DNA from: Steroidobacter sp. | Lineage (GTDB): Bacteria > Pseudomonadota > Gammaproteobacteria > Steroidobacterales > Steroidobacteraceae | Length of the DNA: 54,264 nt | Assembly: GCA_025929585.1 (NCBI GenBank) | Contig: JAICPY010000019.1 | Span: 1 to 54,264, forward strand | Direction of reading: 5' to 3' | Shown: positions 1 through 54,264 of the stretch, piece after piece | How positions within the stretch are numbered: position 1 is the first letter of the stretch | Layout: each line of letters begins with the position of its first letter | Made by a program: the position numbers and the translations under genes | The notes under the pieces: model-generated | Databases searched by the model: none | The model's input: the letters and a program-made list of their open reading frames with translations, nothing else | Told to the model about the DNA's origin: nothing

Positions 1-20
1 TCTCTAGAGACATTCCGATT

Positions 21-62
21 CCTTCCCCCGTTTACGGGGGAAGGTTAGGTAGGGGGCTCTTC
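21..62. repeat. REP-like hairpin, right-hand arm (left edge of window)
   Basis: A perfect 10-bp stem (21-30 with 35-44, loop TTTA) is followed by GGTTAGGTAGGGGGCTCTTC. The same tail, GGTTAGGGNGGGGGCC, follows hairpins near 5065 and 39277, so this is one copy of a dispersed palindromic family. The element probably continues left of the window. It sits just past the stop of the antiporter gene on the other strand and may also act as a terminator (inference). Confidence 0.7.
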
Positions 63-91
63 ATCACCTCATCACCTCATCACCTCATCAC
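63..91. repeat. Octamer-word array, single arm
   Basis: The 8-bp word ATCACCTC is repeated 3.6 times without error, ending 6 bp before the stop codon of the antiporter gene. Read on the minus strand it is GTGATGAG, the word used in the mirrored intergenic elements at 7.9, 8.9, 37.7 and 48.1 kb. The partner arm is not visible, and the REP-like hairpin lies directly inside it. Confidence 0.75.
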
Positions 92-97
92 TGCCAC

Positions 98-1735
98 CTA
101 CCCCTTGAGCCGCTCTTCCAATAAGTCGATTTCTCGCACGAGTTTGCGTGTTTGCGCGTCCGACAAGCTGTGCTTGCGCGCTAAAGCGAACAATGTCTCC
201 CTCTCCGCTTTGAGGCCCGCTAGACGCAAGGTTCGCTCGATTTCGTCTGCATGCCGAATGCGCACTGCATCCTCGCTCGTCATGTGACTCTCGATGCGGC
301 GGCGGTAGATATCCATCACCCTCGCCGCAGCGTCCGCATATAGGTTGGCATCGGTGTGACCGCTGGCCATCGCGTGCGACACCTCTTCTATGGCGCAGAT
401 CGCCGATTCGGCGGCGGCTGCACGCGCACGCTCTTCGTTGGCGTCTTCGATCGATCCGGCTTCCGGCGCGAGACCGTGCAGCAATCGGGGCAAGGCGATG
501 CTCGCGGCCGTCAAGGACATGATGATGACGCCGGCTGCTAGGAAAATCGTGAGGTCGCGAGCTGGGAAGGGCGTGCCATCAGTGAGCATCAGCGGCAATG
601 TGAGCACACCTGCGAGAGTGATTGCACCGCGAACACCGGCCACCGACATCGCCGCTGTAAGACGTAACGTTGGAGGATCGGCAGATGCCTCGCCGCGCTT
701 GATCGCAAGTGCGCGCGCTAACGAAAAAGACAACCAGACCCATGCGAAACGAAGAGATGCCAAGCCCAAATTAATCGCCAACACATACCCCAACAGCCAC
801 CAAGGATTGTCGCGATTGGACTCGCGAACTGCATCCAGGGCCCCTAGAAAAATGGCTGGCAATTGTTCACCAAGCAACACGAAGATGACGCCGTTCAAGG
901 CAAACTGCAGCGTGTCCCAGACCGCATTTCGATGCACGCGTGTGATTGCGAGCGCGCGGCCAAACAGCTCGACGTAGCTCATCGTAATGCCGGCCGCCAC
1001 AGCGGCAAGGATGCCTGAACCGCCCATATGCTCAGCCAATTCATAGGCACCGAACGGAATGAGCAGGCTCAACAGAACTTGCGAGCCGACTTCCTCGCCG
1101 AATCGCCGCACGATCCAATTCTTGAGTAACATCACGCCGAAGGTCAGCGCGACGCCAGCGAGCACACCGAGGATCGCAACTTGCAGGAAGGTGAGTGCCG
1201 CCGAAGAGGGAGAGAACGAACCGGTTAGCACTGCAGCGACGGCAAAGCGAAAACACACGAGGCCAGAGGCATCATTGAGGAGCGATTCGCCCTCGAGCAC
1301 GTGCATGATGCGTTTAGGAATCGGCACGCGCGCGCTGATGGCAGATACCGCAATCGGATCGGTCGGGGAGACGATCGCTGCAAGAGCGAAGGCGACCGCA
1401 AGCGGCATCGCCGGAATCATCCAGTGGATGAAGAAGCCCATGCCGATGACCGTGCAGATCACCAAACCTAACGCTAACTCCAGGATCAATCCCTTGTCGC
1501 GCAGCAAGCCTTCCTTGGGAATCCGCCAGCCATCTAGGAATAAGAGCGGCGGCAGGAACAGCAAGAAGAACAATTCTGGATCGAGCTCGACCTCGTGACT
1601 GGACCCGGCCGCGACCGCCGCCCCGAGCGCGATCTGAACCAAGGGCGTAGGAATCGCCAATGGAATGATTCTCACGATGATGCCGCTGACGATGACGGCA
1701 CCGAGCATGAACAATACGAGGCCTATAGTCTCCAT
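98..1735 (-). CDS. Na+/H+ antiporter, CPA1 family
   Basis: A 545-aa inner-membrane cation/proton antiporter. It should exchange cytoplasmic Na+ (or K+) for protons and help with pH and salt balance. Roughly twelve hydrophobic segments cover residues 1-410. The family signatures SPTDP (123-127) and ESLLNDASG (150-158, with the Asn-Asp pair of the ion site) are intact. After about residue 425 comes a charged, helical cytoplasmic tail of about 120 residues, as in bacterial NhaP/YjcE-type members. No good Shine-Dalgarno sequence precedes the ATG, but the hydrophobic N-terminus supports this start. It lies downstream of maeB on the same strand, 83 bp away; cotranscription is possible but not shown. 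Ion preference cannot be read from sequence. Confidence 0.93.
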   Translation of the reverse strand: METIGLVLFMLGAVIVSGIIVRIIPLAIPTPLVQIALGAAVAAGSSHEVELDPELFFLLFLPPLLFLDGWRIPKEGLLRDKGLILELALGLVICTVIGMGFFIHWMIPAMPLAVAFALAAIVSPTDPIAVSAISARVPIPKRIMHVLEGESLLNDASGLVCFRFAVAAVLTGSFSPSSAALTFLQVAILGVLAGVALTFGVMLLKNWIVRRFGEEVGSQVLLSLLIPFGAYELAEHMGGSGILAAVAAGITMSYVELFGRALAITRVHRNAVWDTLQFALNGVIFVLLGEQLPAIFLGALDAVRESNRDNPWWLLGYVLAINLGLASLRFAWVWLSFSLARALAIKRGEASADPPTLRLTAAMSVAGVRGAITLAGVLTLPLMLTDGTPFPARDLTIFLAAGVIIMSLTAASIALPRLLHGLAPEAGSIEDANEERARAAAAESAICAIEEVSHAMASGHTDANLYADAAARVMDIYRRRIESHMTSEDAVRIRHADEIERTLRLAGLKAERETLFALARKHSLSDAQTRKLVREIDLLEERLKG

Positions 1736-1818
1736 CGGGTCGCGATCAGTTCTTTTTAGTCACTCTAGCCGAGAATTTCGCAGCGGCCTCAGCTGGCTGC
1801 CCATAGCACGCGTGTGCT

Positions 1819-4140
1819 CTACTTGGCTCGCTCAGCAGCGTTTGCCTCGGTGACCGTCAACGCGGTCATGTTTACGATGCGCCTCACGGTTGCCGACGGC
1901 GTGAGAATGTGAACGGGCGCAGCCGCGCCTAACAGAATCGGACCCACTGCCACGCCATTGCCCGCCGCGGTTTTCAGAAGATTGTAAGCAATGTTTGCGG
2001 TGTCGAGATTAGGCATGACCAACAGATTGGCCGTGCCCTTCAAAGTACTATCGGGAAGAATTTTCTTGCGAATCGTTTCATCGAGTGCGCAATCGCCGTG
2101 CATCTCGCCATCCACGGCCAAAGCCGGCTCGCGCTCGCGCAGCAAAGCGAGAGTTGCCCGCATCTTCTGCGCCGAAACATCGTCGTGAGTCCCAAAATTC
2201 GAATGCGACAGCAACGCAACTTTGGGTTCCAGACCGAAACGCCTCAATACTTCTGCCGCACTCAATGTGATCTCCGACAATTGCTCAGCCGTCGGATCGA
2301 AGTTCACGTGTGTATCGACAATGAATAGTTGCCGGTTCGGCAAGATGAGCGCATTCATTGCCGCATACACGGTTGCGCCCGGACGCCGACCGATGACTCG
2401 GTCAATGTACTCCAGGTGCCGCGAGGTTGTACTGATCGTGCCGCAGATCATTCCATCCCCAGCGCCTTTCTTCAGTAGCATCGATGCGATCAAGGTCGTA
2501 CGGCGGCGCATCTCGAGCTTGGCATACTGAGCCGTGACGCCTCGTCGCATCATGAGACGGTGATATTCCATCCAGAACTCGCGATGACGCTCATCCTGCT
2601 CCGGATTGACGACGTCGAAATGCTCCCCGGCACGCAGGCGCAGGCCGAAACGCTTGATGCGGTTTTCTAGCACTGCCGGACGGCCGACCAAGATAGGACG
2701 CGCGAGCTTTTCCTCGCACAGAATCTGCACCGCGCGCAGCACACGCTCGTCTTCGCCTTCTGCGAAGACGATTCTGGATCGCTCGATCGGTGCCTTGCGA
2801 GCAGCCGCATACACCGGCTTCATAATCGTGCCGGACTGATAGACGAACTGCTGCAACTGCTCCCGATAGGCTTCGAAGTCGGCGATCGGCCTGGTTGCGA
2901 CGCCGGAGTCCATCGCGGCTTTCGCAACGGCGGGCGCGATATGCACGATCAGGCGAGGATCGAATGGTTTTGGGATCAAGTAATCGGGACCGAACGACAA
3001 GTCCTCGATCCCGTAGGCACTTGCGACCACATCGCTGTGCCCCATTCGAGCCAATTCGGCGATTGCCCGCACCGCCGCGATTTCCATCTGTCGAGTGATC
3101 GTCGTCGACCCCGCATCGAGCGCGCCTCGGAAAATGAATGGAAAGCACAGGACATTGTTCACTTGATTGGGATAGTCAGTACGCCCTGTCGCCATCACGG
3201 CGTCGTCTCGAACAGCTCGCGCTTCTTCGGGCAGGATTTCCGGCGTGGGATTCGCCAGAGCGAAGATCAGCGGCCTCGACGCCATGATCTTGACCATCTG
3301 CGGTTTCAAAACGCCGCCGGCTGACAATCCCAGAAACAGATCGGCACCGGCGATGACTTCTTCGAGCTTGCGAAGTGGCGTCGCCTGCGCGAAGCGTTCC
3401 TTTTCCGGATCCATCAACTCTTCCCGGCCCTGATAGACAACACCCGCAAGGTCCGTTAACCAGACATTTGTCTTGGGCAATCCCAGATCGACGAGCAAAT
3501 CCACGCATGCAAGAGCCGCCGCACCTGCACCGCTCACGACCACCTTGATTGCATCGATGCTCTTGCCGACGACTGCGAGTCCATTCAGTACCGCTGCTCC
3601 GACGATGATCGCCGTGCCATGCTGATCGTCGTGAAACACCGGAATCTTCATACGCGAGCGCAGCTGGCGTTCGATCTCGAAACATTCAGGCGCTTTGATA
3701 TCTTCGAGATTGATGCCGCCGAAAGTAGGCTCCAGTGCGGCGATCACCTCGATGAGCTTGGCCGGATCACGCTCGTTGATCTCGATGTCGAACACATCGA
3801 TCCCGGCGAATTTCTTGAACAGGACGGCCTTGCCTTCCATGACCGGCTTGGCAGCGAGCGGTCCAATCGCGCCCAACCCGAGGACGGCAGTGCCGTTGGT
3901 GATGACGCCAACGAGGTTTCCCTTGGCTGTATATCGCAACGCATTGACAGGATCGGCGACGATTTCCTCGCAAGCGATCGCCACGCCGGGAGAATATGCC
4001 AGCGCGAGATCGTGCTGATTCGACAGTTTCTTGGTAGGAACGACCGAGAGTTTTCCGGGCGTCGGCAGCTCGTGATAGGCAAGAGCGGCTTCGCGCAGGC
4101 TCTCACGTGCTGTGCCGGTAGTCAGAAGTTCGTCACTCAT
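1819..4140 (-). CDS. maeB: NADP-dependent malic enzyme with phosphotransacetylase-like domain (MaeB type)
   Basis: A 773-aa cytoplasmic enzyme that decarboxylates malate to pyruvate, supplying NADPH. The malic-enzyme domain (about 1-165) contains YSPGVA and a glycine-rich [12 protein letters not shown] stretch. The NAD(P)-binding domain (about 170-425) shows [13 protein letters not shown]. The C-terminal third (about 440-773) is phosphotransacetylase-like; in characterised MaeB proteins this part does not catalyse acetyl transfer but senses acetyl-CoA. The frame is open further upstream to 4329, but those 63 residues do not look like the family. The start at 4140 (MSDELLTTG) gives the normal MaeB length and is preferred. 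The antiporter gene follows on the same strand. Confidence 0.95.
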
Positions 4141-4433
4141 GCGTATCCGAGGGAAGATCAACAGCACTCCACTGCCAAGTTCGCGACCCGGCAGCCGTGC
4201 ACTTCTTGAAAAAACGCAGACTAACGAACGATGCGCCAGAAAGCTATTTATTGGACTGGCGTTTCTAGCCCGATGCGGAAAAACGATTTCGACTGGCTGG
4301 TTGGAGCACGGATAGCTCGAGAAAATCAATCGCTTTCCAGGCGCTTGATTTCCTCGAGTGCGGCGAAAGCCGCGCCTTCATGAGCAAGGCTGAAAAAGCA
4401 GAGGAGAGCTTTTCAACATCCAAAGTCGAACAC

Positions 4434-4637
4434 TCATTGCGCCTGAGTCGCGGGCGTGCTTGCCTTCTCGCTCGGCGCGTTCGACACCTCTTCCACTTCC
4501 ACGCGCCAGGCCCGTTCAGGCACTTCAGCAACTTCAACGGTCGACTCGGAAGGGCCCAGGGACGTCAAGCCCCAATTGAGCGCCAGCGCCGCTGCTCCGG
4601 CGCACGCACTCGCTACGATGATGCTTCGAATCGCCAT
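4434..4637 (-). CDS. Small single-pass membrane peptide, unknown function
   Basis: A 67-aa peptide. GGAGG sits 5 bp before the chosen ATG (MAIRSIIVAS), the strongest ribosome site in this part of the window, which is why this start is preferred to one 40 codons upstream. Residues 5-22 are a hydrophobic Ala-rich segment ending in NWG. The rest is acidic, then Ser/Thr/Ala-rich with no folded motif. It could be a single transmembrane anchor with a periplasmic tail, or an uncleaved signal peptide. It lies about 290 bp upstream of maeB on the same strand. I do not recognise the family; coding support is the SD plus amino-acid composition. Confidence 0.6.
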   Translation of the reverse strand: MAIRSIIVASACAGAAALALNWGLTSLGPSESTVEVAEVPERAWRVEVEEVSNAPSEKASTPATQAQ

Positions 4638-5124
4638 ACCGACCTCCTGCCGCGGCCATGCGGCTTGCGTCGCCCCGGCGGGCCACGCCTCACGATGAGC
4701 ACAGGGAACCACCAGTGTATGCAGCGCGCAATTCGCACTATCTCGTAAGGGCGACACGCGCCTTCGCAGTGAGCGGTACCAGGCGAGCCCTGGGCGCGCG
4801 AAACTCGCGCAAAACGCTATGTGGGGCGTCCAGCGAATGTCAGTGCGGCGTGCAAGAATCTCGGGCCTGATGAGTTCGCGTCAAGAGGCTTAGCGCTGGT
4901 AAAGCAACCCTCACCCGCCGCTACGCTCGCGGCCTCTCCCTAAAGGGAGAGGCAAACTCCTTTGATCCTCCGACTTGCTCGCAGCAGAGCGGATTCATCT
5001 CTGATTCCCTCCCTGCTTGCAGCGGAGCAAATTCATCTCCTGGTTCCCTCCCATGCTTGCGGGGGAGGGTTAGGGAGGGGGCCTCTTACTCTCGAAAGCT
5101 CAGAGTTCGCCAGTTCCAAACATC
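4638..5124. other. Intergenic region, 487 bp, no gene seen
   Basis: This gap lies between the 67-aa gene and the spermidine-synthase-like gene, both on the minus strand. About 190 bp of it (4905-5090) is the repeat block listed separately. The remainder has no convincing open frame, tRNA or promoter that I can defend. The part just upstream of 4637 must hold the leader of the 67-aa gene. Confidence 0.6.
4905..5090. repeat. REP-like compound repeat block
   Basis: It starts with CAACCCTCACCC and an 8-bp perfect hairpin (4933-4940 with 4945-4952, loop TAAA). Degenerate tandem copies of about 38 bp follow, each containing ATTCATCTC and a CCCTCCC...GCTTGC stretch. It ends in a CCCTCCC / GGGGAGGG hairpin (5046-5069) followed by GGTTAGGGAGGGGGCC. 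The outer parts are mirrored (CCCTCACCC against GGGTTAGGG). The closing tail matches the copies at 41-62 and 39277-39299. Confidence 0.8.
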
Positions 5125-5973
5125 TCAAGCCGCCGGCGCTTCGGCGCGCAGCGCCGAAGCTAGAAGATTCCGATATCGAGGAAAATCCAGCGACAGCGTG
5201 CACTCCAGTGTGCTCGCCAGCAACTTCAACTCTTCGCTCTCGAAGGGCACGTCGCGCTTGAATGCAAACATCAGTTCATTCTCTCCGCGGCAGACGGGGA
5301 CGAGCGCTGCGCGATCGCCGAACGCATCGTAGATACGTTGCAAGTGCGCATCGTAGCGCGTCGGTTCGCCCGATAAGTTCATCACGAGCACGCCTTGCTC
5401 GCTCAAGCGCGCAGCGGCGTGCCTGTAAAACTCGGAGCTCGCCAATGTCGGCGCGACACCCTCGTGATCGAAGGCATCGACCAGGATCACATCGAGCTTT
5501 TCGTCTCGGTCCGCAAGATAGCGAGCACCGTCGGCATGAACGACTCTGAAACGCTCATCATCGAAGGGCAAACAAAATTCATCACGCAGTGCGATCACAT
5601 CGGCATCGATCTCGACCGCAGTCATGCACGAATCGCGCAGATGGCGATAGCAAAACTTCGCAAGCGATCCACCTCCCAAACCGATCATTAGAATCTCGCG
5701 CGGATCCGGATTGAAAAGCAGGAATGCCATCATCCGACGCGTGTACTCGCATGTGAGCGCATCGGGGTCATCCAGGCGCATCGAGCTTTGAACGCTGTCA
5801 TGAGAGAACAGCAGATGCCGCTCGAGGGCGGTTTCGAGTATGAACGGACGCTTGCGCTTCGCGCGCGGTTCGCTGCGATGAGATTCAGCCGTAGGAAGAA
5901 ACTCTCTGATCGATCCCGAGCCGAACAACCAGGGACTCGACTCTTCGTGCCGGTATGTGCGTTTTTTCGCCAT
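5125..5973 (-). CDS. Spermidine-synthase-like SAM-fold protein
   Basis: A 282-aa soluble Rossmann-fold protein of the spermine/spermidine synthase superfamily. The nucleotide-binding loop GLGGGSL is at 98-104, the acidic VEID strand at 120-123, the ADG motif near 147-149, and a catalytic-loop-like VDAFDHEG at 165-172. It lacks the N-terminal membrane domain of the fused forms. Several polyamine-contacting residues of true SpeE are not obvious, and the DxxD-type loop reads DAFDHEG. Aminopropyl transfer is therefore possible but unproven. No speD is nearby. The C-terminal residues (RAEAPAA) come from a low-complexity stretch next to the repeat block. It is followed upstream on the same strand by the RDD gene. 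Confidence 0.82.
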   Translation of the reverse strand: MAKKRTYRHEESSPWLFGSGSIREFLPTAESHRSEPRAKRKRPFILETALERHLLFSHDSVQSSMRLDDPDALTCEYTRRMMAFLLFNPDPREILMIGLGGGSLAKFCYRHLRDSCMTAVEIDADVIALRDEFCLPFDDERFRVVHADGARYLADRDEKLDVILVDAFDHEGVAPTLASSEFYRHAAARLSEQGVLVMNLSGEPTRYDAHLQRIYDAFGDRAALVPVCRGENELMFAFKRDVPFESEELKLLASTLECTLSLDFPRYRNLLASALRAEAPAA

Positions 5974-6026
5974 GCGAGGCTAGGCTTCGGCATCGGCAGC
6001 GATCGCCGACACTCGATAAGAGGTGC

Positions 6027-6527
6027 TCACGCGTTGATGACTTTGGTTCCAGCGATCAGATCGTGCAAACACCGCCGATCATCGCGAAAGATGAACAGCA
6101 CGTTCACTAATGCGATCAGATTTCCGATCAGCGGCACTTGAGCGATGAGCGAGATAGGCAGATAGCGCAGAACGAAGACCTTGCTCAGCGGCAGAATTTG
6201 CTCATCGGTAACTGACACGATCCTGGTTCCGACCAAGCGTTTGCCGATAGTTTGGCCGCGCTTGCTGAGCAAGTACCCGTTCAGTACCAGGAAGATTACC
6301 AAGCTGACGGCGGAAAGCGTGAGCTGCAAACCGAAATTCACGTCGCCGGCCATCGCGGATTGCCAGAACCCGCTGTAGTACATCAGCGGAAATATCGTGA
6401 TCCAAGAAATGATCGCATCGATGATGGCACCGCCCAAGCGCAACCCACGCGATGCCAGATTGCTTTGAGTCGGCTCGAGGTCGGCGACATCCGCTTTAGG
6501 CGGCGCGTAAGGATTCTGTTCGTTCAT
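6027..6527 (-). CDS. RDD-family membrane protein
   Basis: A 166-aa inner-membrane protein. It opens with MNEQNPYAPP, a short soluble leader common in this family. An RDD domain follows (LGGAIIDAIISW near 30-45), with about four hydrophobic segments and a GKRLVGTRIV motif between the second and third. RDD proteins are small membrane proteins of mostly unknown role; some act as Na+/H+ antiporters. The start at 6527 is preferred over the longer frame to 6590 because the NPYAPP leader begins there. It is 53 bp upstream of the spermidine-synthase-like gene on the same strand and diverges from the acyltransferase-like gene. Confidence 0.87.
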   Translation of the reverse strand: MNEQNPYAPPKADVADLEPTQSNLASRGLRLGGAIIDAIISWITIFPLMYYSGFWQSAMAGDVNFGLQLTLSAVSLVIFLVLNGYLLSKRGQTIGKRLVGTRIVSVTDEQILPLSKVFVLRYLPISLIAQVPLIGNLIALVNVLFIFRDDRRCLHDLIAGTKVINA

Positions 6528-6688
6528 CTGGGCGCACGGAATGACACTACAAACGACGAGGAATGGTACACGATTGCGCGCCGCAGCCACTCATTCACGG
6601 TTCTTTCACGCGCTGGCGGCCGGCGTTTTCACGCGGCCTCTCTAATGTACGGCTCCGCGATGTCGCGTACCGTTGGCGAGAACCGTTC

Positions 6689-7894
6689 ATGTCTACCCTT
6701 CCTATCGATGCCCTAAGTCCTCGGACCAGTGCCGATGCCCTCTCGATACCGAATGCACATGCGCGAACACGCTTGGCCTCTATCGACGCGCTGCGCGGCT
6801 TAGTCATCGTGCTGATGGCTCTGGATCATGTGCGCGATTACTTCACCAACGTCTCTTTCGATCCACTCGACCTGAGTCAGACCAACCTCGCGCTCTTCCT
6901 GACACGCTGGGTCACACATCTGTGCGCACCGACATTCATTTTCTTGGCTGGCGTGAGCGTCTATCTGATGTCGAAGAAGCTGGAGACTCCCGCGCTTCGA
7001 CGCTTCCTGCTCACGCGCGGACTTTGGCTGATCGCTCTGGAGTTCACCGTGATCCAGTTCGCCTGGACCTTCAACCTGCGATACGAACACGGTTTGTTCA
7101 TGCAGGTGATCTGGGCGATCGGCGCTTCGATGATCGTGCTCTCGTTGGTCGTATCATGGCCACGGTGGTTGATCGGCACGTGTTCGCTGGTCCTGATTGC
7201 AGGCCACAATCTGCTCGATGGTATCGAGCCTGAAACGTTCGGACAGTGGAGCTGGGTATGGAACCTGGTGCACGTCCAAGGTGAGCTGACGTATGCGTTC
7301 TTGCTCTACCCCCTCATTCCTTGGATCGCCGTGATGGGCTTGGGATTTTATGCCGGCGTCGTCTTCGACCTGGAATCCGATACTCGCAAGCGTGTGCTGC
7401 TGCGGGTCGGGGCAACGTGCCTGGTCGCGTTCGTTTTGTTGCGTGCAATGAATGTGTACGGCGACCCGCACCCGTGGTCGGGGCAGTCAACCGTGACGCT
7501 TACGCTGCTGGATTTTCTCTCCGTGCACAAGTACCCGCCTTCACTTCTGTATCTACTGGCGACGCTCGGAATTGCATCGATTCTGCTCGGCTATTTGGAG
7601 AAGCTGAAGGGCCGCGCGTTCGAAGTAATGCAAACCTTCGGTCGCGTGCCGCTGTTCGTTTACGTACTGCATATCGTGCTCGCACACTTGGCAGCGGGAT
7701 CGATTGCGCTTGCGATGGGATTTGGAGATGTGCTTCTAAAGAACTTGTTTCTTGCCGCCCCTGAAGGATGGGGATTCGGACTTCTCGGCGTATATCTCGC
7801 TTGGTTAGGCGTATTAATTGCGCTCTATCCAGCCTGCCGATGGTTCGGCGAACTCAAGCGCCGCAAAAGGGACTGGTGGTTGGCGTATCTTTAG
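6689..7894 (+). CDS. DUF1624/HGSNAT-like multi-pass membrane protein
   Basis: A 401-aa integral membrane protein. The first conserved block, RLASIDALRGLVIVLMALDH, is typical of the acyltransferase-like DUF1624 / heparan-alpha-glucosaminide N-acetyltransferase catalytic family. About ten hydrophobic segments follow and the C-terminus is short and basic (ELKRRKRDWW). Members are thought to move acyl groups across the membrane onto extracytoplasmic sugars; the substrate here is unknown. Translation from ATG 6689 (MSTLPIDALS) is chosen; the frame is open to 6563 but the extra residues look non-coding. It diverges from the RDD gene with 161 bp between starts. Confidence 0.85.
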   Translation: MSTLPIDALSPRTSADALSIPNAHARTRLASIDALRGLVIVLMALDHVRDYFTNVSFDPLDLSQTNLALFLTRWVTHLCAPTFIFLAGVSVYLMSKKLETPALRRFLLTRGLWLIALEFTVIQFAWTFNLRYEHGLFMQVIWAIGASMIVLSLVVSWPRWLIGTCSLVLIAGHNLLDGIEPETFGQWSWVWNLVHVQGELTYAFLLYPLIPWIAVMGLGFYAGVVFDLESDTRKRVLLRVGATCLVAFVLLRAMNVYGDPHPWSGQSTVTLTLLDFLSVHKYPPSLLYLLATLGIASILLGYLEKLKGRAFEVMQTFGRVPLFVYVLHIVLAHLAAGSIALAMGFGDVLLKNLFLAAPEGWGFGLLGVYLAWLGVLIALYPACRWFGELKRRKRDWWLAYL

Positions 7895-7922
7895 TCGCGG
7901 GCGACCGCCCGCGCTGCGGCGG

Positions 7923-8044
7923 GTGATGTAGTGATGCGGTGATGAAGTAATGACGACAGAGAAAAGAGCTCGTAGAGCCGAACTCAATCCATAGCTCCCA
8001 TCTGCCCTTATCACCTCATCACCCCGTCCTTATCACCTCATCAC
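7923..8044. repeat. Mirrored octamer-word element
   Basis: The left arm (7923-7954) is four 8-bp words of the form GTGATGNN (last copy GTAATGAC), followed by GACAGAG. The right arm (8007-8044) is the inverse: on the minus strand GTGATGAG, GTGATAAG, a 6-bp break, GTGATGAG, GTGATAAG. About 50 bp separate the arms. It fills much of the 351-bp gap between the acyltransferase-like gene and the GST. The remaining 200 bp up to the GST carries its leader, with AAGGAG at 8233-8238, and nothing else I can name. Confidence 0.85.
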
Positions 8045-8245
8045 TTTACGTCCGCGCCGCCTTGCGCTTAAAGTCAGTGCCGCTCGAGTAGCAGCGGTTG
8101 ACAGTTGTCGGTTTACGGCCTGAGTAGGCATCTCTTGTGGCCGTCTACTGCGACCAACGGGACCACCGCTGAGCCGATCATCAACTCAACTGGTCAATGA
8201 GTGCCATTTACACTGGATTGAAAACGCCAATCAAGGAGCGTTGGG

Positions 8246-8887
8246 ATGAGAGATTTCCGTCTGTACTGCGTCGGTGAGTCCGGGAACTGCTTCAAGGTCG
8301 CCCTGATGCTGGAGCTGTGCGGCTATGCGTGGCAACCGGTATTCGTGGACTTCTTCGGCGGCGCGACTCGCGGCGGTCAGTATCGAGAAGAGATCAACGA
8401 GCTCGGCGAAGTGCCCACGTTGGAGTTCGATGGCAAGCGCCTAACTCAAAGCGGTGTCATCCTCACTTACCTCGCGAACTTGAGCGGCAAGTACGGCGGG
8501 AAAACCGAAGACGAGAAGCTCGAGATCCTGCGCTGGATGCTCTTCGACAACCACAAGTTCACGAGCTACTACGCAACGCTGCGCTGGATGGTCGGTTTGC
8601 AGAAGACAGGCGACCCCGCCGTTATCGATTTCTTGACGAAGCGCGCGCTGAGCGCGTTCAGCATCGTGGATAAGCACCTTCGAGCACGCGCCTTCCTGCT
8701 CGGCGATGAACCGACAATCGCTGACTTCTCGCTGGCAGGTTATCAGTACTACGAAGAAGAAACCGGCATCGATCGCAGCGCGTTTGCGAATCTCAATGCA
8801 TGGAGTCAACGCATCGCGGCTCTTCCAGGGTGGAAGCATCCGTATGAGTTGATGCCTAGAGGGTTAGATGTCGCAACTAACAAGTAA
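8246..8887 (+). CDS. Glutathione S-transferase family protein
   Basis: A 213-aa cytoplasmic GST. The N-terminal thioredoxin-like domain (about 1-82) has the conserved cis-Pro segment GEVPTLEFDG and the glutathione-contacting QSGVI motif. The C-terminal all-helical domain (about 95-205) includes the TIADFSLAG helix that caps the fold. The substrate is unknown; detoxification or isomerase-type roles are common in the family. AAGGAG 7 bp upstream of ATG 8246 makes this start secure. The stop codon is followed directly by the left arm of a mirrored octamer element. Confidence 0.93.
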   Translation: MRDFRLYCVGESGNCFKVALMLELCGYAWQPVFVDFFGGATRGGQYREEINELGEVPTLEFDGKRLTQSGVILTYLANLSGKYGGKTEDEKLEILRWMLFDNHKFTSYYATLRWMVGLQKTGDPAVIDFLTKRALSAFSIVDKHLRARAFLLGDEPTIADFSLAGYQYYEEETGIDRSAFANLNAWSQRIAALPGWKHPYELMPRGLDVATNK

Positions 8888-9021
8888 GTGATGAAGTGAT
8901 AACGTCAGAGGAGAATGGGGACACTCCTCGAGGACGAGGAGCGTCCCCTAGCAAGAACCCGTCGATAGCCACCTGACTTCTCCCCTGCCGTTCTTTCGTC
9001 ATCACCTAATCACCTCATCAC
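8888..9021. repeat. Mirrored octamer-word element with a nested hairpin
   Basis: The left arm (8888-8903) is GTGATGAA then GTGATAAC, followed by GTCAGAG (8904-8910). The right arm (8991-9021), read on the minus strand, is GTGATGAG, GTGATTAG, GTGATGAC, then GAAAGAA. A separate hairpin (8917-8948) of another family sits between the arms. The element fills the gap between the GST and moxR and begins at the base after the GST stop codon. Confidence 0.85.
8917..8948. repeat. GGGGAC...GTCCCC hairpin
   Basis: A 32-nt inverted repeat: GGGGAC, one mismatch, CTCCTCG, loop AGGA, CGAGGAG, then GTCCCC. It is closely related to the hairpin at 35504-35537. Both lie inside larger mirrored elements. GGGGAC-type palindromes of this kind resemble REP sequences mobilised by RAYT proteins (family knowledge), but no RAYT gene is in the window. 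Confidence 0.8.
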
Positions 9022-9033
9022 AAGGATCCTTCC

Positions 9034-9981
9034 GTGTCGACGTCCCAAGCACAGGCGGAGCTGAAAGCACTGTACGCGAACTTGGCTGCCGTCATTCTCG
9101 GCAAACAAGAATCTTTATTCGTCGTGCTCGTGGCCTTACTCGCCCGCGGTCATGTGTTGTTGGAGGATGTGCCGGGCACCGGCAAGACGATGCTTGCCAA
9201 AGCACTGGCTCGATCATTGACGGGCACCTTCAGGCGATTGCAATGCACCCCCGACTTGATGCCTTCGGACGTGACGGGGCTTTCCATCTATCGAAGCGAT
9301 CGCCACGAGTTTCAATTCATGCCGGGGCCGGTCTTCACCGACATCTTGCTCGCCGATGAGATCAATCGCGCCACGCCCCGGGCGCAATCTTGTCTGCTCG
9401 AGTGCATGGAAGAACGGCAAGTGAGCGTCGATGGGGAAAGCCGCGGCTTGAGCCCTGGCTTCTTCGTGATTGCAACTCAGAATCCTATGGGCTTCCATGG
9501 CACCTACCCGCTTCCGGAAGCACAGCTCGATCGGTTCTTGGTACGCATTCGTTTGGGATATCCGTCGCTGGAGTCCGAAATGACCATGATGTCGGATCGA
9601 ATGCAGCAGCAGCCAATCGAATCTCTGCAACCGGTGATGGATGTAGAGTCACTTGTTCGGCTGCAAACGCTGGCCACTCGCGTTGTCGTCAAACCCGATG
9701 TGTTGAAGTACATCGCGGAAATCGCGCGAGCGACGCGCAGCGATGAGGCAGTGTTGCTTGGAGTCAGCCCGCGCGGATCACTCGCACTGATGCGAGCAAG
9801 CCAATGCGCCGCATTGCTCAGTGGCAAGACCTTTGTAACGCCGGACCATGTGAAACGCATCGCGGTGCCGGTGCTCGCTCATCGGCTGACCCTGAAGAAC
9901 GCAAGCGACAGCGTGGCTGCCGAGGCACTCATCGCAAGAATTCTGGAGAAGACCGTTGCCCCGGTAGCTGCCGCCGCGTGA
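9034..9981 (+). CDS. MoxR-family AAA+ ATPase
   Basis: A 315-aa cytoplasmic AAA+ chaperone. Walker A (GTGKT, 48-52), Walker B (ILLADE, 104-109), the following INRATPRAQS stretch and a sensor-1 IATQNP motif are all intact. MoxR proteins usually work with DUF58/VWA partners to mature or activate protein complexes, often at the cell envelope. The start is GTG 9034, with AAGGAT 7 bp before it. It is the first gene of a four-gene operon; its stop overlaps the start of the DUF58 gene by 4 bp (GTGA), so translation is probably coupled. Confidence 0.95.
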   Translation: MSTSQAQAELKALYANLAAVILGKQESLFVVLVALLARGHVLLEDVPGTGKTMLAKALARSLTGTFRRLQCTPDLMPSDVTGLSIYRSDRHEFQFMPGPVFTDILLADEINRATPRAQSCLLECMEERQVSVDGESRGLSPGFFVIATQNPMGFHGTYPLPEAQLDRFLVRIRLGYPSLESEMTMMSDRMQQQPIESLQPVMDVESLVRLQTLATRVVVKPDVLKYIAEIARATRSDEAVLLGVSPRGSLALMRASQCAALLSGKTFVTPDHVKRIAVPVLAHRLTLKNASDSVAAEALIARILEKTVAPVAAAA

Positions 9982-11198
9982 TTGTGCCGTCGCGTATTTC
10001 CATCGGTTGGCTGCTATGTGCTGCGGTCGCGGTGACTGCGCTCATCGCGCTGAATCGTGGTGTCGACCTGCTCTGGGGCATCGCGTTGCTGCTCGCGATG
10101 TCTATCATCGTCGCGTTCGTGCTTCCCAAGCTCCAGTTGCGCAGCTTGCATGTTGAGCGCTACCGCTTCCCAACGAGCGGCACCGTCGGCCAGCCACTGA
10201 CGCTTAGCTATAGAGTCCGCGCAGGCGGATGGTTGGGCCGCTACGGAATCGAACTCTACGACACTCTGCCCGCGGCGGAGATGGGCGGCCCGACAGCGTA
10301 CCTTGCGAAAGTTTCGGGCGATCAGACGCTGCAGTTCGCTTGGATTCCCGAGGTTCGAGGCTGTTGGCCGCTGAGCGAGCTCATTGTAGAAAGCCGCTAT
10401 CCGCTTGGACTGAGTAAGGCACGCAACAGCTGCATGCCGAGCAGCGAAGGCGGCGCTTCATCAGAGCTGATCATCTACCCCGACTATGTGCCGTTGCGAT
10501 CGCTGCCCGTGATAGGCGATGCCACTCCCCATGCGGAGCATCGTTCGACGCGGCTGCGTGGTGGGCACGATGAGTTCTTCAGTGTTCGCCCGCATCATCC
10601 TGAAGATCCGCCGCGCGCGATTCATTGGCGTGTATCGGCTCGCACGGGCGAGTTGGTCGTGAAGGAATACGAGCACCAACTGAATCGACAGATTTGGATC
10701 ATTCTGGAGCTCTCCGAAGACGAGCACGTCGGTTCAGGTGCCGCCAGCACTTTCGAATACATGATTCGAATAGCGCATTCGGTCATCGTGAAAGCGCGTG
10801 AGGACGAGATCCCGGTCGGTCTGCTCTACGATGACGGAGCGAAGGTCCAACGTGCGGGACCTGGCATCGATCACGGCACCTACTTACAACTTCGCGAGGC
10901 GCTCGCTCGCGTCAACCCACGATCGCAACCTGCTCTCACTTCCCAACTCGATCGCTTGTGGGACGTCTTACCCTCCGGCGGCACGTGGCTGCTGTTCACG
11001 CCGCGCGATCCTTCCGGACGAGCCGCACTATTGCGCGGCGCTCGACAACGCAGTGCCTATCCATTGTATGTCGAGTTCGATCACGACAGCTTCGTGAGAG
11101 GCCAATGCCAACCGCACGTGCGCACGCAATCGACGGCCGAGGGACTCGTCAGTATCGTTGCTGACGGCGCGGATCTTTCGACGTTGTTTCGCATATGA
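9978..11198 (+). CDS. DUF58-domain membrane protein
   Basis: A 406-aa protein with two N-terminal transmembrane segments (about 8-24 and 30-48), then a beta-rich region and a DUF58 domain carrying the conserved block HPEDPPRAIHWRVSARTGEL. DUF58 proteins are the regular partners of MoxR ATPases; a C-terminal VWA-like fold is predicted for the family. The GTG start at 9978 (MIVPSRISIG) overlaps the moxR stop by 4 bp. It is preferred because the longer frame to 9804 would run inside moxR. The 3' end overlaps tgpA by 4 bp (ATGA). The proposed role is assembly of, or partnering with, the transglutaminase-like protein encoded next. Confidence 0.93.
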   Translation: MIVPSRISIGWLLCAAVAVTALIALNRGVDLLWGIALLLAMSIIVAFVLPKLQLRSLHVERYRFPTSGTVGQPLTLSYRVRAGGWLGRYGIELYDTLPAAEMGGPTAYLAKVSGDQTLQFAWIPEVRGCWPLSELIVESRYPLGLSKARNSCMPSSEGGASSELIIYPDYVPLRSLPVIGDATPHAEHRSTRLRGGHDEFFSVRPHHPEDPPRAIHWRVSARTGELVVKEYEHQLNRQIWIILELSEDEHVGSGAASTFEYMIRIAHSVIVKAREDEIPVGLLYDDGAKVQRAGPGIDHGTYLQLREALARVNPRSQPALTSQLDRLWDVLPSGGTWLLFTPRDPSGRAALLRGARQRSAYPLYVEFDHDSFVRGQCQPHVRTQSTAEGLVSIVADGADLSTLFRI

Positions 11199-13483
11199 AC
11201 GTGCATGCGCCGTTAACGTCCGATCGCTATCCACGCCTGCTTTGGTGGGTGATGCTTTCGGGCTGCGCTGCGCGCTTCACCGCAGAACGGTCTACGCCCG
11301 AAGCCCTGAGCGGCTTCTTATTCTGGACGACGATCTTCGCGCTGTGCTGGATTCTTCGCGCTTCGCTGCGGCGGACGGACAAATCCTCGGCCAGCATAGA
11401 GAAGGCCGGCAATGTCGTGGCGCTGCTCGGCATGCTGCTTTTTCTGTTCAGATTGAACAGCGACGGATTGATCCCAGCGCTGCTCGCGTTTTTATTCGCC
11501 ATCCAAGCCGCAACCTTCGTGATTGCCGAGAAGCGGCTGCACGCGTGGTTGATCCTCGCTGCAGCCTTCGCAGGTCTGATGTTTGCCGCGGCGGAAAGTC
11601 GGTCCGGATTCTTCTTGCTTTGCGCCGTTTGGTTTACGTTCGCGATGCTGGCATTGCTTGCTTTCGATCAACGCACCGAGCGCGTGCGAAACACTCTGCT
11701 TAGACCCATCGGGGTCGAGCATCGAAGCTCTCCCGCGTTCACTTACGCAGCACTGGTGCTAGCGTTCGCTGTACCGATCTATTTGCTGGTGCCAAAACCC
11801 GCCGGACTGTTGCTGGGTGGCATGCAGGCTCAGACGGCGCACGACTATCGCGACCATCCGAATCGTGAGTATTCACCCTCGCCTATGGACTTGCTCGACG
11901 GCACCGAAGGCGACGAGCGTCCCGCACAATCCGTGACCCCGACGGTGGATGAAACATTGACCGGCGCGGAGCCCGAAAGTGGCTTCTATGGAGAGAGTTT
12001 CTCGAACTCGGACATCGAGAGAGACAGTAAATCGGCTAATGGCATCGTCTTGTATGTGAAGTCCTCAAAGAATGTCTATCTCAGAGGAAAGGTCTACGAT
12101 CGTTTCGAGTCGAATCGTTGGCAACGAGAGTTCCATCAAGCTCGACAGTTCACGCTCGTGCGCGGGCAACTCGACCACGCGAGCGGCAAGCAATTTCCCG
12201 ATCTTGTCAGCCAGACTGTCGAAGTCGTCGCGCAACTCGACAATGTGCTGGTGCACGCACCCGCGCTGGAACGCCTGAGATTTCCTGGACCAAGCGTGCG
12301 ATCGTATGACGATGGCGTGCATGAAGTGCCGCAAGCGCTGAGAGCGGACACGACCTACTCAGTCGAATCGATTCCCGAAATTCATCTCGGACGCTATATC
12401 TTGCCCGAGGACCATGAGGTGGATTTGGAGCGATACCTGCAATTGTCCTCCGATGCGACAACGAGGTTGCGAGACCTGGCGAGAGAAGCTGCCACCGACG
12501 TGCCGAGCGCACTCGCGCGGGCATTGCTGCTCGAGCAGCACCTGCGCGACAACTACGAGTACAGCTACGAGACCATTCCCCAACAAGGGTTTACGCCGTT
12601 GGACACTTTCCTGTTCGACACCAAGCGTGGCCACTGCGAATATTTCGCAAGTGCCCTCGCGGTGATGCTGCGCACGCAAGGAATCCCTTCGCGCGTAGCC
12701 ACGGGATTCTCACTGGGCGAGCCCAACCCGATCACCGGCTACTACGAGGTTCGAGGGCTCGACGGCCACGCATGGGTCGAGGCGCACATCGAGGGGCTCG
12801 GCTGGCTGATGCTCGAACCGACGCCGTTCTATCCGTTGCCGCAAGAGACAGAATCGACGCGCCAAGTCGTCAACGACACCGATCGCTATTTGGATCGCTT
12901 GGCGCAAACTGGCTCGACGCTCGATCCGGACAGCATCAAAACGCAGCTCATCGTGACTGCACGCGATGCGTGGATGCAGACACGTCACGTGTTGAAATAC
13001 GTCGCCCAACTGCCACGAACGCTCGGCTGGACGATGTTCTATTTCACACTCGCCGCCGCACTGCTGCTGGTTGCGGCGTACTTCGCGTATTTACTGGTCG
13101 TTGATTGGCGGTCCAATCGTGAGATCCGCAGTGCGCTGGCTCGCAGCCGCGCTGCGGAAGCGCGTGCAGGGGTATTGATCCTCGCTGAGGCATTGGAATC
13201 TGCCGCCACGCCCCGCGGATATGGCCGTAAGCCCGAGTGGACGCTTCGCGAATACGTCGGATATTTGGCCACCACCGAGCACGCGGTGCCGAGCCAGTTC
13301 TCGGATCTGTTCGATGAATCCCGCTACTCCGATGAGAGCAATCATCGGGATCCTCACCTTCTCGTGCATGTAGCCGAATCGGTGAGCACGGTGATCGAGC
13401 GCAACCGCTGGCCACGCGCGAGGCGCGCTGTCGATCGGTTCAGAGAGAGGATCACGGAGTTCTTCACAAGCTTCGGGCGTTGA
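11195..13483 (+). CDS. tgpA: TgpA-type transglutaminase-like membrane protein (DUF3488)
   Basis: A 762-aa inner-membrane protein. Residues 15-205 hold about six transmembrane segments (DUF3488), followed by a large periplasmic domain with a transglutaminase-like fold. The predicted catalytic Cys is C481 (in RGHCEYF) and the His is H525 (in DGHAWVE). The third position is Glu541 in LEPTP, where P. aeruginosa TgpA has Asp; an EPTP form occurs in other family members. A further transmembrane helix near 605-635 precedes a cytoplasmic DUF4129-like tail. In P. aeruginosa the homologue is essential for viability; its natural substrate is not settled. It is coupled to DUF58 by ATGA and followed after 14 bp by a small gene. 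Confidence 0.93.
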   Translation: MNVHAPLTSDRYPRLLWWVMLSGCAARFTAERSTPEALSGFLFWTTIFALCWILRASLRRTDKSSASIEKAGNVVALLGMLLFLFRLNSDGLIPALLAFLFAIQAATFVIAEKRLHAWLILAAAFAGLMFAAAESRSGFFLLCAVWFTFAMLALLAFDQRTERVRNTLLRPIGVEHRSSPAFTYAALVLAFAVPIYLLVPKPAGLLLGGMQAQTAHDYRDHPNREYSPSPMDLLDGTEGDERPAQSVTPTVDETLTGAEPESGFYGESFSNSDIERDSKSANGIVLYVKSSKNVYLRGKVYDRFESNRWQREFHQARQFTLVRGQLDHASGKQFPDLVSQTVEVVAQLDNVLVHAPALERLRFPGPSVRSYDDGVHEVPQALRADTTYSVESIPEIHLGRYILPEDHEVDLERYLQLSSDATTRLRDLAREAATDVPSALARALLLEQHLRDNYEYSYETIPQQGFTPLDTFLFDTKRGHCEYFASALAVMLRTQGIPSRVATGFSLGEPNPITGYYEVRGLDGHAWVEAHIEGLGWLMLEPTPFYPLPQETESTRQVVNDTDRYLDRLAQTGSTLDPDSIKTQLIVTARDAWMQTRHVLKYVAQLPRTLGWTMFYFTLAAALLLVAAYFAYLLVVDWRSNREIRSALARSRAAEARAGVLILAEALESAATPRGYGRKPEWTLREYVGYLATTEHAVPSQFSDLFDESRYSDESNHRDPHLLVHVAESVSTVIERNRWPRARRAVDRFRERITEFFTSFGR

Positions 13484-13497
13484 TCTAGCAGCACATC

Positions 13498-13851
13498 ATG
13501 ACTTCGTCGTCATCGACTCTCGCGGCCTCACTGCGCACTCATCTGCAAACGCTTGCAGCTCGTGGGACCACGATTAGCTATCAAGCGCTAGCGGCCGAAA
13601 TGCATTTGCAGCCGCCGAATACGATTCATCAGCTGACGAATGCGCTCGAGGAATCAATGCGCGAGGACGCGGAAGCTCACCGGCCATTTATTGCGGCGCT
13701 AGTGGTGAGCAAGCGGCCACCGTATCGGCCGCGGCCGGGATTCTTTCAATGCGCCGCGCAGCTTGGACGCTTCAGCGGGTCAGATGCCGCCGCCTTTTTT
13801 GCTCGCGAGCTAGCCGAAGCAACAAAGTACTGGCAGACAAAAACACGCTGA
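13498..13851 (+). CDS. Small basic protein with winged-helix-like N-terminus, unknown function
   Basis: A 117-aa soluble protein 14 bp downstream of tgpA, the likely last gene of the operon. Residues 8-55 read like a helix-turn-helix or winged helix (SYQALAAEM then TIHQLTNALEE). Residues 60-90 hold a beta-rich segment RPFIAALVVSKRPPYRPRPG leading into GFFQCAAQLGR. It ends in an amphipathic helix. This layout occurs in uncharacterised gammaproteobacterial proteins I have seen but cannot name. No strong SD precedes it; translation may depend on tgpA. It could be a DNA-binding regulator or an adaptor. Confidence that it is a gene is high, in its function low. Confidence 0.78.
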   Translation: MTSSSSTLAASLRTHLQTLAARGTTISYQALAAEMHLQPPNTIHQLTNALEESMREDAEAHRPFIAALVVSKRPPYRPRPGFFQCAAQLGRFSGSDAAAFFARELAEATKYWQTKTR

Positions 13852-13872
13852 CTCGAGCGGAGGTACTTGACT

Positions 13873-14613
13873 TTAAAAGTGCCACGATACTCCGCCAGTG
13901 AGCAGCGTGATATCGCCCGGCGATACGTACATGACTGTGTCGTCCGCGACTTCGAAATGTCTGGATGCCTGAAGCCGCAGACTTAAGTTCGGGTGGACCA
14001 ACCACTCGGCACCCAGACCCGCAACGACAGCGCCGGAGCTACTGTCTTCATCGCCGCCTACGACGCGCACTTCCTGACCATCCAACCAGATGCGCATGTT
14101 CGATTCATGTTTGTGAGCCGCGATGCCTATACGGCCGAGCAGCCTAATCTTCTGTGAAATGGGAAGACGACCGATCATCGATAATGAGAGAGCTTTACTG
14201 TCGACCGTCTGCTGCTGGCTTTCGAGCCTGGAGGCGTTTACCGAAATCGCGCTGCCTGGCGGCAAATCGGAAAAACCTGAATCGGGAATGCCATCGATAG
14301 GAAACAACGGCGGAAGGAGGTCTGGGCGCTCCGAGTCTCTGGTGTACACCACCTCGCCGAGATCCGAGTAAGCCATTTCGATTGCGAATCGCGGCGAGAT
14401 GACATATCCGACGTGCAAACCGATCGTTTGATCGCGATCGTCTGTGGAGGTACCGATCAGAGTACCCCAGGAAAAAATGTTGCGTGCTTCGTTTACCTGG
14501 GCCTTGCTTTGGCCGGCATCCAGACCGATGTAGAGTCCCGGTTCTGCCGCGATCGCAGAGTGCGAGGCGATAATAGCCAGAAACAACCATGCCGCCGTAA
14601 GTGACACTCTCAT
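13873..14613 (-). CDS. Outer-membrane beta-barrel protein (OmpA/OmpW-like)
   Basis: A 246-aa precursor. MRVSLTAAWLFLAIIASHSA is a signal peptide with cleavage expected near AIA/AEP. The mature part begins GLYIGLDAGQSKA and has alternating hydrophobic strands, GLHVGYVISPRFAIEMAYSD, and a C-terminal strand ending in Phe (GVSWHF), the signal recognised by BAM. An eight-stranded barrel is likely. The start at 14613 is chosen because it begins the signal peptide; the frame is open to 14799 without meaning. It converges with the small gene of the moxR operon, 21 bp between stops. The function is probably structural or small-molecule uptake and cannot be read from sequence. Confidence 0.85.
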   Translation of the reverse strand: MRVSLTAAWLFLAIIASHSAIAAEPGLYIGLDAGQSKAQVNEARNIFSWGTLIGTSTDDRDQTIGLHVGYVISPRFAIEMAYSDLGEVVYTRDSERPDLLPPLFPIDGIPDSGFSDLPPGSAISVNASRLESQQQTVDSKALSLSMIGRLPISQKIRLLGRIGIAAHKHESNMRIWLDGQEVRVVGGDEDSSSGAVVAGLGAEWLVHPNLSLRLQASRHFEVADDTVMYVSPGDITLLTGGVSWHF

Positions 14614-14722
14614 TCTTCTTGTCCTTGTCTCAAGTTTCGTCGAAAACGCTTTGTATTGCTGATCTCTCACGCGCAACTGGGACTCACCTCGCCCGACAGC
14701 GAGCCATGTAAAGGCGCGCTGC

Positions 14723-15094
14723 TTACTTCGCAGTTTCTGGCGACGGATAAAACAAGTGGATCGGCCGTACTTCCAGCGTACGCGCGTTACAAGCTCCACC
14801 GATCAGCCGTGCAGCCTCCATTGCCTCTTCTTGGTTCGGACAATCGACGAGATAAAAACCCAACAGTTGTTCTTTGGTTTCGGCGAATGGCCCATCGACG
14901 ATCATTGCCTCGGGACGCTGCTTCAACGTTCGCGCCGCTGTCGTCGGCATCAGGCGCACGACAGGTCCTAACTTATCCTCGGAGGCGAGCTTCGCCTGCA
15001 CTTTCTCGTGCCGCGAGATCAGCTCCCCGAGTTGATCGGAGCTCAACTCGCCGACTTCGGCTTCTAGATCATAGATGAGTACTGCGTAAAGCAC
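14723..15094 (-). CDS. DGPF-domain (YCII-related) protein, orphan paralogue
   Basis: A 123-aa protein with a dimeric alpha/beta YCII fold. The signature VDGPFAETKEQLLGFYLVDC (from about 67) contains the DGPF motif that names the family. It is clearly paralogous to the protein at 24962-25387 (shared RLMPTT, DGPFAETKEQLLGFY and EVRP/EIRP segments). The start is GTG 15094 with AAGG 6 bp upstream. DGPF proteins are normally encoded beside ECF42 sigma factors; this copy instead sits 62 bp downstream of ada on the same strand, so it may be cotranscribed with ada. The biochemical role is unknown. Confidence 0.9.
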   Translation of the reverse strand: MLYAVLIYDLEAEVGELSSDQLGELISRHEKVQAKLASEDKLGPVVRLMPTTAARTLKQRPEAMIVDGPFAETKEQLLGFYLVDCPNQEEAMEAARLIGGACNARTLEVRPIHLFYPSPETAK

Positions 15095-15156
15095 GTGAGA
15101 CCTTGTTTGTGTTTGGAGTTTGACGTGAGTGTAACCAAGACCTCAAGTCTGCTTGC

Positions 15157-16257
15157 TTACGATCCGATGTCAACCGGTACCGCTGCGCGGCCATCTTCCA
15201 TCTTGAGTAGAGCTCGCTTGCGCTCCACGCCCCATCGATAACCCGACAGGGCACCGTCGTTACGCACCACGCGGTGGCACGGAATTGCGACTGCCAACGC
15301 ATTCGCTGCGCACGCCTGTGCGACCGCACGCACCGCTTTCGGCGCACCGATCCGCTCGGCGATCTCGGTGTACGTCGCCGTCGTCCCGGCGGGGATATTG
15401 CGCAATGCTTGCCACACTCGTTGCTGAAACGCCGTCCCGCGAATATCGAGCGGCAGATGCAGGCCGATCGAAGGCGCCTGGATGAATCCGACGACCATCG
15501 CGACGAGCTGTTCGAATTCAGCATCGCCGCCGATCAGCACAGCGCGCGGAAAGCGATCTTGAAGGTCGCGGGTAAGCTCTTCCGGATCATCGCCGAGCAA
15601 GATGGCGCAGATTCCGCGCTCGCTCTGTGCAACCAGGATGGAACCCAACGAACACTCGCCGACCGCGAACTTGATCTGGTTGTTCTGACCTCCTGCTCGA
15701 TAGTCTTTCGGCTTCATCCCCAGCGTTCGATCGACATTCTCATAGAAGCGACTGTTCGAGCCGTAGCCTGCATCGAAGATCGCCTGAGTGACGCTGCGTC
15801 CACCCTGCAACTCACCGCGAATGCGCTCATCGCGGCGCGCCGCCGCGTAGCGGCGCGGGGTGAGACCCGTCACTTGCTTGAATACGCGGTGGAAATGATA
15901 GGCACTCATTCCGACGCCCTTCGCCAGCGATGCGAGTGAAGGCAGCGAATCTGAGTCATCGATGATCTTGCACGCCGCCGCGATCTTGTCTGCATAGCGT
16001 TGCGTCAACGAAGGTCCATCGGGTCGGCAGCGTTTGCATGGGCGAAAGCCCGCCTGCGCGGCAGCGTCGGCCGACGCGAAGAACTGAACGTTCTCCGGCC
16101 GTGCCAGGCGCGAAGCGCAAGAAGGCCGGCAGTACACGCCGGTCGTTTTCACCGCGTAGATAAAGGTGCCGTCTGCAGCCGCATCACGATCAACGATGGA
16201 CTGCCAGCGAGGATCGCTCGAGGTGCCCGTGGTCGTGGTTGTGTCTATTGCATTCAT
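15157..16257 (-). CDS. ada: Ada: methylation-responsive regulator and O6-methylguanine-DNA methyltransferase
   Basis: A 366-aa bifunctional protein of the adaptive response to DNA alkylation. The N-terminal zinc domain has Cys43, Cys47, Cys74 and Cys77; by homology the first takes the methyl group from phosphotriesters and turns the protein into an activator. An AraC-type helix-turn-helix region (about 95-185) includes GMSAYHFHRVFK. The C-terminal methyltransferase domain carries the acceptor Cys327 in PCHRVV, followed by GYRWGVERKRALL. All key residues are present. An Ada-box-like sequence lies upstream at 16326-16338, so autoregulation is likely. It diverges from the RND operon. Confidence 0.96.
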   Translation of the reverse strand: MNAIDTTTTTGTSSDPRWQSIVDRDAAADGTFIYAVKTTGVYCRPSCASRLARPENVQFFASADAAAQAGFRPCKRCRPDGPSLTQRYADKIAAACKIIDDSDSLPSLASLAKGVGMSAYHFHRVFKQVTGLTPRRYAAARRDERIRGELQGGRSVTQAIFDAGYGSNSRFYENVDRTLGMKPKDYRAGGQNNQIKFAVGECSLGSILVAQSERGICAILLGDDPEELTRDLQDRFPRAVLIGGDAEFEQLVAMVVGFIQAPSIGLHLPLDIRGTAFQQRVWQALRNIPAGTTATYTEIAERIGAPKAVRAVAQACAANALAVAIPCHRVVRNDGALSGYRWGVERKRALLKMEDGRAAVPVDIGS

Positions 16258-16265
16258 GATTTGCG

Positions 16266-16286
16266 GCCCATCTCATTAGGATGGGC
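16266..16286 (-). promoter_or_regulatory. Leader hairpin just before ada
   Basis: A 7-bp perfect stem (16266-16272 with 16280-16286) with a 7-nt loop lies 8 bp upstream of the ada start codon in its mRNA leader. It could mask the ribosome site or simply be chance; there is no other strong SD here. Confidence 0.35.
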
Positions 16287-16325
16287 AGACCTTAGCAAGC
16301 AGACCTCCTGATACCTCTCCGGGCC

Positions 16326-16338
16326 TTGCTTTCAAATT
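16326..16338 (-). promoter_or_regulatory. Ada-box-like operator
   Basis: On the minus strand the sequence is AATTTGAAAGCAA, which fits the AAT-N6-GCAA pattern of Ada-binding sites at enterobacterial ada and aidB promoters (A box and B box six bases apart). It lies 69-81 bp upstream of the ada start codon, where activation of the ada promoter would be expected. Pattern match only. Confidence 0.55.
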
Positions 16339-16478
16339 CATCAGTTCGGCTTCAACAACCCATCGCACCAGTTGCTCGGGTCATCGATTCAGCCGCACCT
16401 TGTGCTCGCCAATTTGTCACAAGTCATCGGAACCTTATACCGCCGGCCTCTCTTGACAAAAAACAACCGTCTGGCCGG

Positions 16479-16507
16479 TTGACTTCCCGCTCTTGTGCAA
16501 TGAGAAT
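16479..16507 (+). promoter_or_regulatory. Probable promoter of the RND operon
   Basis: TTGACT (16479-16484), 17 bp, then GAGAAT (16502-16507) resembles a sigma-70 promoter with a good -35 and a weak -10. The -10 lies inside the 22-bp palindrome at 16501-16522, so a bound repressor would block it. Confidence 0.5.
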
Positions 16508-16522
16508 AAACGTTCATTCTCA
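16501..16522. promoter_or_regulatory. TetR-type operator palindrome
   Basis: TGAGAATAAACG followed by TTCATTCTCA is a near-perfect 22-bp palindrome with one mismatched pair. It is the size and style of TetR-family operators, overlaps the likely -10, and lies 33 bp before the adaptor ATG. The TetR gene at the end of the operon (22283) is the natural candidate to bind it. Confidence 0.65.
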
Positions 16523-16554
16523 CCCTGCTCCACCTTTTATATCGTTGGGGTCTT

Positions 16555-17700
16555 ATGCGTTTTTCGAGTCTTTTCGCCGGAATCGGTTGCATTTTATTGA
16601 GCGCTTGCGGGGATGAAGCAGCTCCGCCCGCTCCGCCACCTCCCGAGGTGGGGGTGATTACGCTCGCTTCCAGCACGGTCAGCGATGTTCGCTCTCTTCC
16701 AGGGCGAACCTCGGCATTCGTCATCGCCGAAGTGCGTCCGCAAGTGACGGGAATCATAGAGAAACGCCTGTTCGAGGAAGGCAGCGAGGTCAAGGCGGGT
16801 CAGCCGCTGTACCAGCTCGACGATGCGATTTATCGCGCTGAGCACGAAAGCCGCAAGGCTGCACTGGCGAAAGCTAAAGCGACACTGCAAGCCGCGAAGT
16901 TGACAGCCGATCGCACGACAGAACTTGCACGCATCGATGCAGTGAGCGCGCAAGAGGCTGAAACTGCGATCGCAACGCTCGAACAAGCGACTGCGGATGT
17001 GGCCTCCGCCGAAGCAGCGCTGCGCAGCGCTCAAGTGAATCTCTCGTACGCACGCATCACCTCTCCGATCAGCGGTCGCACGGGCAAGTCCAATTTCACT
17101 CAAGGCGCGCTGGTCACCGCGAACCAAGACGATCCTCTGACGACGGTGCAACAGCTCGATCCGATTTATGTCGATCTACAGCAATCGAGCAGTGAGCTAC
17201 TGCAGTTACGCCAAGACTTCGGCGGTGCGAATCTCGACCAGAGCGCACCCGTGGTCCTCATGCTGGAAAACGGCCGTCGATATCAACATACGGGCGAGCT
17301 CAAGTTCGCCGGCGTGAGCGTGGATCCGGAAACAGGAAGCTTCGGCCTGCGCGCTGTCGTGCCGAATCCAGAGCGCCTGCTGTTGCCGGGCATGTTCGTG
17401 CGAGCGGTGCTGGAACGCGGACAAAGATCCGACGCGGTGCTCGCACCTCAGCGGGCCATCACGCGCGATCCGAAAGGAAACGGCCTGGCAATGGTCGTCA
17501 CCGCGGATAACAAGGTCGAGCAGCGACTGGTCACGACCGCACGCACGATCGGCGATCAGTGGTTGATCGAGAAAGGGCTACAAGCCGGCGAGCGCGTCGT
17601 GGTGGAAGGCATCCAAAAGGTGCAGCCCGGAATGACAGTCACTCCCGTAGAAGCAGGCGCAGCAGGCGAGCAACGCACTGCCGACGCGGCATCTCGCTAA
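16555..17700 (+). CDS. RND efflux periplasmic adaptor (MexA/AcrA type)
   Basis: A 381-aa membrane-fusion lipoprotein that links the inner-membrane pump to the outer-membrane channel. The lipobox LLSACG puts the lipidated Cys at residue 18. The Pro-rich linker [11 protein letters not shown] is followed by a barrel-sandwich (lipoyl) domain ([20 protein letters not shown], about 60-80). A long helical hairpin (about 95-165) is rich in Ala, Lys and Glu. Then come beta-barrel and membrane-proximal domains. GGGG at 16546-16549 serves as SD. It is the first gene of a four-gene operon. Confidence 0.95.
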
Positions 17701-17713
17701 ACGGACCCACACC

Positions 17714-20700
17714 ATGGCCAGATTCTTTATCGACCGACCCGTGTTCGCATGGGTGATCGCGATCATCATCATGCTTGCCGGCGCGTTGTCTATCACGCGG
17801 CTGCCGATCTCACGCTATCCGACGATTGCACCGCCTTCGGTCAGCATCAACGCCGTGTATCCGGGCGCTTCCGCGCAGACAGTGGAAGATTCGGTCACGC
17901 AGATCATCGAGCAGAACATGAAAGGCCTGGATGGCCTGATCTACATGTCTGCGACCAGCGATTCGAACGGCAGTGTGAACGTCAGTCTCACATTCGAGTC
18001 GGGCACGGATCCCGACATCGCCCAAGTACAGGTGCAAAACAAGCTTCAGCTCGCAACGCCGCTATTGCCGCAGATCGTGCAGCAACAGGGGGTGAGCGTT
18101 ACGAAAGCGAACAGCGGGTTCCTCATGGTCGCTGGCTTCGTTTCCGAAGACAACAGCATGGATCGCGTAGACATTTCGGACTATGTCTCGACCAACATTG
18201 TCGATCCATTGAGCCGTGTGCCTGGTGTCGGCAATGTGCAAGTGTTCGGATCTCGATACGCGATGCGCATTTGGCTCGACCCGGACAAGCTCAATACCTA
18301 TGGCCTGACCCCGGGCGACGTCAACGATGCAATCCGCGCACAGAACGCGCAAGTCTCGGTTGGACAACTCGGCGCCACCCCCTCGGTACCGGGTCAGCAA
18401 CTGAATGCGACGATTACCTCGCAAGGGCGACTCACGAACGCCGATCAATTCCGGGACATCGTGCTTCGCAGCGGCGTGGATGGTTCAGTGCTGCGTCTGG
18501 GTGACGTTGCGCGGGTCGAACTAGGTTCGGGCGATTACAACTTCATCAGTCGCTACAACGGCAAACAAGCAGCCGGTTTGGCGGTTTCGCTTGCGACCAA
18601 TGCCAACGCTTTGAGTACCGCGAATGCGGTTCAGGACCTGTTACGCGAGATGGCACCGACCTTTCCGCAAGGTCTGCGCGCGGTCACTCCATTCGACACG
18701 ACGCCGTTCGTGCGTGTGTCGATTCGTGAAGTGGTCAAGACGCTGGCCGAGGCCATCATTTTGGTGTTCCTCGTCATGCTGCTGTTCTTGCAGAACTTCC
18801 GTGCGACGCTGATTCCCACGATCGCCGTCCCAGTCGTGTTGCTCGGAACGTTCGGCGTGCTCGCCGCGGCAGGCTTCTCGATCAACATGCTGACGATGTT
18901 CGCGATGGTGCTTGCAATCGGCCTGCTCGTCGACGATGCGATCGTAGTCGTGGAGAACGTCGAGCGCGTGATGCGCGAGGATGGATTACCGCCTTTAGAG
19001 GCGACCCGCAAATCGATGTCGCAGATCACCGGCGCGCTGGTCGGCATCGCCTTGGTGCTCTCGGCCGTATTCTTGCCCATGGCCTTTCTCACTGGATCGA
19101 CGGGCGTAATCTATCGTCAGTTCTCGATCACCATCGTCTCGGCGATGGCGCTGTCCGTGCTGGTTGCATTGGTATTGACGCCTGCGCTGTGCGCCACCCT
19201 GCTCAAGCCGATTCACCAGGGCGAACACGAGAACAAAGGCGGGTTCTTCGGCTGGTTCAATACCAAGTTTGATAACAGCAACACCAAGTACCGCGGCGTC
19301 GTATCGCGAATGTTGTCCAAACCAGCGCGATCGCTCGCGATCTACGGCGCGATCGTCATCGTGATGGTGGTCATGTTCATGCGCCTGCCGACCTCGTTCT
19401 TGCCTGATGAAGACCAAGGCGTGCTGTTCGTGCAAGTGCAAGCACCCGTCGGTGCGACCCAGGCGCGCACGATGAAAGTCATCGAGCGTGTCGAGAAGCA
19501 CTTCATGGAAAACGAGCAGGACGCGGTGGAATCCGTGTTCAGCGTGCAAGGCTTCAGCTTCGGTGGTAGCGGACAGAATGCCGGCATCGCGTTCGTCAAG
19601 CTGAAAGACTGGGAAGAGCGCGAGACCGAAGAGCTCGGAGTCCAAGGCGTGGCTGGGCGCGCAATGGGAGCGTTAGGTCAGATCAAAGATGCAATGGTGT
19701 TCGCATTCCCGCCTCCGCCGCTTCCAGAGCTGGGACGGGCGCAAGGATTTGCGTTCTATCTGCAAGACAACATAGGCCAAGGTCACGCTGCGTTGATCGC
19801 CGCGCGCAATCAGTTCCTCGGTGCGGCCGCGCAAAGCAAACTGCTCGCGAACGTGCGCCCGAACGGCCAAGAAGACACTCCGCAGTTTCGTCTCGACATC
19901 GATGAGGTGAAGGCGGGAGCGCTTGGATTGTCGATGAGTGCAATCAACGAGACGCTGCAGGTGGCCTGGGGCGGTCGATACATCGATGATTTCTTGGATC
20001 GAGGCCGCGTGAAGCGTGTGTACGTGCAAGCCGATGCGCCGTTTCGCATGGCGCCAGAGGATTTTCAGCGCTGGTATGTGCGCAACCAAGCCGGCGAGAT
20101 GGTGCCCTTCTCTTCCTTCGCAACCTCTCATTGGGAGTACGGGTCCCCGCGACTGGAGCGCTTCAACGGTGTACCCGCAGTCGAGCTCAATGGCGAAGCT
20201 GCGCCTGGCGTGAGCTCGGGTGATGCGATGGCGGAAGTCGAACGACTCGTTGGCGAACTGCCCGCGGGATACAGCATTGCATGGACCGGCGCTTCCTATC
20301 AGGAACGCGAAGCCGGCGCGCAAACTCCGATGCTCTATACGCTCTCCGTACTCGTGGTGTTCCTCTGCTTGGCAGCGCTGTACGAAAGCTGGGCGATTCC
20401 GGCATCGGTCATGCTCGTCGTGCCGTTAGGTATTGCCGGCGCCGTGTTGTTGACGACGTTTCGAGGCTTGGAGCGTGACGTTTACTTTCAAGTCGGCATG
20501 CTCACGACTGTCGGCTTGGCCAGTAAGAATGCCGTGCTCATCGTCGAGTTCGCAAAGCTGAACATGGAGCATGGACTGAGCTTGATCGACAGCGTCATGC
20601 ATGCGGTGCGCGATCGATTGCGTCCCATCATCATGACTTCGATGGCCTTCGGCCTCGGCGTGATGCCGCTTGCGCTTGCCACCGGAGCCGGATCGGGTGC

Positions 20701-20872
20701 GCAGCGAGCGATCGGCACAGGTGTGATCGGCGGCATGCTGGCCGGTACCTTCTTGGGTATTTTCTTCGTGCCGTTGTTCTTCGTCTTGGTGCAGAAACTC
20801 GTTCGGCGCATGCGCAAGAGCGAGACAGCACCGGCGGGCAGCGAATTAGATCGAGGTTCGGCGCATGTTTAG
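17714..20872 (+). CDS. RND multidrug efflux permease, HAE1 family (MexB/AcrB type)
   Basis: A 1052-aa inner-membrane drug/proton antiporter, normal length for the family. Twelve transmembrane helices are expected, with two large periplasmic loops after TM1 and TM7. The proton-relay Asp pair is at residues 407-408 in [17 protein letters not shown], the AcrB numbering, and the TM10 lysine is K938 in [13 protein letters not shown]. The N-terminus [17 protein letters not shown] is characteristic. Substrates cannot be assigned, but hydrophobic drugs, dyes or solvents are usual. It starts 14 bp after the adaptor and its end overlaps the channel gene by 8 bp. Confidence 0.97.
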
Positions 20873-22286
20873 GATGATTCGAATCGTTCCTGTCGTTGCA
20901 GCGGCGGTGGTCACCGCCGGTTGCTTCACGCTTGCGCCGCGCTATGAACGGCCCGAGTCGCCCGTTCCGGAAGAATGGTCGGCTCCGATGACTGCGCCCG
21001 CTCAAGCAAGCGAACAAAGCATCGATACATTGCAATGGCGTGAGTTCGTGCAGTCAGTGAAGCTCGAGAAGTTGATCGAGCTTGCTCTGGAAAATAATCG
21101 CGATCTGCGTATCGCCGCATTGAACGTGGAGCGCGCTCGCGCGTTGTACCGCATTCAACGCGCCGACCAATTGCCGAACCTGGATGTCGGCGGACAATTC
21201 CGGCGTGAGCGTGTACCGCCGTCGCTCGCGGTCCCAGGGAACGAGGGCATCCAAGAACAGTACAGCGCATCGGTAGGCGCATCGTTCGAGCTGGATCTGT
21301 TCGGACGGCTGCGAAGCCTCAATCGGGCGGCACTTGAGGACTTTCTCGCCCAAGAGTCCTCGCGCCGCAGCGTGCACATCAGTCTCATTGCCGAAATCGC
21401 GCAAACGTTCTTGTTGACCGCGAACGACATCGCTTTGCGAGAGTTGGCTGAGGCGACGGCGCGCAATCAGGAAGAATGGTTCGGATTGACCCAAGAGCGG
21501 CATCGCCTCGGCGCCGCCTCGGGCTTGGAGCTCCATCAAGCCGAAACACAAGTTGCAACTGCACTGGCGGATGTCGCTCGTTACGAAGGTGACGTTGCTA
21601 GCGACCTGAATGCTCTTCGGGTGCTTGTCGGCGCCGGCATTCCCTCGGATTTATTGCCTCAGAGCAGCGACGCACAAACATCGCTCCTGACTTCGGTGCC
21701 GGTGCAGCTACCTTCGAACGTGTTACTGAATCGCCCGGATATCTTGGCTGCGGAGCATGCGCTGAAAGCGGCCAACGCAAACATCGGCGCAGCGCGCGCC
21801 GCATTCTTCCCAGTGATCTCCTTGACGGGCAGCGCTGGGTACATCAGCAGCGAGTTGTCGGGTCTGTTCGATTCCGGCAATCGCACCTGGAGCTTCGTGC
21901 CGCAAGCTACGATTCCTCTCTTCCAGGGCGGACGACTCCGTGCGGGGTTGGATGTCGCGCATGTCGATAGACAAATTGCCGTTGCGCGATACGAGCAGGC
22001 AATTCAGGTCGGCTTCCAAGAAGTGAACGATGCTCTAGCGTTGACAGGCTCACTTGCGCGTCAGCGTGAAGCCCAAGAAAGACTGGTGAATGCCTCGGGG
22101 CGTGCTTTCGATCTCTCGCAGGCCCGTCGCGAAGCGGGGCAAGACAGTTATCTGATTCTGCTCGATGCGCAACGCAGCTACTACGCTGCACAACAAGCTC
22201 TGATAGCAACGCGGCTCGCCGAACACGCGAATCTCGTCACGTTGTACCGAGCGCTCGGGGGTGGCTGGGAGGACGATTCGGCATGA
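20865..22286 (+). CDS. Outer-membrane efflux channel lipoprotein (NodT/OprM type)
   Basis: A 473-aa outer-membrane factor that completes the tripartite pump. The lipobox VVTAGC gives a lipidated Cys near residue 19, followed by YERPESPVP, a typical OprM-like start. Two related halves each contain long coiled-coil helices (about 85-260 and 275-460), as expected for a TolC-like trimer. The conserved DLFGRLRSL and [14 protein letters not shown] segments are present. It overlaps the pump gene by 8 bp and the TetR gene by 4 bp, so all four genes are probably translated from one message. Confidence 0.96.
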
Positions 22287-22894
22287 TGAACGAAGAGCAT
22301 GGGATCGTCTTCAGCGAACGAGCGCTCAAGCAGCGCGAACGCATCCTCGAAGCGGCACGCTTGTGCTTCGTGAAGCGCGGCTTTCACGGCGCAAGCATCG
22401 CGGATATCGCCGAAGAGGCCGGCATGAGCGCGGGCCTGATGTATCGTTACTTCCAGAACAAGAACGCGATCATCAAAGCAATCGTATATCGGCAATTGGA
22501 GTTTGGACGAAGATCCCTCGAGGAAATCAAATCCCCCGAAGATCTCGTCGAAGGCATTTTGCAGGCCATCGAACGCTGGCACAGCGATAGCTCCGATCAA
22601 ATGAGTGCGCCGTTGTTTTTGGAGATCTCCGCGGAAGCGACTCGGGATCCGGAGATCGCGGCGATCGTCGCGGAAGCCGACACCCTCATTCGCAATCACC
22701 TTCGAGACGCGATGCATCGCACCGCCGCGAGCAAGGAGATTTATCAAGATCCTCGCAGGGCCGGCGCTCGCATGCTGCTCCTGCTGAGTGTGGTGGAAGG
22801 ACTCGCAGTTCGCTCTTGTCGGGAGCCGACATTGGACCGCGAGCTACTGCGCGCGGCGCTCACCAAATTCATCGCAGGAGTGCAGAGTGAATGA
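22283..22894 (+). CDS. TetR-family regulator, probable repressor of the RND operon
   Basis: A 203-aa regulator. The N-terminal helix-turn-helix is clear (ASIADIAEEAGMSAGLMYRYF, about 32-53). The C-terminal ligand domain resembles AcrR/TtgR-type repressors. It starts four bases inside the channel gene (ATGA), so it is the last gene of the efflux operon. The 22-bp palindrome over the operon promoter is its most likely operator, giving negative feedback relieved by a pump substrate (inference). A second Met at residue 2 makes the exact start uncertain by one codon. Confidence 0.93.
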   Translation: MMNEEHGIVFSERALKQRERILEAARLCFVKRGFHGASIADIAEEAGMSAGLMYRYFQNKNAIIKAIVYRQLEFGRRSLEEIKSPEDLVEGILQAIERWHSDSSDQMSAPLFLEISAEATRDPEIAAIVAEADTLIRNHLRDAMHRTAASKEIYQDPRRAGARMLLLLSVVEGLAVRSCREPTLDRELLRAALTKFIAGVQSE

Positions 22895-22966
22895 GCTGAG
22901 AGTCAAAGCGGCTGATGTTTTCCGGCTGTCCACTGCCAACCCCCAAGCTTCAATGCGCGCAGCGCC

Positions 22967-23503
22967 ATGAACAAACCCTCTCTACGCGAACGCATTTTGG
23001 AAGCGGCGGACACGATCGCGCGAGAAAGGGGTGTTGCGAATTTGACGTTGGATCTCGTCGCGGAACAAGCGGCAGTCAGCAAGGGCGGTCTTCTCTACCA
23101 CTTCACGACCAAAGAAGCATTGCTGGCAGGAATGGTCGAGCGTTCGCTCGATCGTTATCGTTCGCTCCTGCACGCCGCGATCGAACGACACGGCGATGAC
23201 TATCGCGGCTATCTCAAGGCCAGCGTGATTGCCCGCAAGGATTGCAACGAAGGCACCGAATCCTCGCGCGCCTTCTTCGCTGCGGCTGCGAACTTTCCAC
23301 AGATGCCGGAGCGCGCGCGTGATGATGTGCATACGCACTTCGAGCGCCTACGCTCCGATCCGAAACGTTTCGAAAGTGCCGCGATCATCAGCCTCGCGCT
23401 CGATGGATTGCATTTCTTGGAGCTGCTGCAACTCTCACCTTTCTCCAGCCAGGAACGCGAAGCGCTGTTGAAGCGCCTGTTCGAGCTGGCGGATGAGATG
23501 TAG
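22967..23503 (+). CDS. TetR-family regulator
   Basis: A 178-aa regulator with an N-terminal helix-turn-helix (LTLDLVAEQAAVSKGGLLYH, about 25-44) and a short C-terminal domain of the TetR_C-type seen with YjdC/NfxB-like proteins. It is 72 bp downstream of the first TetR gene on the same strand. It is not a recent duplicate: the two share little outside the DNA-binding helix. No clear SD or palindrome precedes it, so it may be carried on the efflux transcript. The target is unknown. It converges on the ECF42 sigma gene, with a mirrored repeat between them. Confidence 0.9.
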   Translation: MNKPSLRERILEAADTIARERGVANLTLDLVAEQAAVSKGGLLYHFTTKEALLAGMVERSLDRYRSLLHAAIERHGDDYRGYLKASVIARKDCNEGTESSRAFFAAAANFPQMPERARDDVHTHFERLRSDPKRFESAAIISLALDGLHFLELLQLSPFSSQEREALLKRLFELADEM

Positions 23504-23561
23504 CTCGGAGGAGGCCTCAATCCACGTGCTCCCGGCGTGCAAGGAGGAGAGACAAGGTCTC

Positions 23562-23573
23562 CCCCCTAGGGGG
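23562..23573. terminator. GC palindrome after the second tetR
   Basis: CCCCCTAGGGGG is a perfect 12-bp palindrome 59 bp after the tetR stop. It may form part of a terminator, but no T-tract follows and the self-dyad leaves no loop, so support is weak. Confidence 0.25.
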
Positions 23574-23581
23574 TTCCCGTT

Positions 23582-23686
23582 GGTCTGCGGTCCGCGGTCT
23601 TGCGGCCAGAATGCTGACGCGAAAGAATCAGAATCACGTCGCCCGGGCAAAGCGAATATCTGGCTGCAGACCGCGGACCGCAGACC
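23582..23686. repeat. Mirrored heptamer-word element
   Basis: The left arm (23582-23611) is GGTCTGC, GGTCCGC, GGTCTTGC, then GGCCAGAA. The right arm (23659-23686), read on the minus strand, is GGTCTGC, GGTCCGC, GGTCTGC, then AGCCAGA. The outer 19 bp of the arms are perfectly complementary (23582-23600 with 23668-23686). The spacer is 47 bp. It lies between converging genes, 11 bp from the sigma gene's stop, and could fold as a long stem in either transcript. Confidence 0.92.
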
Positions 23687-23696
23687 TTTTCCGCCG

Positions 23697-24965
23697 CTAC
23701 GCCGATGCTCTCTGCGCCGACGCGCTGTCCTTCATCAACCGGTCGATGTGCATGCGAATGTGCGCCGCTTCCGCTGCGGTATGCGCAAGGGAGATGGCGC
23801 GATCGAAATCCACTTGCGCTTCGTCGATGCGACCGAGCTGGACGAGAAAGGCACCGCGTACGCCGAAGAAATGGAAATAGTTTGCTAACTGTGTCTCGAG
23901 CGGTGCGATCAGCTCGAGCGCCGCGGCGGGACCCCGCACTTTACTCAGCGCAACCGCGCGATTCAGAGTGACGACCGGTGAGGGTTGGAGTTTTTCGAGT
24001 ACGCCGTATAGCTGATCGATCTCTGCCCAATCCGTGTCCTCGGCCCGAGCCGCATGTGAATGAACGCCTGCAATCGCTGCTTGGATTTGGTACGGACCTG
24101 GCCGCCAATGTCGTAGAGCTTTGTCGATGAGGGCGTGACCTTCGGCGATCAGCTCGCGATTCCAAAGTCGTCGATCCTGATCGTCGAGCAGCACGATATT
24201 CCCGTTCCCATCCAGCCGGGCAGCGACTCTGGAGTGCTGCAACAATAGTAAGGCGGTGAGGCCCATGATCTCAGGCTCGCCGGGAAACAAGCGCAGTAGC
24301 AAGCGCGCGAGTCGAATGGCCTCTTCGCACAGAGGCACTCTTACGTGCACCTCACCGGCGCTCGCGGAATACCCTTCGTTGAACAACAGGTAGATCATCG
24401 CGGCAACCGTTTCCAAACGTTCGTGACGCTCTGGCGCGCCTGGAGTTTCGAAGGAAACTTCCCCGGCACCGATACGCCGCTTCGCGCGCGTGATGCGTTG
24501 CTCCATCGCGCTTTCGCTGACCAAGAATGCGCGTGCAATCTCGGCCACGCTCAAACCAGAGACGATGCGTAGCGCAAGCGCGATCTGCTGAGTTGCCGGC
24601 AGATCGGGATGACAACAGATGAACAACAGCCGCAGGATGTCGTCCCGATAGTGGGCGTTGTCCAGCCTATCGACCAAGGAAGTTTCCGCATCGCTCGTAT
24701 CGGAGAGCACGGATTCATCCGGCAAAGCCTCATGACGCTTCGAGCGGCGCGCCTCATCCAATGCGCAATTGCGGGCGACGAAGATCAACCAGGATGCCGG
24801 ATCGCGTGGCGGACCATTGGCGGGCCAGTTGCTCAATGCTCGCAGACAAGCTTCTTGAAAGGCCTCTTCGGCCACATCTAGATTGCGAAAATATCTGAGC
24901 AACGCGGCGAGCGCCTGCGGGCGCGCGGCGGTGATCGCGGCATCGATCCACGCAAGATCCGTCAC
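23697..24965 (-). CDS. RNA polymerase sigma factor, ECF42 type
   Basis: A 422-aa sigma factor. Residues 1-170 are sigma-70 regions 2 and 4 (AEEAFQEACLRALSNWP and the helix-turn-helix SVAEIARAFLVSESAMEQRI). The long C-terminal extension (about 185-415), rich in helical repeats with FNEGYSAS and LNRAVALSKVRG motifs, marks the ECF42 (DUF6596/TPR-like) group. Such factors have no anti-sigma gene; the extension is thought to control activity, and they are encoded with DGPF proteins, as here. The GTG start overlaps the stop of the DGPF gene by 4 bp. The inducing signal is unknown. Confidence 0.93.
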   Translation of the reverse strand: MTDLAWIDAAITAARPQALAALLRYFRNLDVAEEAFQEACLRALSNWPANGPPRDPASWLIFVARNCALDEARRSKRHEALPDESVLSDTSDAETSLVDRLDNAHYRDDILRLLFICCHPDLPATQQIALALRIVSGLSVAEIARAFLVSESAMEQRITRAKRRIGAGEVSFETPGAPERHERLETVAAMIYLLFNEGYSASAGEVHVRVPLCEEAIRLARLLLRLFPGEPEIMGLTALLLLQHSRVAARLDGNGNIVLLDDQDRRLWNRELIAEGHALIDKALRHWRPGPYQIQAAIAGVHSHAARAEDTDWAEIDQLYGVLEKLQPSPVVTLNRAVALSKVRGPAAALELIAPLETQLANYFHFFGVRGAFLVQLGRIDEAQVDFDRAISLAHTAAEAAHIRMHIDRLMKDSASAQRASA

Positions 24966-25387
24966 GGTGAGCCTCGCGTTGCCGATTGCGAGCTGACTGC
25001 GGCTGCATCGTCCTCGCTCAACGCTCGCGCCGGATTACTGGGATCCGAAAAATATTGCACCGGACGGATTTCCACCGCTCCGGGCTCATGCGCCAACTCG
25101 CCAGCAATGTCGATCACTTCCTCGAGCGTCGCGCACTCGACGATATAAAAGCCCAACAACTGCTCCTTCGTTTCCGCGAATGGCCCATCTATCACGATCG
25201 GTTGGCGCCCCGCTCGCACCGTCGTCGCGGTGGTCGTCGGCATCAAGCGCGCGACAGGTCCAATCTTGCCCACCACCGCGAGTTTCTGCACAACACCCGT
25301 ATGATGGGCCATCACGGCTCGATCCTTTTCCTCGGACCAGTTACCGACGACTTGCTCCGAGTTGTAACAAAGGATGGCGTAAAGCAT
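24962..25387 (-). CDS. DGPF-domain (YCII-related) protein
   Basis: A 141-aa partner of the ECF42 sigma factor. The signature IDGPFAETKEQLLGFYIVEC is intact (from about 66). It begins MLYAILCYNSE, as its paralogue at 14723-15094 begins MLYAVLIYDLE. A Ser/Ala-rich C-terminal tail of about 20 residues is extra. GAGG 6 bp before ATG 25387 makes the start secure. It is translationally coupled to the sigma gene and lies 14 bp downstream of the CPAC peptide gene. DGPF proteins are probable targets or effectors of ECF42; no enzyme activity is known. Confidence 0.93.
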   Translation of the reverse strand: MLYAILCYNSEQVVGNWSEEKDRAVMAHHTGVVQKLAVVGKIGPVARLMPTTTATTVRAGRQPIVIDGPFAETKEQLLGFYIVECATLEEVIDIAGELAHEPGAVEIRPVQYFSDPSNPARALSEDDAAAVSSQSATRGSP

Positions 25388-25401
25388 AACGACCTCGACG
25401 A

Positions 25402-25632
25402 TTAGCTCGCGCTAGTGCAGTGGGGCGGCTCGCCATTCGTGACGAAGCGCTTCTCTGACGTGCCCCGCCCCGGAATCGCTGCGTCCTGCGTCCACGCGGC
25501 AGTTTCGCCGCCAGCGCGCTGATTGGATAAACCGCGACGCCATAGCTTAACTGCGAACAACCCAACCAGCCCACCCGCCGAAGTCGCACCGGTTGCGATC
25601 AATGCCGCCGTCGTCATGCATGCCGGACACAT
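25402..25632 (-). CDS. Small membrane protein with CPAC motif
   Basis: A 76-aa protein that begins MCPACMTTAALIATGATSAG: a Cys-Pro-x-Cys pair at positions 2-5, then one transmembrane segment (about 8-30), then a polar tail. AGGAG 7 bp before ATG 25632 fixes the start; the frame is open further upstream without sense. Short MCPAC proteins of this kind occur near DGPF/sigma genes in other proteobacteria (recollection, not checked). The CPxC pair could bind metal or sense thiol redox state. It is the first gene of the ECF42 operon. Confidence 0.75.
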   Translation of the reverse strand: MCPACMTTAALIATGATSAGGLVGLFAVKLWRRGLSNQRAGGETAAWTQDAAIPGRGTSEKRFVTNGEPPHCTSAS

Positions 25633-25679
25633 GGAATATCTCCTCGCAGACCTTACCAACAGCGAATCCACAGTTATAA

Positions 25680-25706
25680 GACGCGTGAGGTTCGCGCGCA
25701 CCGACA
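25680..25706 (-). promoter_or_regulatory. Possible ECF-type promoter of the sigma operon
   Basis: On the minus strand TGTCGG (25701-25706), 17 bp, then CGTC (25680-25683), resembling the TGTCGA / CGTC pattern reported for ECF42 targets. It is placed about 48 bp before the CPAC gene start, so the factor could drive its own operon. Pattern match only. Confidence 0.4.
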
Positions 25707-25731
25707 GGGCCAAGGAAGAAATACAGTCGGA

Positions 25732-25864
25732 AGTCCTTAGTCTGTAGTCCGCAGCCAGAACCGGAGAGGGACTGCTATCGCACCTGCCGTTGGCGCCCGT
25801 TACGCCTCAGTGTAGATCTTCTCTGGCCTCTGGCCTCTGGCCTCTGGCCTGCGGACTGCGGACT
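25732..25864. repeat. Mirrored heptamer-word element with a changed word in one arm
   Basis: The left arm (25732-25760) is AGTCCTT, AGTCTGT, AGTCCGC, then AGCCAGAA. The right arm (25821-25864), read on the minus strand, is AGTCCGC twice, one base, then GGCCAGA four times. On the plus strand the inner part is four perfect CTCTGGC copies (25821-25848). The inner box itself has been amplified into a tandem array. The spacer is 60 bp. It lies between the hybrid kinase stop and the ECF42 operon. Confidence 0.9.
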
Positions 25865-25872
25865 CTTTCCCT

Positions 25873-27483
25873 CTATCCTTCAGCGTCCCCATCGCCCTGC
25901 GCGCCGAGCGTAAATGAGAACGTCGCGCCGTGGCCCGGGCCTTCGGATTCGCCCCAGACCTCACCCGCGTGGCGGTGAACGATGCGCTGAACGGTAGCGA
26001 GCCCGACACCGGTGCCGGAAAATTCTTGCTGCTGGTGCAACCGCTGGAACGGCTCGAACAAGCGTTTCGCATAACGTTGATCGAAGCCGGCACCGTTGTC
26101 GATCACTTGGAAGATGCGGCGCGCGTCATCGCCTGAGCTCACACGAAACTCGATCGAGCTTTCGGTCTGGTGCGAGGTGTACTTCCAAGCGTTCGAAAGC
26201 AAGTTCTCCATGAGCACAGTCATCAAGCCGCGATCGGCATCGATGATGGCAGCGCGTTCGATTCTAATGTTGGCTTTGCGGTTGGGTTGCGTCGTGCGCA
26301 GTCGATTCATGATCTCGCTCGCCACTTGGCTCAGGTCGAACCGTTCGATCTTGAGCTCGCGGCGCGTGATTCCCGATAGACGCAGTAGATCATCGATTAG
26401 ATCGTACATGCGCGAGACATGGGACCGCGCCGAGGCGATTCGTGCGCTCAGGCGCAAATCGAGATGGCCGAAATCCTCGTTGAGAATTCCCAATTCGCCG
26501 GACAGCGCCCGGAGCGGCGCACGTAAGTCATGAGAAACCGCATAGGTAAAGGCTTCGAGCTCTTTATTCGCGGCTTCTAGCTCTTTCGTGCGAGAGCGAA
26601 CGCGGCTTTCAAGCTCGCCGTAAACCTGCACATTCTCCATTGCGACAGCGGTAGTGTTGGCGAGCGCCTCCAACAGCATCAGCTCATCCGCGGTGCACAC
26701 ATGGCGCTGCGCCCAATACACACCGATTGCGCCCATCGGCGCGGCGGTGCGAATCGGCGCCATCGCGAGGCTTCGAACGAACGTCGATCGGTATGCACCC
26801 GCCTGAACGCGCTCGTCGTTGAAAACATCCTCGATCGCCACGGGGCGCGAATTCAGGATAGACCAACCGCTGATGCTGTTCGTCAAAGCAAAGCGCTGCC
26901 CTTTCCACAGGGATGAGATCGCATCTTCATCCGCGTACAAGCATTGCTCGCCGTCTCGCAGAATGAACGTCGCACCGTCGGCGTTCGTCAGCTCCCTCGC
27001 GGCACGCCGGACGATAGTCATCACGGCGGACAAATCGCGAGCCAAAGAGAGCTCTTGAACCACACCGACGAGCCGAGACATTGCTGCGTGCTGGCGGCTG
27101 AGTCTCTCGATGCTGCTCGAGAGCTGAGGTGCACGCGCTTTTTGGAGTGCCGGCACTAATCGCCAAAGCTGATGCTTGTCGATGTAATCGCTCGCGCCTT
27201 CACGCATCGCGGCGGCGATCTGCTCACCATCGCCGGCGCCAGAGCAAACGATCACCGGAAGCCTCGGGTGGAGGCCTTTGGATAAGCGAATCGCACTCAA
27301 CCCGTCAAAGCCCGGCACGCCGTTATCGACGAGCACCGCGACAACTTCGCGATCTTCGAGGCCTCGGCGAAATTCCTCGAGCGAAGACGCTCGAACGACT
27401 TCGGGCTCCATCCCGTGGCCCTCCAACAGCCGATGGATCAACTGAGAATCGGCTGGGTTGTCCTCTAAGTGCAGAATCCGCAT
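25873..27483 (-). CDS. Response-regulator-fused histidine kinase (REC-GAF-HisKA-HATPase)
   Basis: A 536-aa cytoplasmic signalling protein without transmembrane segments. It opens with a receiver domain (1-120) whose phosphoacceptor is Asp53 (VLVDNGVPG). A GAF sensor domain follows (about 150-285), then a helical linker, the HisKA dimerisation domain with His318 in AVSHDLRAP, and an HATPase domain (about 420-530) with the N box and GTGVGLATVQ. Having the receiver first and the kinase last suggests that upstream phosphorylation controls the kinase. This layout is common in phytochrome-related kinases, but there is no bilin-binding signature here. It diverges from the MetE-core gene. Ligand and target are unknown. 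Confidence 0.93.
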   Translation of the reverse strand: MRILHLEDNPADSQLIHRLLEGHGMEPEVVRASSLEEFRRGLEDREVVAVLVDNGVPGFDGLSAIRLSKGLHPRLPVIVCSGAGDGEQIAAAMREGASDYIDKHQLWRLVPALQKARAPQLSSSIERLSRQHAAMSRLVGVVQELSLARDLSAVMTIVRRAARELTNADGATFILRDGEQCLYADEDAISSLWKGQRFALTNSISGWSILNSRPVAIEDVFNDERVQAGAYRSTFVRSLAMAPIRTAAPMGAIGVYWAQRHVCTADELMLLEALANTTAVAMENVQVYGELESRVRSRTKELEAANKELEAFTYAVSHDLRAPLRALSGELGILNEDFGHLDLRLSARIASARSHVSRMYDLIDDLLRLSGITRRELKIERFDLSQVASEIMNRLRTTQPNRKANIRIERAAIIDADRGLMTVLMENLLSNAWKYTSHQTESSIEFRVSSGDDARRIFQVIDNGAGFDQRYAKRLFEPFQRLHQQQEFSGTGVGLATVQRIVHRHAGEVWGESEGPGHGATFSFTLGAQGDGDAEG

Positions 27484-27850
27484 AGACCAGCTTATGGCGA
27501 ACTAATGACTGGCAGTCTAGTCGTGGCTTTGCCCTCACTGCATCAGCAGATGGACTGATCGGCTAAACTAGGTGCCCGGAAATGCGCCTTTCCTGTTCGC
27601 AGCGAGCAATACTCGTTGGGCTGGCTAGCCCACGTTGGCGCGAGTTATTAGCACGGCTCGCAAGCCTACAAAAAAGCAGCAGCGGATTTCACAAAAGATA
27701 AGCTAAATGCCGCAAATTACGGCTTTGTTCCGCATCGCCGATGAATACGAAGAAGATTCCGCAATCGATTGCGTGAGGCGACCGCATCCGGGATGATGAG
27801 GGGCCGAGCATAAGAATTTCACGCCGGGATCCGGTAGCCGGCACCTAAGC
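27484..27850. other. Divergent intergenic region, 367 bp, no gene seen
   Basis: This gap separates the two divergent signalling genes. It must hold both promoters, but I find no clean -35/-10 pair, operator palindrome, RNA gene or word-type repeat. An A-rich stretch (27668-27700) is the only compositional feature. Confidence 0.5.
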
Positions 27851-28915
27851 ATGCTTATACCCACTGAGCCAATTGGCAGTATTCCGCGCCCTGCGGGTCT
27901 GATTGAAGCAGTACAGCGGCAGAATCCTCTGGATCCTTCGCTGGATGCGCTCTATGACGACGCTGTAAGAGACACGATCGAGCGTTTCGAGGCGACAGGC
28001 TCCCCGGTCATTACCGATGGCGAGCAACGCAAGTACCACAATTTTTGGACATACAGTGTCGAGGGATCTCACAACACCGCGCCCGATGGCTTTAGGATTC
28101 CCTTCGCAGCCGGTCACATCCGACGCATGCCTCGTTTGGTTTCAGGCCCATTCCACTACGAGCGTTACGCGGATAGCTACCTCGCCATTGCCAAGCGCTA
28201 CACACAATTGCCGCTCAAGCAGGCGGTCATTTCGCCTTCCGCACTCAGCTTGATGTATCCATCGAAAGAGCTGCCTGGCTACACACGCGAGCAGTTCATC
28301 AGCGATCTACTGCACGAGCACCAGACCGAGATTAGAAGCTGCTTCAAGGGCGGCGCTTGCAAAGTGCAGATCGACTTCACCGAAGCACGCTTGGCAGTGA
28401 AGCTCGATCCGAGTGGCGCATTGCTCGCAAGCTTTATCGAGCTCAACAATCTCGCCTTATCGCGATTCTCGGAAACCGACCGGCAGCGTATCGGAGTGCA
28501 CACCTGTCCCGGCGGAGATAAAGACTCCACGCATAGCGCGGATGTCGACTATGCGCAGCTATTGCCGAGCCTGTTCGAGCTGCAAGCAGGCAACTTCTAC
28601 GTGGCGCTTGCGGGCGAGAAAGATAGGCGCCGCGTGCTCGAGATCATTCGCAGCACTCTGAAGCCAAACCAAAGAATCTTCGTGGGCGTGATCTCACCGA
28701 TCGATCCGCACGTGGAATCGGCGCAGGAAGTCTGCGATCGCGTCTTGGAAGCGGCCGAATACATTCCGCCAGAGCAGTTAGGCACCACCGATGACTGCGG
28801 CTTCTCGCCTTTCTGCGATGACACCTCGACCAGTAGAGACGTAGCGTTCGCGAAGATCGCGGCCCGCGTCGAAGGCACTCGACAAGCCAGCCGCATCTTG
28901 GGGCAGGGCCGGTGA
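27851..28915 (+). CDS. Cobalamin-independent methionine synthase family protein (MetE C-terminal-like)
   Basis: A 354-aa protein matching only the catalytic C-terminal barrel of MetE (full MetE is about 750 aa). The zinc ligands seem to be kept: His217 and Cys219 in GVHTCPGGD, Cys316 in DDCGFSP, and probably Glu256 in ALAGEKD. It opens with PIGSIPRP, the usual start of these short proteins. They transfer methyl groups to thiols in some archaea; the bacterial versions are mostly uncharacterised. No strong SD precedes ATG 27851. Its stop overlaps the GTG of the downstream hybrid kinase by 3 bp, so the two are probably translated together. Confidence 0.88.
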   Translation: MLIPTEPIGSIPRPAGLIEAVQRQNPLDPSLDALYDDAVRDTIERFEATGSPVITDGEQRKYHNFWTYSVEGSHNTAPDGFRIPFAAGHIRRMPRLVSGPFHYERYADSYLAIAKRYTQLPLKQAVISPSALSLMYPSKELPGYTREQFISDLLHEHQTEIRSCFKGGACKVQIDFTEARLAVKLDPSGALLASFIELNNLALSRFSETDRQRIGVHTCPGGDKDSTHSADVDYAQLLPSLFELQAGNFYVALAGEKDRRRVLEIIRSTLKPNQRIFVGVISPIDPHVESAQEVCDRVLEAAEYIPPEQLGTTDDCGFSPFCDDTSTSRDVAFAKIAARVEGTRQASRILGQGR

Positions 28916-31374
28916 GCGAGATAGACTCAGAGGACGCAGAGCTGCGAGAAGTTGCTCTGCAAACGGTCCCCAGCATTCTCGCTGCCAGAAAAAAAGCGGA
29001 GCAAGACCTCCTAGAAGCGAAAGCGGCGCTCGAGCGCAAGACAGCCGAGCTAGCAAGCTCTTTGGCGATGATGTCCGCTGCGCTCGATGCGACCGCGGAC
29101 GGTATCTTGGCCACCAATGAGGCAGGCCAGATCACCGGCTTCAACGAACAGTATTTGCGAATGTGGCGTGTGTCGCGCGAGCTCGTGCAAACGCGCAACC
29201 ATCGCGATGTACTGGATACGGTCAGTACACAGTTCGCGGACGCGAAAGCCTTCCGGGCCCGAGTCGAGCAAATCTACGGCAATACTCAAGCCGACAGCTT
29301 CGATGTGCTGTATTTGGCCGACGGACGAGTGTTCGAGCGCTTATCCAAGATCCAATTCGTTGAAGGGAAAAACGTAGGACGCGTTTGGAGCTTTCGAGAC
29401 GTAACGGAATATGCCCGCGCGCAAGAGCAACTGCGCACGCTGAATGAAGATCTTGGTCAACGCGTTGCTGAACGCACTGACGAGCTGCGCAAGAGCGAGC
29501 AACAATTTTTGCAGCTGGTATTAGGCATCAACGACTGCGCGATCTACATGCTGAATACCGAAGGCTACGTGACGTCCTGGAATCCCGGGGCGGAGCGCAT
29601 CAAAGGCTTTACCAGCTCGGAAATCATCGGCACGCACTTTTCGGTTTTCTACACCGCGGAGGACCGCCAAAGAGGCATGCCGCAAACCGCGCTGCAACGA
29701 GCGGCGGCGGAAGGCAAGTTCGAAGCCGAAGCATGGCGAGTGCGCAAGGACGGTTCCCGCTTTTGGGCAAACGTGTTGATCGATCCGATTCGCGATCCTT
29801 ACGGTAAGCTCGTCGGCTTCGCGAAGATCACGCGTGACATGACCGAATGGCGAGCGATGCAAGAGCAGTTGCATCAATCGCAGAAGATGGAAGCCATCGG
29901 CCAACTCACCGGCGGCGTCGCACATGATTTCAACAATCTTCTGACGGTGATACTCGGCAACCTCGAGACCATCGCGCAGCAAGCGTCCTCTCAGGATGGT
30001 CGTCTGCGACGAGCGGTGGATCAAGCTACTCGCGGTGCGCAGCGAGCGGCAACCCTGACGCAACAGCTGCTGGCATTCTCGCGTCGTCAGCCCCTCAATC
30101 CAAAACCAATCGACGTCAATCGACTCATCATCGGCGTGTCGGATCTGATTCGCCGCACGCTTCACGAGAACATCGCGATCGAGACCGTTCTCGGCGCCGG
30201 CGTTTGGCGCATCGAAGTCGATCCGCATCAACTGGAAAGCGCCTTGTTGAATCTCGCCGTGAACGCTCGGGATGCAATGCCTAACGGCGGCAAGCTCACG
30301 ATCGAAACCACGAACGCACATTTGGACGAGCGCTACACGCTACGCTACGCCGAAGTGAGTGTCGGCCAGTACGTGCTGATTTGTGTCAGCGATACCGGGA
30401 CGGGCATGTCCAAGGACGTGCTTACCCGAGCCTTCGATCCATTCTTCACGACCAAACCCATTGGGGAAGGCACGGGACTCGGCTTGAGCCAGGTATATGG
30501 TTTCGTCAAGCAATCCGGTGGCCACGTCAAGCTGTACAGTGAAGCTGGCGAAGGCACCACGGTGAAAATCTACCTGCCTCGCTACATCGGCCGCGACCCC
30601 GATGTGCAAACTGAAGCGGCTGTAGTGATACCGCATGGCGAATCCAGCGAAGTCATCTTAGTCGTCGAAGACGATGACGACGTTCGCAGCTATAGCACCG
30701 AGACCTTACGGGATTTGGGATTTACCGTTCTGGAAGCACCAGACGGTCCTACCGCGTTGCGTCTGATCCCACATCATCCCGAGATCAAGATGCTGTTCAC
30801 CGATGTGGGGCTTCCCGGACTAAATGGTCGGGATTTGGTCGATAAAGCGTTGAAGCTGCGCCCCGGTTTGAAGATCCTCTTCACATCAGGATACGCACGC
30901 AATGCAATCGTTCACCAAGGCAGACTAGATCCCGGCGTCCAACTCCTGACCAAGCCGTTCACTCGGGTGCAACTTGCGGCGCGCGTGCGCGATGTGCTCG
31001 ATGCTCGCGCAGAAGTACCATCGCGCAACAAGATTGCCCTAATCGTGGACGATGAGCCTCTGGTTCGCATGTACCTCGTGCAAACCGTGCAAGAGCTCGG
31101 TCACGAAGTCCTTGAAGCCGGATCATTGAAGGAAGCACACGCCATCATTCAGGCGCGAAACGATATAGGCGTTGCATTCATCGACGTCGGGCTGCCCGAC
31201 GGCAACGGCCTGGAGCTCGCTTCCAAGCTCGCCGATCGCCACCCCGATATGCGCATCATCATCGCGAGCGGTTATGGATACTCGAGCGATGAGGCACTCG
31301 CGCGCCACGGCAACGTGTCTTTCGTCAGCAAACCGTACGATGCGAACGCGATCCGTCAAGTACTGAAGGAATGA
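28912..31374 (+). CDS. Hybrid PAS histidine kinase with two receiver domains
   Basis: An 820-aa soluble hybrid kinase. A short coiled coil (about 25-55) precedes PAS1 (about 55-165), a second coiled coil (165-195) and PAS2 (about 198-315). HisKA has His338 in GGVAHDFNN, followed by an HATPase domain (about 430-565). Two receiver domains follow, the first from about 582 (VVEDDDDV and TDVGLPG) and the second from about 705 (VDDEPLV and IDVGLPDG), each with its phosphoacceptor Asp. No transmembrane segment is present, so it should sense something in the cytoplasm, redox state or a small ligand. The GTG start (28912) overlaps the MetE-core stop. It converges on glgX. No output gene is adjacent. 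Confidence 0.94.
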   Translation: MSEIDSEDAELREVALQTVPSILAARKKAEQDLLEAKAALERKTAELASSLAMMSAALDATADGILATNEAGQITGFNEQYLRMWRVSRELVQTRNHRDVLDTVSTQFADAKAFRARVEQIYGNTQADSFDVLYLADGRVFERLSKIQFVEGKNVGRVWSFRDVTEYARAQEQLRTLNEDLGQRVAERTDELRKSEQQFLQLVLGINDCAIYMLNTEGYVTSWNPGAERIKGFTSSEIIGTHFSVFYTAEDRQRGMPQTALQRAAAEGKFEAEAWRVRKDGSRFWANVLIDPIRDPYGKLVGFAKITRDMTEWRAMQEQLHQSQKMEAIGQLTGGVAHDFNNLLTVILGNLETIAQQASSQDGRLRRAVDQATRGAQRAATLTQQLLAFSRRQPLNPKPIDVNRLIIGVSDLIRRTLHENIAIETVLGAGVWRIEVDPHQLESALLNLAVNARDAMPNGGKLTIETTNAHLDERYTLRYAEVSVGQYVLICVSDTGTGMSKDVLTRAFDPFFTTKPIGEGTGLGLSQVYGFVKQSGGHVKLYSEAGEGTTVKIYLPRYIGRDPDVQTEAAVVIPHGESSEVILVVEDDDDVRSYSTETLRDLGFTVLEAPDGPTALRLIPHHPEIKMLFTDVGLPGLNGRDLVDKALKLRPGLKILFTSGYARNAIVHQGRLDPGVQLLTKPFTRVQLAARVRDVLDARAEVPSRNKIALIVDDEPLVRMYLVQTVQELGHEVLEAGSLKEAHAIIQARNDIGVAFIDVGLPDGNGLELASKLADRHPDMRIIIASGYGYSSDEALARHGNVSFVSKPYDANAIRQVLKE

Positions 31375-31390
31375 GGGGGCAGGGAATGTA

Positions 31391-31530
31391 AGTCCGCAGT
31401 CCGTAGTCCACAGCGAGAACAACGGATAAGAATAGTCCGTAGTCCCCAGTCCCTGATCCCTCGTCCCTAGTCCCTGATCCTTAGTCCCTGTCCCCACCGC
31501 CTTCTAGCTACGGACTGCAGACGACGGACT
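31391..31530. repeat. Mirrored heptamer-word element, containing the glgX stop codon
   Basis: The left arm (31391-31419) is AGTCCGC, AGTCCGT, AGTCCAC, then AGCGAGAA. The right arm (31502-31530), minus strand, is AGTCCGT, CGTCTGC, AGTCCGT, then AGCTAGAA. The 82-bp spacer carries a further array of about eight AGTCCCT/GATCCCT words (31434-31496). The TAG of AGCTAGAA at 31504-31506 is the stop codon of glgX, so the last seven or so glgX codons are repeat sequence. Confidence 0.92.
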
Positions 31531-33720
31531 CACTCTCCTCTCCTCCCCGTCCGCCTTCGTCTTCTTCGCCCGATCCAATGCCGCATCCCCTTCCGCTTCG
31601 AGTCGGAACAACAGCAGCGATCTACCAGTGACGGCATAGGTGTCGCCAGGTTGGAAATTCGCCTTGTCTTTCTCGACGAGACCCGAGGGAAAATTCGTGT
31701 CGATGAGCAGCGACCAACGCGCCTCTTCGCCTTCACCTGGCAAGACGAAGTTCACGACATCGTGATATGCATTGAATACGACGAACATCGTAGCGTCCTG
31801 ACCGCGACGACGAATGCCGGAAATCTGCGCTCGCCCGTCGAGCAGCATGCCGAAGCACAACATCTTGTCATCGCTCCAATGCTCATCCTGCATTTCCGCG
31901 CCTGCGGCATTCACCCACGTGATCTCTTTCAGCTCGATGCGCTCGTTCATCTCACCCGAGAGGAAACGATCGCGTCGCAAAATCGGGTATCTCGAGCGTA
32001 AGTCGGTAAGGCGCTGGACGAATTGCACCAAGCCTTGATGGCGCTCGGCGAAACTCCAGTCGATCCAGCTGACCTCGTTATCTTGGCAGTACGCATTGTT
32101 GTTGCCGTGCTGAGTACGCGCGAACTCATCGCCCGCGAGCAGCATCGGCGTTCCCTGCGAGAGAAGCAGCGTGCCAAGGAAATTGCGCATCTGGCGCTGG
32201 CGCAGCTTTATGATCTCGGCATCCTCGCTCCCACCTTCCGCGCCGCAGTTCCATGAGCGGTTTTCCGAGGTGCCATCGTTGTTGTCCTCGCCATTCGCTT
32301 CGTTGTGGCGCTCGTTGTAGCTCACCAGATCGTTGAGTGTGAAACCGTCGTGAGCAGTGATGAAGTTCACGCTCGCATGTGGGCGGCGGCCATATTTGTC
32401 GAAAATATCCGCAGAACCGTGCAAGCGAGGCGCGACCTGAGCAGCGGCTGCTTCACCTCGCCAGAAATCACGCACGGTATCGCGATATCTATCGTTCCAC
32501 TCCGCCCACCCTGGCGGAAACTCTCCCACTTGATAGCCTCCTGGTCCGCAGTCCCACGGCTCGGCGATCAACTTCACACCTGCGAGCACCGGATCTTGCG
32601 AGCACGCTTTCAGAAAGCCGCTGCGCGCATCGAAGCCGGTCGCTTCGCGCGCGAGAATCGTACCCAGATCGAAACGAAATCCGTCGACGTGCATCTCCTG
32701 CACCCAATAGCGCAAGCTGTCCGTCACCATCTGAATGACGCGAGGATGGCTGAGGTTGAGCGTGTTGCCCGTGCCCGTATCGTTGATGTAATAGCGTTTC
32801 TGATCGGGAATCAGCCGATAATAAGATGCATTGTCGATGCCTTTGTAACAAAGCGTCGCGCCCCGCTCGTTGCCTTCGGCCGTATGGTTGTAGACAACAT
32901 CCAGAATCACCTCGAGTCCCGCCTCGTGAAAACGCGCGACCATTTCCTTGAACTCTTGCGGTCCGCGCCGCGGATCGGCGAAGTACCGCGGATCGGCCGC
33001 GAAGAATGCGATCGAGTTGTAACCCCAATAATTCCTCAAGCCCTTGTCGAGCAGATGGCTATCGTTCAGGAACATGTGGATGGGCAATAGCTCGACTGTC
33101 GTGACGCCGAGCGACTTGACGTACTGCACTACTTGCGCAACCGACAGGCCGGCGAACGTACCTCGGAGCGCTTCCGGCACCGCCGGGTGGAGCTTGGTGT
33201 AACCTCGAACGTGCGTCTCATAGATGATCGTCCGATCCCATGGCACGATCGGCTTGCCGCTTTGCTTCCAATCGAAATCGTTGTCGACGACGACGGATTT
33301 AGGAACGAACGCAGCGCTGTCGCGCTCATCGAAAGTGAGGTCATCACCTTCCGCTCCGATGGTGTAACCGAAGCAAGCCGGATCCCAACGCAATTCGCCG
33401 ATGAATTCGCGCGCATACGGATCGAGTAGCAACTTGTTCGGGTTGAAGCGATGCCCCTGGTCCGGTTCATACGGGCCGTGGACTCGATAGCCATACACAG
33501 TGCCTGGCCCGATGCCGGTCAGGCGACCGTGCCAGATCTCGTCCGTGTACTCAGGCAGCTCGATACGCTCGAGCTCCGTCTCGCCGTTGTCATCGAAGAG
33601 ACAAAGCTCGACTTTCGTCGCATTGGCCGAGAATAATGAGAAGTTGACGCCCTTGCCGTCCCAAGTTGCGCCTCTAGGATGCGGCAGCCCTTCCTCGAGG
33701 CGAATCGTTTTGTCGGCCAC
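31504..33720 (-). CDS. glgX: Glycogen debranching enzyme GlgX
   Basis: A 738-aa GH13 isoamylase-type enzyme that removes alpha-1,6 branches during glycogen breakdown in the cytoplasm. A CBM48-like N-terminal domain (about 8-105) precedes the barrel. Catalytic motifs are present: LDVVYNHTAEG, GFRFDLGT (nucleophile Asp), LIAEPWDCGPGGYQVG (acid Glu) and NFITAHDGFTLNDLVSY. The GTG start at 33720 (MADKTIRLEEG) is preferred; an ATG at 33837 would overlap the divergent DUF4126 start. The tail after about 715 (RAKKTKADGEERR then SSAVRS) is low-complexity, and its end is encoded by a repeat arm. No other glg genes are nearby. Confidence 0.94.
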   Translation of the reverse strand: MADKTIRLEEGLPHPRGATWDGKGVNFSLFSANATKVELCLFDDNGETELERIELPEYTDEIWHGRLTGIGPGTVYGYRVHGPYEPDQGHRFNPNKLLLDPYAREFIGELRWDPACFGYTIGAEGDDLTFDERDSAAFVPKSVVVDNDFDWKQSGKPIVPWDRTIIYETHVRGYTKLHPAVPEALRGTFAGLSVAQVVQYVKSLGVTTVELLPIHMFLNDSHLLDKGLRNYWGYNSIAFFAADPRYFADPRRGPQEFKEMVARFHEAGLEVILDVVYNHTAEGNERGATLCYKGIDNASYYRLIPDQKRYYINDTGTGNTLNLSHPRVIQMVTDSLRYWVQEMHVDGFRFDLGTILAREATGFDARSGFLKACSQDPVLAGVKLIAEPWDCGPGGYQVGEFPPGWAEWNDRYRDTVRDFWRGEAAAAQVAPRLHGSADIFDKYGRRPHASVNFITAHDGFTLNDLVSYNERHNEANGEDNNDGTSENRSWNCGAEGGSEDAEIIKLRQRQMRNFLGTLLLSQGTPMLLAGDEFARTQHGNNNAYCQDNEVSWIDWSFAERHQGLVQFVQRLTDLRSRYPILRRDRFLSGEMNERIELKEITWVNAAGAEMQDEHWSDDKMLCFGMLLDGRAQISGIRRRGQDATMFVVFNAYHDVVNFVLPGEGEEARWSLLIDTNFPSGLVEKDKANFQPGDTYAVTGRSLLLFRLEAEGDAALDRAKKTKADGEERRVSPSSAVRS

Positions 33721-33836
33721 TGTAATTGTTCCCGGGTGAGAGTCCTGCTGAACGTACCGAGTCCTGCATGCGTTCCAGCTTTGGCCGGATTCTGCAGACT
33801 CACGTTTCGCGGTGCCGCGAACATCGGAGCTATGCA

Positions 33837-34412
33837 ATGCCTCTGGAATCCTTAACTAGCGTTGCGCTAGGAATTGGGCTTGCCGCCGCGACCGGATTCC
33901 GGCTGTTTCTGCCGCTGCTATTGGCGGGACTAGCGGCACGTACGGGCTTTATTCCTCTGTCGGACGGATTCTCCTGGTTAGCATCCACACCGGCACTATT
34001 GATGCTTGGGACCGCCGCGGTGTTCGAGACGCTCGCCTACTACATCCCGGGTATCGATCACTTACTCGATCTCGTCGCAGGACCTCTCGCTCTAGCTGCC
34101 GGCGTCATAGCGAGCGCATCGGTTATGACGGACCTCGACCCTGCGTTGATGTGGCCCATCGCCATCATCGCCGGAGGCGGCATCGCTGGCGTGACGAAGG
34201 GGTCTTCCGCTCTGGTTCGAGCGAAAACCGGGCTCGCCACCGCCGGCCTCGGCAATCCGGTCGTAAGCACATTCGAAACGTTCAGTGCGTTTATGCTGTC
34301 GGTGATTGCGATCGCACTGCCGATCGTAGCCGTAATTACGGTGATTGCCTTGCTCGTATGGCTCACGAAGAAGTTTGGCAAGCTTGCGTTCAGCCTACGA
34401 CGAAAGCCGTGA
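33837..34412 (+). CDS. DUF4126 membrane protein
   Basis: A 191-aa integral membrane protein with about five hydrophobic segments. MPLESLTSVALGIGLAAATG opens the domain. The Pro- and Gly-rich loops LPLLLAGLAARTGF and KGSSALVRAKTGL are characteristic of DUF4126, whose function is unknown. GGAG at 33825-33828 is the SD for ATG 33837; the longer frame to 33726 has no support. It diverges from glgX with 116 bp between starts and is followed by ppa on the same strand. The C-terminus is basic (KLAFSLRRKP), so it is probably cytoplasmic. Confidence 0.87.
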   Translation: MPLESLTSVALGIGLAAATGFRLFLPLLLAGLAARTGFIPLSDGFSWLASTPALLMLGTAAVFETLAYYIPGIDHLLDLVAGPLALAAGVIASASVMTDLDPALMWPIAIIAGGGIAGVTKGSSALVRAKTGLATAGLGNPVVSTFETFSAFMLSVIAIALPIVAVITVIALLVWLTKKFGKLAFSLRRKP

Positions 34413-34485
34413 GCGTCTCGTAATGATTAGCAACCCGATATACTGCGCAGGGCGGCTCTTGGCAGTCGCATAGCTGAGGTGTGCG

Positions 34486-35034
34486 ATGCGTCTAGAGAAG
34501 ATTTCCATCGGCCGAAATCCACCCGATGAAGTCAATGTGATCGTCGAGGTACCGGTCGGTGGACCGCCGATCAAGTACGAAATGGACAAGGAATCCGGTG
34601 CGCTATTCGTCGATCGCTTCTTGTATACGGCGATGCGCTACCCGGGAAACTACGGCTTCATCCCTCACACGCTTTCCGAAGACGGCGATCCCTGCGACGT
34701 GCTCGTCGCCAATCAGCGCGGCATCGCACCGGGTGCAGTCATTGCCGTTCGCCCCATTGGCGTGCTCATGATGCAAGACGAAGCCGGCGGCGATGAAAAG
34801 ATTCTGGCAGTGCCCGTGCCGCGATTGACTCGCCGTTACGAGAAAGTCATGAACTACACCGACATGCCCGGCATCACGCTAAAACAGATCGAGCATTTCT
34901 TCGGCCACTACAAAGATCTGGAACCCGACAAATGGGTCAAGATGCTCGGCTGGGGCGATGCGAACAAGGCGAAGGAATTGATCTCGCAATCGATCGCGCG
35001 AGCGAAGGCGGCGAAGGGGCAAGAGGAGAAGTGA
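34486..35034 (+). CDS. ppa: Inorganic pyrophosphatase, family I
   Basis: A 182-aa cytoplasmic enzyme that hydrolyses pyrophosphate to phosphate and drives biosynthetic reactions forward. The family signature DGDPCDVLV carries the metal-binding aspartates, and the substrate-contacting [10 protein letters not shown] and [10 protein letters not shown] segments are present. GAGGTG 7 bp before ATG 34486 fixes the start. It lies 73 bp downstream of DUF4126 on the same strand. The C-terminal tail ([10 protein letters not shown]) is charged and variable. The stop codon lies within the first word of a mirrored repeat arm. Confidence 0.97.
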
Positions 35035-35137
35035 CGGGGTGACGCGTGACGAAGTCAGAACTGAGGCGGACTTTTGGCTCAACATGTCCTCGTCTGTCCT
35101 CGTCCTTGCGGATTTGGCAATCCAGGTGCCATAAAAA

Positions 35138-35259
35138 TCTCGCGGCGGCGCAGCGGGTCAGATTAGGCAAGGATGAAGAGTAATCGCGGGGACGCGGCGT
35201 TCGCGGAGATAAGACGAACAAGATTCAGATCAACTCTGACCCGCTGCGCCGCCGCGAGA
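35138..35259. repeat. 25-bp perfect inverted repeat, 72-bp spacer
   Basis: 35138-35162 and 35235-35259 are exact reverse complements, rich in G and C (core GCGGCGGCGCAGCGGG). The spacer is AT-richer and mostly purine. The total of 122 bp with perfect termini resembles a MITE or an attenuator-like stem. No other copy is in the window. Confidence 0.9.
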
Positions 35260-35503
35260 AACTCCTGCGGAGATTAATCGTGCGCAGTGGCCGAGCTACG
35301 TGCTCTTGTTTGCCTTCCTTATCTTGCCTCTGCGAACTCAGCGTCTCGGCGAGATCATTCTTGTCATGCTCTACTGCGCAACAGAGGTCTTCAACGTGCG
35401 CGATCGCCGTCGAAGTGACTCGTGATTCGCGGGTCGTAAGATAAGCCGCACCCTGCCTCTTCTCCTGCTACCCGCAACCGCCTTCCCCTGTGATTAATGT
35501 GTT

Positions 35504-35537
35504 CGGGGACGTTCCTCGTCTTCGAGGAATGTCCCCG
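35504..35537. repeat. GGGGAC...GTCCCC hairpin
   Basis: A 15-bp stem with one G-T pair and the loop TCTT. It shares GGGGAC, TCCTCG and CGAGGA with the hairpin at 8917-8948. It lies within the nested element upstream of the PQQ dehydrogenase stop. Confidence 0.88.
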
Positions 35538-35597
35538 AGAGACGAAGCGTTCGGACGTCGTGACTTCGTCACCCATAGCATCCGCATTCATTGCGGA

Positions 35598-37658
35598 TCA
35601 ATCCGGAAGCGCAAACGCAACATAGACACCGCCCTGCCCATCGCGGGATTTGCCGCCGCTCGCGAGAACGACGACGTATTGCTTACCTCGGATCTCGTAG
35701 GTCGCAGGTGTCGCATTCGCCGAGAACGGGAGCACGGCTTCCCACAAAAGCTCGCCGTTGCGCTTGTCGTAGGCTCGGAACTTGCGATCGTGATTCGTTG
35801 CGCCGATGAACACTAAGCCACCCGCAGTGACGATCGGGCCTCCATAATTTTCACTGCCCGTGTTCTTCATGCCTCGAGCTGCGAGCTCTGGGAATTCGCC
35901 GAACGGAATACGCCAAGCGTACTCACCTGTATTCAGGTCGATTGCGTTGAGCATGCCCCAAGGCGGCGCGATCGCAGGATAACCTTCCGGATCTAGCCAG
36001 CGCCGGTAGCCGGTGAAACGATAGCGAAGGTGGTTCGGCGTCGCGTCCGACTCTGTCGATTCGACGTTCTCGCCCGTGATCAAGTACGTGACGATTGCAT
36101 CGACGGCATCGGCTTCCAGGTTCGGAAAGCCGGGCATTCTCCCGCCGCCTTTGTGGATCACGCTGGTGAGCTCATCGCGAGATTTCTGGATTCCCGCAAG
36201 CTTGGGAATACTCGGCGGCGCGCCTTGCAAGTCATCGCCATGACAGCTCGCGCAATTGCTCAAATACATCGCACGCCCGGTGCTGCCCTCGACGTTCGGC
36301 GCTAAAGATCCCAGCCACGCCATTTCGTTCGTATTGAGATAGAGCCAACCGCTCTGCGGATCGAATGCCGCGCCGCCCCACTCCGCACCGCCGTCCAAGC
36401 CAGGGTAGATGATGGTTTCTTTTCCGACCATCAATGGCGCAAACGGTCCATCGCTCTTCATCTTGGCGAACTCTTCCCGAGCCCACCGCACGGCTTGCGG
36501 CGTCCGCGTCGTCAACATGTCCGCGGTGAGAACCTGCCTAGCGTAGGGTGCGGGTTTGGTTGGTAGGGGCTGCGACTTCGATGCGATTTCGCCTGGCACC
36601 TCGCTTGGAGGCACTGGCGTCATGTCGATCGGAAAAAGCGGCTGCGCTGTATCGCGATCGAACACGAAGATGAATCCTTGCTTGGTCGTCTGCGCGATCG
36701 CATCGATCTTGCGGCCCTTTCTTCGCACGGTGACGAGAACCGGTGGCGCCGGCAGATCGCGATCCAAGATGTCGTGCCGAACGAACTGAAAGTGCCACAA
36801 ACGCTTGCCCGTCTGTGCGTTCAGTGCGATCAACGAGTTCGCGAAGAGATTGTCACCCAGGCGATTGCCACCCCAAAAATCCGCCGCTGCAGATCCCGTT
36901 GGCACATAGACGACGCCACGCTTCTCATCGAGCGTTATGCCCGGCCAACTGTTTGCGCCACCGATGTAGGTCCAAGCATCCTTCGGCCAAGTTTCGTAGC
37001 CGAATTCCCCGGGACGAGGAATGGTGTAGAACGACCAGCGCAACTTTCCGGTTCGCACATCGAAGGCACGCACTTGGCCCGGCGATGCCGGCAAGTTCTC
37101 GCTCACTCGGCCACCGATAATCATCAAGTCCTTGTAGATGACACCAGGCGTCGTCAGTCGCACCGACTGATTCTGCGGCTCGCGGCCGAGATTCTCGCGC
37201 AAGTCGATGCGGCCATTGGTCCCGAAGCTGGCAATCGCTTGCCCGGTTTTCGCATCCAACGCATAAACAAATTCATCGACAGCAGCGAACACGCGCTTAT
37301 CACGGCCACTTTCCCAGTACATGACGCCCCGGTTGGCTCCCTTGCCTTCGATGCCGGAATCGAAGCACCACAGCAGCTTTCCCGACGCTCCGTCCAGCGC
37401 AATGGTCTTGTGCTTTGCCGTGTACGCGTACAGCACACCGTCGATGAAGATGGGCTGGGTTTGCGTATCGCCGGCCTCGCCCGTGTCGTACCGCCACGCT
37501 TGCTGAAGCTGCGCGACGTTTTTGCGATTGATCTCAGCGAGCCGCGAGTAACGCGTTTGCGCAGCATCGCCCCCGTAAGTCCATTGACGAGCATCGGCAG
37601 AATGGGAAAGCGGATTGAGGAAGGCAACAAGAACGAGAGCGATTGAAAAGGAGCGCAT
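35598..37658 (-). CDS. PQQ-dependent dehydrogenase with inserted cytochrome c domain
   Basis: A 686-aa periplasmic quinohaemoprotein. A signal peptide (MRSFSIALVLVAFLNPLSHS) is followed by beta-propeller repeats (YDTGEAGDTQTQP, GKLLWCFDSG, LNAQTGKRLWHF) of the PQQ dehydrogenase type. Near residue 468 lies a single haem site, NCASCHGDDLQG, inside a cytochrome c domain (about 450-540). The last propeller blades follow it (NAIDLNTGEYAWRIPFGEFP). The cytochrome therefore interrupts the propeller sequence rather than ending the protein. It probably oxidises an alcohol or sugar and passes electrons to the respiratory chain. The start at 37658 gives a proper signal peptide. It diverges from the OYE gene. 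Confidence 0.92.
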   Translation of the reverse strand: MRSFSIALVLVAFLNPLSHSADARQWTYGGDAAQTRYSRLAEINRKNVAQLQQAWRYDTGEAGDTQTQPIFIDGVLYAYTAKHKTIALDGASGKLLWCFDSGIEGKGANRGVMYWESGRDKRVFAAVDEFVYALDAKTGQAIASFGTNGRIDLRENLGREPQNQSVRLTTPGVIYKDLMIIGGRVSENLPASPGQVRAFDVRTGKLRWSFYTIPRPGEFGYETWPKDAWTYIGGANSWPGITLDEKRGVVYVPTGSAAADFWGGNRLGDNLFANSLIALNAQTGKRLWHFQFVRHDILDRDLPAPPVLVTVRRKGRKIDAIAQTTKQGFIFVFDRDTAQPLFPIDMTPVPPSEVPGEIASKSQPLPTKPAPYARQVLTADMLTTRTPQAVRWAREEFAKMKSDGPFAPLMVGKETIIYPGLDGGAEWGGAAFDPQSGWLYLNTNEMAWLGSLAPNVEGSTGRAMYLSNCASCHGDDLQGAPPSIPKLAGIQKSRDELTSVIHKGGGRMPGFPNLEADAVDAIVTYLITGENVESTESDATPNHLRYRFTGYRRWLDPEGYPAIAPPWGMLNAIDLNTGEYAWRIPFGEFPELAARGMKNTGSENYGGPIVTAGGLVFIGATNHDRKFRAYDKRNGELLWEAVLPFSANATPATYEIRGKQYVVVLASGGKSRDGQGGVYVAFALPD

Positions 37659-37666
37659 GGTCTGAT

Positions 37667-37856
37667 GTGACGAGGCGATGAGGTGGTGAGGTGGTGAACT
37701 AACAATGAAGCACTCTACCACTTGGGAGTATTCACTGGCCTTGCTGAGAACAGACATACCGCATCTTGCGCCGCTCCTGGGAACGATTCAGTTTGCCGAG
37801 TATTACGATCGATGCGATCGTCTTCTTCTTATCTCATCACGTTATTACCTCATTAC
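37667..37856. repeat. Mirrored octamer-word element in a divergent gap
   Basis: The left arm (37667-37698) is four degenerate octamers: GTGACGAG, GCGATGAG, GTGGTGAG, GTGGTGAA. The right arm (37826-37856), minus strand, is GTAATGAG, GTAATAAC, GTGATGAG, then ATAAGAA. The spacer is about 127 bp. It occupies most of the 317-bp gap between the divergent PQQ dehydrogenase and OYE genes, where both promoters should lie. The rest shows only the OYE ribosome site (AGCAGGAA before 37976). Confidence 0.8.
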
Positions 37857-37975
37857 TGCCTCGAGCGCGCATAGCGAACTCATGGGTTTGTGGCATGGCA
37901 TTGATTCCTCAGACCGATCAATCCTTGCCGTTCAAGTCCATACAATGCTATTCGTCCCAACCAGCAGGAACTTTC

Positions 37976-39085
37976 ATGAGCCATTTGTTCGAGTCCATCG
38001 CGATCGGAAATGTAGAGCTGCCCAATCGAATCACCGTGGCCCCGATGTGTCAGTACAGTGCCGTCGATGGATCTGCGACGGACTGGCACCTTCAACATCT
38101 GTCACAGCTCGCGTATTCGGGCGCCGGGCTCGTGATGGTGGAGGCTACCGCGGTCGAGCGCCGCGGCCGCATCACTCATGGCGATATGGGCTTGTATAGC
38201 GATGACAACGAAGCTTCTCTCAAGAAGGTGATCGATGCGGCTAGGCGGCTCGGCGGCCCGACGCGGTTCGGTATTCAGATTGGCCATGCGGGCCGAAAAG
38301 CCTCCACGGATGTACCTTGGGTCGGCGGCGCGCCGCTCAAAGCAGGCCAAGATCCTTGGCAGACCGTGTCGTCGAGCGCGATTGCATTCGGCGAGAACTG
38401 GCACATACCGCAGGCGCTATCGGCGATTGATATCGATGCGCTAGTCGCCGCGTTTGTCGCCGCGGCACATCGCGCCGTACGCATCGGCTTCGATGTAATC
38501 GAAATTCACAGTGCGCATGGCTATCTACTACATCAATTCCTCTCGCCGCTGGCGAATCGTCGCGAAGACAACTATGGCGGTCCTCTCGCGAACCGGATGC
38601 GGTTCCCCCTTGCGGTGATCGAGGCGGTGCGATCTGCCGTTCCGAACCACGTCGCAGTCGGCCTTCGGGTCTCTGCGACGGATTGGGTGGAGCATGGTTG
38701 GGACCTGACGCAGACGGTCGAGTATGTGCGCGCCGCGAAGAAGCTGGGCATCGCATATGTATGCGCATCGAGTGGCGGCATTCGCGCGAACGTCTCGGTA
38801 CCCGTCGAGCCCGGATATCAATTGCCTTTCGCAGAAGAGATCAAGAAGCAGACCGGCGCGATCACTCGCGCGGTCGGCTTGATCACCGACCCGCATCAAG
38901 CAGAATCCATCATCGCGAACGGTCAGGCCGATCTGATCGCACTCGCCCGCGCGTTCTTGGATGACCCCCGTTGGGGTTGGCGAGCCGCGGATGCGCTGGG
39001 CGCAAAAGCTCACTTCCCCTCGCAGTATTTTCAGGTGCGCGGCGAAGGCTGGCGACGCTTTCGCGATCAGATTGCGAATCGGTGA
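37976..39085 (+). CDS. Old yellow enzyme family NADH:flavin oxidoreductase (YqjM-like)
   Basis: A 369-aa FMN-dependent ene-reductase. It opens NRITVAPMCQYSAVDG, with the Cys typical of the YqjM branch near residue 25. The substrate-binding HSAHGYLLHQFLSPLANRR segment (about 180-200) and the REDNYGG motif follow, and the phosphate-binding end (LARAFLDDPRWGWRAA) is present. Such enzymes reduce activated C=C bonds and may detoxify electrophiles. AGGAA 6 bp before ATG 37976 makes this start secure; the longer frame to 37766 has no support. The true substrate cannot be inferred. Confidence 0.95.
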   Translation: MSHLFESIAIGNVELPNRITVAPMCQYSAVDGSATDWHLQHLSQLAYSGAGLVMVEATAVERRGRITHGDMGLYSDDNEASLKKVIDAARRLGGPTRFGIQIGHAGRKASTDVPWVGGAPLKAGQDPWQTVSSSAIAFGENWHIPQALSAIDIDALVAAFVAAAHRAVRIGFDVIEIHSAHGYLLHQFLSPLANRREDNYGGPLANRMRFPLAVIEAVRSAVPNHVAVGLRVSATDWVEHGWDLTQTVEYVRAAKKLGIAYVCASSGGIRANVSVPVEPGYQLPFAEEIKKQTGAITRAVGLITDPHQAESIIANGQADLIALARAFLDDPRWGWRAADALGAKAHFPSQYFQVRGEGWRRFRDQIANR

Positions 39086-39142
39086 TTCAGGTGCTCTGCG
39101 GTGAAGGTGAGCTCGCTAGGCGATCTTGATTTGCAGCGAGGT

Positions 39143-39299
39143 GAAGAGGCCCCTCCCTAACCCTCCCCTCGCACGCGGGGGAGGGAACAAGAAACAGAGA
39201 TGCCTCGCTAACCTTGCCCGGCGCTAACCGTCGCAGCGAAACGGGAGGAAATTAGTTCCCTCCCCTGCTTGCGGGGAGGGTTAGGGCGGGGGCCTCTTC
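39143..39299. repeat. REP-like double hairpin, complete mirrored copy
   Basis: The left half begins GAAGAGGCCCC, continues with CCTAACCCTCCCC and folds on itself through CCCTCCCC / GGGGGAGGG. The right half (39256-39299) is its imperfect inverse, ending GGTTAGGGCGGGGGCC then TCTTC. The spacer is about 70 bp and begins with AACAAGAAACAGAG, close to the inner boxes of the word elements. It lies between converging genes and may act as a bidirectional terminator. Confidence 0.88.
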
Positions 39300-39333
39300 G
39301 ATTTCGTTGTGCGCGCGGCACGAGACACCGAGC

Positions 39334-41265
39334 TCACGCCGAATTGGGCAGCGCCGTCTCTCGTGCATGTTTTGAAATGACTCCCAACAGCTCGCGTGAG
39401 ACGCGCTCGTCGATTTCGGCGGCGAGAGTCAGCTGCACGGGATAGCGAATGACGGCGTCAACACCGGATGCGGCGAAGCGCAGTTGCACTTGAGGCAAAG
39501 GTTCGCCTGTTTGCTTCGACGACGCGGCTTTCTGGATCTCTCTTGCCTGCCGAGCGATGTCCTCGCGATAGTCGCTGATCACTCGCGTCACTGCTTGCAA
39601 TAACTCTTCCTTCATTGAGGCGTAATCGGCAGTCACCGGCAACGCCAGCGTGATCTCATGCCAGGCAAGATTGACTCCGGGGATCTGCTTGAACAAACCG
39701 CCGGACGCTTGGAAGATGATGGAGTTCGCAAACGCGACGACCCGGCCGGTCGGGCTCGACGAAGGCTGTCCGCTGAGCTCCATCAAGTGCATACGCACCA
39801 AGCCCATGTCGATCACCTCCCCGGTGACGTTGCCGATCTGAACCCTATCGCCGACGCGCACGCCGTATTTTCCGATCAGGAAGAAATAGCCCACGATCGA
39901 AACCAGCACGCTCTGCATGGCCACCGCGAGGCCGGCTGTAATCAAGCCCGCAAAAGTGGCCAGCGAGCCAAGCTCAGTGGCGAAAGTCGACGCTGCGATG
40001 GCAACGATCAAGAACCAGACAACAACTTTCTGCAGGATGAGCAGGCGCGAACGTCTGCGAGGCTCGTGCACATAGTGAAAAACCGCTCGGCGCCACAAGT
40101 GCGCAGCACTGAGCACTACGACGAGCAAGCCGGCGAACAACGCGACGCGCAGAGCCAACATCTTCAATGCATCGCGATACTGTTTATCGATCGCCTCCCG
40201 CCAGCTCGCGAGATTGGCGCGATACTGATTCAGCAACACGCCGGCCTTGCTCAACGGAGTCGCAATCGCAGTGGTTTGCTGCACGAGCCAGGCGAGCGTG
40301 TCGTATTGAGCTCGCAATGCCTGGGAATTCTCGCGATCCGCCTCCTGTGCCTGTGCCGCGAGTCTCTCTCCGCGCTGAGTCAGCTCCTGCAACTTCGCGA
40401 GCGGCGGTGTGCGAATTTCCGTGAACAACTCCTGCAGCTGCGCGGTACGCGCATCGATGGTTTCGATCGTGCGGCCTTTCGCCGAAAGACGCATCACCGC
40501 GCCGGCCAAATCCCAGATGCCGAACTGATTCAGCGAAGCCGTTGCCGCGGTCGTACTCGAAGCGCTGGCGGCTGTTGCCGTTGCGGACGTAGGAGGCCCT
40601 GAGCCGCCGCTCGCCGAGGGAATCGAAGCTGCTATTGCATCGATGTGCGCTTTCAGCGCATTCGCCCCGAAATCGTTTGCATCGCTCTCGTAGGCAAAGC
40701 GAACCATGTTGTCGAGATAATTGCGCCTCGCCGCAACTAGATCGAGCTCTGCACGCAGCACGGATACCCTTGCTTCCAGGTCTCCCCTTTCTTGCCTCGG
40801 TGCGGCGGCGATTTGTTTTCGAACGTTGGCGATCTGCGCTTCGATCTCTTTGCGCTGTTCATCGAGTTGCGCTTGGCGGCGCGATAAGGCTTGCGGGGAG
40901 GTCGCATCATCGCTGACCGCTCGAGCGCCGGCCTCGCTGCTCAACAACTCAGCATTCGCGCGGGCAATCTCGAAGGCAAGCGCCATCACTTTGTCGGCCG
41001 TCTGGCGATTTGCATACAGGATCAGCAGATCGCTCGGCTGAGTCGCCGCTTGCTGCTGCACACCTAGCATTCGGTACCAATCGACGGTTTCATCCAGTAT
41101 CTGAATGACTTGCTCGCCGGTCATCACGGCGCGCGAGTCCTGGGTTTGGGCCGGAGCGGGACTTTCGGCTGCATAGGCAAGCGCGCCTGAGAACAACAGC
41201 AAGCCTGCCGACGCGATGAATTGTTTAGTCATAGAGTTGCGGACGACGGGCAAGCGCATTCTCAC
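39334..41265 (-). CDS. MscS-family mechanosensitive channel with long periplasmic N-domain
   Basis: A 643-aa inner-membrane channel protein. A signal peptide (TKQFIASAGLLLFSGALAYA) is followed by a periplasmic helical region of about 330 residues with coiled coils (QAQLDEQRKEIEAQIANVRK). Transmembrane segments follow near 370-390, 415-435 and 440-460. The MscS pore and beta domain comes next, with YFFLIGKYGVRVGDRVQIG and the conserved GEVIDMGLVRMHL. This size is between MscS and KefA/MscK. It should open under membrane tension to release solutes on osmotic downshock. The GTG at 41265 has AAAGGAA 5 bp upstream; ATG 41232 is an alternative. It converges on the OYE gene. Confidence 0.9.
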   Translation of the reverse strand: MRMRLPVVRNSMTKQFIASAGLLLFSGALAYAAESPAPAQTQDSRAVMTGEQVIQILDETVDWYRMLGVQQQAATQPSDLLILYANRQTADKVMALAFEIARANAELLSSEAGARAVSDDATSPQALSRRQAQLDEQRKEIEAQIANVRKQIAAAPRQERGDLEARVSVLRAELDLVAARRNYLDNMVRFAYESDANDFGANALKAHIDAIAASIPSASGGSGPPTSATATAASASSTTAATASLNQFGIWDLAGAVMRLSAKGRTIETIDARTAQLQELFTEIRTPPLAKLQELTQRGERLAAQAQEADRENSQALRAQYDTLAWLVQQTTAIATPLSKAGVLLNQYRANLASWREAIDKQYRDALKMLALRVALFAGLLVVVLSAAHLWRRAVFHYVHEPRRRSRLLILQKVVVWFLIVAIAASTFATELGSLATFAGLITAGLAVAMQSVLVSIVGYFFLIGKYGVRVGDRVQIGNVTGEVIDMGLVRMHLMELSGQPSSSPTGRVVAFANSIIFQASGGLFKQIPGVNLAWHEITLALPVTADYASMKEELLQAVTRVISDYREDIARQAREIQKAASSKQTGEPLPQVQLRFAASGVDAVIRYPVQLTLAAEIDERVSRELLGVISKHARETALPNSA

Positions 41266-41315
41266 CAGAGTTCCTTTCTTCGAATGTTTTGGGAGGGAGA
41301 TTGCATGGAGAGGCG

Positions 41316-42020
41316 TCAGGCCGGCCTCTTAGGGATTTCGAGCCCCTTCAGGACGGCGGGACGCTGCAGGAAGACATCCAGTGTGCGCTGCACATTCGGA
41401 AAATCGGAGAAAGCGACGAGCTCCGCAGCGTCGTAAAAACCAATCAGGTTGCGAACCCACGGAAACGTGGCGATATCGGCAATGGTGTACTCAGGACCCA
41501 TCAACCAGGTTCGTGTAGACAAGCGCTGGTCCAACACCGCAAGCAAACGCCTAGCCTCTGCAACGTAGCGATCTCGGGGCCGCTTGTCCTCGAATTCACG
41601 CCCGGCAAACTTGTGGAAGAACCCGACCTGCCCGAAGATGGGTCCTACGCCGGCCGCTTGGAACAGCAACCATTGGATCGTCTCGTAGCGAGCCGCGCCT
41701 TGCGGTAGAAACATTCCGGTTTTCTCGCCCAAATAGATCAGAATTGCGGCAGACTCAAATAGTGGCAAGGGTGCGCCGCCCGGTCCATTCGGATCGATAA
41801 TGGCCGGGATCTTTCCGTACGGATTCAGTGACCGATACTCGTCCGTGGCTTGTTCGTTCGCATCGAAACTGACGTAGTGTGGCTCATACGCCAAGCTCGT
41901 CTCTTCGAGCATGATCGACGCTTTGACGCCGTTCGGCGTATTGAGCGAATACAATTGCAGGCGTTCAGGATGACGTGCAGGCCATCTTTTCGTGATCGGG
42001 AAGGTCGATAGGTCGGGCAT
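41316..42020 (-). CDS. Glutathione S-transferase family protein (YghU/Ure2p-like)
   Basis: A 234-aa cytoplasmic GST of the Nu/Ure2p-like class. The thioredoxin-like domain begins at LQLYSLNTPNGVKASIMLEE, with the TPNG segment that binds glutathione in YghU. LNPYGKIPAI and LFESAAILIYLGEKTG complete the active-site half. The C-terminal helical domain includes YTIADIATFPW. YghU-type enzymes have disulfide-reductase activity toward glutathionylated or organic disulfide substrates. It lies between mscS and the beta-helix gene, which it faces head to head with 36 bp between start codons, so the two promoters must overlap. Confidence 0.93.
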   Translation of the reverse strand: MPDLSTFPITKRWPARHPERLQLYSLNTPNGVKASIMLEETSLAYEPHYVSFDANEQATDEYRSLNPYGKIPAIIDPNGPGGAPLPLFESAAILIYLGEKTGMFLPQGAARYETIQWLLFQAAGVGPIFGQVGFFHKFAGREFEDKRPRDRYVAEARRLLAVLDQRLSTRTWLMGPEYTIADIATFPWVRNLIGFYDAAELVAFSDFPNVQRTLDVFLQRPAVLKGLEIPKRPA

Positions 42021-42056
42021 TGTTTTTCATCGATGTAAACAGTGGAGCGGAACTCT

Positions 42057-43286
42057 ATGCGCTTCTGGATCATCGGGGCAACCGCAGTCGTCCTCCTCGC
42101 CAGTCACTGCACGAGCTTCGCACGAGAAAATTCCGATTCCGAGTTTCGCAAGCAACTGCAACTTCAGCTGATTCAAGCCAAACCTGGCGATGTGATCGAT
42201 CTACCTGCCGGCCGGTGGTCGCTGGGGCGTACTTTGAGTATCAATCGACCCGGCATTACTTTGCGCGGAGTGGGACCGGATGAAACCGTGCTCTCGTTCA
42301 AGAAGCAGCTGCAGGGTGCGGAGGCTCTGAACATCGGCTCTGTTTCGCAAATCACGATCGAGAACCTGGCGATCGAGGATCCGAAAGGCGATGGCATCAA
42401 GGCGAAAGGATGCGAAGAACTCATCCTTCGCAACGTTCGCGTCGAATGGACGCGCGGGCCGAGCGAAAAGAACGGCGGCTACGGCTTGTATCCCGTGCAG
42501 TGCGATCGAGTGCTGATCGAAAACTCTACCGTCATTGGCGCCTCGGACGCGGGTATCTACGTCGGTCAATCTCGCGAGATCATCGTTCGTGACAATCGGG
42601 TGGAATTCAACGTGGTCGGCATCGAGATCGAGAACAGCACGAATGCCGACGTATATCGCAATCAAGTCACGAACAACACCGGAGGCTTACTAGTCATCAA
42701 CATGCCTCATCTGCCGGTGAAGTTCAGCCGCAATACGCGCGTATTCGAGAATCATATTCATGCGAACAACACGGCGAACTTCGCTCCGCCCGGTAATGTC
42801 GTCGCTCGAGTTCCAGCGGGAACCGGATTTATGGTTCTTGCAAGTGACGAAGTGGAGCTGTTTGCCAATATTCTGGCCGACAACCAAAGTGCCAATGCAA
42901 TGATCGTCTCGTTCTCGGCGACCGGGAAGCCCCAAAGGGACGTTGGATACGACCCCTATCCACAGCGCGTGTGGATCCATGACAACCAATTCAGCGGCGG
43001 AGGCACGGATCCGGACGGCAAGAACATGCCAGCGTTGCGTCTAGGCACGATCGGCTTGAAAGGCACCGTACCCGATATTCTATGGGACGGCGTTACGCCG
43101 CGAGATCGTGACGGACCCGGGATCGAACTGTGCATTCGGAATAACGGCGATGCGAGCTTTGCCAACATCGATTTGCGCGGGCGGCTCGCGAAGTACGATA
43201 CGAATATCGCCCCTCACGACTGTGCGCTTCCGACACTCGCTTCGGTCACGTGGACCGATGAGCGCGACTTCAGACGCGCGGAATAA
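42057..43286 (+). CDS. Secreted parallel beta-helix protein (TIGR03805-like)
   Basis: A 409-aa exported protein. The signal peptide MRFWIIGATAVVLLASHCTS is followed by VIDLPAGRWSLGRTLSINRPG and a run of beta-helix turns (LRNVRVEWT, VLIENSTVIGASDAGIYVGQ, IIVRDNRVEFNVVGIEIEN, DVYRNQVTNNTGGLL) over about 45-330. The end is a conserved non-helical cap. This matches a family always found next to, or fused with, the cytochrome-like family encoded immediately downstream. The start at 42057 is preferred because it begins the signal peptide, with GGAG 11 bp upstream. Substrate and function are unknown; a carbohydrate ligand is only a guess from the fold. Confidence 0.9.
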   Translation: MRFWIIGATAVVLLASHCTSFARENSDSEFRKQLQLQLIQAKPGDVIDLPAGRWSLGRTLSINRPGITLRGVGPDETVLSFKKQLQGAEALNIGSVSQITIENLAIEDPKGDGIKAKGCEELILRNVRVEWTRGPSEKNGGYGLYPVQCDRVLIENSTVIGASDAGIYVGQSREIIVRDNRVEFNVVGIEIENSTNADVYRNQVTNNTGGLLVINMPHLPVKFSRNTRVFENHIHANNTANFAPPGNVVARVPAGTGFMVLASDEVELFANILADNQSANAMIVSFSATGKPQRDVGYDPYPQRVWIHDNQFSGGGTDPDGKNMPALRLGTIGLKGTVPDILWDGVTPRDRDGPGIELCIRNNGDASFANIDLRGRLAKYDTNIAPHDCALPTLASVTWTDERDFRRAE

Positions 43287-43289
43287 CTG

Positions 43290-44417
43290 ATGCGCACGCG
43301 GCCGACAGCACTCGCACTAGCTGGGCTGGCAGCTTTGCTCGTAGTCGCGCCTTCCTTTTTCGTAGGTGCGCAAACGCACGTCGGCTCCGAGTTTCCGACA
43401 CGTCTGTCGAAGTGGGACTTGTTCAACGTTCATGGCAATCGTCTGGAGCCGCGCGAAGGCGTGATGCCCTACGATTTGAATACTGCGCTGTTCAGCGATT
43501 ATGCGTTGAAGCTTCGAACGTTGAGCGTCCCGCTTGGGACCAAAGTCCAGCTCGTCAATGGCGAATTGATCTTTCCCGTCGGTACCGTCGTCTCAAAGAC
43601 CTTCTACTACCCACGTGCGCAAGACAACGCGAGGGACGATCGAACCGCCGTCGATAAGGTGACCGGCTCGAGCACAACCGACGCGCTGGACTTAAGTCGC
43701 GTGCAATTGCTCGAGACTCGCTTGCTGGTCAACACCGAATCCGGCTGGCAAGCGCTGCCCTACGTTTGGAATGACGACCAAACGGACGCGGTGCTTGCGC
43801 TCGCGGGCGAATCGTTTGCACTCACGCTCGTGGATGAACGATCTCAAACCGATTTTGACTACATGGTTCCAGATGCGAACCAATGCTCCGCGTGCCATGC
43901 GGTGAACGGTCGCGAGCTCGCGCCGATCGGGCTGAAGGTTCCACACGTCAACGAGCAACATCTCTATCCAAGTGGCCGCAAGAATCAGCTACGCCACTGG
44001 CAAGACGCCGGATTACTAGCAGCGGCATCACTCAAGGGTTTGCCACGAACGCCGCGATGGGACGACCCTCGCGAGAATCTCAACGCGAGGGCGCGCGCGT
44101 ACCTCGATGTGAATTGCGGCCACTGCCACAGCAACCACGGCGCAGCTGACAATTCCGGATTGCTGCTCGATGCAACTTCGCACGAACCCATCCATCTCGG
44201 CATCTGCAAACCTCCCGTCGCCACTGGCCGCGGTTCCGGCAACGATTCCTTCGCCATCGTCCCCGGCTCCCCGCGACAATCGATCTTGCTATATCGAATG
44301 CAATCCACCGAACCCGACATCGCCATGCCCGAGCTCGGCCGCTCCCTGGTCCACAAGGAGGGCACGGCATTGATTAGCGAATGGATTAGATCCCTGGAAG
44401 GAAACTGCGAGAATTGA
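43290..44417 (+). CDS. SO2930-family diheme c-type cytochrome
   Basis: A 375-aa exported cytochrome. A signal peptide (ALAGLAALLVVAPSFFVGAQ) precedes a domain opening FPTRLSKWDLF, which continues with YDLNTALFSDYALKLRTL, characteristic of the TIGR03806/HNE_0200 family. Two haem sites are clear: C199-S-A-C-H203 and C276-G-H-C-H280. It starts 3 bp after the stop of the beta-helix gene, so the pair is certainly an operon. The family is known only through its constant pairing; no reaction has been assigned. It converges on an SDR gene with a mirrored repeat between them. Confidence 0.93.
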   Translation: MRTRPTALALAGLAALLVVAPSFFVGAQTHVGSEFPTRLSKWDLFNVHGNRLEPREGVMPYDLNTALFSDYALKLRTLSVPLGTKVQLVNGELIFPVGTVVSKTFYYPRAQDNARDDRTAVDKVTGSSTTDALDLSRVQLLETRLLVNTESGWQALPYVWNDDQTDAVLALAGESFALTLVDERSQTDFDYMVPDANQCSACHAVNGRELAPIGLKVPHVNEQHLYPSGRKNQLRHWQDAGLLAAASLKGLPRTPRWDDPRENLNARARAYLDVNCGHCHSNHGAADNSGLLLDATSHEPIHLGICKPPVATGRGSGNDSFAIVPGSPRQSILLYRMQSTEPDIAMPELGRSLVHKEGTALISEWIRSLEGNCEN

Positions 44418-44428
44418 TCGCTGTGTTA

Positions 44429-44516
44429 AGTCCATAGTCTGCAGTCTGTGGTCCGTAGCCAGAAACAGCTTTTCCTCGTGCCAGCGTCTCTCTCTGTGGA
44501 CTACAGACTGAGGACT
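44429..44516. repeat. Mirrored heptamer-word element, short spacer
   Basis: The left arm (44429-44464) is AGTCCAT, AGTCTGC, AGTCTGT, GGTCCGT, then AGCCAGAA. The right arm (44489-44516), minus strand, is AGTCCTC, AGTCTGT, AGTCCAC, then AGAGAGA. Only 24 bp separate the arms, the shortest spacer of the set. It fills the gap between two converging genes. Confidence 0.9.
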
Positions 44517-44528
44517 CGCCAGCTCTCG

Positions 44529-45278
44529 CTACCCTCTTCCCACGAACGGCATCTTCGTTGCGACGACTGTCATGAATAGAACGTTCGCTTCCAACGGAAG
44601 ATTCGCCATATACAACACCGCATCGGCGACGTGCTGAACATCGAAGGTCGGTTCGACTTTCATCGATAAATCCGCTTGCAATGTACCCGTGGTCATTGCG
44701 GCAGCCATCTCGGTTGCCGTGTTGCCGATGTCGATTTGACCGCAGGCAATGTCGAACTGCCTGCCCTCCAACGATGTCGCCTTCGTAAGTCCAGTCACTG
44801 CATGCTTGGACGCGGTGTAGGCAATGAGATGCGGGCGCGGCGTCGTCGCGGAAATCGAGCCGTTGTTGATAATGCGGCCGCCTCGCGGCGTTTGCGACTT
44901 CATCAACTTGAACGCGGCCTGAGTGCACAGGAATGCGCCCGTCAGGTTCGTATCGATCACGGACCGCCACTGCTCGGGTCGAAGCTCATCGAGCGGCGTT
45001 GCCGGGACAGAAATACCTGCATTATTGAAGAGCACATCTAAACGGCCGAATCGGCCCGCAATTTCATCGAAGAGCGTGCTCACCGATGCAGGATCCGCAA
45101 CATCCGCGCGCAGCGCGGTGGCTGCGTTCGAATCTTCGATTTCTTTGGCCACGTCCTCCAAAGGACCTCGCCGCCGACCGGTCAATACGACGTGGTAGCC
45201 GTTCTGAGCCAGCTTCTTAGCGACCGCGCGACCGATTCCGGAACCCGCACCGGTCACTAACGCCACTTTAGCCGTCAT
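44529..45278 (-). CDS. Short-chain dehydrogenase/reductase
   Basis: A 249-aa classical SDR. The cofactor loop TGAGSGIG (about 10-17), the NNAG segment (about 90-93), a Ser-containing NNGSIS strand and the catalytic YTASK (Y-x-x-x-K) are intact. Residues TGRR after the second strand suggest NADP(H) preference. The protein ends with a membrane-proximal-looking [19 protein letters not shown] segment common in YdfG-like members. The substrate is unknown. It is 21 bp downstream of the DUF6279 gene on the same strand. Confidence 0.94.
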
Positions 45279-45299
45279 TCTTTCCCCTTATGGTGCGCG

Positions 45300-46160
45300 T
45301 TAGCTTGGCGACTCTTGTCCGCGAGCAAGCGATTCCAATTGCTCAGCAAACTTCAGCAATCGTTGCTGCAACTCCGCGCGCTGCTCTTCAGTCAAGGTGG
45401 CATCCAGGGCGATCAGCAAGTCCATCGTGTGAGCGCGATTGCTTTGTTGTTTCGAGCGATACGCGGATGTCCAGTACCGATCGGGATCCGTAAGAAGCGC
45501 GACTGCTTCTGCAGCCGCTTTGTCGGCATCTTCGCGACGCTTTTCCAAAGCTTTGAGAAGCGCGGTCCGCCACGCGCGCTGGCTCTCCAGCCATTCAGGA
45601 TACGATGGCTGCAACTTCTCCGCTGTATTCTGAATGAGCTGTTGCTGCTGCGATGTCGCACGTCCGACCCAACGGCGAAATTGCTTGGTGATCTGTTTCG
45701 CGCGACGCTCGTGCCATCGCCCCTTCTCGATGAGCTTCTGCTCTTCTTCCAGTCGTTCTTCAGCCTTTTCTTCCAAACTGCCGATCAATTCTTCCACTTG
45801 CGAGTCTGACAAATCCAAAAGCAAACGTGCCGCCTCAGGTGCGCTTCTCGCTGCCAGCTCGGAGGTGAAGGATTGAAACTGCCGCTCGGCACGCTCGAAG
45901 GTTGCAGGCTGTACCTTCGCCGCAGCGTCCTGCGACAGCGTTCGAACAAACTGCGCGTAACGAGTCAGCTCGGTATCTCGATGCCAATCCAGCGTCTCTC
46001 CGAGCCACGCGCGCAGGTCCCTGCGCTGCGTCTTGTTGAGGGTGACGAGGCCTTCGAGGTACCACGCAACCAGAGTATCGAGTCGGTTGTAAACGAAAGG
46101 GGAAGTGCAACCGGCAATCGCGATGAGAAAACAAGCACCGATCGCGATGAGCTTCTTCAT
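45300..46160 (-). CDS. DUF6279-family lipoprotein
   Basis: A 286-aa lipoprotein. MKKLIAIGACFLIAIAGCTS has a lipobox (AIAGC) that puts the lipidated Cys at residue 18. The mature protein begins FVYNRLDTLVAWYLEGLVTL and is almost entirely helical and charged, with a long Glu/Lys-rich coiled-coil section (about 130-190). These are the hallmarks of DUF6279, a gammaproteobacterial family of unknown function. Residue 19 is Thr, so Lol sorting to the outer membrane is expected. It lies 13 bp downstream of the rhomboid gene, likely in one transcript with it and the SDR. Confidence 0.88.
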   Translation of the reverse strand: MKKLIAIGACFLIAIAGCTSPFVYNRLDTLVAWYLEGLVTLNKTQRRDLRAWLGETLDWHRDTELTRYAQFVRTLSQDAAAKVQPATFERAERQFQSFTSELAARSAPEAARLLLDLSDSQVEELIGSLEEKAEERLEEEQKLIEKGRWHERRAKQITKQFRRWVGRATSQQQQLIQNTAEKLQPSYPEWLESQRAWRTALLKALEKRREDADKAAAEAVALLTDPDRYWTSAYRSKQQSNRAHTMDLLIALDATLTEEQRAELQQRLLKFAEQLESLARGQESPS

Positions 46161-46173
46161 GCCCGCTTCGATG

Positions 46174-46866
46174 TTACTGCCAAGGCGCTCGCAGCCGGAA
46201 GCGCTTCTGCTTGAACAAAGGTATCAAGACCATGCCGGCGACGAAGCCACCGATGTGGGCACGAAACGCGACGCCACCTTGGCCGGCTTGAGCCATCGCG
46301 TTGCTGAACAATTGCATGCCGAACCACAGAATCAACACGATGCCGGCCGGAATGCGAACCGTATGCAAAATGAATCCCAAAGGAATCGCCACCAACACGC
46401 GCGCATGCGGGTAGAGCAATAGGTACGCGCCCAGCACACCTGAGATCGCACCGCTCGCACCGACCATTGGGATCGTCGATGCCGGCTCGGGCAACGCCTG
46501 GGCGAATACCGCAGCCAGTCCGCACAACAGATAGAAGACGACGAACCGCACATGTCCCATGCTGTCTTCGACGTTGTTACCGAAGATCCACAGATAAAGC
46601 ATGTTGCCGATGAGATGCATCCAGCCGCCGTGCATGAACATCGAGGTCAGAGTCGTCATCGAGGGAGGCACGAGAGCTAATTCCGGCGGCAACTCTCCCA
46701 ATCCCAGCAACACCGCAGGAATCACACCGAGAGCGTAGATAATTTGCTGCCCGCGCTCCGGGCCGAGAGTGAACTGCCAGAGAAACACCAGTACGCACGC
46801 GACCACGAATGTAATCGTTACGAACGGCTGGATCGTGGTGGGATTGTCATCGCTTAAGGGGATCAT
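46174..46866 (-). CDS. Rhomboid-family intramembrane serine protease
   Basis: A 230-aa integral membrane protease with about six transmembrane helices. The catalytic dyad is intact: Ser138 in GASGAISG and His204 in AHIGGF. The structural HxxxN motif is at His84-Asn88 (HLIGN), and the E/D-rich loop (NNVEDSMGH) is as in the larger bacterial rhomboids. It cleaves type I or similar membrane segments near the periplasmic side; the substrate is unknown. The adjacent DUF6279 lipoprotein is an unlikely substrate because it has no transmembrane segment. It is the first gene of a small minus-strand cluster. Confidence 0.95.
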   Translation of the reverse strand: MIPLSDDNPTTIQPFVTITFVVACVLVFLWQFTLGPERGQQIIYALGVIPAVLLGLGELPPELALVPPSMTTLTSMFMHGGWMHLIGNMLYLWIFGNNVEDSMGHVRFVVFYLLCGLAAVFAQALPEPASTIPMVGASGAISGVLGAYLLLYPHARVLVAIPLGFILHTVRIPAGIVLILWFGMQLFSNAMAQAGQGGVAFRAHIGGFVAGMVLIPLFKQKRFRLRAPWQ

Positions 46867-46910
46867 TGGCTGTAGCGTGCCGATGAGGAACTAGGACGTC
46901 AATCGACAGC

Positions 46911-46996
46911 GAGTCGCGGGTAGTACGAAAGCAGCAGCTACCGAGCAACTCTTCCTAATCCGACGATCCGCCAATCACGAATCACGAGCCACCAGA
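46911..46996. repeat. Possible degenerate word element
   Basis: On the minus strand the right part reads GTGATTC, GTGATTG, GCGGATC (46968-46993). The left part (46911-46924) reads GAGTCGCGGGTAGT. The words recall those at 35420-35433, but the arms match poorly, so this is tentative. Confidence 0.3.
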
Positions 46997-47016
46997 CATG
47001 GGGGGGTGCAGCCCGC

Positions 47017-48048
47017 TCACACCGGCGGCGGATTACGCTTCGCGAAGCCTCTCTGATGCCAGTATGGGTACGCCAGTGTTACTGCACTTGCCTCATCGAG
47101 CTTTGCAATCTGTTCACTGCTGAGCTTCCAACCGACGGCGCCGATGTTCTGCCGGAGTTGCTCTTCAGTACGAGCGCCGACGATGACGCTTGCGACCGTC
47201 GGGCGTTGCGAGAGCCAGTTGATCGCGATTTGTGGCACTGTTTTGCCTGTCTGCTGCGCAACCTCATCGAGCGCATCCATGACCTTGTAAAGATGCTCGT
47301 CGGCTATGGGCGGACCGCCGTCGACCGTGGCCTGGTTACGCAATCGCCCGCTCTCAGGTAGCGGTTGTCCACGGCGGATCTTGCCGGTTAGACGTCCCCA
47401 TCCGAGTGGACTCCATACGATCGCGCTCACCTTTTGATCGAGGCCGAGCGGCATCAGCTCCCATTCATAGTCCCGGCCTAGCAAAGAATAGTAAGCCTGG
47501 TTCGCGACATGCCTCACCCAACCATTCCTATCGGAGATCGCGAGCGACTTCATCAAGTGCCAGCCCGAGAAATTCGAACATCCGATGTAGCGGATCTTGC
47601 CTGCGCGAACCAAATCATCGAGCGTGCGCAGAGTTTCTTCCACCGGCGTGGTCGCATCGAAGCCGTGCAATTGAAACAGATCGATGTAATCGGTACCGAG
47701 CCGTTTCAAAGCGGCATCGCAAGCTCGCAACAGCGCGTAGCGCGAAGAGCCGACATCATTCGGGCCTGGACCGACAGTGAAGGTGGCCTTGGTCGAGATG
47801 ATGACCTGATCTCGCCGACCGCGGATCGCTTGACCCAGAATTTCCTCGGCAGCGCCACTGGAATAGACGTCCGCCGAGTCGAACATGTTGAGGCCCGCCT
47901 CTAGACAAATGTCTACGAGTCGACTGGCCTGTTTGACCTCCACTTCGCCGAAGCCGCGAAAGAAGTCACCGCGCCCTCCGAAACCCGCGGTGCCCAAGCT
48001 CAACACGGGCACCTTGAAGCCCGAGCCGCCGAGTTGCCTGTATTCCAT
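47017..48048 (-). CDS. Aldo/keto reductase
   Basis: A 343-aa NADPH-dependent (beta/alpha)8 reductase. MEYRQLGGSGFKVPVLSLGT is the usual opening. The catalytic tetrad is readable: Asp and Tyr in FDSADVYSSG, Lys in ISTKATF, and His in LFQLHGFD. The SNFSGW and SVIVGART segments that bind cofactor are also present. It resembles the YajO/Tas branch rather than the classical aldose reductases. The physiological carbonyl substrate is unknown. It is 150 bp downstream of the rhomboid gene on the same strand and diverges from the Cache-CheW gene. Confidence 0.95.
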   Translation of the reverse strand: MEYRQLGGSGFKVPVLSLGTAGFGGRGDFFRGFGEVEVKQASRLVDICLEAGLNMFDSADVYSSGAAEEILGQAIRGRRDQVIISTKATFTVGPGPNDVGSSRYALLRACDAALKRLGTDYIDLFQLHGFDATTPVEETLRTLDDLVRAGKIRYIGCSNFSGWHLMKSLAISDRNGWVRHVANQAYYSLLGRDYEWELMPLGLDQKVSAIVWSPLGWGRLTGKIRRGQPLPESGRLRNQATVDGGPPIADEHLYKVMDALDEVAQQTGKTVPQIAINWLSQRPTVASVIVGARTEEQLRQNIGAVGWKLSSEQIAKLDEASAVTLAYPYWHQRGFAKRNPPPV

Positions 48049-48066
48049 TTCGCTCCCAAAGACTAA

Positions 48067-48219
48067 GTGATGAGGTGATGAGGTGATTACGACAGAGCAG
48101 TTCGCCCTGCTCCATCCCTATAGATACTCACCTCGATGCGCCTTCTATAGACGGATGATGCGCGAATGAGTTGCAGGACCGTTTACAGGAAGGGGCAATC
48201 AAGGTGATGAAATGATAAG
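48067..48219. repeat. Octamer-word arms, not clearly mirrored
   Basis: The first arm (48067-48090) is GTGATGAG twice, GTGATTAC, then GACAGAG (48091-48097). A second pair of words in the same orientation, GTGATGAA ATGATAAG, is at 48204-48219. No inverse arm was found. This lies in the 384-bp divergent gap between the aldo/keto reductase and Cache-CheW genes. The rest of the gap (48220-48432) shows no gene or promoter I can defend. Confidence 0.65.
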
Positions 48220-48432
48220 GAAGCGCACGGGTCGGATCTTTACATCGTGTCGTGTCTTTTTCTGCCTTCTCGCCCTCGATCAGCGCACCAAGTTGGCGCA
48301 GCTGAGCCCCGGCTTCGGAGCGCGCAGTCGACCGCTCGCAGCAATGTGATCGGGCTCTCGTAATCGGCGCAACCAAGGCTCAAGCGGACGCCGCTTCAGC
48401 CGTTAGCTGAGAAACGCAGCCGAGCCACACCC

Positions 48433-50955
48433 ATGCCGCACACCCACATCGCGAGGCACATGTCCTCGGTCGAAGCCTATCGGCAAAGATTAGCCTCGCT
48501 CCAGGGCGCTTGGGACACACTGTCACTCCTGTCGCATCTTGCGACCGATAGCTCCGATATGACCGGCACCCGGCAGGCGTTCGAAGCGCTCTCTGCGGAT
48601 CTCATTAAGAGTCTCGCGAGCGAGACTCACAAAAAGTCCTTGCTAGCGCTCAAAGCCCGGGCTCAGATCGCCATCGACATTCTGGTGCGCAATCTATTCG
48701 AGCGCACGGCCGACATTGGCTTCCTCAGCGCCGATCAAGATATCTGCGAATACGTTCGCGAAGCATCGGTTCGTAAAGCCAACAATGAAAACGAAGCCGA
48801 TGCAACTCGGAAGGAAGCGCTACATGCTCGTCTGCGGGCATACGTAGCCAAGTATTCGGTTTACAACGACATTGCATTGCTAGCTGCGGATGGCACGCTA
48901 CTGCTGAAGCTCGATCGCGAAAATTCGATCGAGCGCTCCTCGGACCCTCTCATCGCCCAGACCTTGAACGCTCGTGCGTCGTATGTCGAAACCTATCGAC
49001 ATGTCGATATCTTCGCGAACCAAAAACGCAGCCTGATCTACTCCCACCGAGTCGGCGATGGTTCGCAAACATCCGCGGTGTTGTGCTTGTGCTTCAACTT
49101 GGAAGATGAAGTCACCCGAATCTTCTCCAAGCTCTCGACCACTGAGGACTGGTCGCTGTACGCCTTCGTCGATGAAAGCGGCCATGTCATCGCAAGCAGC
49201 GATCCATGGCAGCTACCCCAAGGCGCGAGAGTTCCGCTCGCAATGAGTGAGGGCGGCAACATCGTGCGCTTTGCGGGCCGCGAGTATCTGGCGATCACGC
49301 GTTCCACGCCAGGATATCAGGGCTATGCGGGTCCGGGCTGGCTCGGCCACGTCATGATTCCGCTCGAACATGCGTTCGATACGTCCCAGGATCAATCAGC
49401 AGCCGGGCTAGACGAGCGAGTCTTGCAAGATCTCTGCGAGAGCGAAGCGTTATTCTCCCCGGAACTGCGACGGATTCCGCACCAGGCAAGGAGGATTCAA
49501 GAAGACTTGAACCGCTCGGTATGGAACGGCAACGTCCGGCTTTCTGTGCGCAACGACAATGGCAACACATTCGCCAAGGCGCTGCTCAGAGAAATCGGCA
49601 ATGCAGGCCGACGCACGCAAGAGACCTTCGAGCATTCCATCGCGGATCTGCAGAAAACAGTCACCTCGGCGATCTCCCATAGCGCAAGTGTTCTGGCGAC
49701 GCTCGCCGTCGATATCCTGGATCGAAACCTGTACGAACGTGCGAATGATTGCCGATGGTGGGCATTGAACGCGGCTTTGTTTCAACACCTAAGCGGTGCG
49801 GCTCGCGATGCCGGACGAGTCTCGAGTGTCTTGCGACATATCAACGCGCTATATACGGTGTACCACGGAATCGTATTGTTCGATGCGCAAGGCGTGATTC
49901 ATGCCGCTTCCAATCCTGGACATGAACATCTCATCGGCAAACGATGTGAGGAAGAATGGGTTGGCGCGACGCTGGCGCTACGGCATCCCCAGGATTTTGC
50001 CGCTTCGGGCTTCTGCCCGAGCGAGTTGTATGACGGGCAACCGACGCTGATCTTCGGTGCCGCCGCCCTCGGCATTTCGGCTGGTCGCGCGATCGGAGGC
50101 ATCGGCATCGTGTTCGACTCGAAGCCGCAGCTTGCCGCCATGCTCGCCGACTCTTTACCGCGCGCCAGTTCAGGTGCGATCGCGGAGGGCTGCATCGCAC
50201 TATTCGTGGATGCTTCGCATCGCGTAATCGCCGCAAGCTCGGGATTCGAGATTGGAGAATCTGCGGATCTACCTGCAGAGTTATTCGATGCCCACGATCA
50301 GGGCACAACGCGCATCGTCGAATACCAGGGCAGCTATTACGCCGCAGCCACGTGCATCACGTCCGGCTACCGCGAGTACGCCGGCATGGAAGCCACCGCG
50401 ATCGTCATGATCGCCCTCGGCCCTCGCCCACAGCGTCAACCCGTTAATACAAAGGCTTTAGCAGGGCATGGCAAACGAGCGAACGCGGGCGAGCCGTTGG
50501 TGGAAATCGCGACGTTTTTCTGCGGCGGTCAATGGCTCGGCGTACTGCGAGATCATGTCATCGAAGCGCTCGACGCAAGTTCGCTACGGCGGCTGCCGAG
50601 CAAACCAGCGTGGCACGCAGGCGTTTTGATGTATCAAGACAAGCCCGTTCCCGTGATCGATCTTGCGCAGCTCATTGGTACGGCGCCATCGAGTAGGCGC
50701 GAAATCGTGATCGTGCAGCCTGCGAAGGATCGAATGCGTATCGGTTTGCTGATCGAGGAGCTCGCTTCGATTCCCGAGGTTCCCGCCACGAGCCTACTGC
50801 CCCTTTCCGATTGCGCGATGCGCAGCGCCAGTCGCATCGTCGATCGCGCGGTCCGCCCGGAAAGCGCCGAAGATCCCGTATTGCTGATCATCAACATCGA
50901 TCAAGTTCTAATCGCGACGCGTGGCACGTGCGATACCACTTCCGTTGTCGGTTGA
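48433..50955 (+). CDS. Soluble double-Cache, CheW-domain protein
   Basis: An 840-aa protein with an internal duplication. Half 1 (about 73-315) contains IDILVRNLFERTADIGFLSA (81-100) and SLYAFVDESGHVIASS; half 2 (about 417-662) contains VDILDRNLYERANDCRWWAL (426-445) and CIALFVDASHRVIAAS. Each half looks like a Cache/PAS-like sensor. Residues 688-828 are a CheW domain (FFCGGQWLGVLRDHVIEALD, VPVIDLAQLIG). I see no signal peptide or transmembrane segment, so the sensor halves appear cytoplasmic. Translation may start at 48433 or at 48460 (GAGG just before). It is probably a chemotaxis-type adaptor that couples a ligand to a CheA kinase encoded elsewhere. The stop codon lies in a repeat arm. Confidence 0.87.
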   Translation: MPHTHIARHMSSVEAYRQRLASLQGAWDTLSLLSHLATDSSDMTGTRQAFEALSADLIKSLASETHKKSLLALKARAQIAIDILVRNLFERTADIGFLSADQDICEYVREASVRKANNENEADATRKEALHARLRAYVAKYSVYNDIALLAADGTLLLKLDRENSIERSSDPLIAQTLNARASYVETYRHVDIFANQKRSLIYSHRVGDGSQTSAVLCLCFNLEDEVTRIFSKLSTTEDWSLYAFVDESGHVIASSDPWQLPQGARVPLAMSEGGNIVRFAGREYLAITRSTPGYQGYAGPGWLGHVMIPLEHAFDTSQDQSAAGLDERVLQDLCESEALFSPELRRIPHQARRIQEDLNRSVWNGNVRLSVRNDNGNTFAKALLREIGNAGRRTQETFEHSIADLQKTVTSAISHSASVLATLAVDILDRNLYERANDCRWWALNAALFQHLSGAARDAGRVSSVLRHINALYTVYHGIVLFDAQGVIHAASNPGHEHLIGKRCEEEWVGATLALRHPQDFAASGFCPSELYDGQPTLIFGAAALGISAGRAIGGIGIVFDSKPQLAAMLADSLPRASSGAIAEGCIALFVDASHRVIAASSGFEIGESADLPAELFDAHDQGTTRIVEYQGSYYAAATCITSGYREYAGMEATAIVMIALGPRPQRQPVNTKALAGHGKRANAGEPLVEIATFFCGGQWLGVLRDHVIEALDASSLRRLPSKPAWHAGVLMYQDKPVPVIDLAQLIGTAPSSRREIVIVQPAKDRMRIGLLIEELASIPEVPATSLLPLSDCAMRSASRIVDRAVRPESAEDPVLLIINIDQVLIATRGTCDTTSVVG

Positions 50956-51101
50956 CGGTTGACGGTTGACGGTTGACGGCAAGAACGATGGACGGGTTGG
51001 GGTTGGAGCGGCAACCGGGCTTACGCGGAGATTGAGATAGCCTCTAGGATTCACGCGCGCAAGAAGCTCCTCATCCTACCGCCAACTGTCAACCGTCAAC
51101 C
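50950..51101. repeat. Mirrored heptamer-word element with a different word (GGTTGAC)
   Basis: The left arm (50950-50985) is GGTTGAC four times without error, then GGCAAGAA. The right arm (51074-51101), minus strand, is GGTTGAC twice, AGTTGGC, then GGTAGGA. The spacer is 88 bp. The arrangement is that of the AGTCCGC elements but with another word. The left arm overlaps the stop codon (TGA 50953-50955) of the Cache-CheW gene. Confidence 0.92.
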
Positions 51102-51154
51102 ATCATTCCGTCTATGATGCGCCCATAACAACGACCGCGGGCGCAATACAATAG

Positions 51155-53032
51155 ATGTCCCACAGCAATCAGTTTCATTTGCTCGCTGAGCGCAGATTTC
51201 TGCCTTTCTTCGGCGCGCAGGCATTGGGCGCCTTCAACGACAATGTCTACAAGAACGTGCTCGTAATACTTGCCGCTTACCAAGCGGCAACTTACACGAC
51301 CATGGATCCCGTGCTGCTGGCAAACGTGGCCGGCGCGCTATTCATCTTGCCGTACGTTCTGTTCTCGGGTATCGCCGGCCAGCTTGCCGATCGCTACGAC
51401 AAGGCGCTGGTCCTGAAGATCGTCAAAGCTTTCGAGCTCATAATCATGGCCATTGCTGGTGCAGGATTTGCGATGCGCAGCATCGAGGTGCTGCTTGTCG
51501 CACTCTTCTTGATGGGCACGCACTCCACTTTCTTCGCACCTGCAAAGTACGGCTTACTGCCGGAAGTACTACGCGACTCGGAGCTGGTCGGTGGCAATGC
51601 GATGCTGGAGATGGGTACGTTTCTCGCAATCTTGCTCGGCACGCTCGCGGCGGGCTTGCTGGCAGGCGTGGGAAACACGATCTACATCACCGTCGCGCTG
51701 CTCGGCATCGCTACATTTGGATTTCTGTCCAGCCTTGCCATTCCACGACTGCAGGCGGCGGCGCCGAATCTGCGCGTCGATTGGAAACCGTGGACATCCA
51801 GTTGGAGCAACATTCTCGCAGCACGCGAGTCGCGCACGGTTTTTCTATCGATCCTCGGAATATCGTGGTTCTGGTTTTACGGCGCACTGATCCTCGCGCA
51901 GCTTCCTCTGTATTCCAAGAACGAGCTCGGTGGCAGCGAGGAAGTCGTCACCCTGCTGCTGGTGATGTTTTCCGCAGGCGTCGGCATCGGATCTTTGCTC
52001 TGCGAAAGATTGTCTGCTCGGAAGGTCGAAATCGGACTCGTACCCTTCGGCTCGCTAGGACTGACGATTTTCGCCGTAGATCTATATTTCGCGACCCCGC
52101 GCGATGCTTATGGGACCGCACTCACTGCCGCACAATTCCTGGAGCAAACGGACGCGTGGCGAATCTTGGTCGACCTTTCACTGATCGGTCTGTTCGGCGG
52201 CCTCTTCATCGTGCCGCTGTACGCGATCGTGCAGCAGCGTGGCCGTCGCGAAGCGATGTCGCGCATCATCGGCGCGAACAATATCCTGAACGCGGTCTTC
52301 ATCGTAGCCGCTGCAATGCTTGCCGCACTTGGATTGGAAGCGGGGCTTACGATTCCTCAGCTGATTCTACTCACGGGAATCTTGAATGCCTTTGTCGCGC
52401 TATATATCTACAGCCTGGTACCCGAGTTCTTACTGCGCTTCATGGCGTGGCTGTTGATCAATGTCGTTTACCGACTCGAACGCCGCGGGATCGAGCACAT
52501 TCCCGAACGAGGTCCCGCGCTGCTGATCTGTAATCATGTCGGCTACGCCGATGCCATCGTGATCTCTTCTGCCTGTCCGCGTCCGATTCGCTTCATCATG
52601 GAAAGCAGTATCTTCAAGATACCGGTGCTCAGTACGATCTTTCGCGGCATGAAAGCAATTCCGGTCGCGCCGGCGAAACAGGACCCTGTTGTCTATGAAC
52701 GAGCCTTCGAAACGGTCGCAAGAGAACTTCGCGACGGCAATCTGGTTTGTATATTCCCGGAAGGCCGCCTGACTTCAGACGGTGAAATCGCTGAGTTTCG
52801 GACCGGCATGATGCGGATCTTGAAGGAAACTCCCGTTCCGGTGATTCCGATGGCGCTTTCGGGTCTCTGGGATTCGATGTTCTCACGCAAATACAAAGCG
52901 GTCTGGAAGCGTTGGCCGCGCCGATTCTGGCCGAAGATCGCGCTAAACGTTGGGCCGCCGATTGCCCCGGAGAACGCCAGAATCGAAGAGTTACGAACCC
53001 GAGTTTCGGAACTGCGTGGAGCGAAACCTTGA
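51155..53032 (+). CDS. LplT-PlsC fusion: MFS lysophospholipid flippase plus acyltransferase
   Basis: A 625-aa two-part protein. Residues 1-415 form an MFS transporter with about twelve transmembrane segments, opening FLPFFGAQALGAFNDNVYKN, the LplT signature. Residues 435-620 are a PlsC-type acyltransferase with the catalytic N-His461-x4-Asp466 motif (NHVGYAD) and FPEGR (near 534). It should flip lysophospholipids inward and re-acylate them, repairing membrane lipids. E. coli splits this between LplT and Aas; many other bacteria use one longer protein that adds an acyl-ACP synthetase. Here that third domain is missing and the gene ends cleanly before a terminator, so the acyl donor must come from elsewhere. 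Confidence 0.93.
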   Translation: MSHSNQFHLLAERRFLPFFGAQALGAFNDNVYKNVLVILAAYQAATYTTMDPVLLANVAGALFILPYVLFSGIAGQLADRYDKALVLKIVKAFELIIMAIAGAGFAMRSIEVLLVALFLMGTHSTFFAPAKYGLLPEVLRDSELVGGNAMLEMGTFLAILLGTLAAGLLAGVGNTIYITVALLGIATFGFLSSLAIPRLQAAAPNLRVDWKPWTSSWSNILAARESRTVFLSILGISWFWFYGALILAQLPLYSKNELGGSEEVVTLLLVMFSAGVGIGSLLCERLSARKVEIGLVPFGSLGLTIFAVDLYFATPRDAYGTALTAAQFLEQTDAWRILVDLSLIGLFGGLFIVPLYAIVQQRGRREAMSRIIGANNILNAVFIVAAAMLAALGLEAGLTIPQLILLTGILNAFVALYIYSLVPEFLLRFMAWLLINVVYRLERRGIEHIPERGPALLICNHVGYADAIVISSACPRPIRFIMESSIFKIPVLSTIFRGMKAIPVAPAKQDPVVYERAFETVARELRDGNLVCIFPEGRLTSDGEIAEFRTGMMRILKETPVPVIPMALSGLWDSMFSRKYKAVWKRWPRRFWPKIALNVGPPIAPENARIEELRTRVSELRGAKP

Positions 53033-53078
53033 CGTGCTTCTTCGCGCTGTCCACCCGATTAGCTGATGGATACGAAGT

Positions 53079-53110
53079 CCGGATAGAACCGCATGGGCGG
53101 TTCTATCCGG
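53079..53110. terminator. Bidirectional terminator
   Basis: A perfect 14-bp stem (53079-53092 with 53097-53110) closed by the tetraloop ATGG lies between two converging genes, 46 bp after one stop and 11 bp after the other. Short A/T-rich flanks are present on both sides but no long T-tract. Confidence 0.75.
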
Positions 53111-53121
53111 CAGATACTTAA

Positions 53122-54264
53122 CTACTCCAGATCACCGGGATCGTTGAAGATCTCCGACAAGTTAATGCTTCCATGTCCTCTTTGCGGGAAATTGGCGGCA
53201 CCTGTATTGCCAGGATCCAGGTTCGACGCAGTGTCATCCGGCGGGAACAACACGAGCGTGTTGAGGAACTCGAAAATTGCATTCTTCGAGTTATCGGACA
53301 ACGCCGCGAATGCGTTGCGCGAAGCTTGCGCTTCGCCGCCATGCCGCAGAATAACCTCTCGTAGATTGATACTGCGCCCATCGTGTCCATAAGGCGCACT
53401 GCTACCGACTCCCCACAGCGGTTCCGTCATGAAATGCGTCGTGACTGTGCCATTGTAGTTACGCTCGTGAAACTTCGCCCCGAGATCGTGCCGCTTCATG
53501 TCCGCGTAGAAGTTGCGAATCATGAACGAATTTCGGTTAGGCACCTTAATGGTCGGATGACCGGAGCCATCGTCCTGTTCCGAGACCTGTAACGATGCGG
53601 TCGAAAACAAGCTATTGAAGATTCCCCTGTTCGGGTCGTACGCAGTTTCGACGTCCGCAATCCTGCGATCTCGAGTGATCACCATGTTGGGAACGTGACA
53701 ACTCGTGCAGCCGATCTGGACCAGAAGATTTTGGCCGATCTGCGCCTGGTTCGTGTGGCGATACGTACCGGGTTTGAAATAGTTGAAAAGATAAAACTCC
53801 AGGTGATCCACTAGCGCGGTCGGGATCTCGTTGAACACGCCGTCGCGATCCGCATCGTCGGATGGCGTCCTAACCAAGCTCGTCTTCACCAGATCAGTCG
53901 CTCCGTTCAACACCATCCCCGTCGGCGTCACTACTCGAGCGCCTGCCGCAGCGGACGCAGTCAGAGGATCTACTGCTTGAAGCCCCATTTCGTCGTTGAG
54001 TGCGCCGATCACGAATTCGCGGATCGAGGTCGTATCGCCGTGCGCGAAGAATGGTTTGACTCGTAAATCCGGATCGACTCCAACGACTCGGCTCGTATCG
54101 ACCGTGCCGTTGGCCATCGCGCGGATCGAGCCATAACGGATACCCTTACTTTGCAGGGGCTTCTCGACCGTTTGGCGTCTGCTTCGCGCCTCGTTGATCG
54201 CATTCTGTCGAATGGCCCGTAACTCGCCCGTGATCTCATCCGCCAGCATCTCTTGCAACCCCAA
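53122..54264 (-). CDS. Di-haem oxidoreductase-like cytochrome (DUF1111), 5' end outside the window
   Basis: At least 380 residues of the C-terminal part of a periplasmic cytochrome; the start codon is beyond the right edge. One haem site is clear (GCTSCHVPN), followed by the conserved block EPLWGVGSSAPYGHDGRS that carries a haem ligand in the DUF1111/thiol oxidoreductase family. A YNGTVTTHFMTEP segment lies between them. The other haem site would be upstream. The C-terminus runs through LVLFPPDDTASNLDPGNTG to FNDPGDLE. Members of this family resemble di-haem peroxidases, but their reactions are mostly unknown. Confidence 0.85.
   Translation of the reverse strand: MGLQEMLADEITGELRAIRQNAINEARSRRQTVEKPLQSKGIRYGSIRAMANGTVDTSRVVGVDPDLRVKPFFAHGDTTSIREFVIGALNDEMGLQAVDPLTASAAAGARVVTPTGMVLNGATDLVKTSLVRTPSDDADRDGVFNEIPTALVDHLEFYLFNYFKPGTYRHTNQAQIGQNLLVQIGCTSCHVPNMVITRDRRIADVETAYDPNRGIFNSLFSTASLQVSEQDDGSGHPTIKVPNRNSFMIRNFYADMKRHDLGAKFHERNYNGTVTTHFMTEPLWGVGSSAPYGHDGRSINLREVILRHGGEAQASRNAFAALSDNSKNAIFEFLNTLVLFPPDDTASNLDPGNTGAANFPQRGHGSINLSEIFNDPGDLE

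Follow-up and report, generated by a model that had tools for sequence, protein, structure and literature searches.

The window, the whole stretch of 54,264 nucleotides from Steroidobacter sp. that was analysed, contains five intergenic gaps in which tandem copies of a short word form two inverted arms around a spacer. The first-pass annotation had reported these five elements as capped, mirrored heptamer arrays, and this was partly confirmed: two inverted arms are present at all five sites, but details of the cap and of the word match did not hold up.

In element 1, the left arm (23582..23611, + strand) comprises three RGTCYRY-type words followed by the cap GGCCAGAA, and the right arm (23659..23686, − strand) comprises the inverse words and TCTGGC. 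Element 2 has words followed by AGCCAGAA on its left (25733..25760, +) and, on its right (25819..25864, −), a multiplied cap, TCTGGCC x4, and then two inverse words. The left arm of element 3 (31390..31419, +) consists of words and then AGCGAGAA; a second array of another class, with a GGGACTA-type word, is nested in its spacer (31431..31495, −), and the right arm (31502..31530, −), with TTCTAGC as inverse cap, overlaps the 3′ end of an isoamylase-like gene (called 31504-33720, −). Four words and then AGCCAGAA make up the left arm of element 4 (44429..44464, +), which starts 11 bp past the stop of gene 43290-44417; its right arm (44491..44516, −), without a clear cap, lies 12 bp from the 3′ end of gene 44529-45278 (−). 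Element 5 opens with four GGTTGAC words followed by GGCAAGAA (50949..50985, +), an array that contains, in phase as judged by eye, the TGA stop of the gene ending at 50955. Its right arm (51079..51101, −) is without an inverse cap.

Elements 1-4 thus use one degenerate word, RGTCYRY, and element 5 uses GGTTGAC, in agreement with the annotated change of word in the last element. The annotated left cap RGCVAGAA occurs in every one of the five left arms; on the right, its inverse can be recognised in arms 1-3 and not in arms 4 and 5. When elements 1-4 were folded, the arms of elements 1, 2 and 4 folded strongly (DNA fold z −7.1 for element 1), and the fold of element 3 was no better than that of 15 of 200 shuffles. 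The same plan is seen in mirrored 8-mer (GTGATGNN) arrays at 7923..8028 (arms 7923-7953 and 8006-8028), absent from the first-pass annotation. A mirrored GCGGCGC-class element at 35138..35259 (arms 35138-35162 and 35235-35259) has the same kind of cap (GTCAGA). Single 8-mer arrays lie at 9001..9021 (−; ATCACCTN) and at 48061..48087 (+; GTGATGAG, then TACGACAGA).

Genome-wide abundance, orientation and word classes

A search of the whole genome for (RGTCYRY)2 plus cap, allowing at most two mismatches, returned 165+149 matches, compared to 1+2 for the reversed pattern. In a 798-kb sample, tandem arrays with a word of 7, 8 or 9 bp occur in 211 of the 504 intergenic gaps, compared to almost none in shuffles, so that a regular genome-wide plan with changing words extends well beyond shuffled expectation. 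At score 11, the 504 gaps, scanned together with 20-40 bp of flank, yielded 236, 51 and 26 arrays of period 7, 8 and 9, respectively. Markov shuffles of the gaps gave 0, 0 and 0, and 694 kb of coding sequence gave 9, 3 and 16 at the same cut-off. The detector tolerates transitions more than transversions and its thresholds miss degenerate arms, so that 'absent' is to be read as not detected; a single array was detected in 100 of the 211 array-bearing gaps. A 9-mer palindrome is visible in the G002 gap at C47:61388, though below threshold. Genes were called by a purpose-written script, which leaves gene starts uncertain.

Where a gap holds two arrays, these face each other in 99 of 103 cases and face apart in none. 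Orientation by the plain sign of G minus C gave 83 of the 103 gaps inward and 5 outward; since RGTCYRY is about equal in G and C, such arrays were oriented by the GTC strand, giving 99 inward and 0 outward. Mirrored pairs mostly span 80-170 bp (87/99), with the spacing between the arms varying between 12 bp and over 100 bp. Arrays occupy 60 of 93 convergent, 127 of 306 tandem and 24 of 105 divergent gaps. The preference for stop codons is moderate: the outer edge lies within 15 bp of the stop in 103 of 133 cases, whereas placing arrays at random within the same free space gives 60%, and the median distance is 5 bp, compared to 10 at random. Among arms at most 40 bp from a stop, 53 of 164 overlap it; the phase relation of arrays to stop codons was judged by eye.

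Word classes were defined post hoc, after inspection of the words, and seven of the nine have in common an inward cap like YMAGAA, across 7-, 8- and 9-mers. Three or four is the commonest unit number in five of the six 7-mer classes, the exception being the small GGGANT class, and the GGNGATA class has four units in 23 of 31 arrays. Long arrays of 8-13 near-perfect units are present on one arm, and the lengths of left and right arrays are uncorrelated (rho 0.02), which is in line with the slippage in array length that had been proposed. In the third word of 29 RGTCYRY arms, 5 of 87 letters of the GTC core are changed; of the 116 letters at the four R/Y positions, 36 are minority transitions and 5 are transversions.

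Correspondence between the arms of one element

Of 99 arm pairs, 84 have both arms in the same word class, whereas permutation gave a mean of 14 and at most 27; concordance reached 60 of 83, compared to 15 expected, when classes were taken from clustering instead. Arms flanking one gene have the same class in only 3 of 45 cases, and the gap is therefore the unit. The annotated correspondence of words between arms is thus borne out at the level of word class, though not at that of the letters within a class. With eight classes pooled, within-class arm similarity showed no excess within elements (score 1736 vs 1749 ± 27, P 0.68). The GCGGWTA class alone showed within-element similarity at P 0.001, but this class merges two sub-words. 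An earlier test with only six strict RGTCYRY pairs (identity 0.58 vs 0.59 permuted) is superseded by the pooled one. An RNA-wobble bias is absent in tandem gaps, with 103 G.U-type and 115 A.C-type mismatches (P 0.46).

The first-pass annotation had offered two readings: slippage combined with copying from arm to arm, or selection that favours a palindrome whatever its sequence. With word class held constant, the comparison it had set in advance, arm similarity within versus between elements, comes out against both copying and palindrome selection, and in tandem gaps G.U does not exceed A.C. We therefore see no sign of either process. Its interpretation is partly supported, in that the changing-word plan and slippage stand and these two processes are not supported.

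Spacers, relatives and candidate movers

When 60 spacers were compared mutually, none matched below E 0.01 and the result was no better than for shuffles. Against the 798-kb sample, 76 spacers gave 428 non-self matches at E<1, and control stretches gave 147, among the matches listed. Twelve of the 76 had other matches at E<0.001; among the matches listed, these trace to further word arrays within the spacer, to the inner sequence of the GCGGCGC class, to another dispersed repeat, to the hairpin of a terminator and to a single match of 19 bp. Neither a source from which spacers could have been copied nor a recent copy pair was found in this sample. A MITE with a conserved body was rejected, as copies within the word classes have no common internal sequence (60 spacers compared); the GCGGCGC class is the exception, with inner sequence common to some copies. 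Because spacers are unrelated, several word classes coexist and the words of relatives differ, copying of one sequence does not account for the plan, as had been argued from the window.

Five relatives in the genus show the same plan with other words, and so do other gammaproteobacteria. A mirrored array is also present at locus L097 of Povalibacter uvarum DSM 26723. A single word throughout the class was rejected, with (RGTTGAC)3 in 0 of 273 other sampled genomes, a sample that left out the word-bearing G007 and G008. The reversed-pattern control also matches G000 (13+12), G182 (6+70), G307 (14+1) and G272 (1+0), since reversing the word yields another heptamer of the same type.

In 19 discordant orthologous gaps, in which an array was detected in one genome only, the array gap is the longer one in 15, tied in 1 and shorter in 3; the relatives' stretches for this count were chosen partly near known arrays, a few rows compare one G000 gap with two relatives, and alignments were judged by eye. 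At several orthologous sites, a relative has a short gap without a detected element: at C62:23846 the gap measures 168 bp with the array and 3 bp without, at C37:16964 225 and 15, and at C47:62680 168 and 21. This suggests insertion as the direction of change. The relatives are only distantly related, with about 55-92% identity for most flanking proteins, so that in any single case the relative may instead have lost the element.

RAYT (PF01797) was rejected as a mover, as it does not co-occur with arrays in the genus: Y1_Tnp has no match in the array carriers G004, G007 (75% complete) and G013, and has one match in G000, five in G002 and two in G008. Reverse transcriptase (PF00078) does not track arrays in the genus either, with no match in the array-bearing genomes G008 and G013. 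Consequently, neither search identified a mover. Ku does not discriminate as a partner, being present in 13 of 14 genomes (6/6 genus genomes with arrays, 7/8 others). As a separate observation, one sigma factor looks horizontally acquired.

Discussion

The arrangement is already described for single words in a few bacteria; here, many different words share one plan. STRR heptamers of cyanobacteria are tandem heptamers of several words, as here, and we know of no description of them as capped mirrored pairs. The first-pass annotation knew of no described family with this plan, but GGGAATC arrays have been described in Xanthomonas (Rehm et al. 2015, PMC4692102). These arrays have a mode of four units, lie mostly near ORF ends and include 70 convergent inverted pairs in one genome and 75 in another, and the GGGAATC / GGGGA(C/T)T heptamers of Xanthomonas and Nostoc are read as G-quadruplexes. 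Common to those repeats and ours are intergenic heptamer arrays of about four units near ORF ends, many convergent inverted pairs with few between divergent genes, a G-rich strand pointing away from the near gene, and positions often kept in related species. In our sample, tandem heptamers with about that mode are found in five of six 7-mer classes and convergent inverted pairs near ORF ends in 99 of 103 two-array gaps, but only 14 of 332 arrays belong to the GGGNATC or GGGGAYT word class with G4 potential. Whereas that study dealt with one GGG-bearing word type per genome, here many classes of 7-, 8- and 9-mers coexist in one genome, with a common cap, mostly without GGG runs and with word turnover between species.

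Other systems share less. The TAACTGA heptamers of Beggiatoaceae are likewise tandem and intergenic, but they are direct rather than mirrored repeats (one indirect repeat reported) and, in the main genome, lie for the most part immediately before start codons; for two Bacteroidetes, relatives with shorter gaps without repeats are also noted (PMC4679880). REPINs, in the account considered (PMC3116915), resemble our elements in paired inverted arms, a less conserved spacer, several classes per genome and extragenic position, but REPs are not word arrays, and REPINs have fixed distances, common compensatory changes and a RAYT link. Our elements have the paired inverted arms; fixed spacing and compensatory changes were looked for in them and not found, and G004, G007 and G013 carry arrays without a Y1_Tnp match. 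GTAG/CGTC palindromic repeats also form families of short inverted elements, including dimers, but are, in the part of the source considered, single short stem-loops with a tetranucleotide tag and without reported tandem words (PMC3733652).

The best explanation, to which we give close to an even chance, is that small palindromic elements of several coexisting families insert at gene ends and afterwards drift by slippage. Each insertion would bring a pair of arms in inverted orientation, in which a degenerate word of 7, 8 or 9 bp, specific to the family, is repeated about three or four times; the arms would usually carry a common cap (like YMAGAA) at their inner end, and the spacer would differ every time. 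Insertions would lie between genes, in many cases directly beside a stop codon and in some cases including it. Once in place, each arm would evolve on its own, through slippage of units and, for the RGTCYRY class, chiefly through transitions at its fixed degenerate positions, and between species words would turn over while plan and cap persist. Some trans-acting machinery presumably makes the element, which would then enter whole, and cap and word may be what this machinery recognises or synthesises. Against insertion stand the unrelated spacers, though a copied element should carry its spacer, the lack of a recent copy pair in the sample, the failure of RAYT and reverse transcriptase to track arrays in the genus, the only moderate stop-codon preference, the distance of the relatives compared and the 3 of 19 discordant gaps in which the array gap is the shorter one.

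The fixed core and fixed degenerate positions of RGTCYRY (5/87 core changes), together with the occupancy of convergent (60/93), tandem (127/306) and divergent (24/105) gaps, would also suit paired clusters of predicted binding sites for family-specific DNA-binding proteins, selected at each gap for a role in supercoiling or nucleoid bridging, or as a roadblock where genes end, with tandem duplication easing site gain. We consider this unlikely in view of wholesale word differences between species, about nine classes in one genome, spacing that varies between 12 bp and over 100 bp, and 100 of 211 array gaps with a single detected array. Rather improbable are scars of double-strand-break repair, in which the same short word would extend both 3′ ends, on the strand that points 3′ inward from each side, before joining with filler DNA. 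They would account for unrelated spacers, the arms' common class, absent covariation, inward polarity on both sides, the extra length relative to element-free gaps, the nesting of elements inside palindromes (at L090, in window element 3 and as further arrays in spacers) and the excess at convergent gene ends, and Ku occurs in 6/6 genus genomes with arrays. However, Ku also occurs in 7/8 others, PF00078 has no match in array-bearing G008 and G013, no template RNA or end-adding enzyme is known, and no spacer source was found in the 798-kb sample. We attach little probability to a bolder version, in which an unknown DNA-end-extending activity would add the same word telomere-like to both 3′ ends of a gene-end break before joining, and the genome would keep a dated, word-coded record of breaks, the word changing with the template.

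RNA hairpins at 3′ ends, selected for pairing as terminators or mRNA stabilisers, would agree with the strong folding of elements 1, 2 and 4 and with the many arms directly after stop codons. They are improbable, as covariation inside a class is lacking, G.U is not in excess (103 vs 115, P 0.46) and, for element 3, 15 of 200 shuffles fold at least as well. Moreover, in a simple purpose-written scan, hairpins of the intrinsic terminator type (a GC hairpin, then a T run) are equally rare in gaps with arrays (8/187) and without (10/212), and two such T-run hairpins were seen by eye inside spacers (L038:12811-12967; C24:22234-22331). Slippage with arm-to-arm copying or gene conversion, as first proposed, is very improbable: slippage is visible in the long near-perfect arrays on one arm and the GCGGWTA class shows its P of 0.001, though with two sub-words merged, but, with eight classes pooled, the two arms of an element resemble each other no more than they resemble arms of other elements of their class, left and right lengths are uncorrelated, and each class is common to dozens of gaps. 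This contradicts an ongoing form; copying may have occurred only at birth, long ago. The same plan and the GGGAATC/GGGACTA-like arrays (14/332) recall the G-quadruplex proposed for Xanthomonas and Nostoc, which is scarcely credible here: four GGG runs occur in only 20 of 332 arrays, which refutes a GGG-type quadruplex as the general explanation. Four GG runs, with two-tetrad potential, occur in 150 of 332.

The Xanthomonas/Nostoc quadruplex repeat appears to be a single word within a wider grammar whose words are interchangeable and whose plan and cap are kept. This wider grammar removes GGG-quadruplex formation as the general reason for such repeats. The hundreds of elements in one genome provide a test set, and they raise the question of how inverted word arrays of matching class are made and spread around spacers that are unrelated, often beside stop codons.

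Mirrored word arrays in the window

Each of the five intergenic gaps singled out in the first-pass annotation (elements 1-5, at 23582-23686, 25732-25864, 31390-31530, 44429-44516 and 50949-51101) holds two short word arrays in inverted orientation, the arms. As described there, the word changes between elements, from the degenerate RGTCYRY in elements 1-4 to GGTTGAC in element 5, where the upstream gene ends with its stop codon inside the array and in phase with the word. The proposed cap, a short motif ending an arm inward, held in part: RGCVAGAA ends the left arms, and its inverse can be recognized in the right arms of elements 1-3, though not in those of elements 4 and 5. The observation was right in outline, on a larger scale than first thought.

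Arrays of 8-bp words, mostly of the GTGATGAG type, follow the same plan as the heptamers at window positions 59-91, 7923-8028, 9001-9021, 37664-37697 and 48061-48087. At 35138-35259 lies a palindrome of the GCGGCGC class, mirrored and capped by GTCAGA; several further contigs of the genome contain related copies, some of them with common inner sequence. Another dispersed repeat, of the types CCCTAACCCTCCCC...GGGGAGGGAA and AGGGAGAGGCCGCAAG, was seen at 4907-5088, 39144-39298 and about 20-60, with copies on other contigs, one of them within a long spacer (C117:46024-46420). The gene pair at 23697-25387, encoding a sigma factor with DUF6596 and a YCII protein, had its nearest relatives in one scan in Lysobacteraceae, Steroidobacter and many alphaproteobacteria, a spread which suggests horizontal transfer.

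Abundance, word classes and cap

In the 5.13 Mb draft genome containing the window (G000), allowing up to two mismatches, the half-site (RGTCYRY)2RGYVAGAA was found 314 times, compared to three matches for the reversed pattern. Gaps were sampled on ten contigs, not picked for single elements yet all known from half-site matches, which comprise 798,232 bp, 673 called genes and 504 gaps (minimum length 25 bp). At a score of 11, gaps with 20-40 bp of flank contained 236, 51 and 26 arrays of periods 7, 8 and 9, respectively, whereas shuffled gap sequence contained none; the remaining periods within 4-12 yielded 0-4 arrays. Coding sequence (694 kb) gave 9, 3 and 16 arrays for periods 7, 8 and 9; periods 6 and 12 gave 24 each. 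At 10.5, the score used as working threshold, 332 arrays were spread over 211 of the 504 gaps; scaled by sequence amount, the whole genome would hold about 2,100.

By word, these arrays were assigned to RGTCYRY (57 arrays), RGTGACG (54), GTTGACG (45), GGSGATA (33), GCGGWTA (32), the 8-mer GTGAYGNN (25), the 9-mer GTGATGNNN (21), GGGANT (14) and GCGGCGC (12), with 39 left unclassed. An inward cap resembling YMAGAA following a G belongs to the consensus of seven of the nine classes, irrespective of word length. It was not seen in the GCGGWTA or GGGANT consensus, although individual GCGGWTA arms do bear it.

To assess word variation, 29 arms were used in which two perfect RGTCYRY words and a cap served as the anchor. 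In the third word, the core GTC carried 5 changes at 87 positions, while the 116 degenerate positions carried 36 minority-transition letters and only 5 transversions. Thus, RGTCYRY keeps its purine/pyrimidine pattern, with transitions almost free. Some single arms hold long, near-perfect arrays of 8-13 units, which are plain slippage. Mixed-class arms were also observed: a GTTGACG arm lay either within RGTGACG arms or across from them, with about nine near-perfect units on one side (L034:11741-11961 and L037:11284-11417).

Orientation and position relative to genes

Arrays were oriented by their G-richer strand or, for RGTCYRY, by the strand reading GTC. On this basis, the two arrays face inward in 99 of the 103 gaps with exactly two, and outward in none; by G-minus-C alone, the numbers were 83 and 5. 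Occupancy was highest in convergent gaps (60/93), followed by tandem (127/306) and divergent gaps (24/105). For mirrored pairs, the median distance between the outer edge and a stop codon was 5 bp (n = 133); 103 of these 133 edges fall within 15 bp, compared to 60% when positions are drawn at random from the free space of the same gaps. The median distance to start codons was 26 bp (n = 79), no nearer than random. A stop codon lies no more than 40 bp away from 164 arms and is overlapped by 53 of them; often, the TGA or TAG is then in phase with the word. By eye, (CAGTTGG)n arrays in two genomes from other families of the class (L239 in G307, L240 in G182) likewise begin at TAG, apparently the stop codon, and the L239 array has a short inverse copy downstream. 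At L039:15358-15423, a tetranucleotide array (GGAT/ATGG)n immediately precedes a mirrored heptamer element.

Correspondence of arms and diversity of spacers

Of 99 arm pairs, 84 were matched in class, whereas permutations averaged 14 and never exceeded 27; with classes derived from clustering, 60 of 83 pairs were matched (versus 15). Arrays flanking one gene from neighbouring gaps seldom shared a family (3/45, expected 5.7), which identifies the gap as the unit, with no regional clustering. For the matching arms, the first-pass annotation had suggested slippage plus arm-to-arm copying, or selection for a palindrome. Neither the copying nor the palindrome selection was supported: arms were no more alike within an element than between elements of one class (pooled 1736 versus 1749 ± 27, P = 0.68), left and right array lengths were uncorrelated (rho = 0.02, n = 84), and mismatches, counted in tandem gaps because these reveal which strand is transcribed, were about as often compatible with RNA wobble pairing (103) as incompatible (115, P = 0.46). 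These results lend no support to ongoing arm-to-arm conversion or selection for an RNA stem. GCGGWTA alone among the classes showed within-element similarity (P = 0.001), as would be expected since it merges the sub-words GCGGAT and GCGGTT.

Comparing 60 spacers with each other gave no match below E = 0.01, the same as for shuffles. When 76 spacers were searched in the 798-kb sample, 12 had a non-self match at E < 0.001; these matches came from additional word arrays, from other repeats, from a terminator hairpin or from a 19-bp stretch. The search is able to detect a shared body, as the GCGGCGC class, unlike the others, includes copies with common inner sequence. Spacers are mostly 12-46 bp long in RGTCYRY, GTTGACG, 8-mer and 9-mer elements and mostly 59-118 bp in RGTGACG.

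Known repeats and candidate machinery

Among described repeats, that of Xanthomonas and Nostoc comes closest. The GGGAATC arrays described in two Xanthomonas genomes by Rehm et al. 2015 (PMC4692102) have the same position, unit number and convergent pairing as the present arrays. Their interpretation there as G-quadruplexes cannot be general, since only 20 of our 332 arrays contain four GGG runs. A suggestion relayed in the same paper, that heptamers mirror the DNA segment held by the polymerase, has 8- and 9-mer arrays on the same plan speaking against a strictly 7-bp cause. The boldest reading, a break-repair scar with words added to both ends, we regard as improbable. Among the papers listed in searches of openly licensed literature, none described a multi-word, capped, mirrored family.

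Presence tests left no candidate mover among Y1 transposase (the RAYT search profile), reverse transcriptase (PF00078) and Ku. Y1 transposase matches were absent from the array-bearing relatives G004, G007 (75% complete) and G013, PF00078 was absent from the array-bearing G008 and G013, and each of the two families also has matches in genomes where no arrays were visible. Ku was found in 13 of 14 genomes, including all six with arrays. The sole PF00078 match of G000 (C77:47574-48242) has one in-frame TGA.

Relatives and orthologous gaps

Other genomes of the genus follow the same plan using different words: G004 has GGGCTAC and GTGAGTG, G002 has GGGCTAC together with 9-mers such as CACGGAGAT and GGGGAACAC, G007 has AGTCTAC, G013 has GGGGCTT, and G008 has arrays of GTTGACG and of CAATGAG. 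Short samples (5.7-40 kb each) of G001, G003, G005, G006 and G009-G012 contained no clear 7-mer arrays, the listed G006 matches being runs of N. One orthologous gap carries mirrored 9-mer arrays at both a Steroidobacter and a Povalibacter locus: two nested palindromes in the former (L090:3032-3187; CACGGAGTT outer, CGCAAAAAG inner) and CACGGGGAT arms in the latter (L097).

Across 68 orthologous adjacent gene pairs, arrays were detected in G000 only (11), the relative only (8), both (6) or neither (43). In the 19 discordant cases, the array-bearing gap was the longer one 15 times and the shorter one three times, with one tie; some of these cases compare one G000 gap with two relatives. By eye, intergenic sequence beside the elements at C62:35027 and C62:42915 matches element-free G002, and at C62:23846, C37:16964 and C47:62680 the G002 gap measures just 3-21 bp. 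At C62:15574, the arms in the shared gap are built of GTTGACG in G000 and of GGCTACG in G002. At C62:31914, two arms with different words enclose sequence common to both genomes, an arrangement at odds with insertion of a single unit. The gap lengths, the element-free G002 gaps and the differing words at C62:15574 favour a reading in which elements would enter as a unit including the spacer and words would turn over at shared positions, with loss possible in any single case at this distance.
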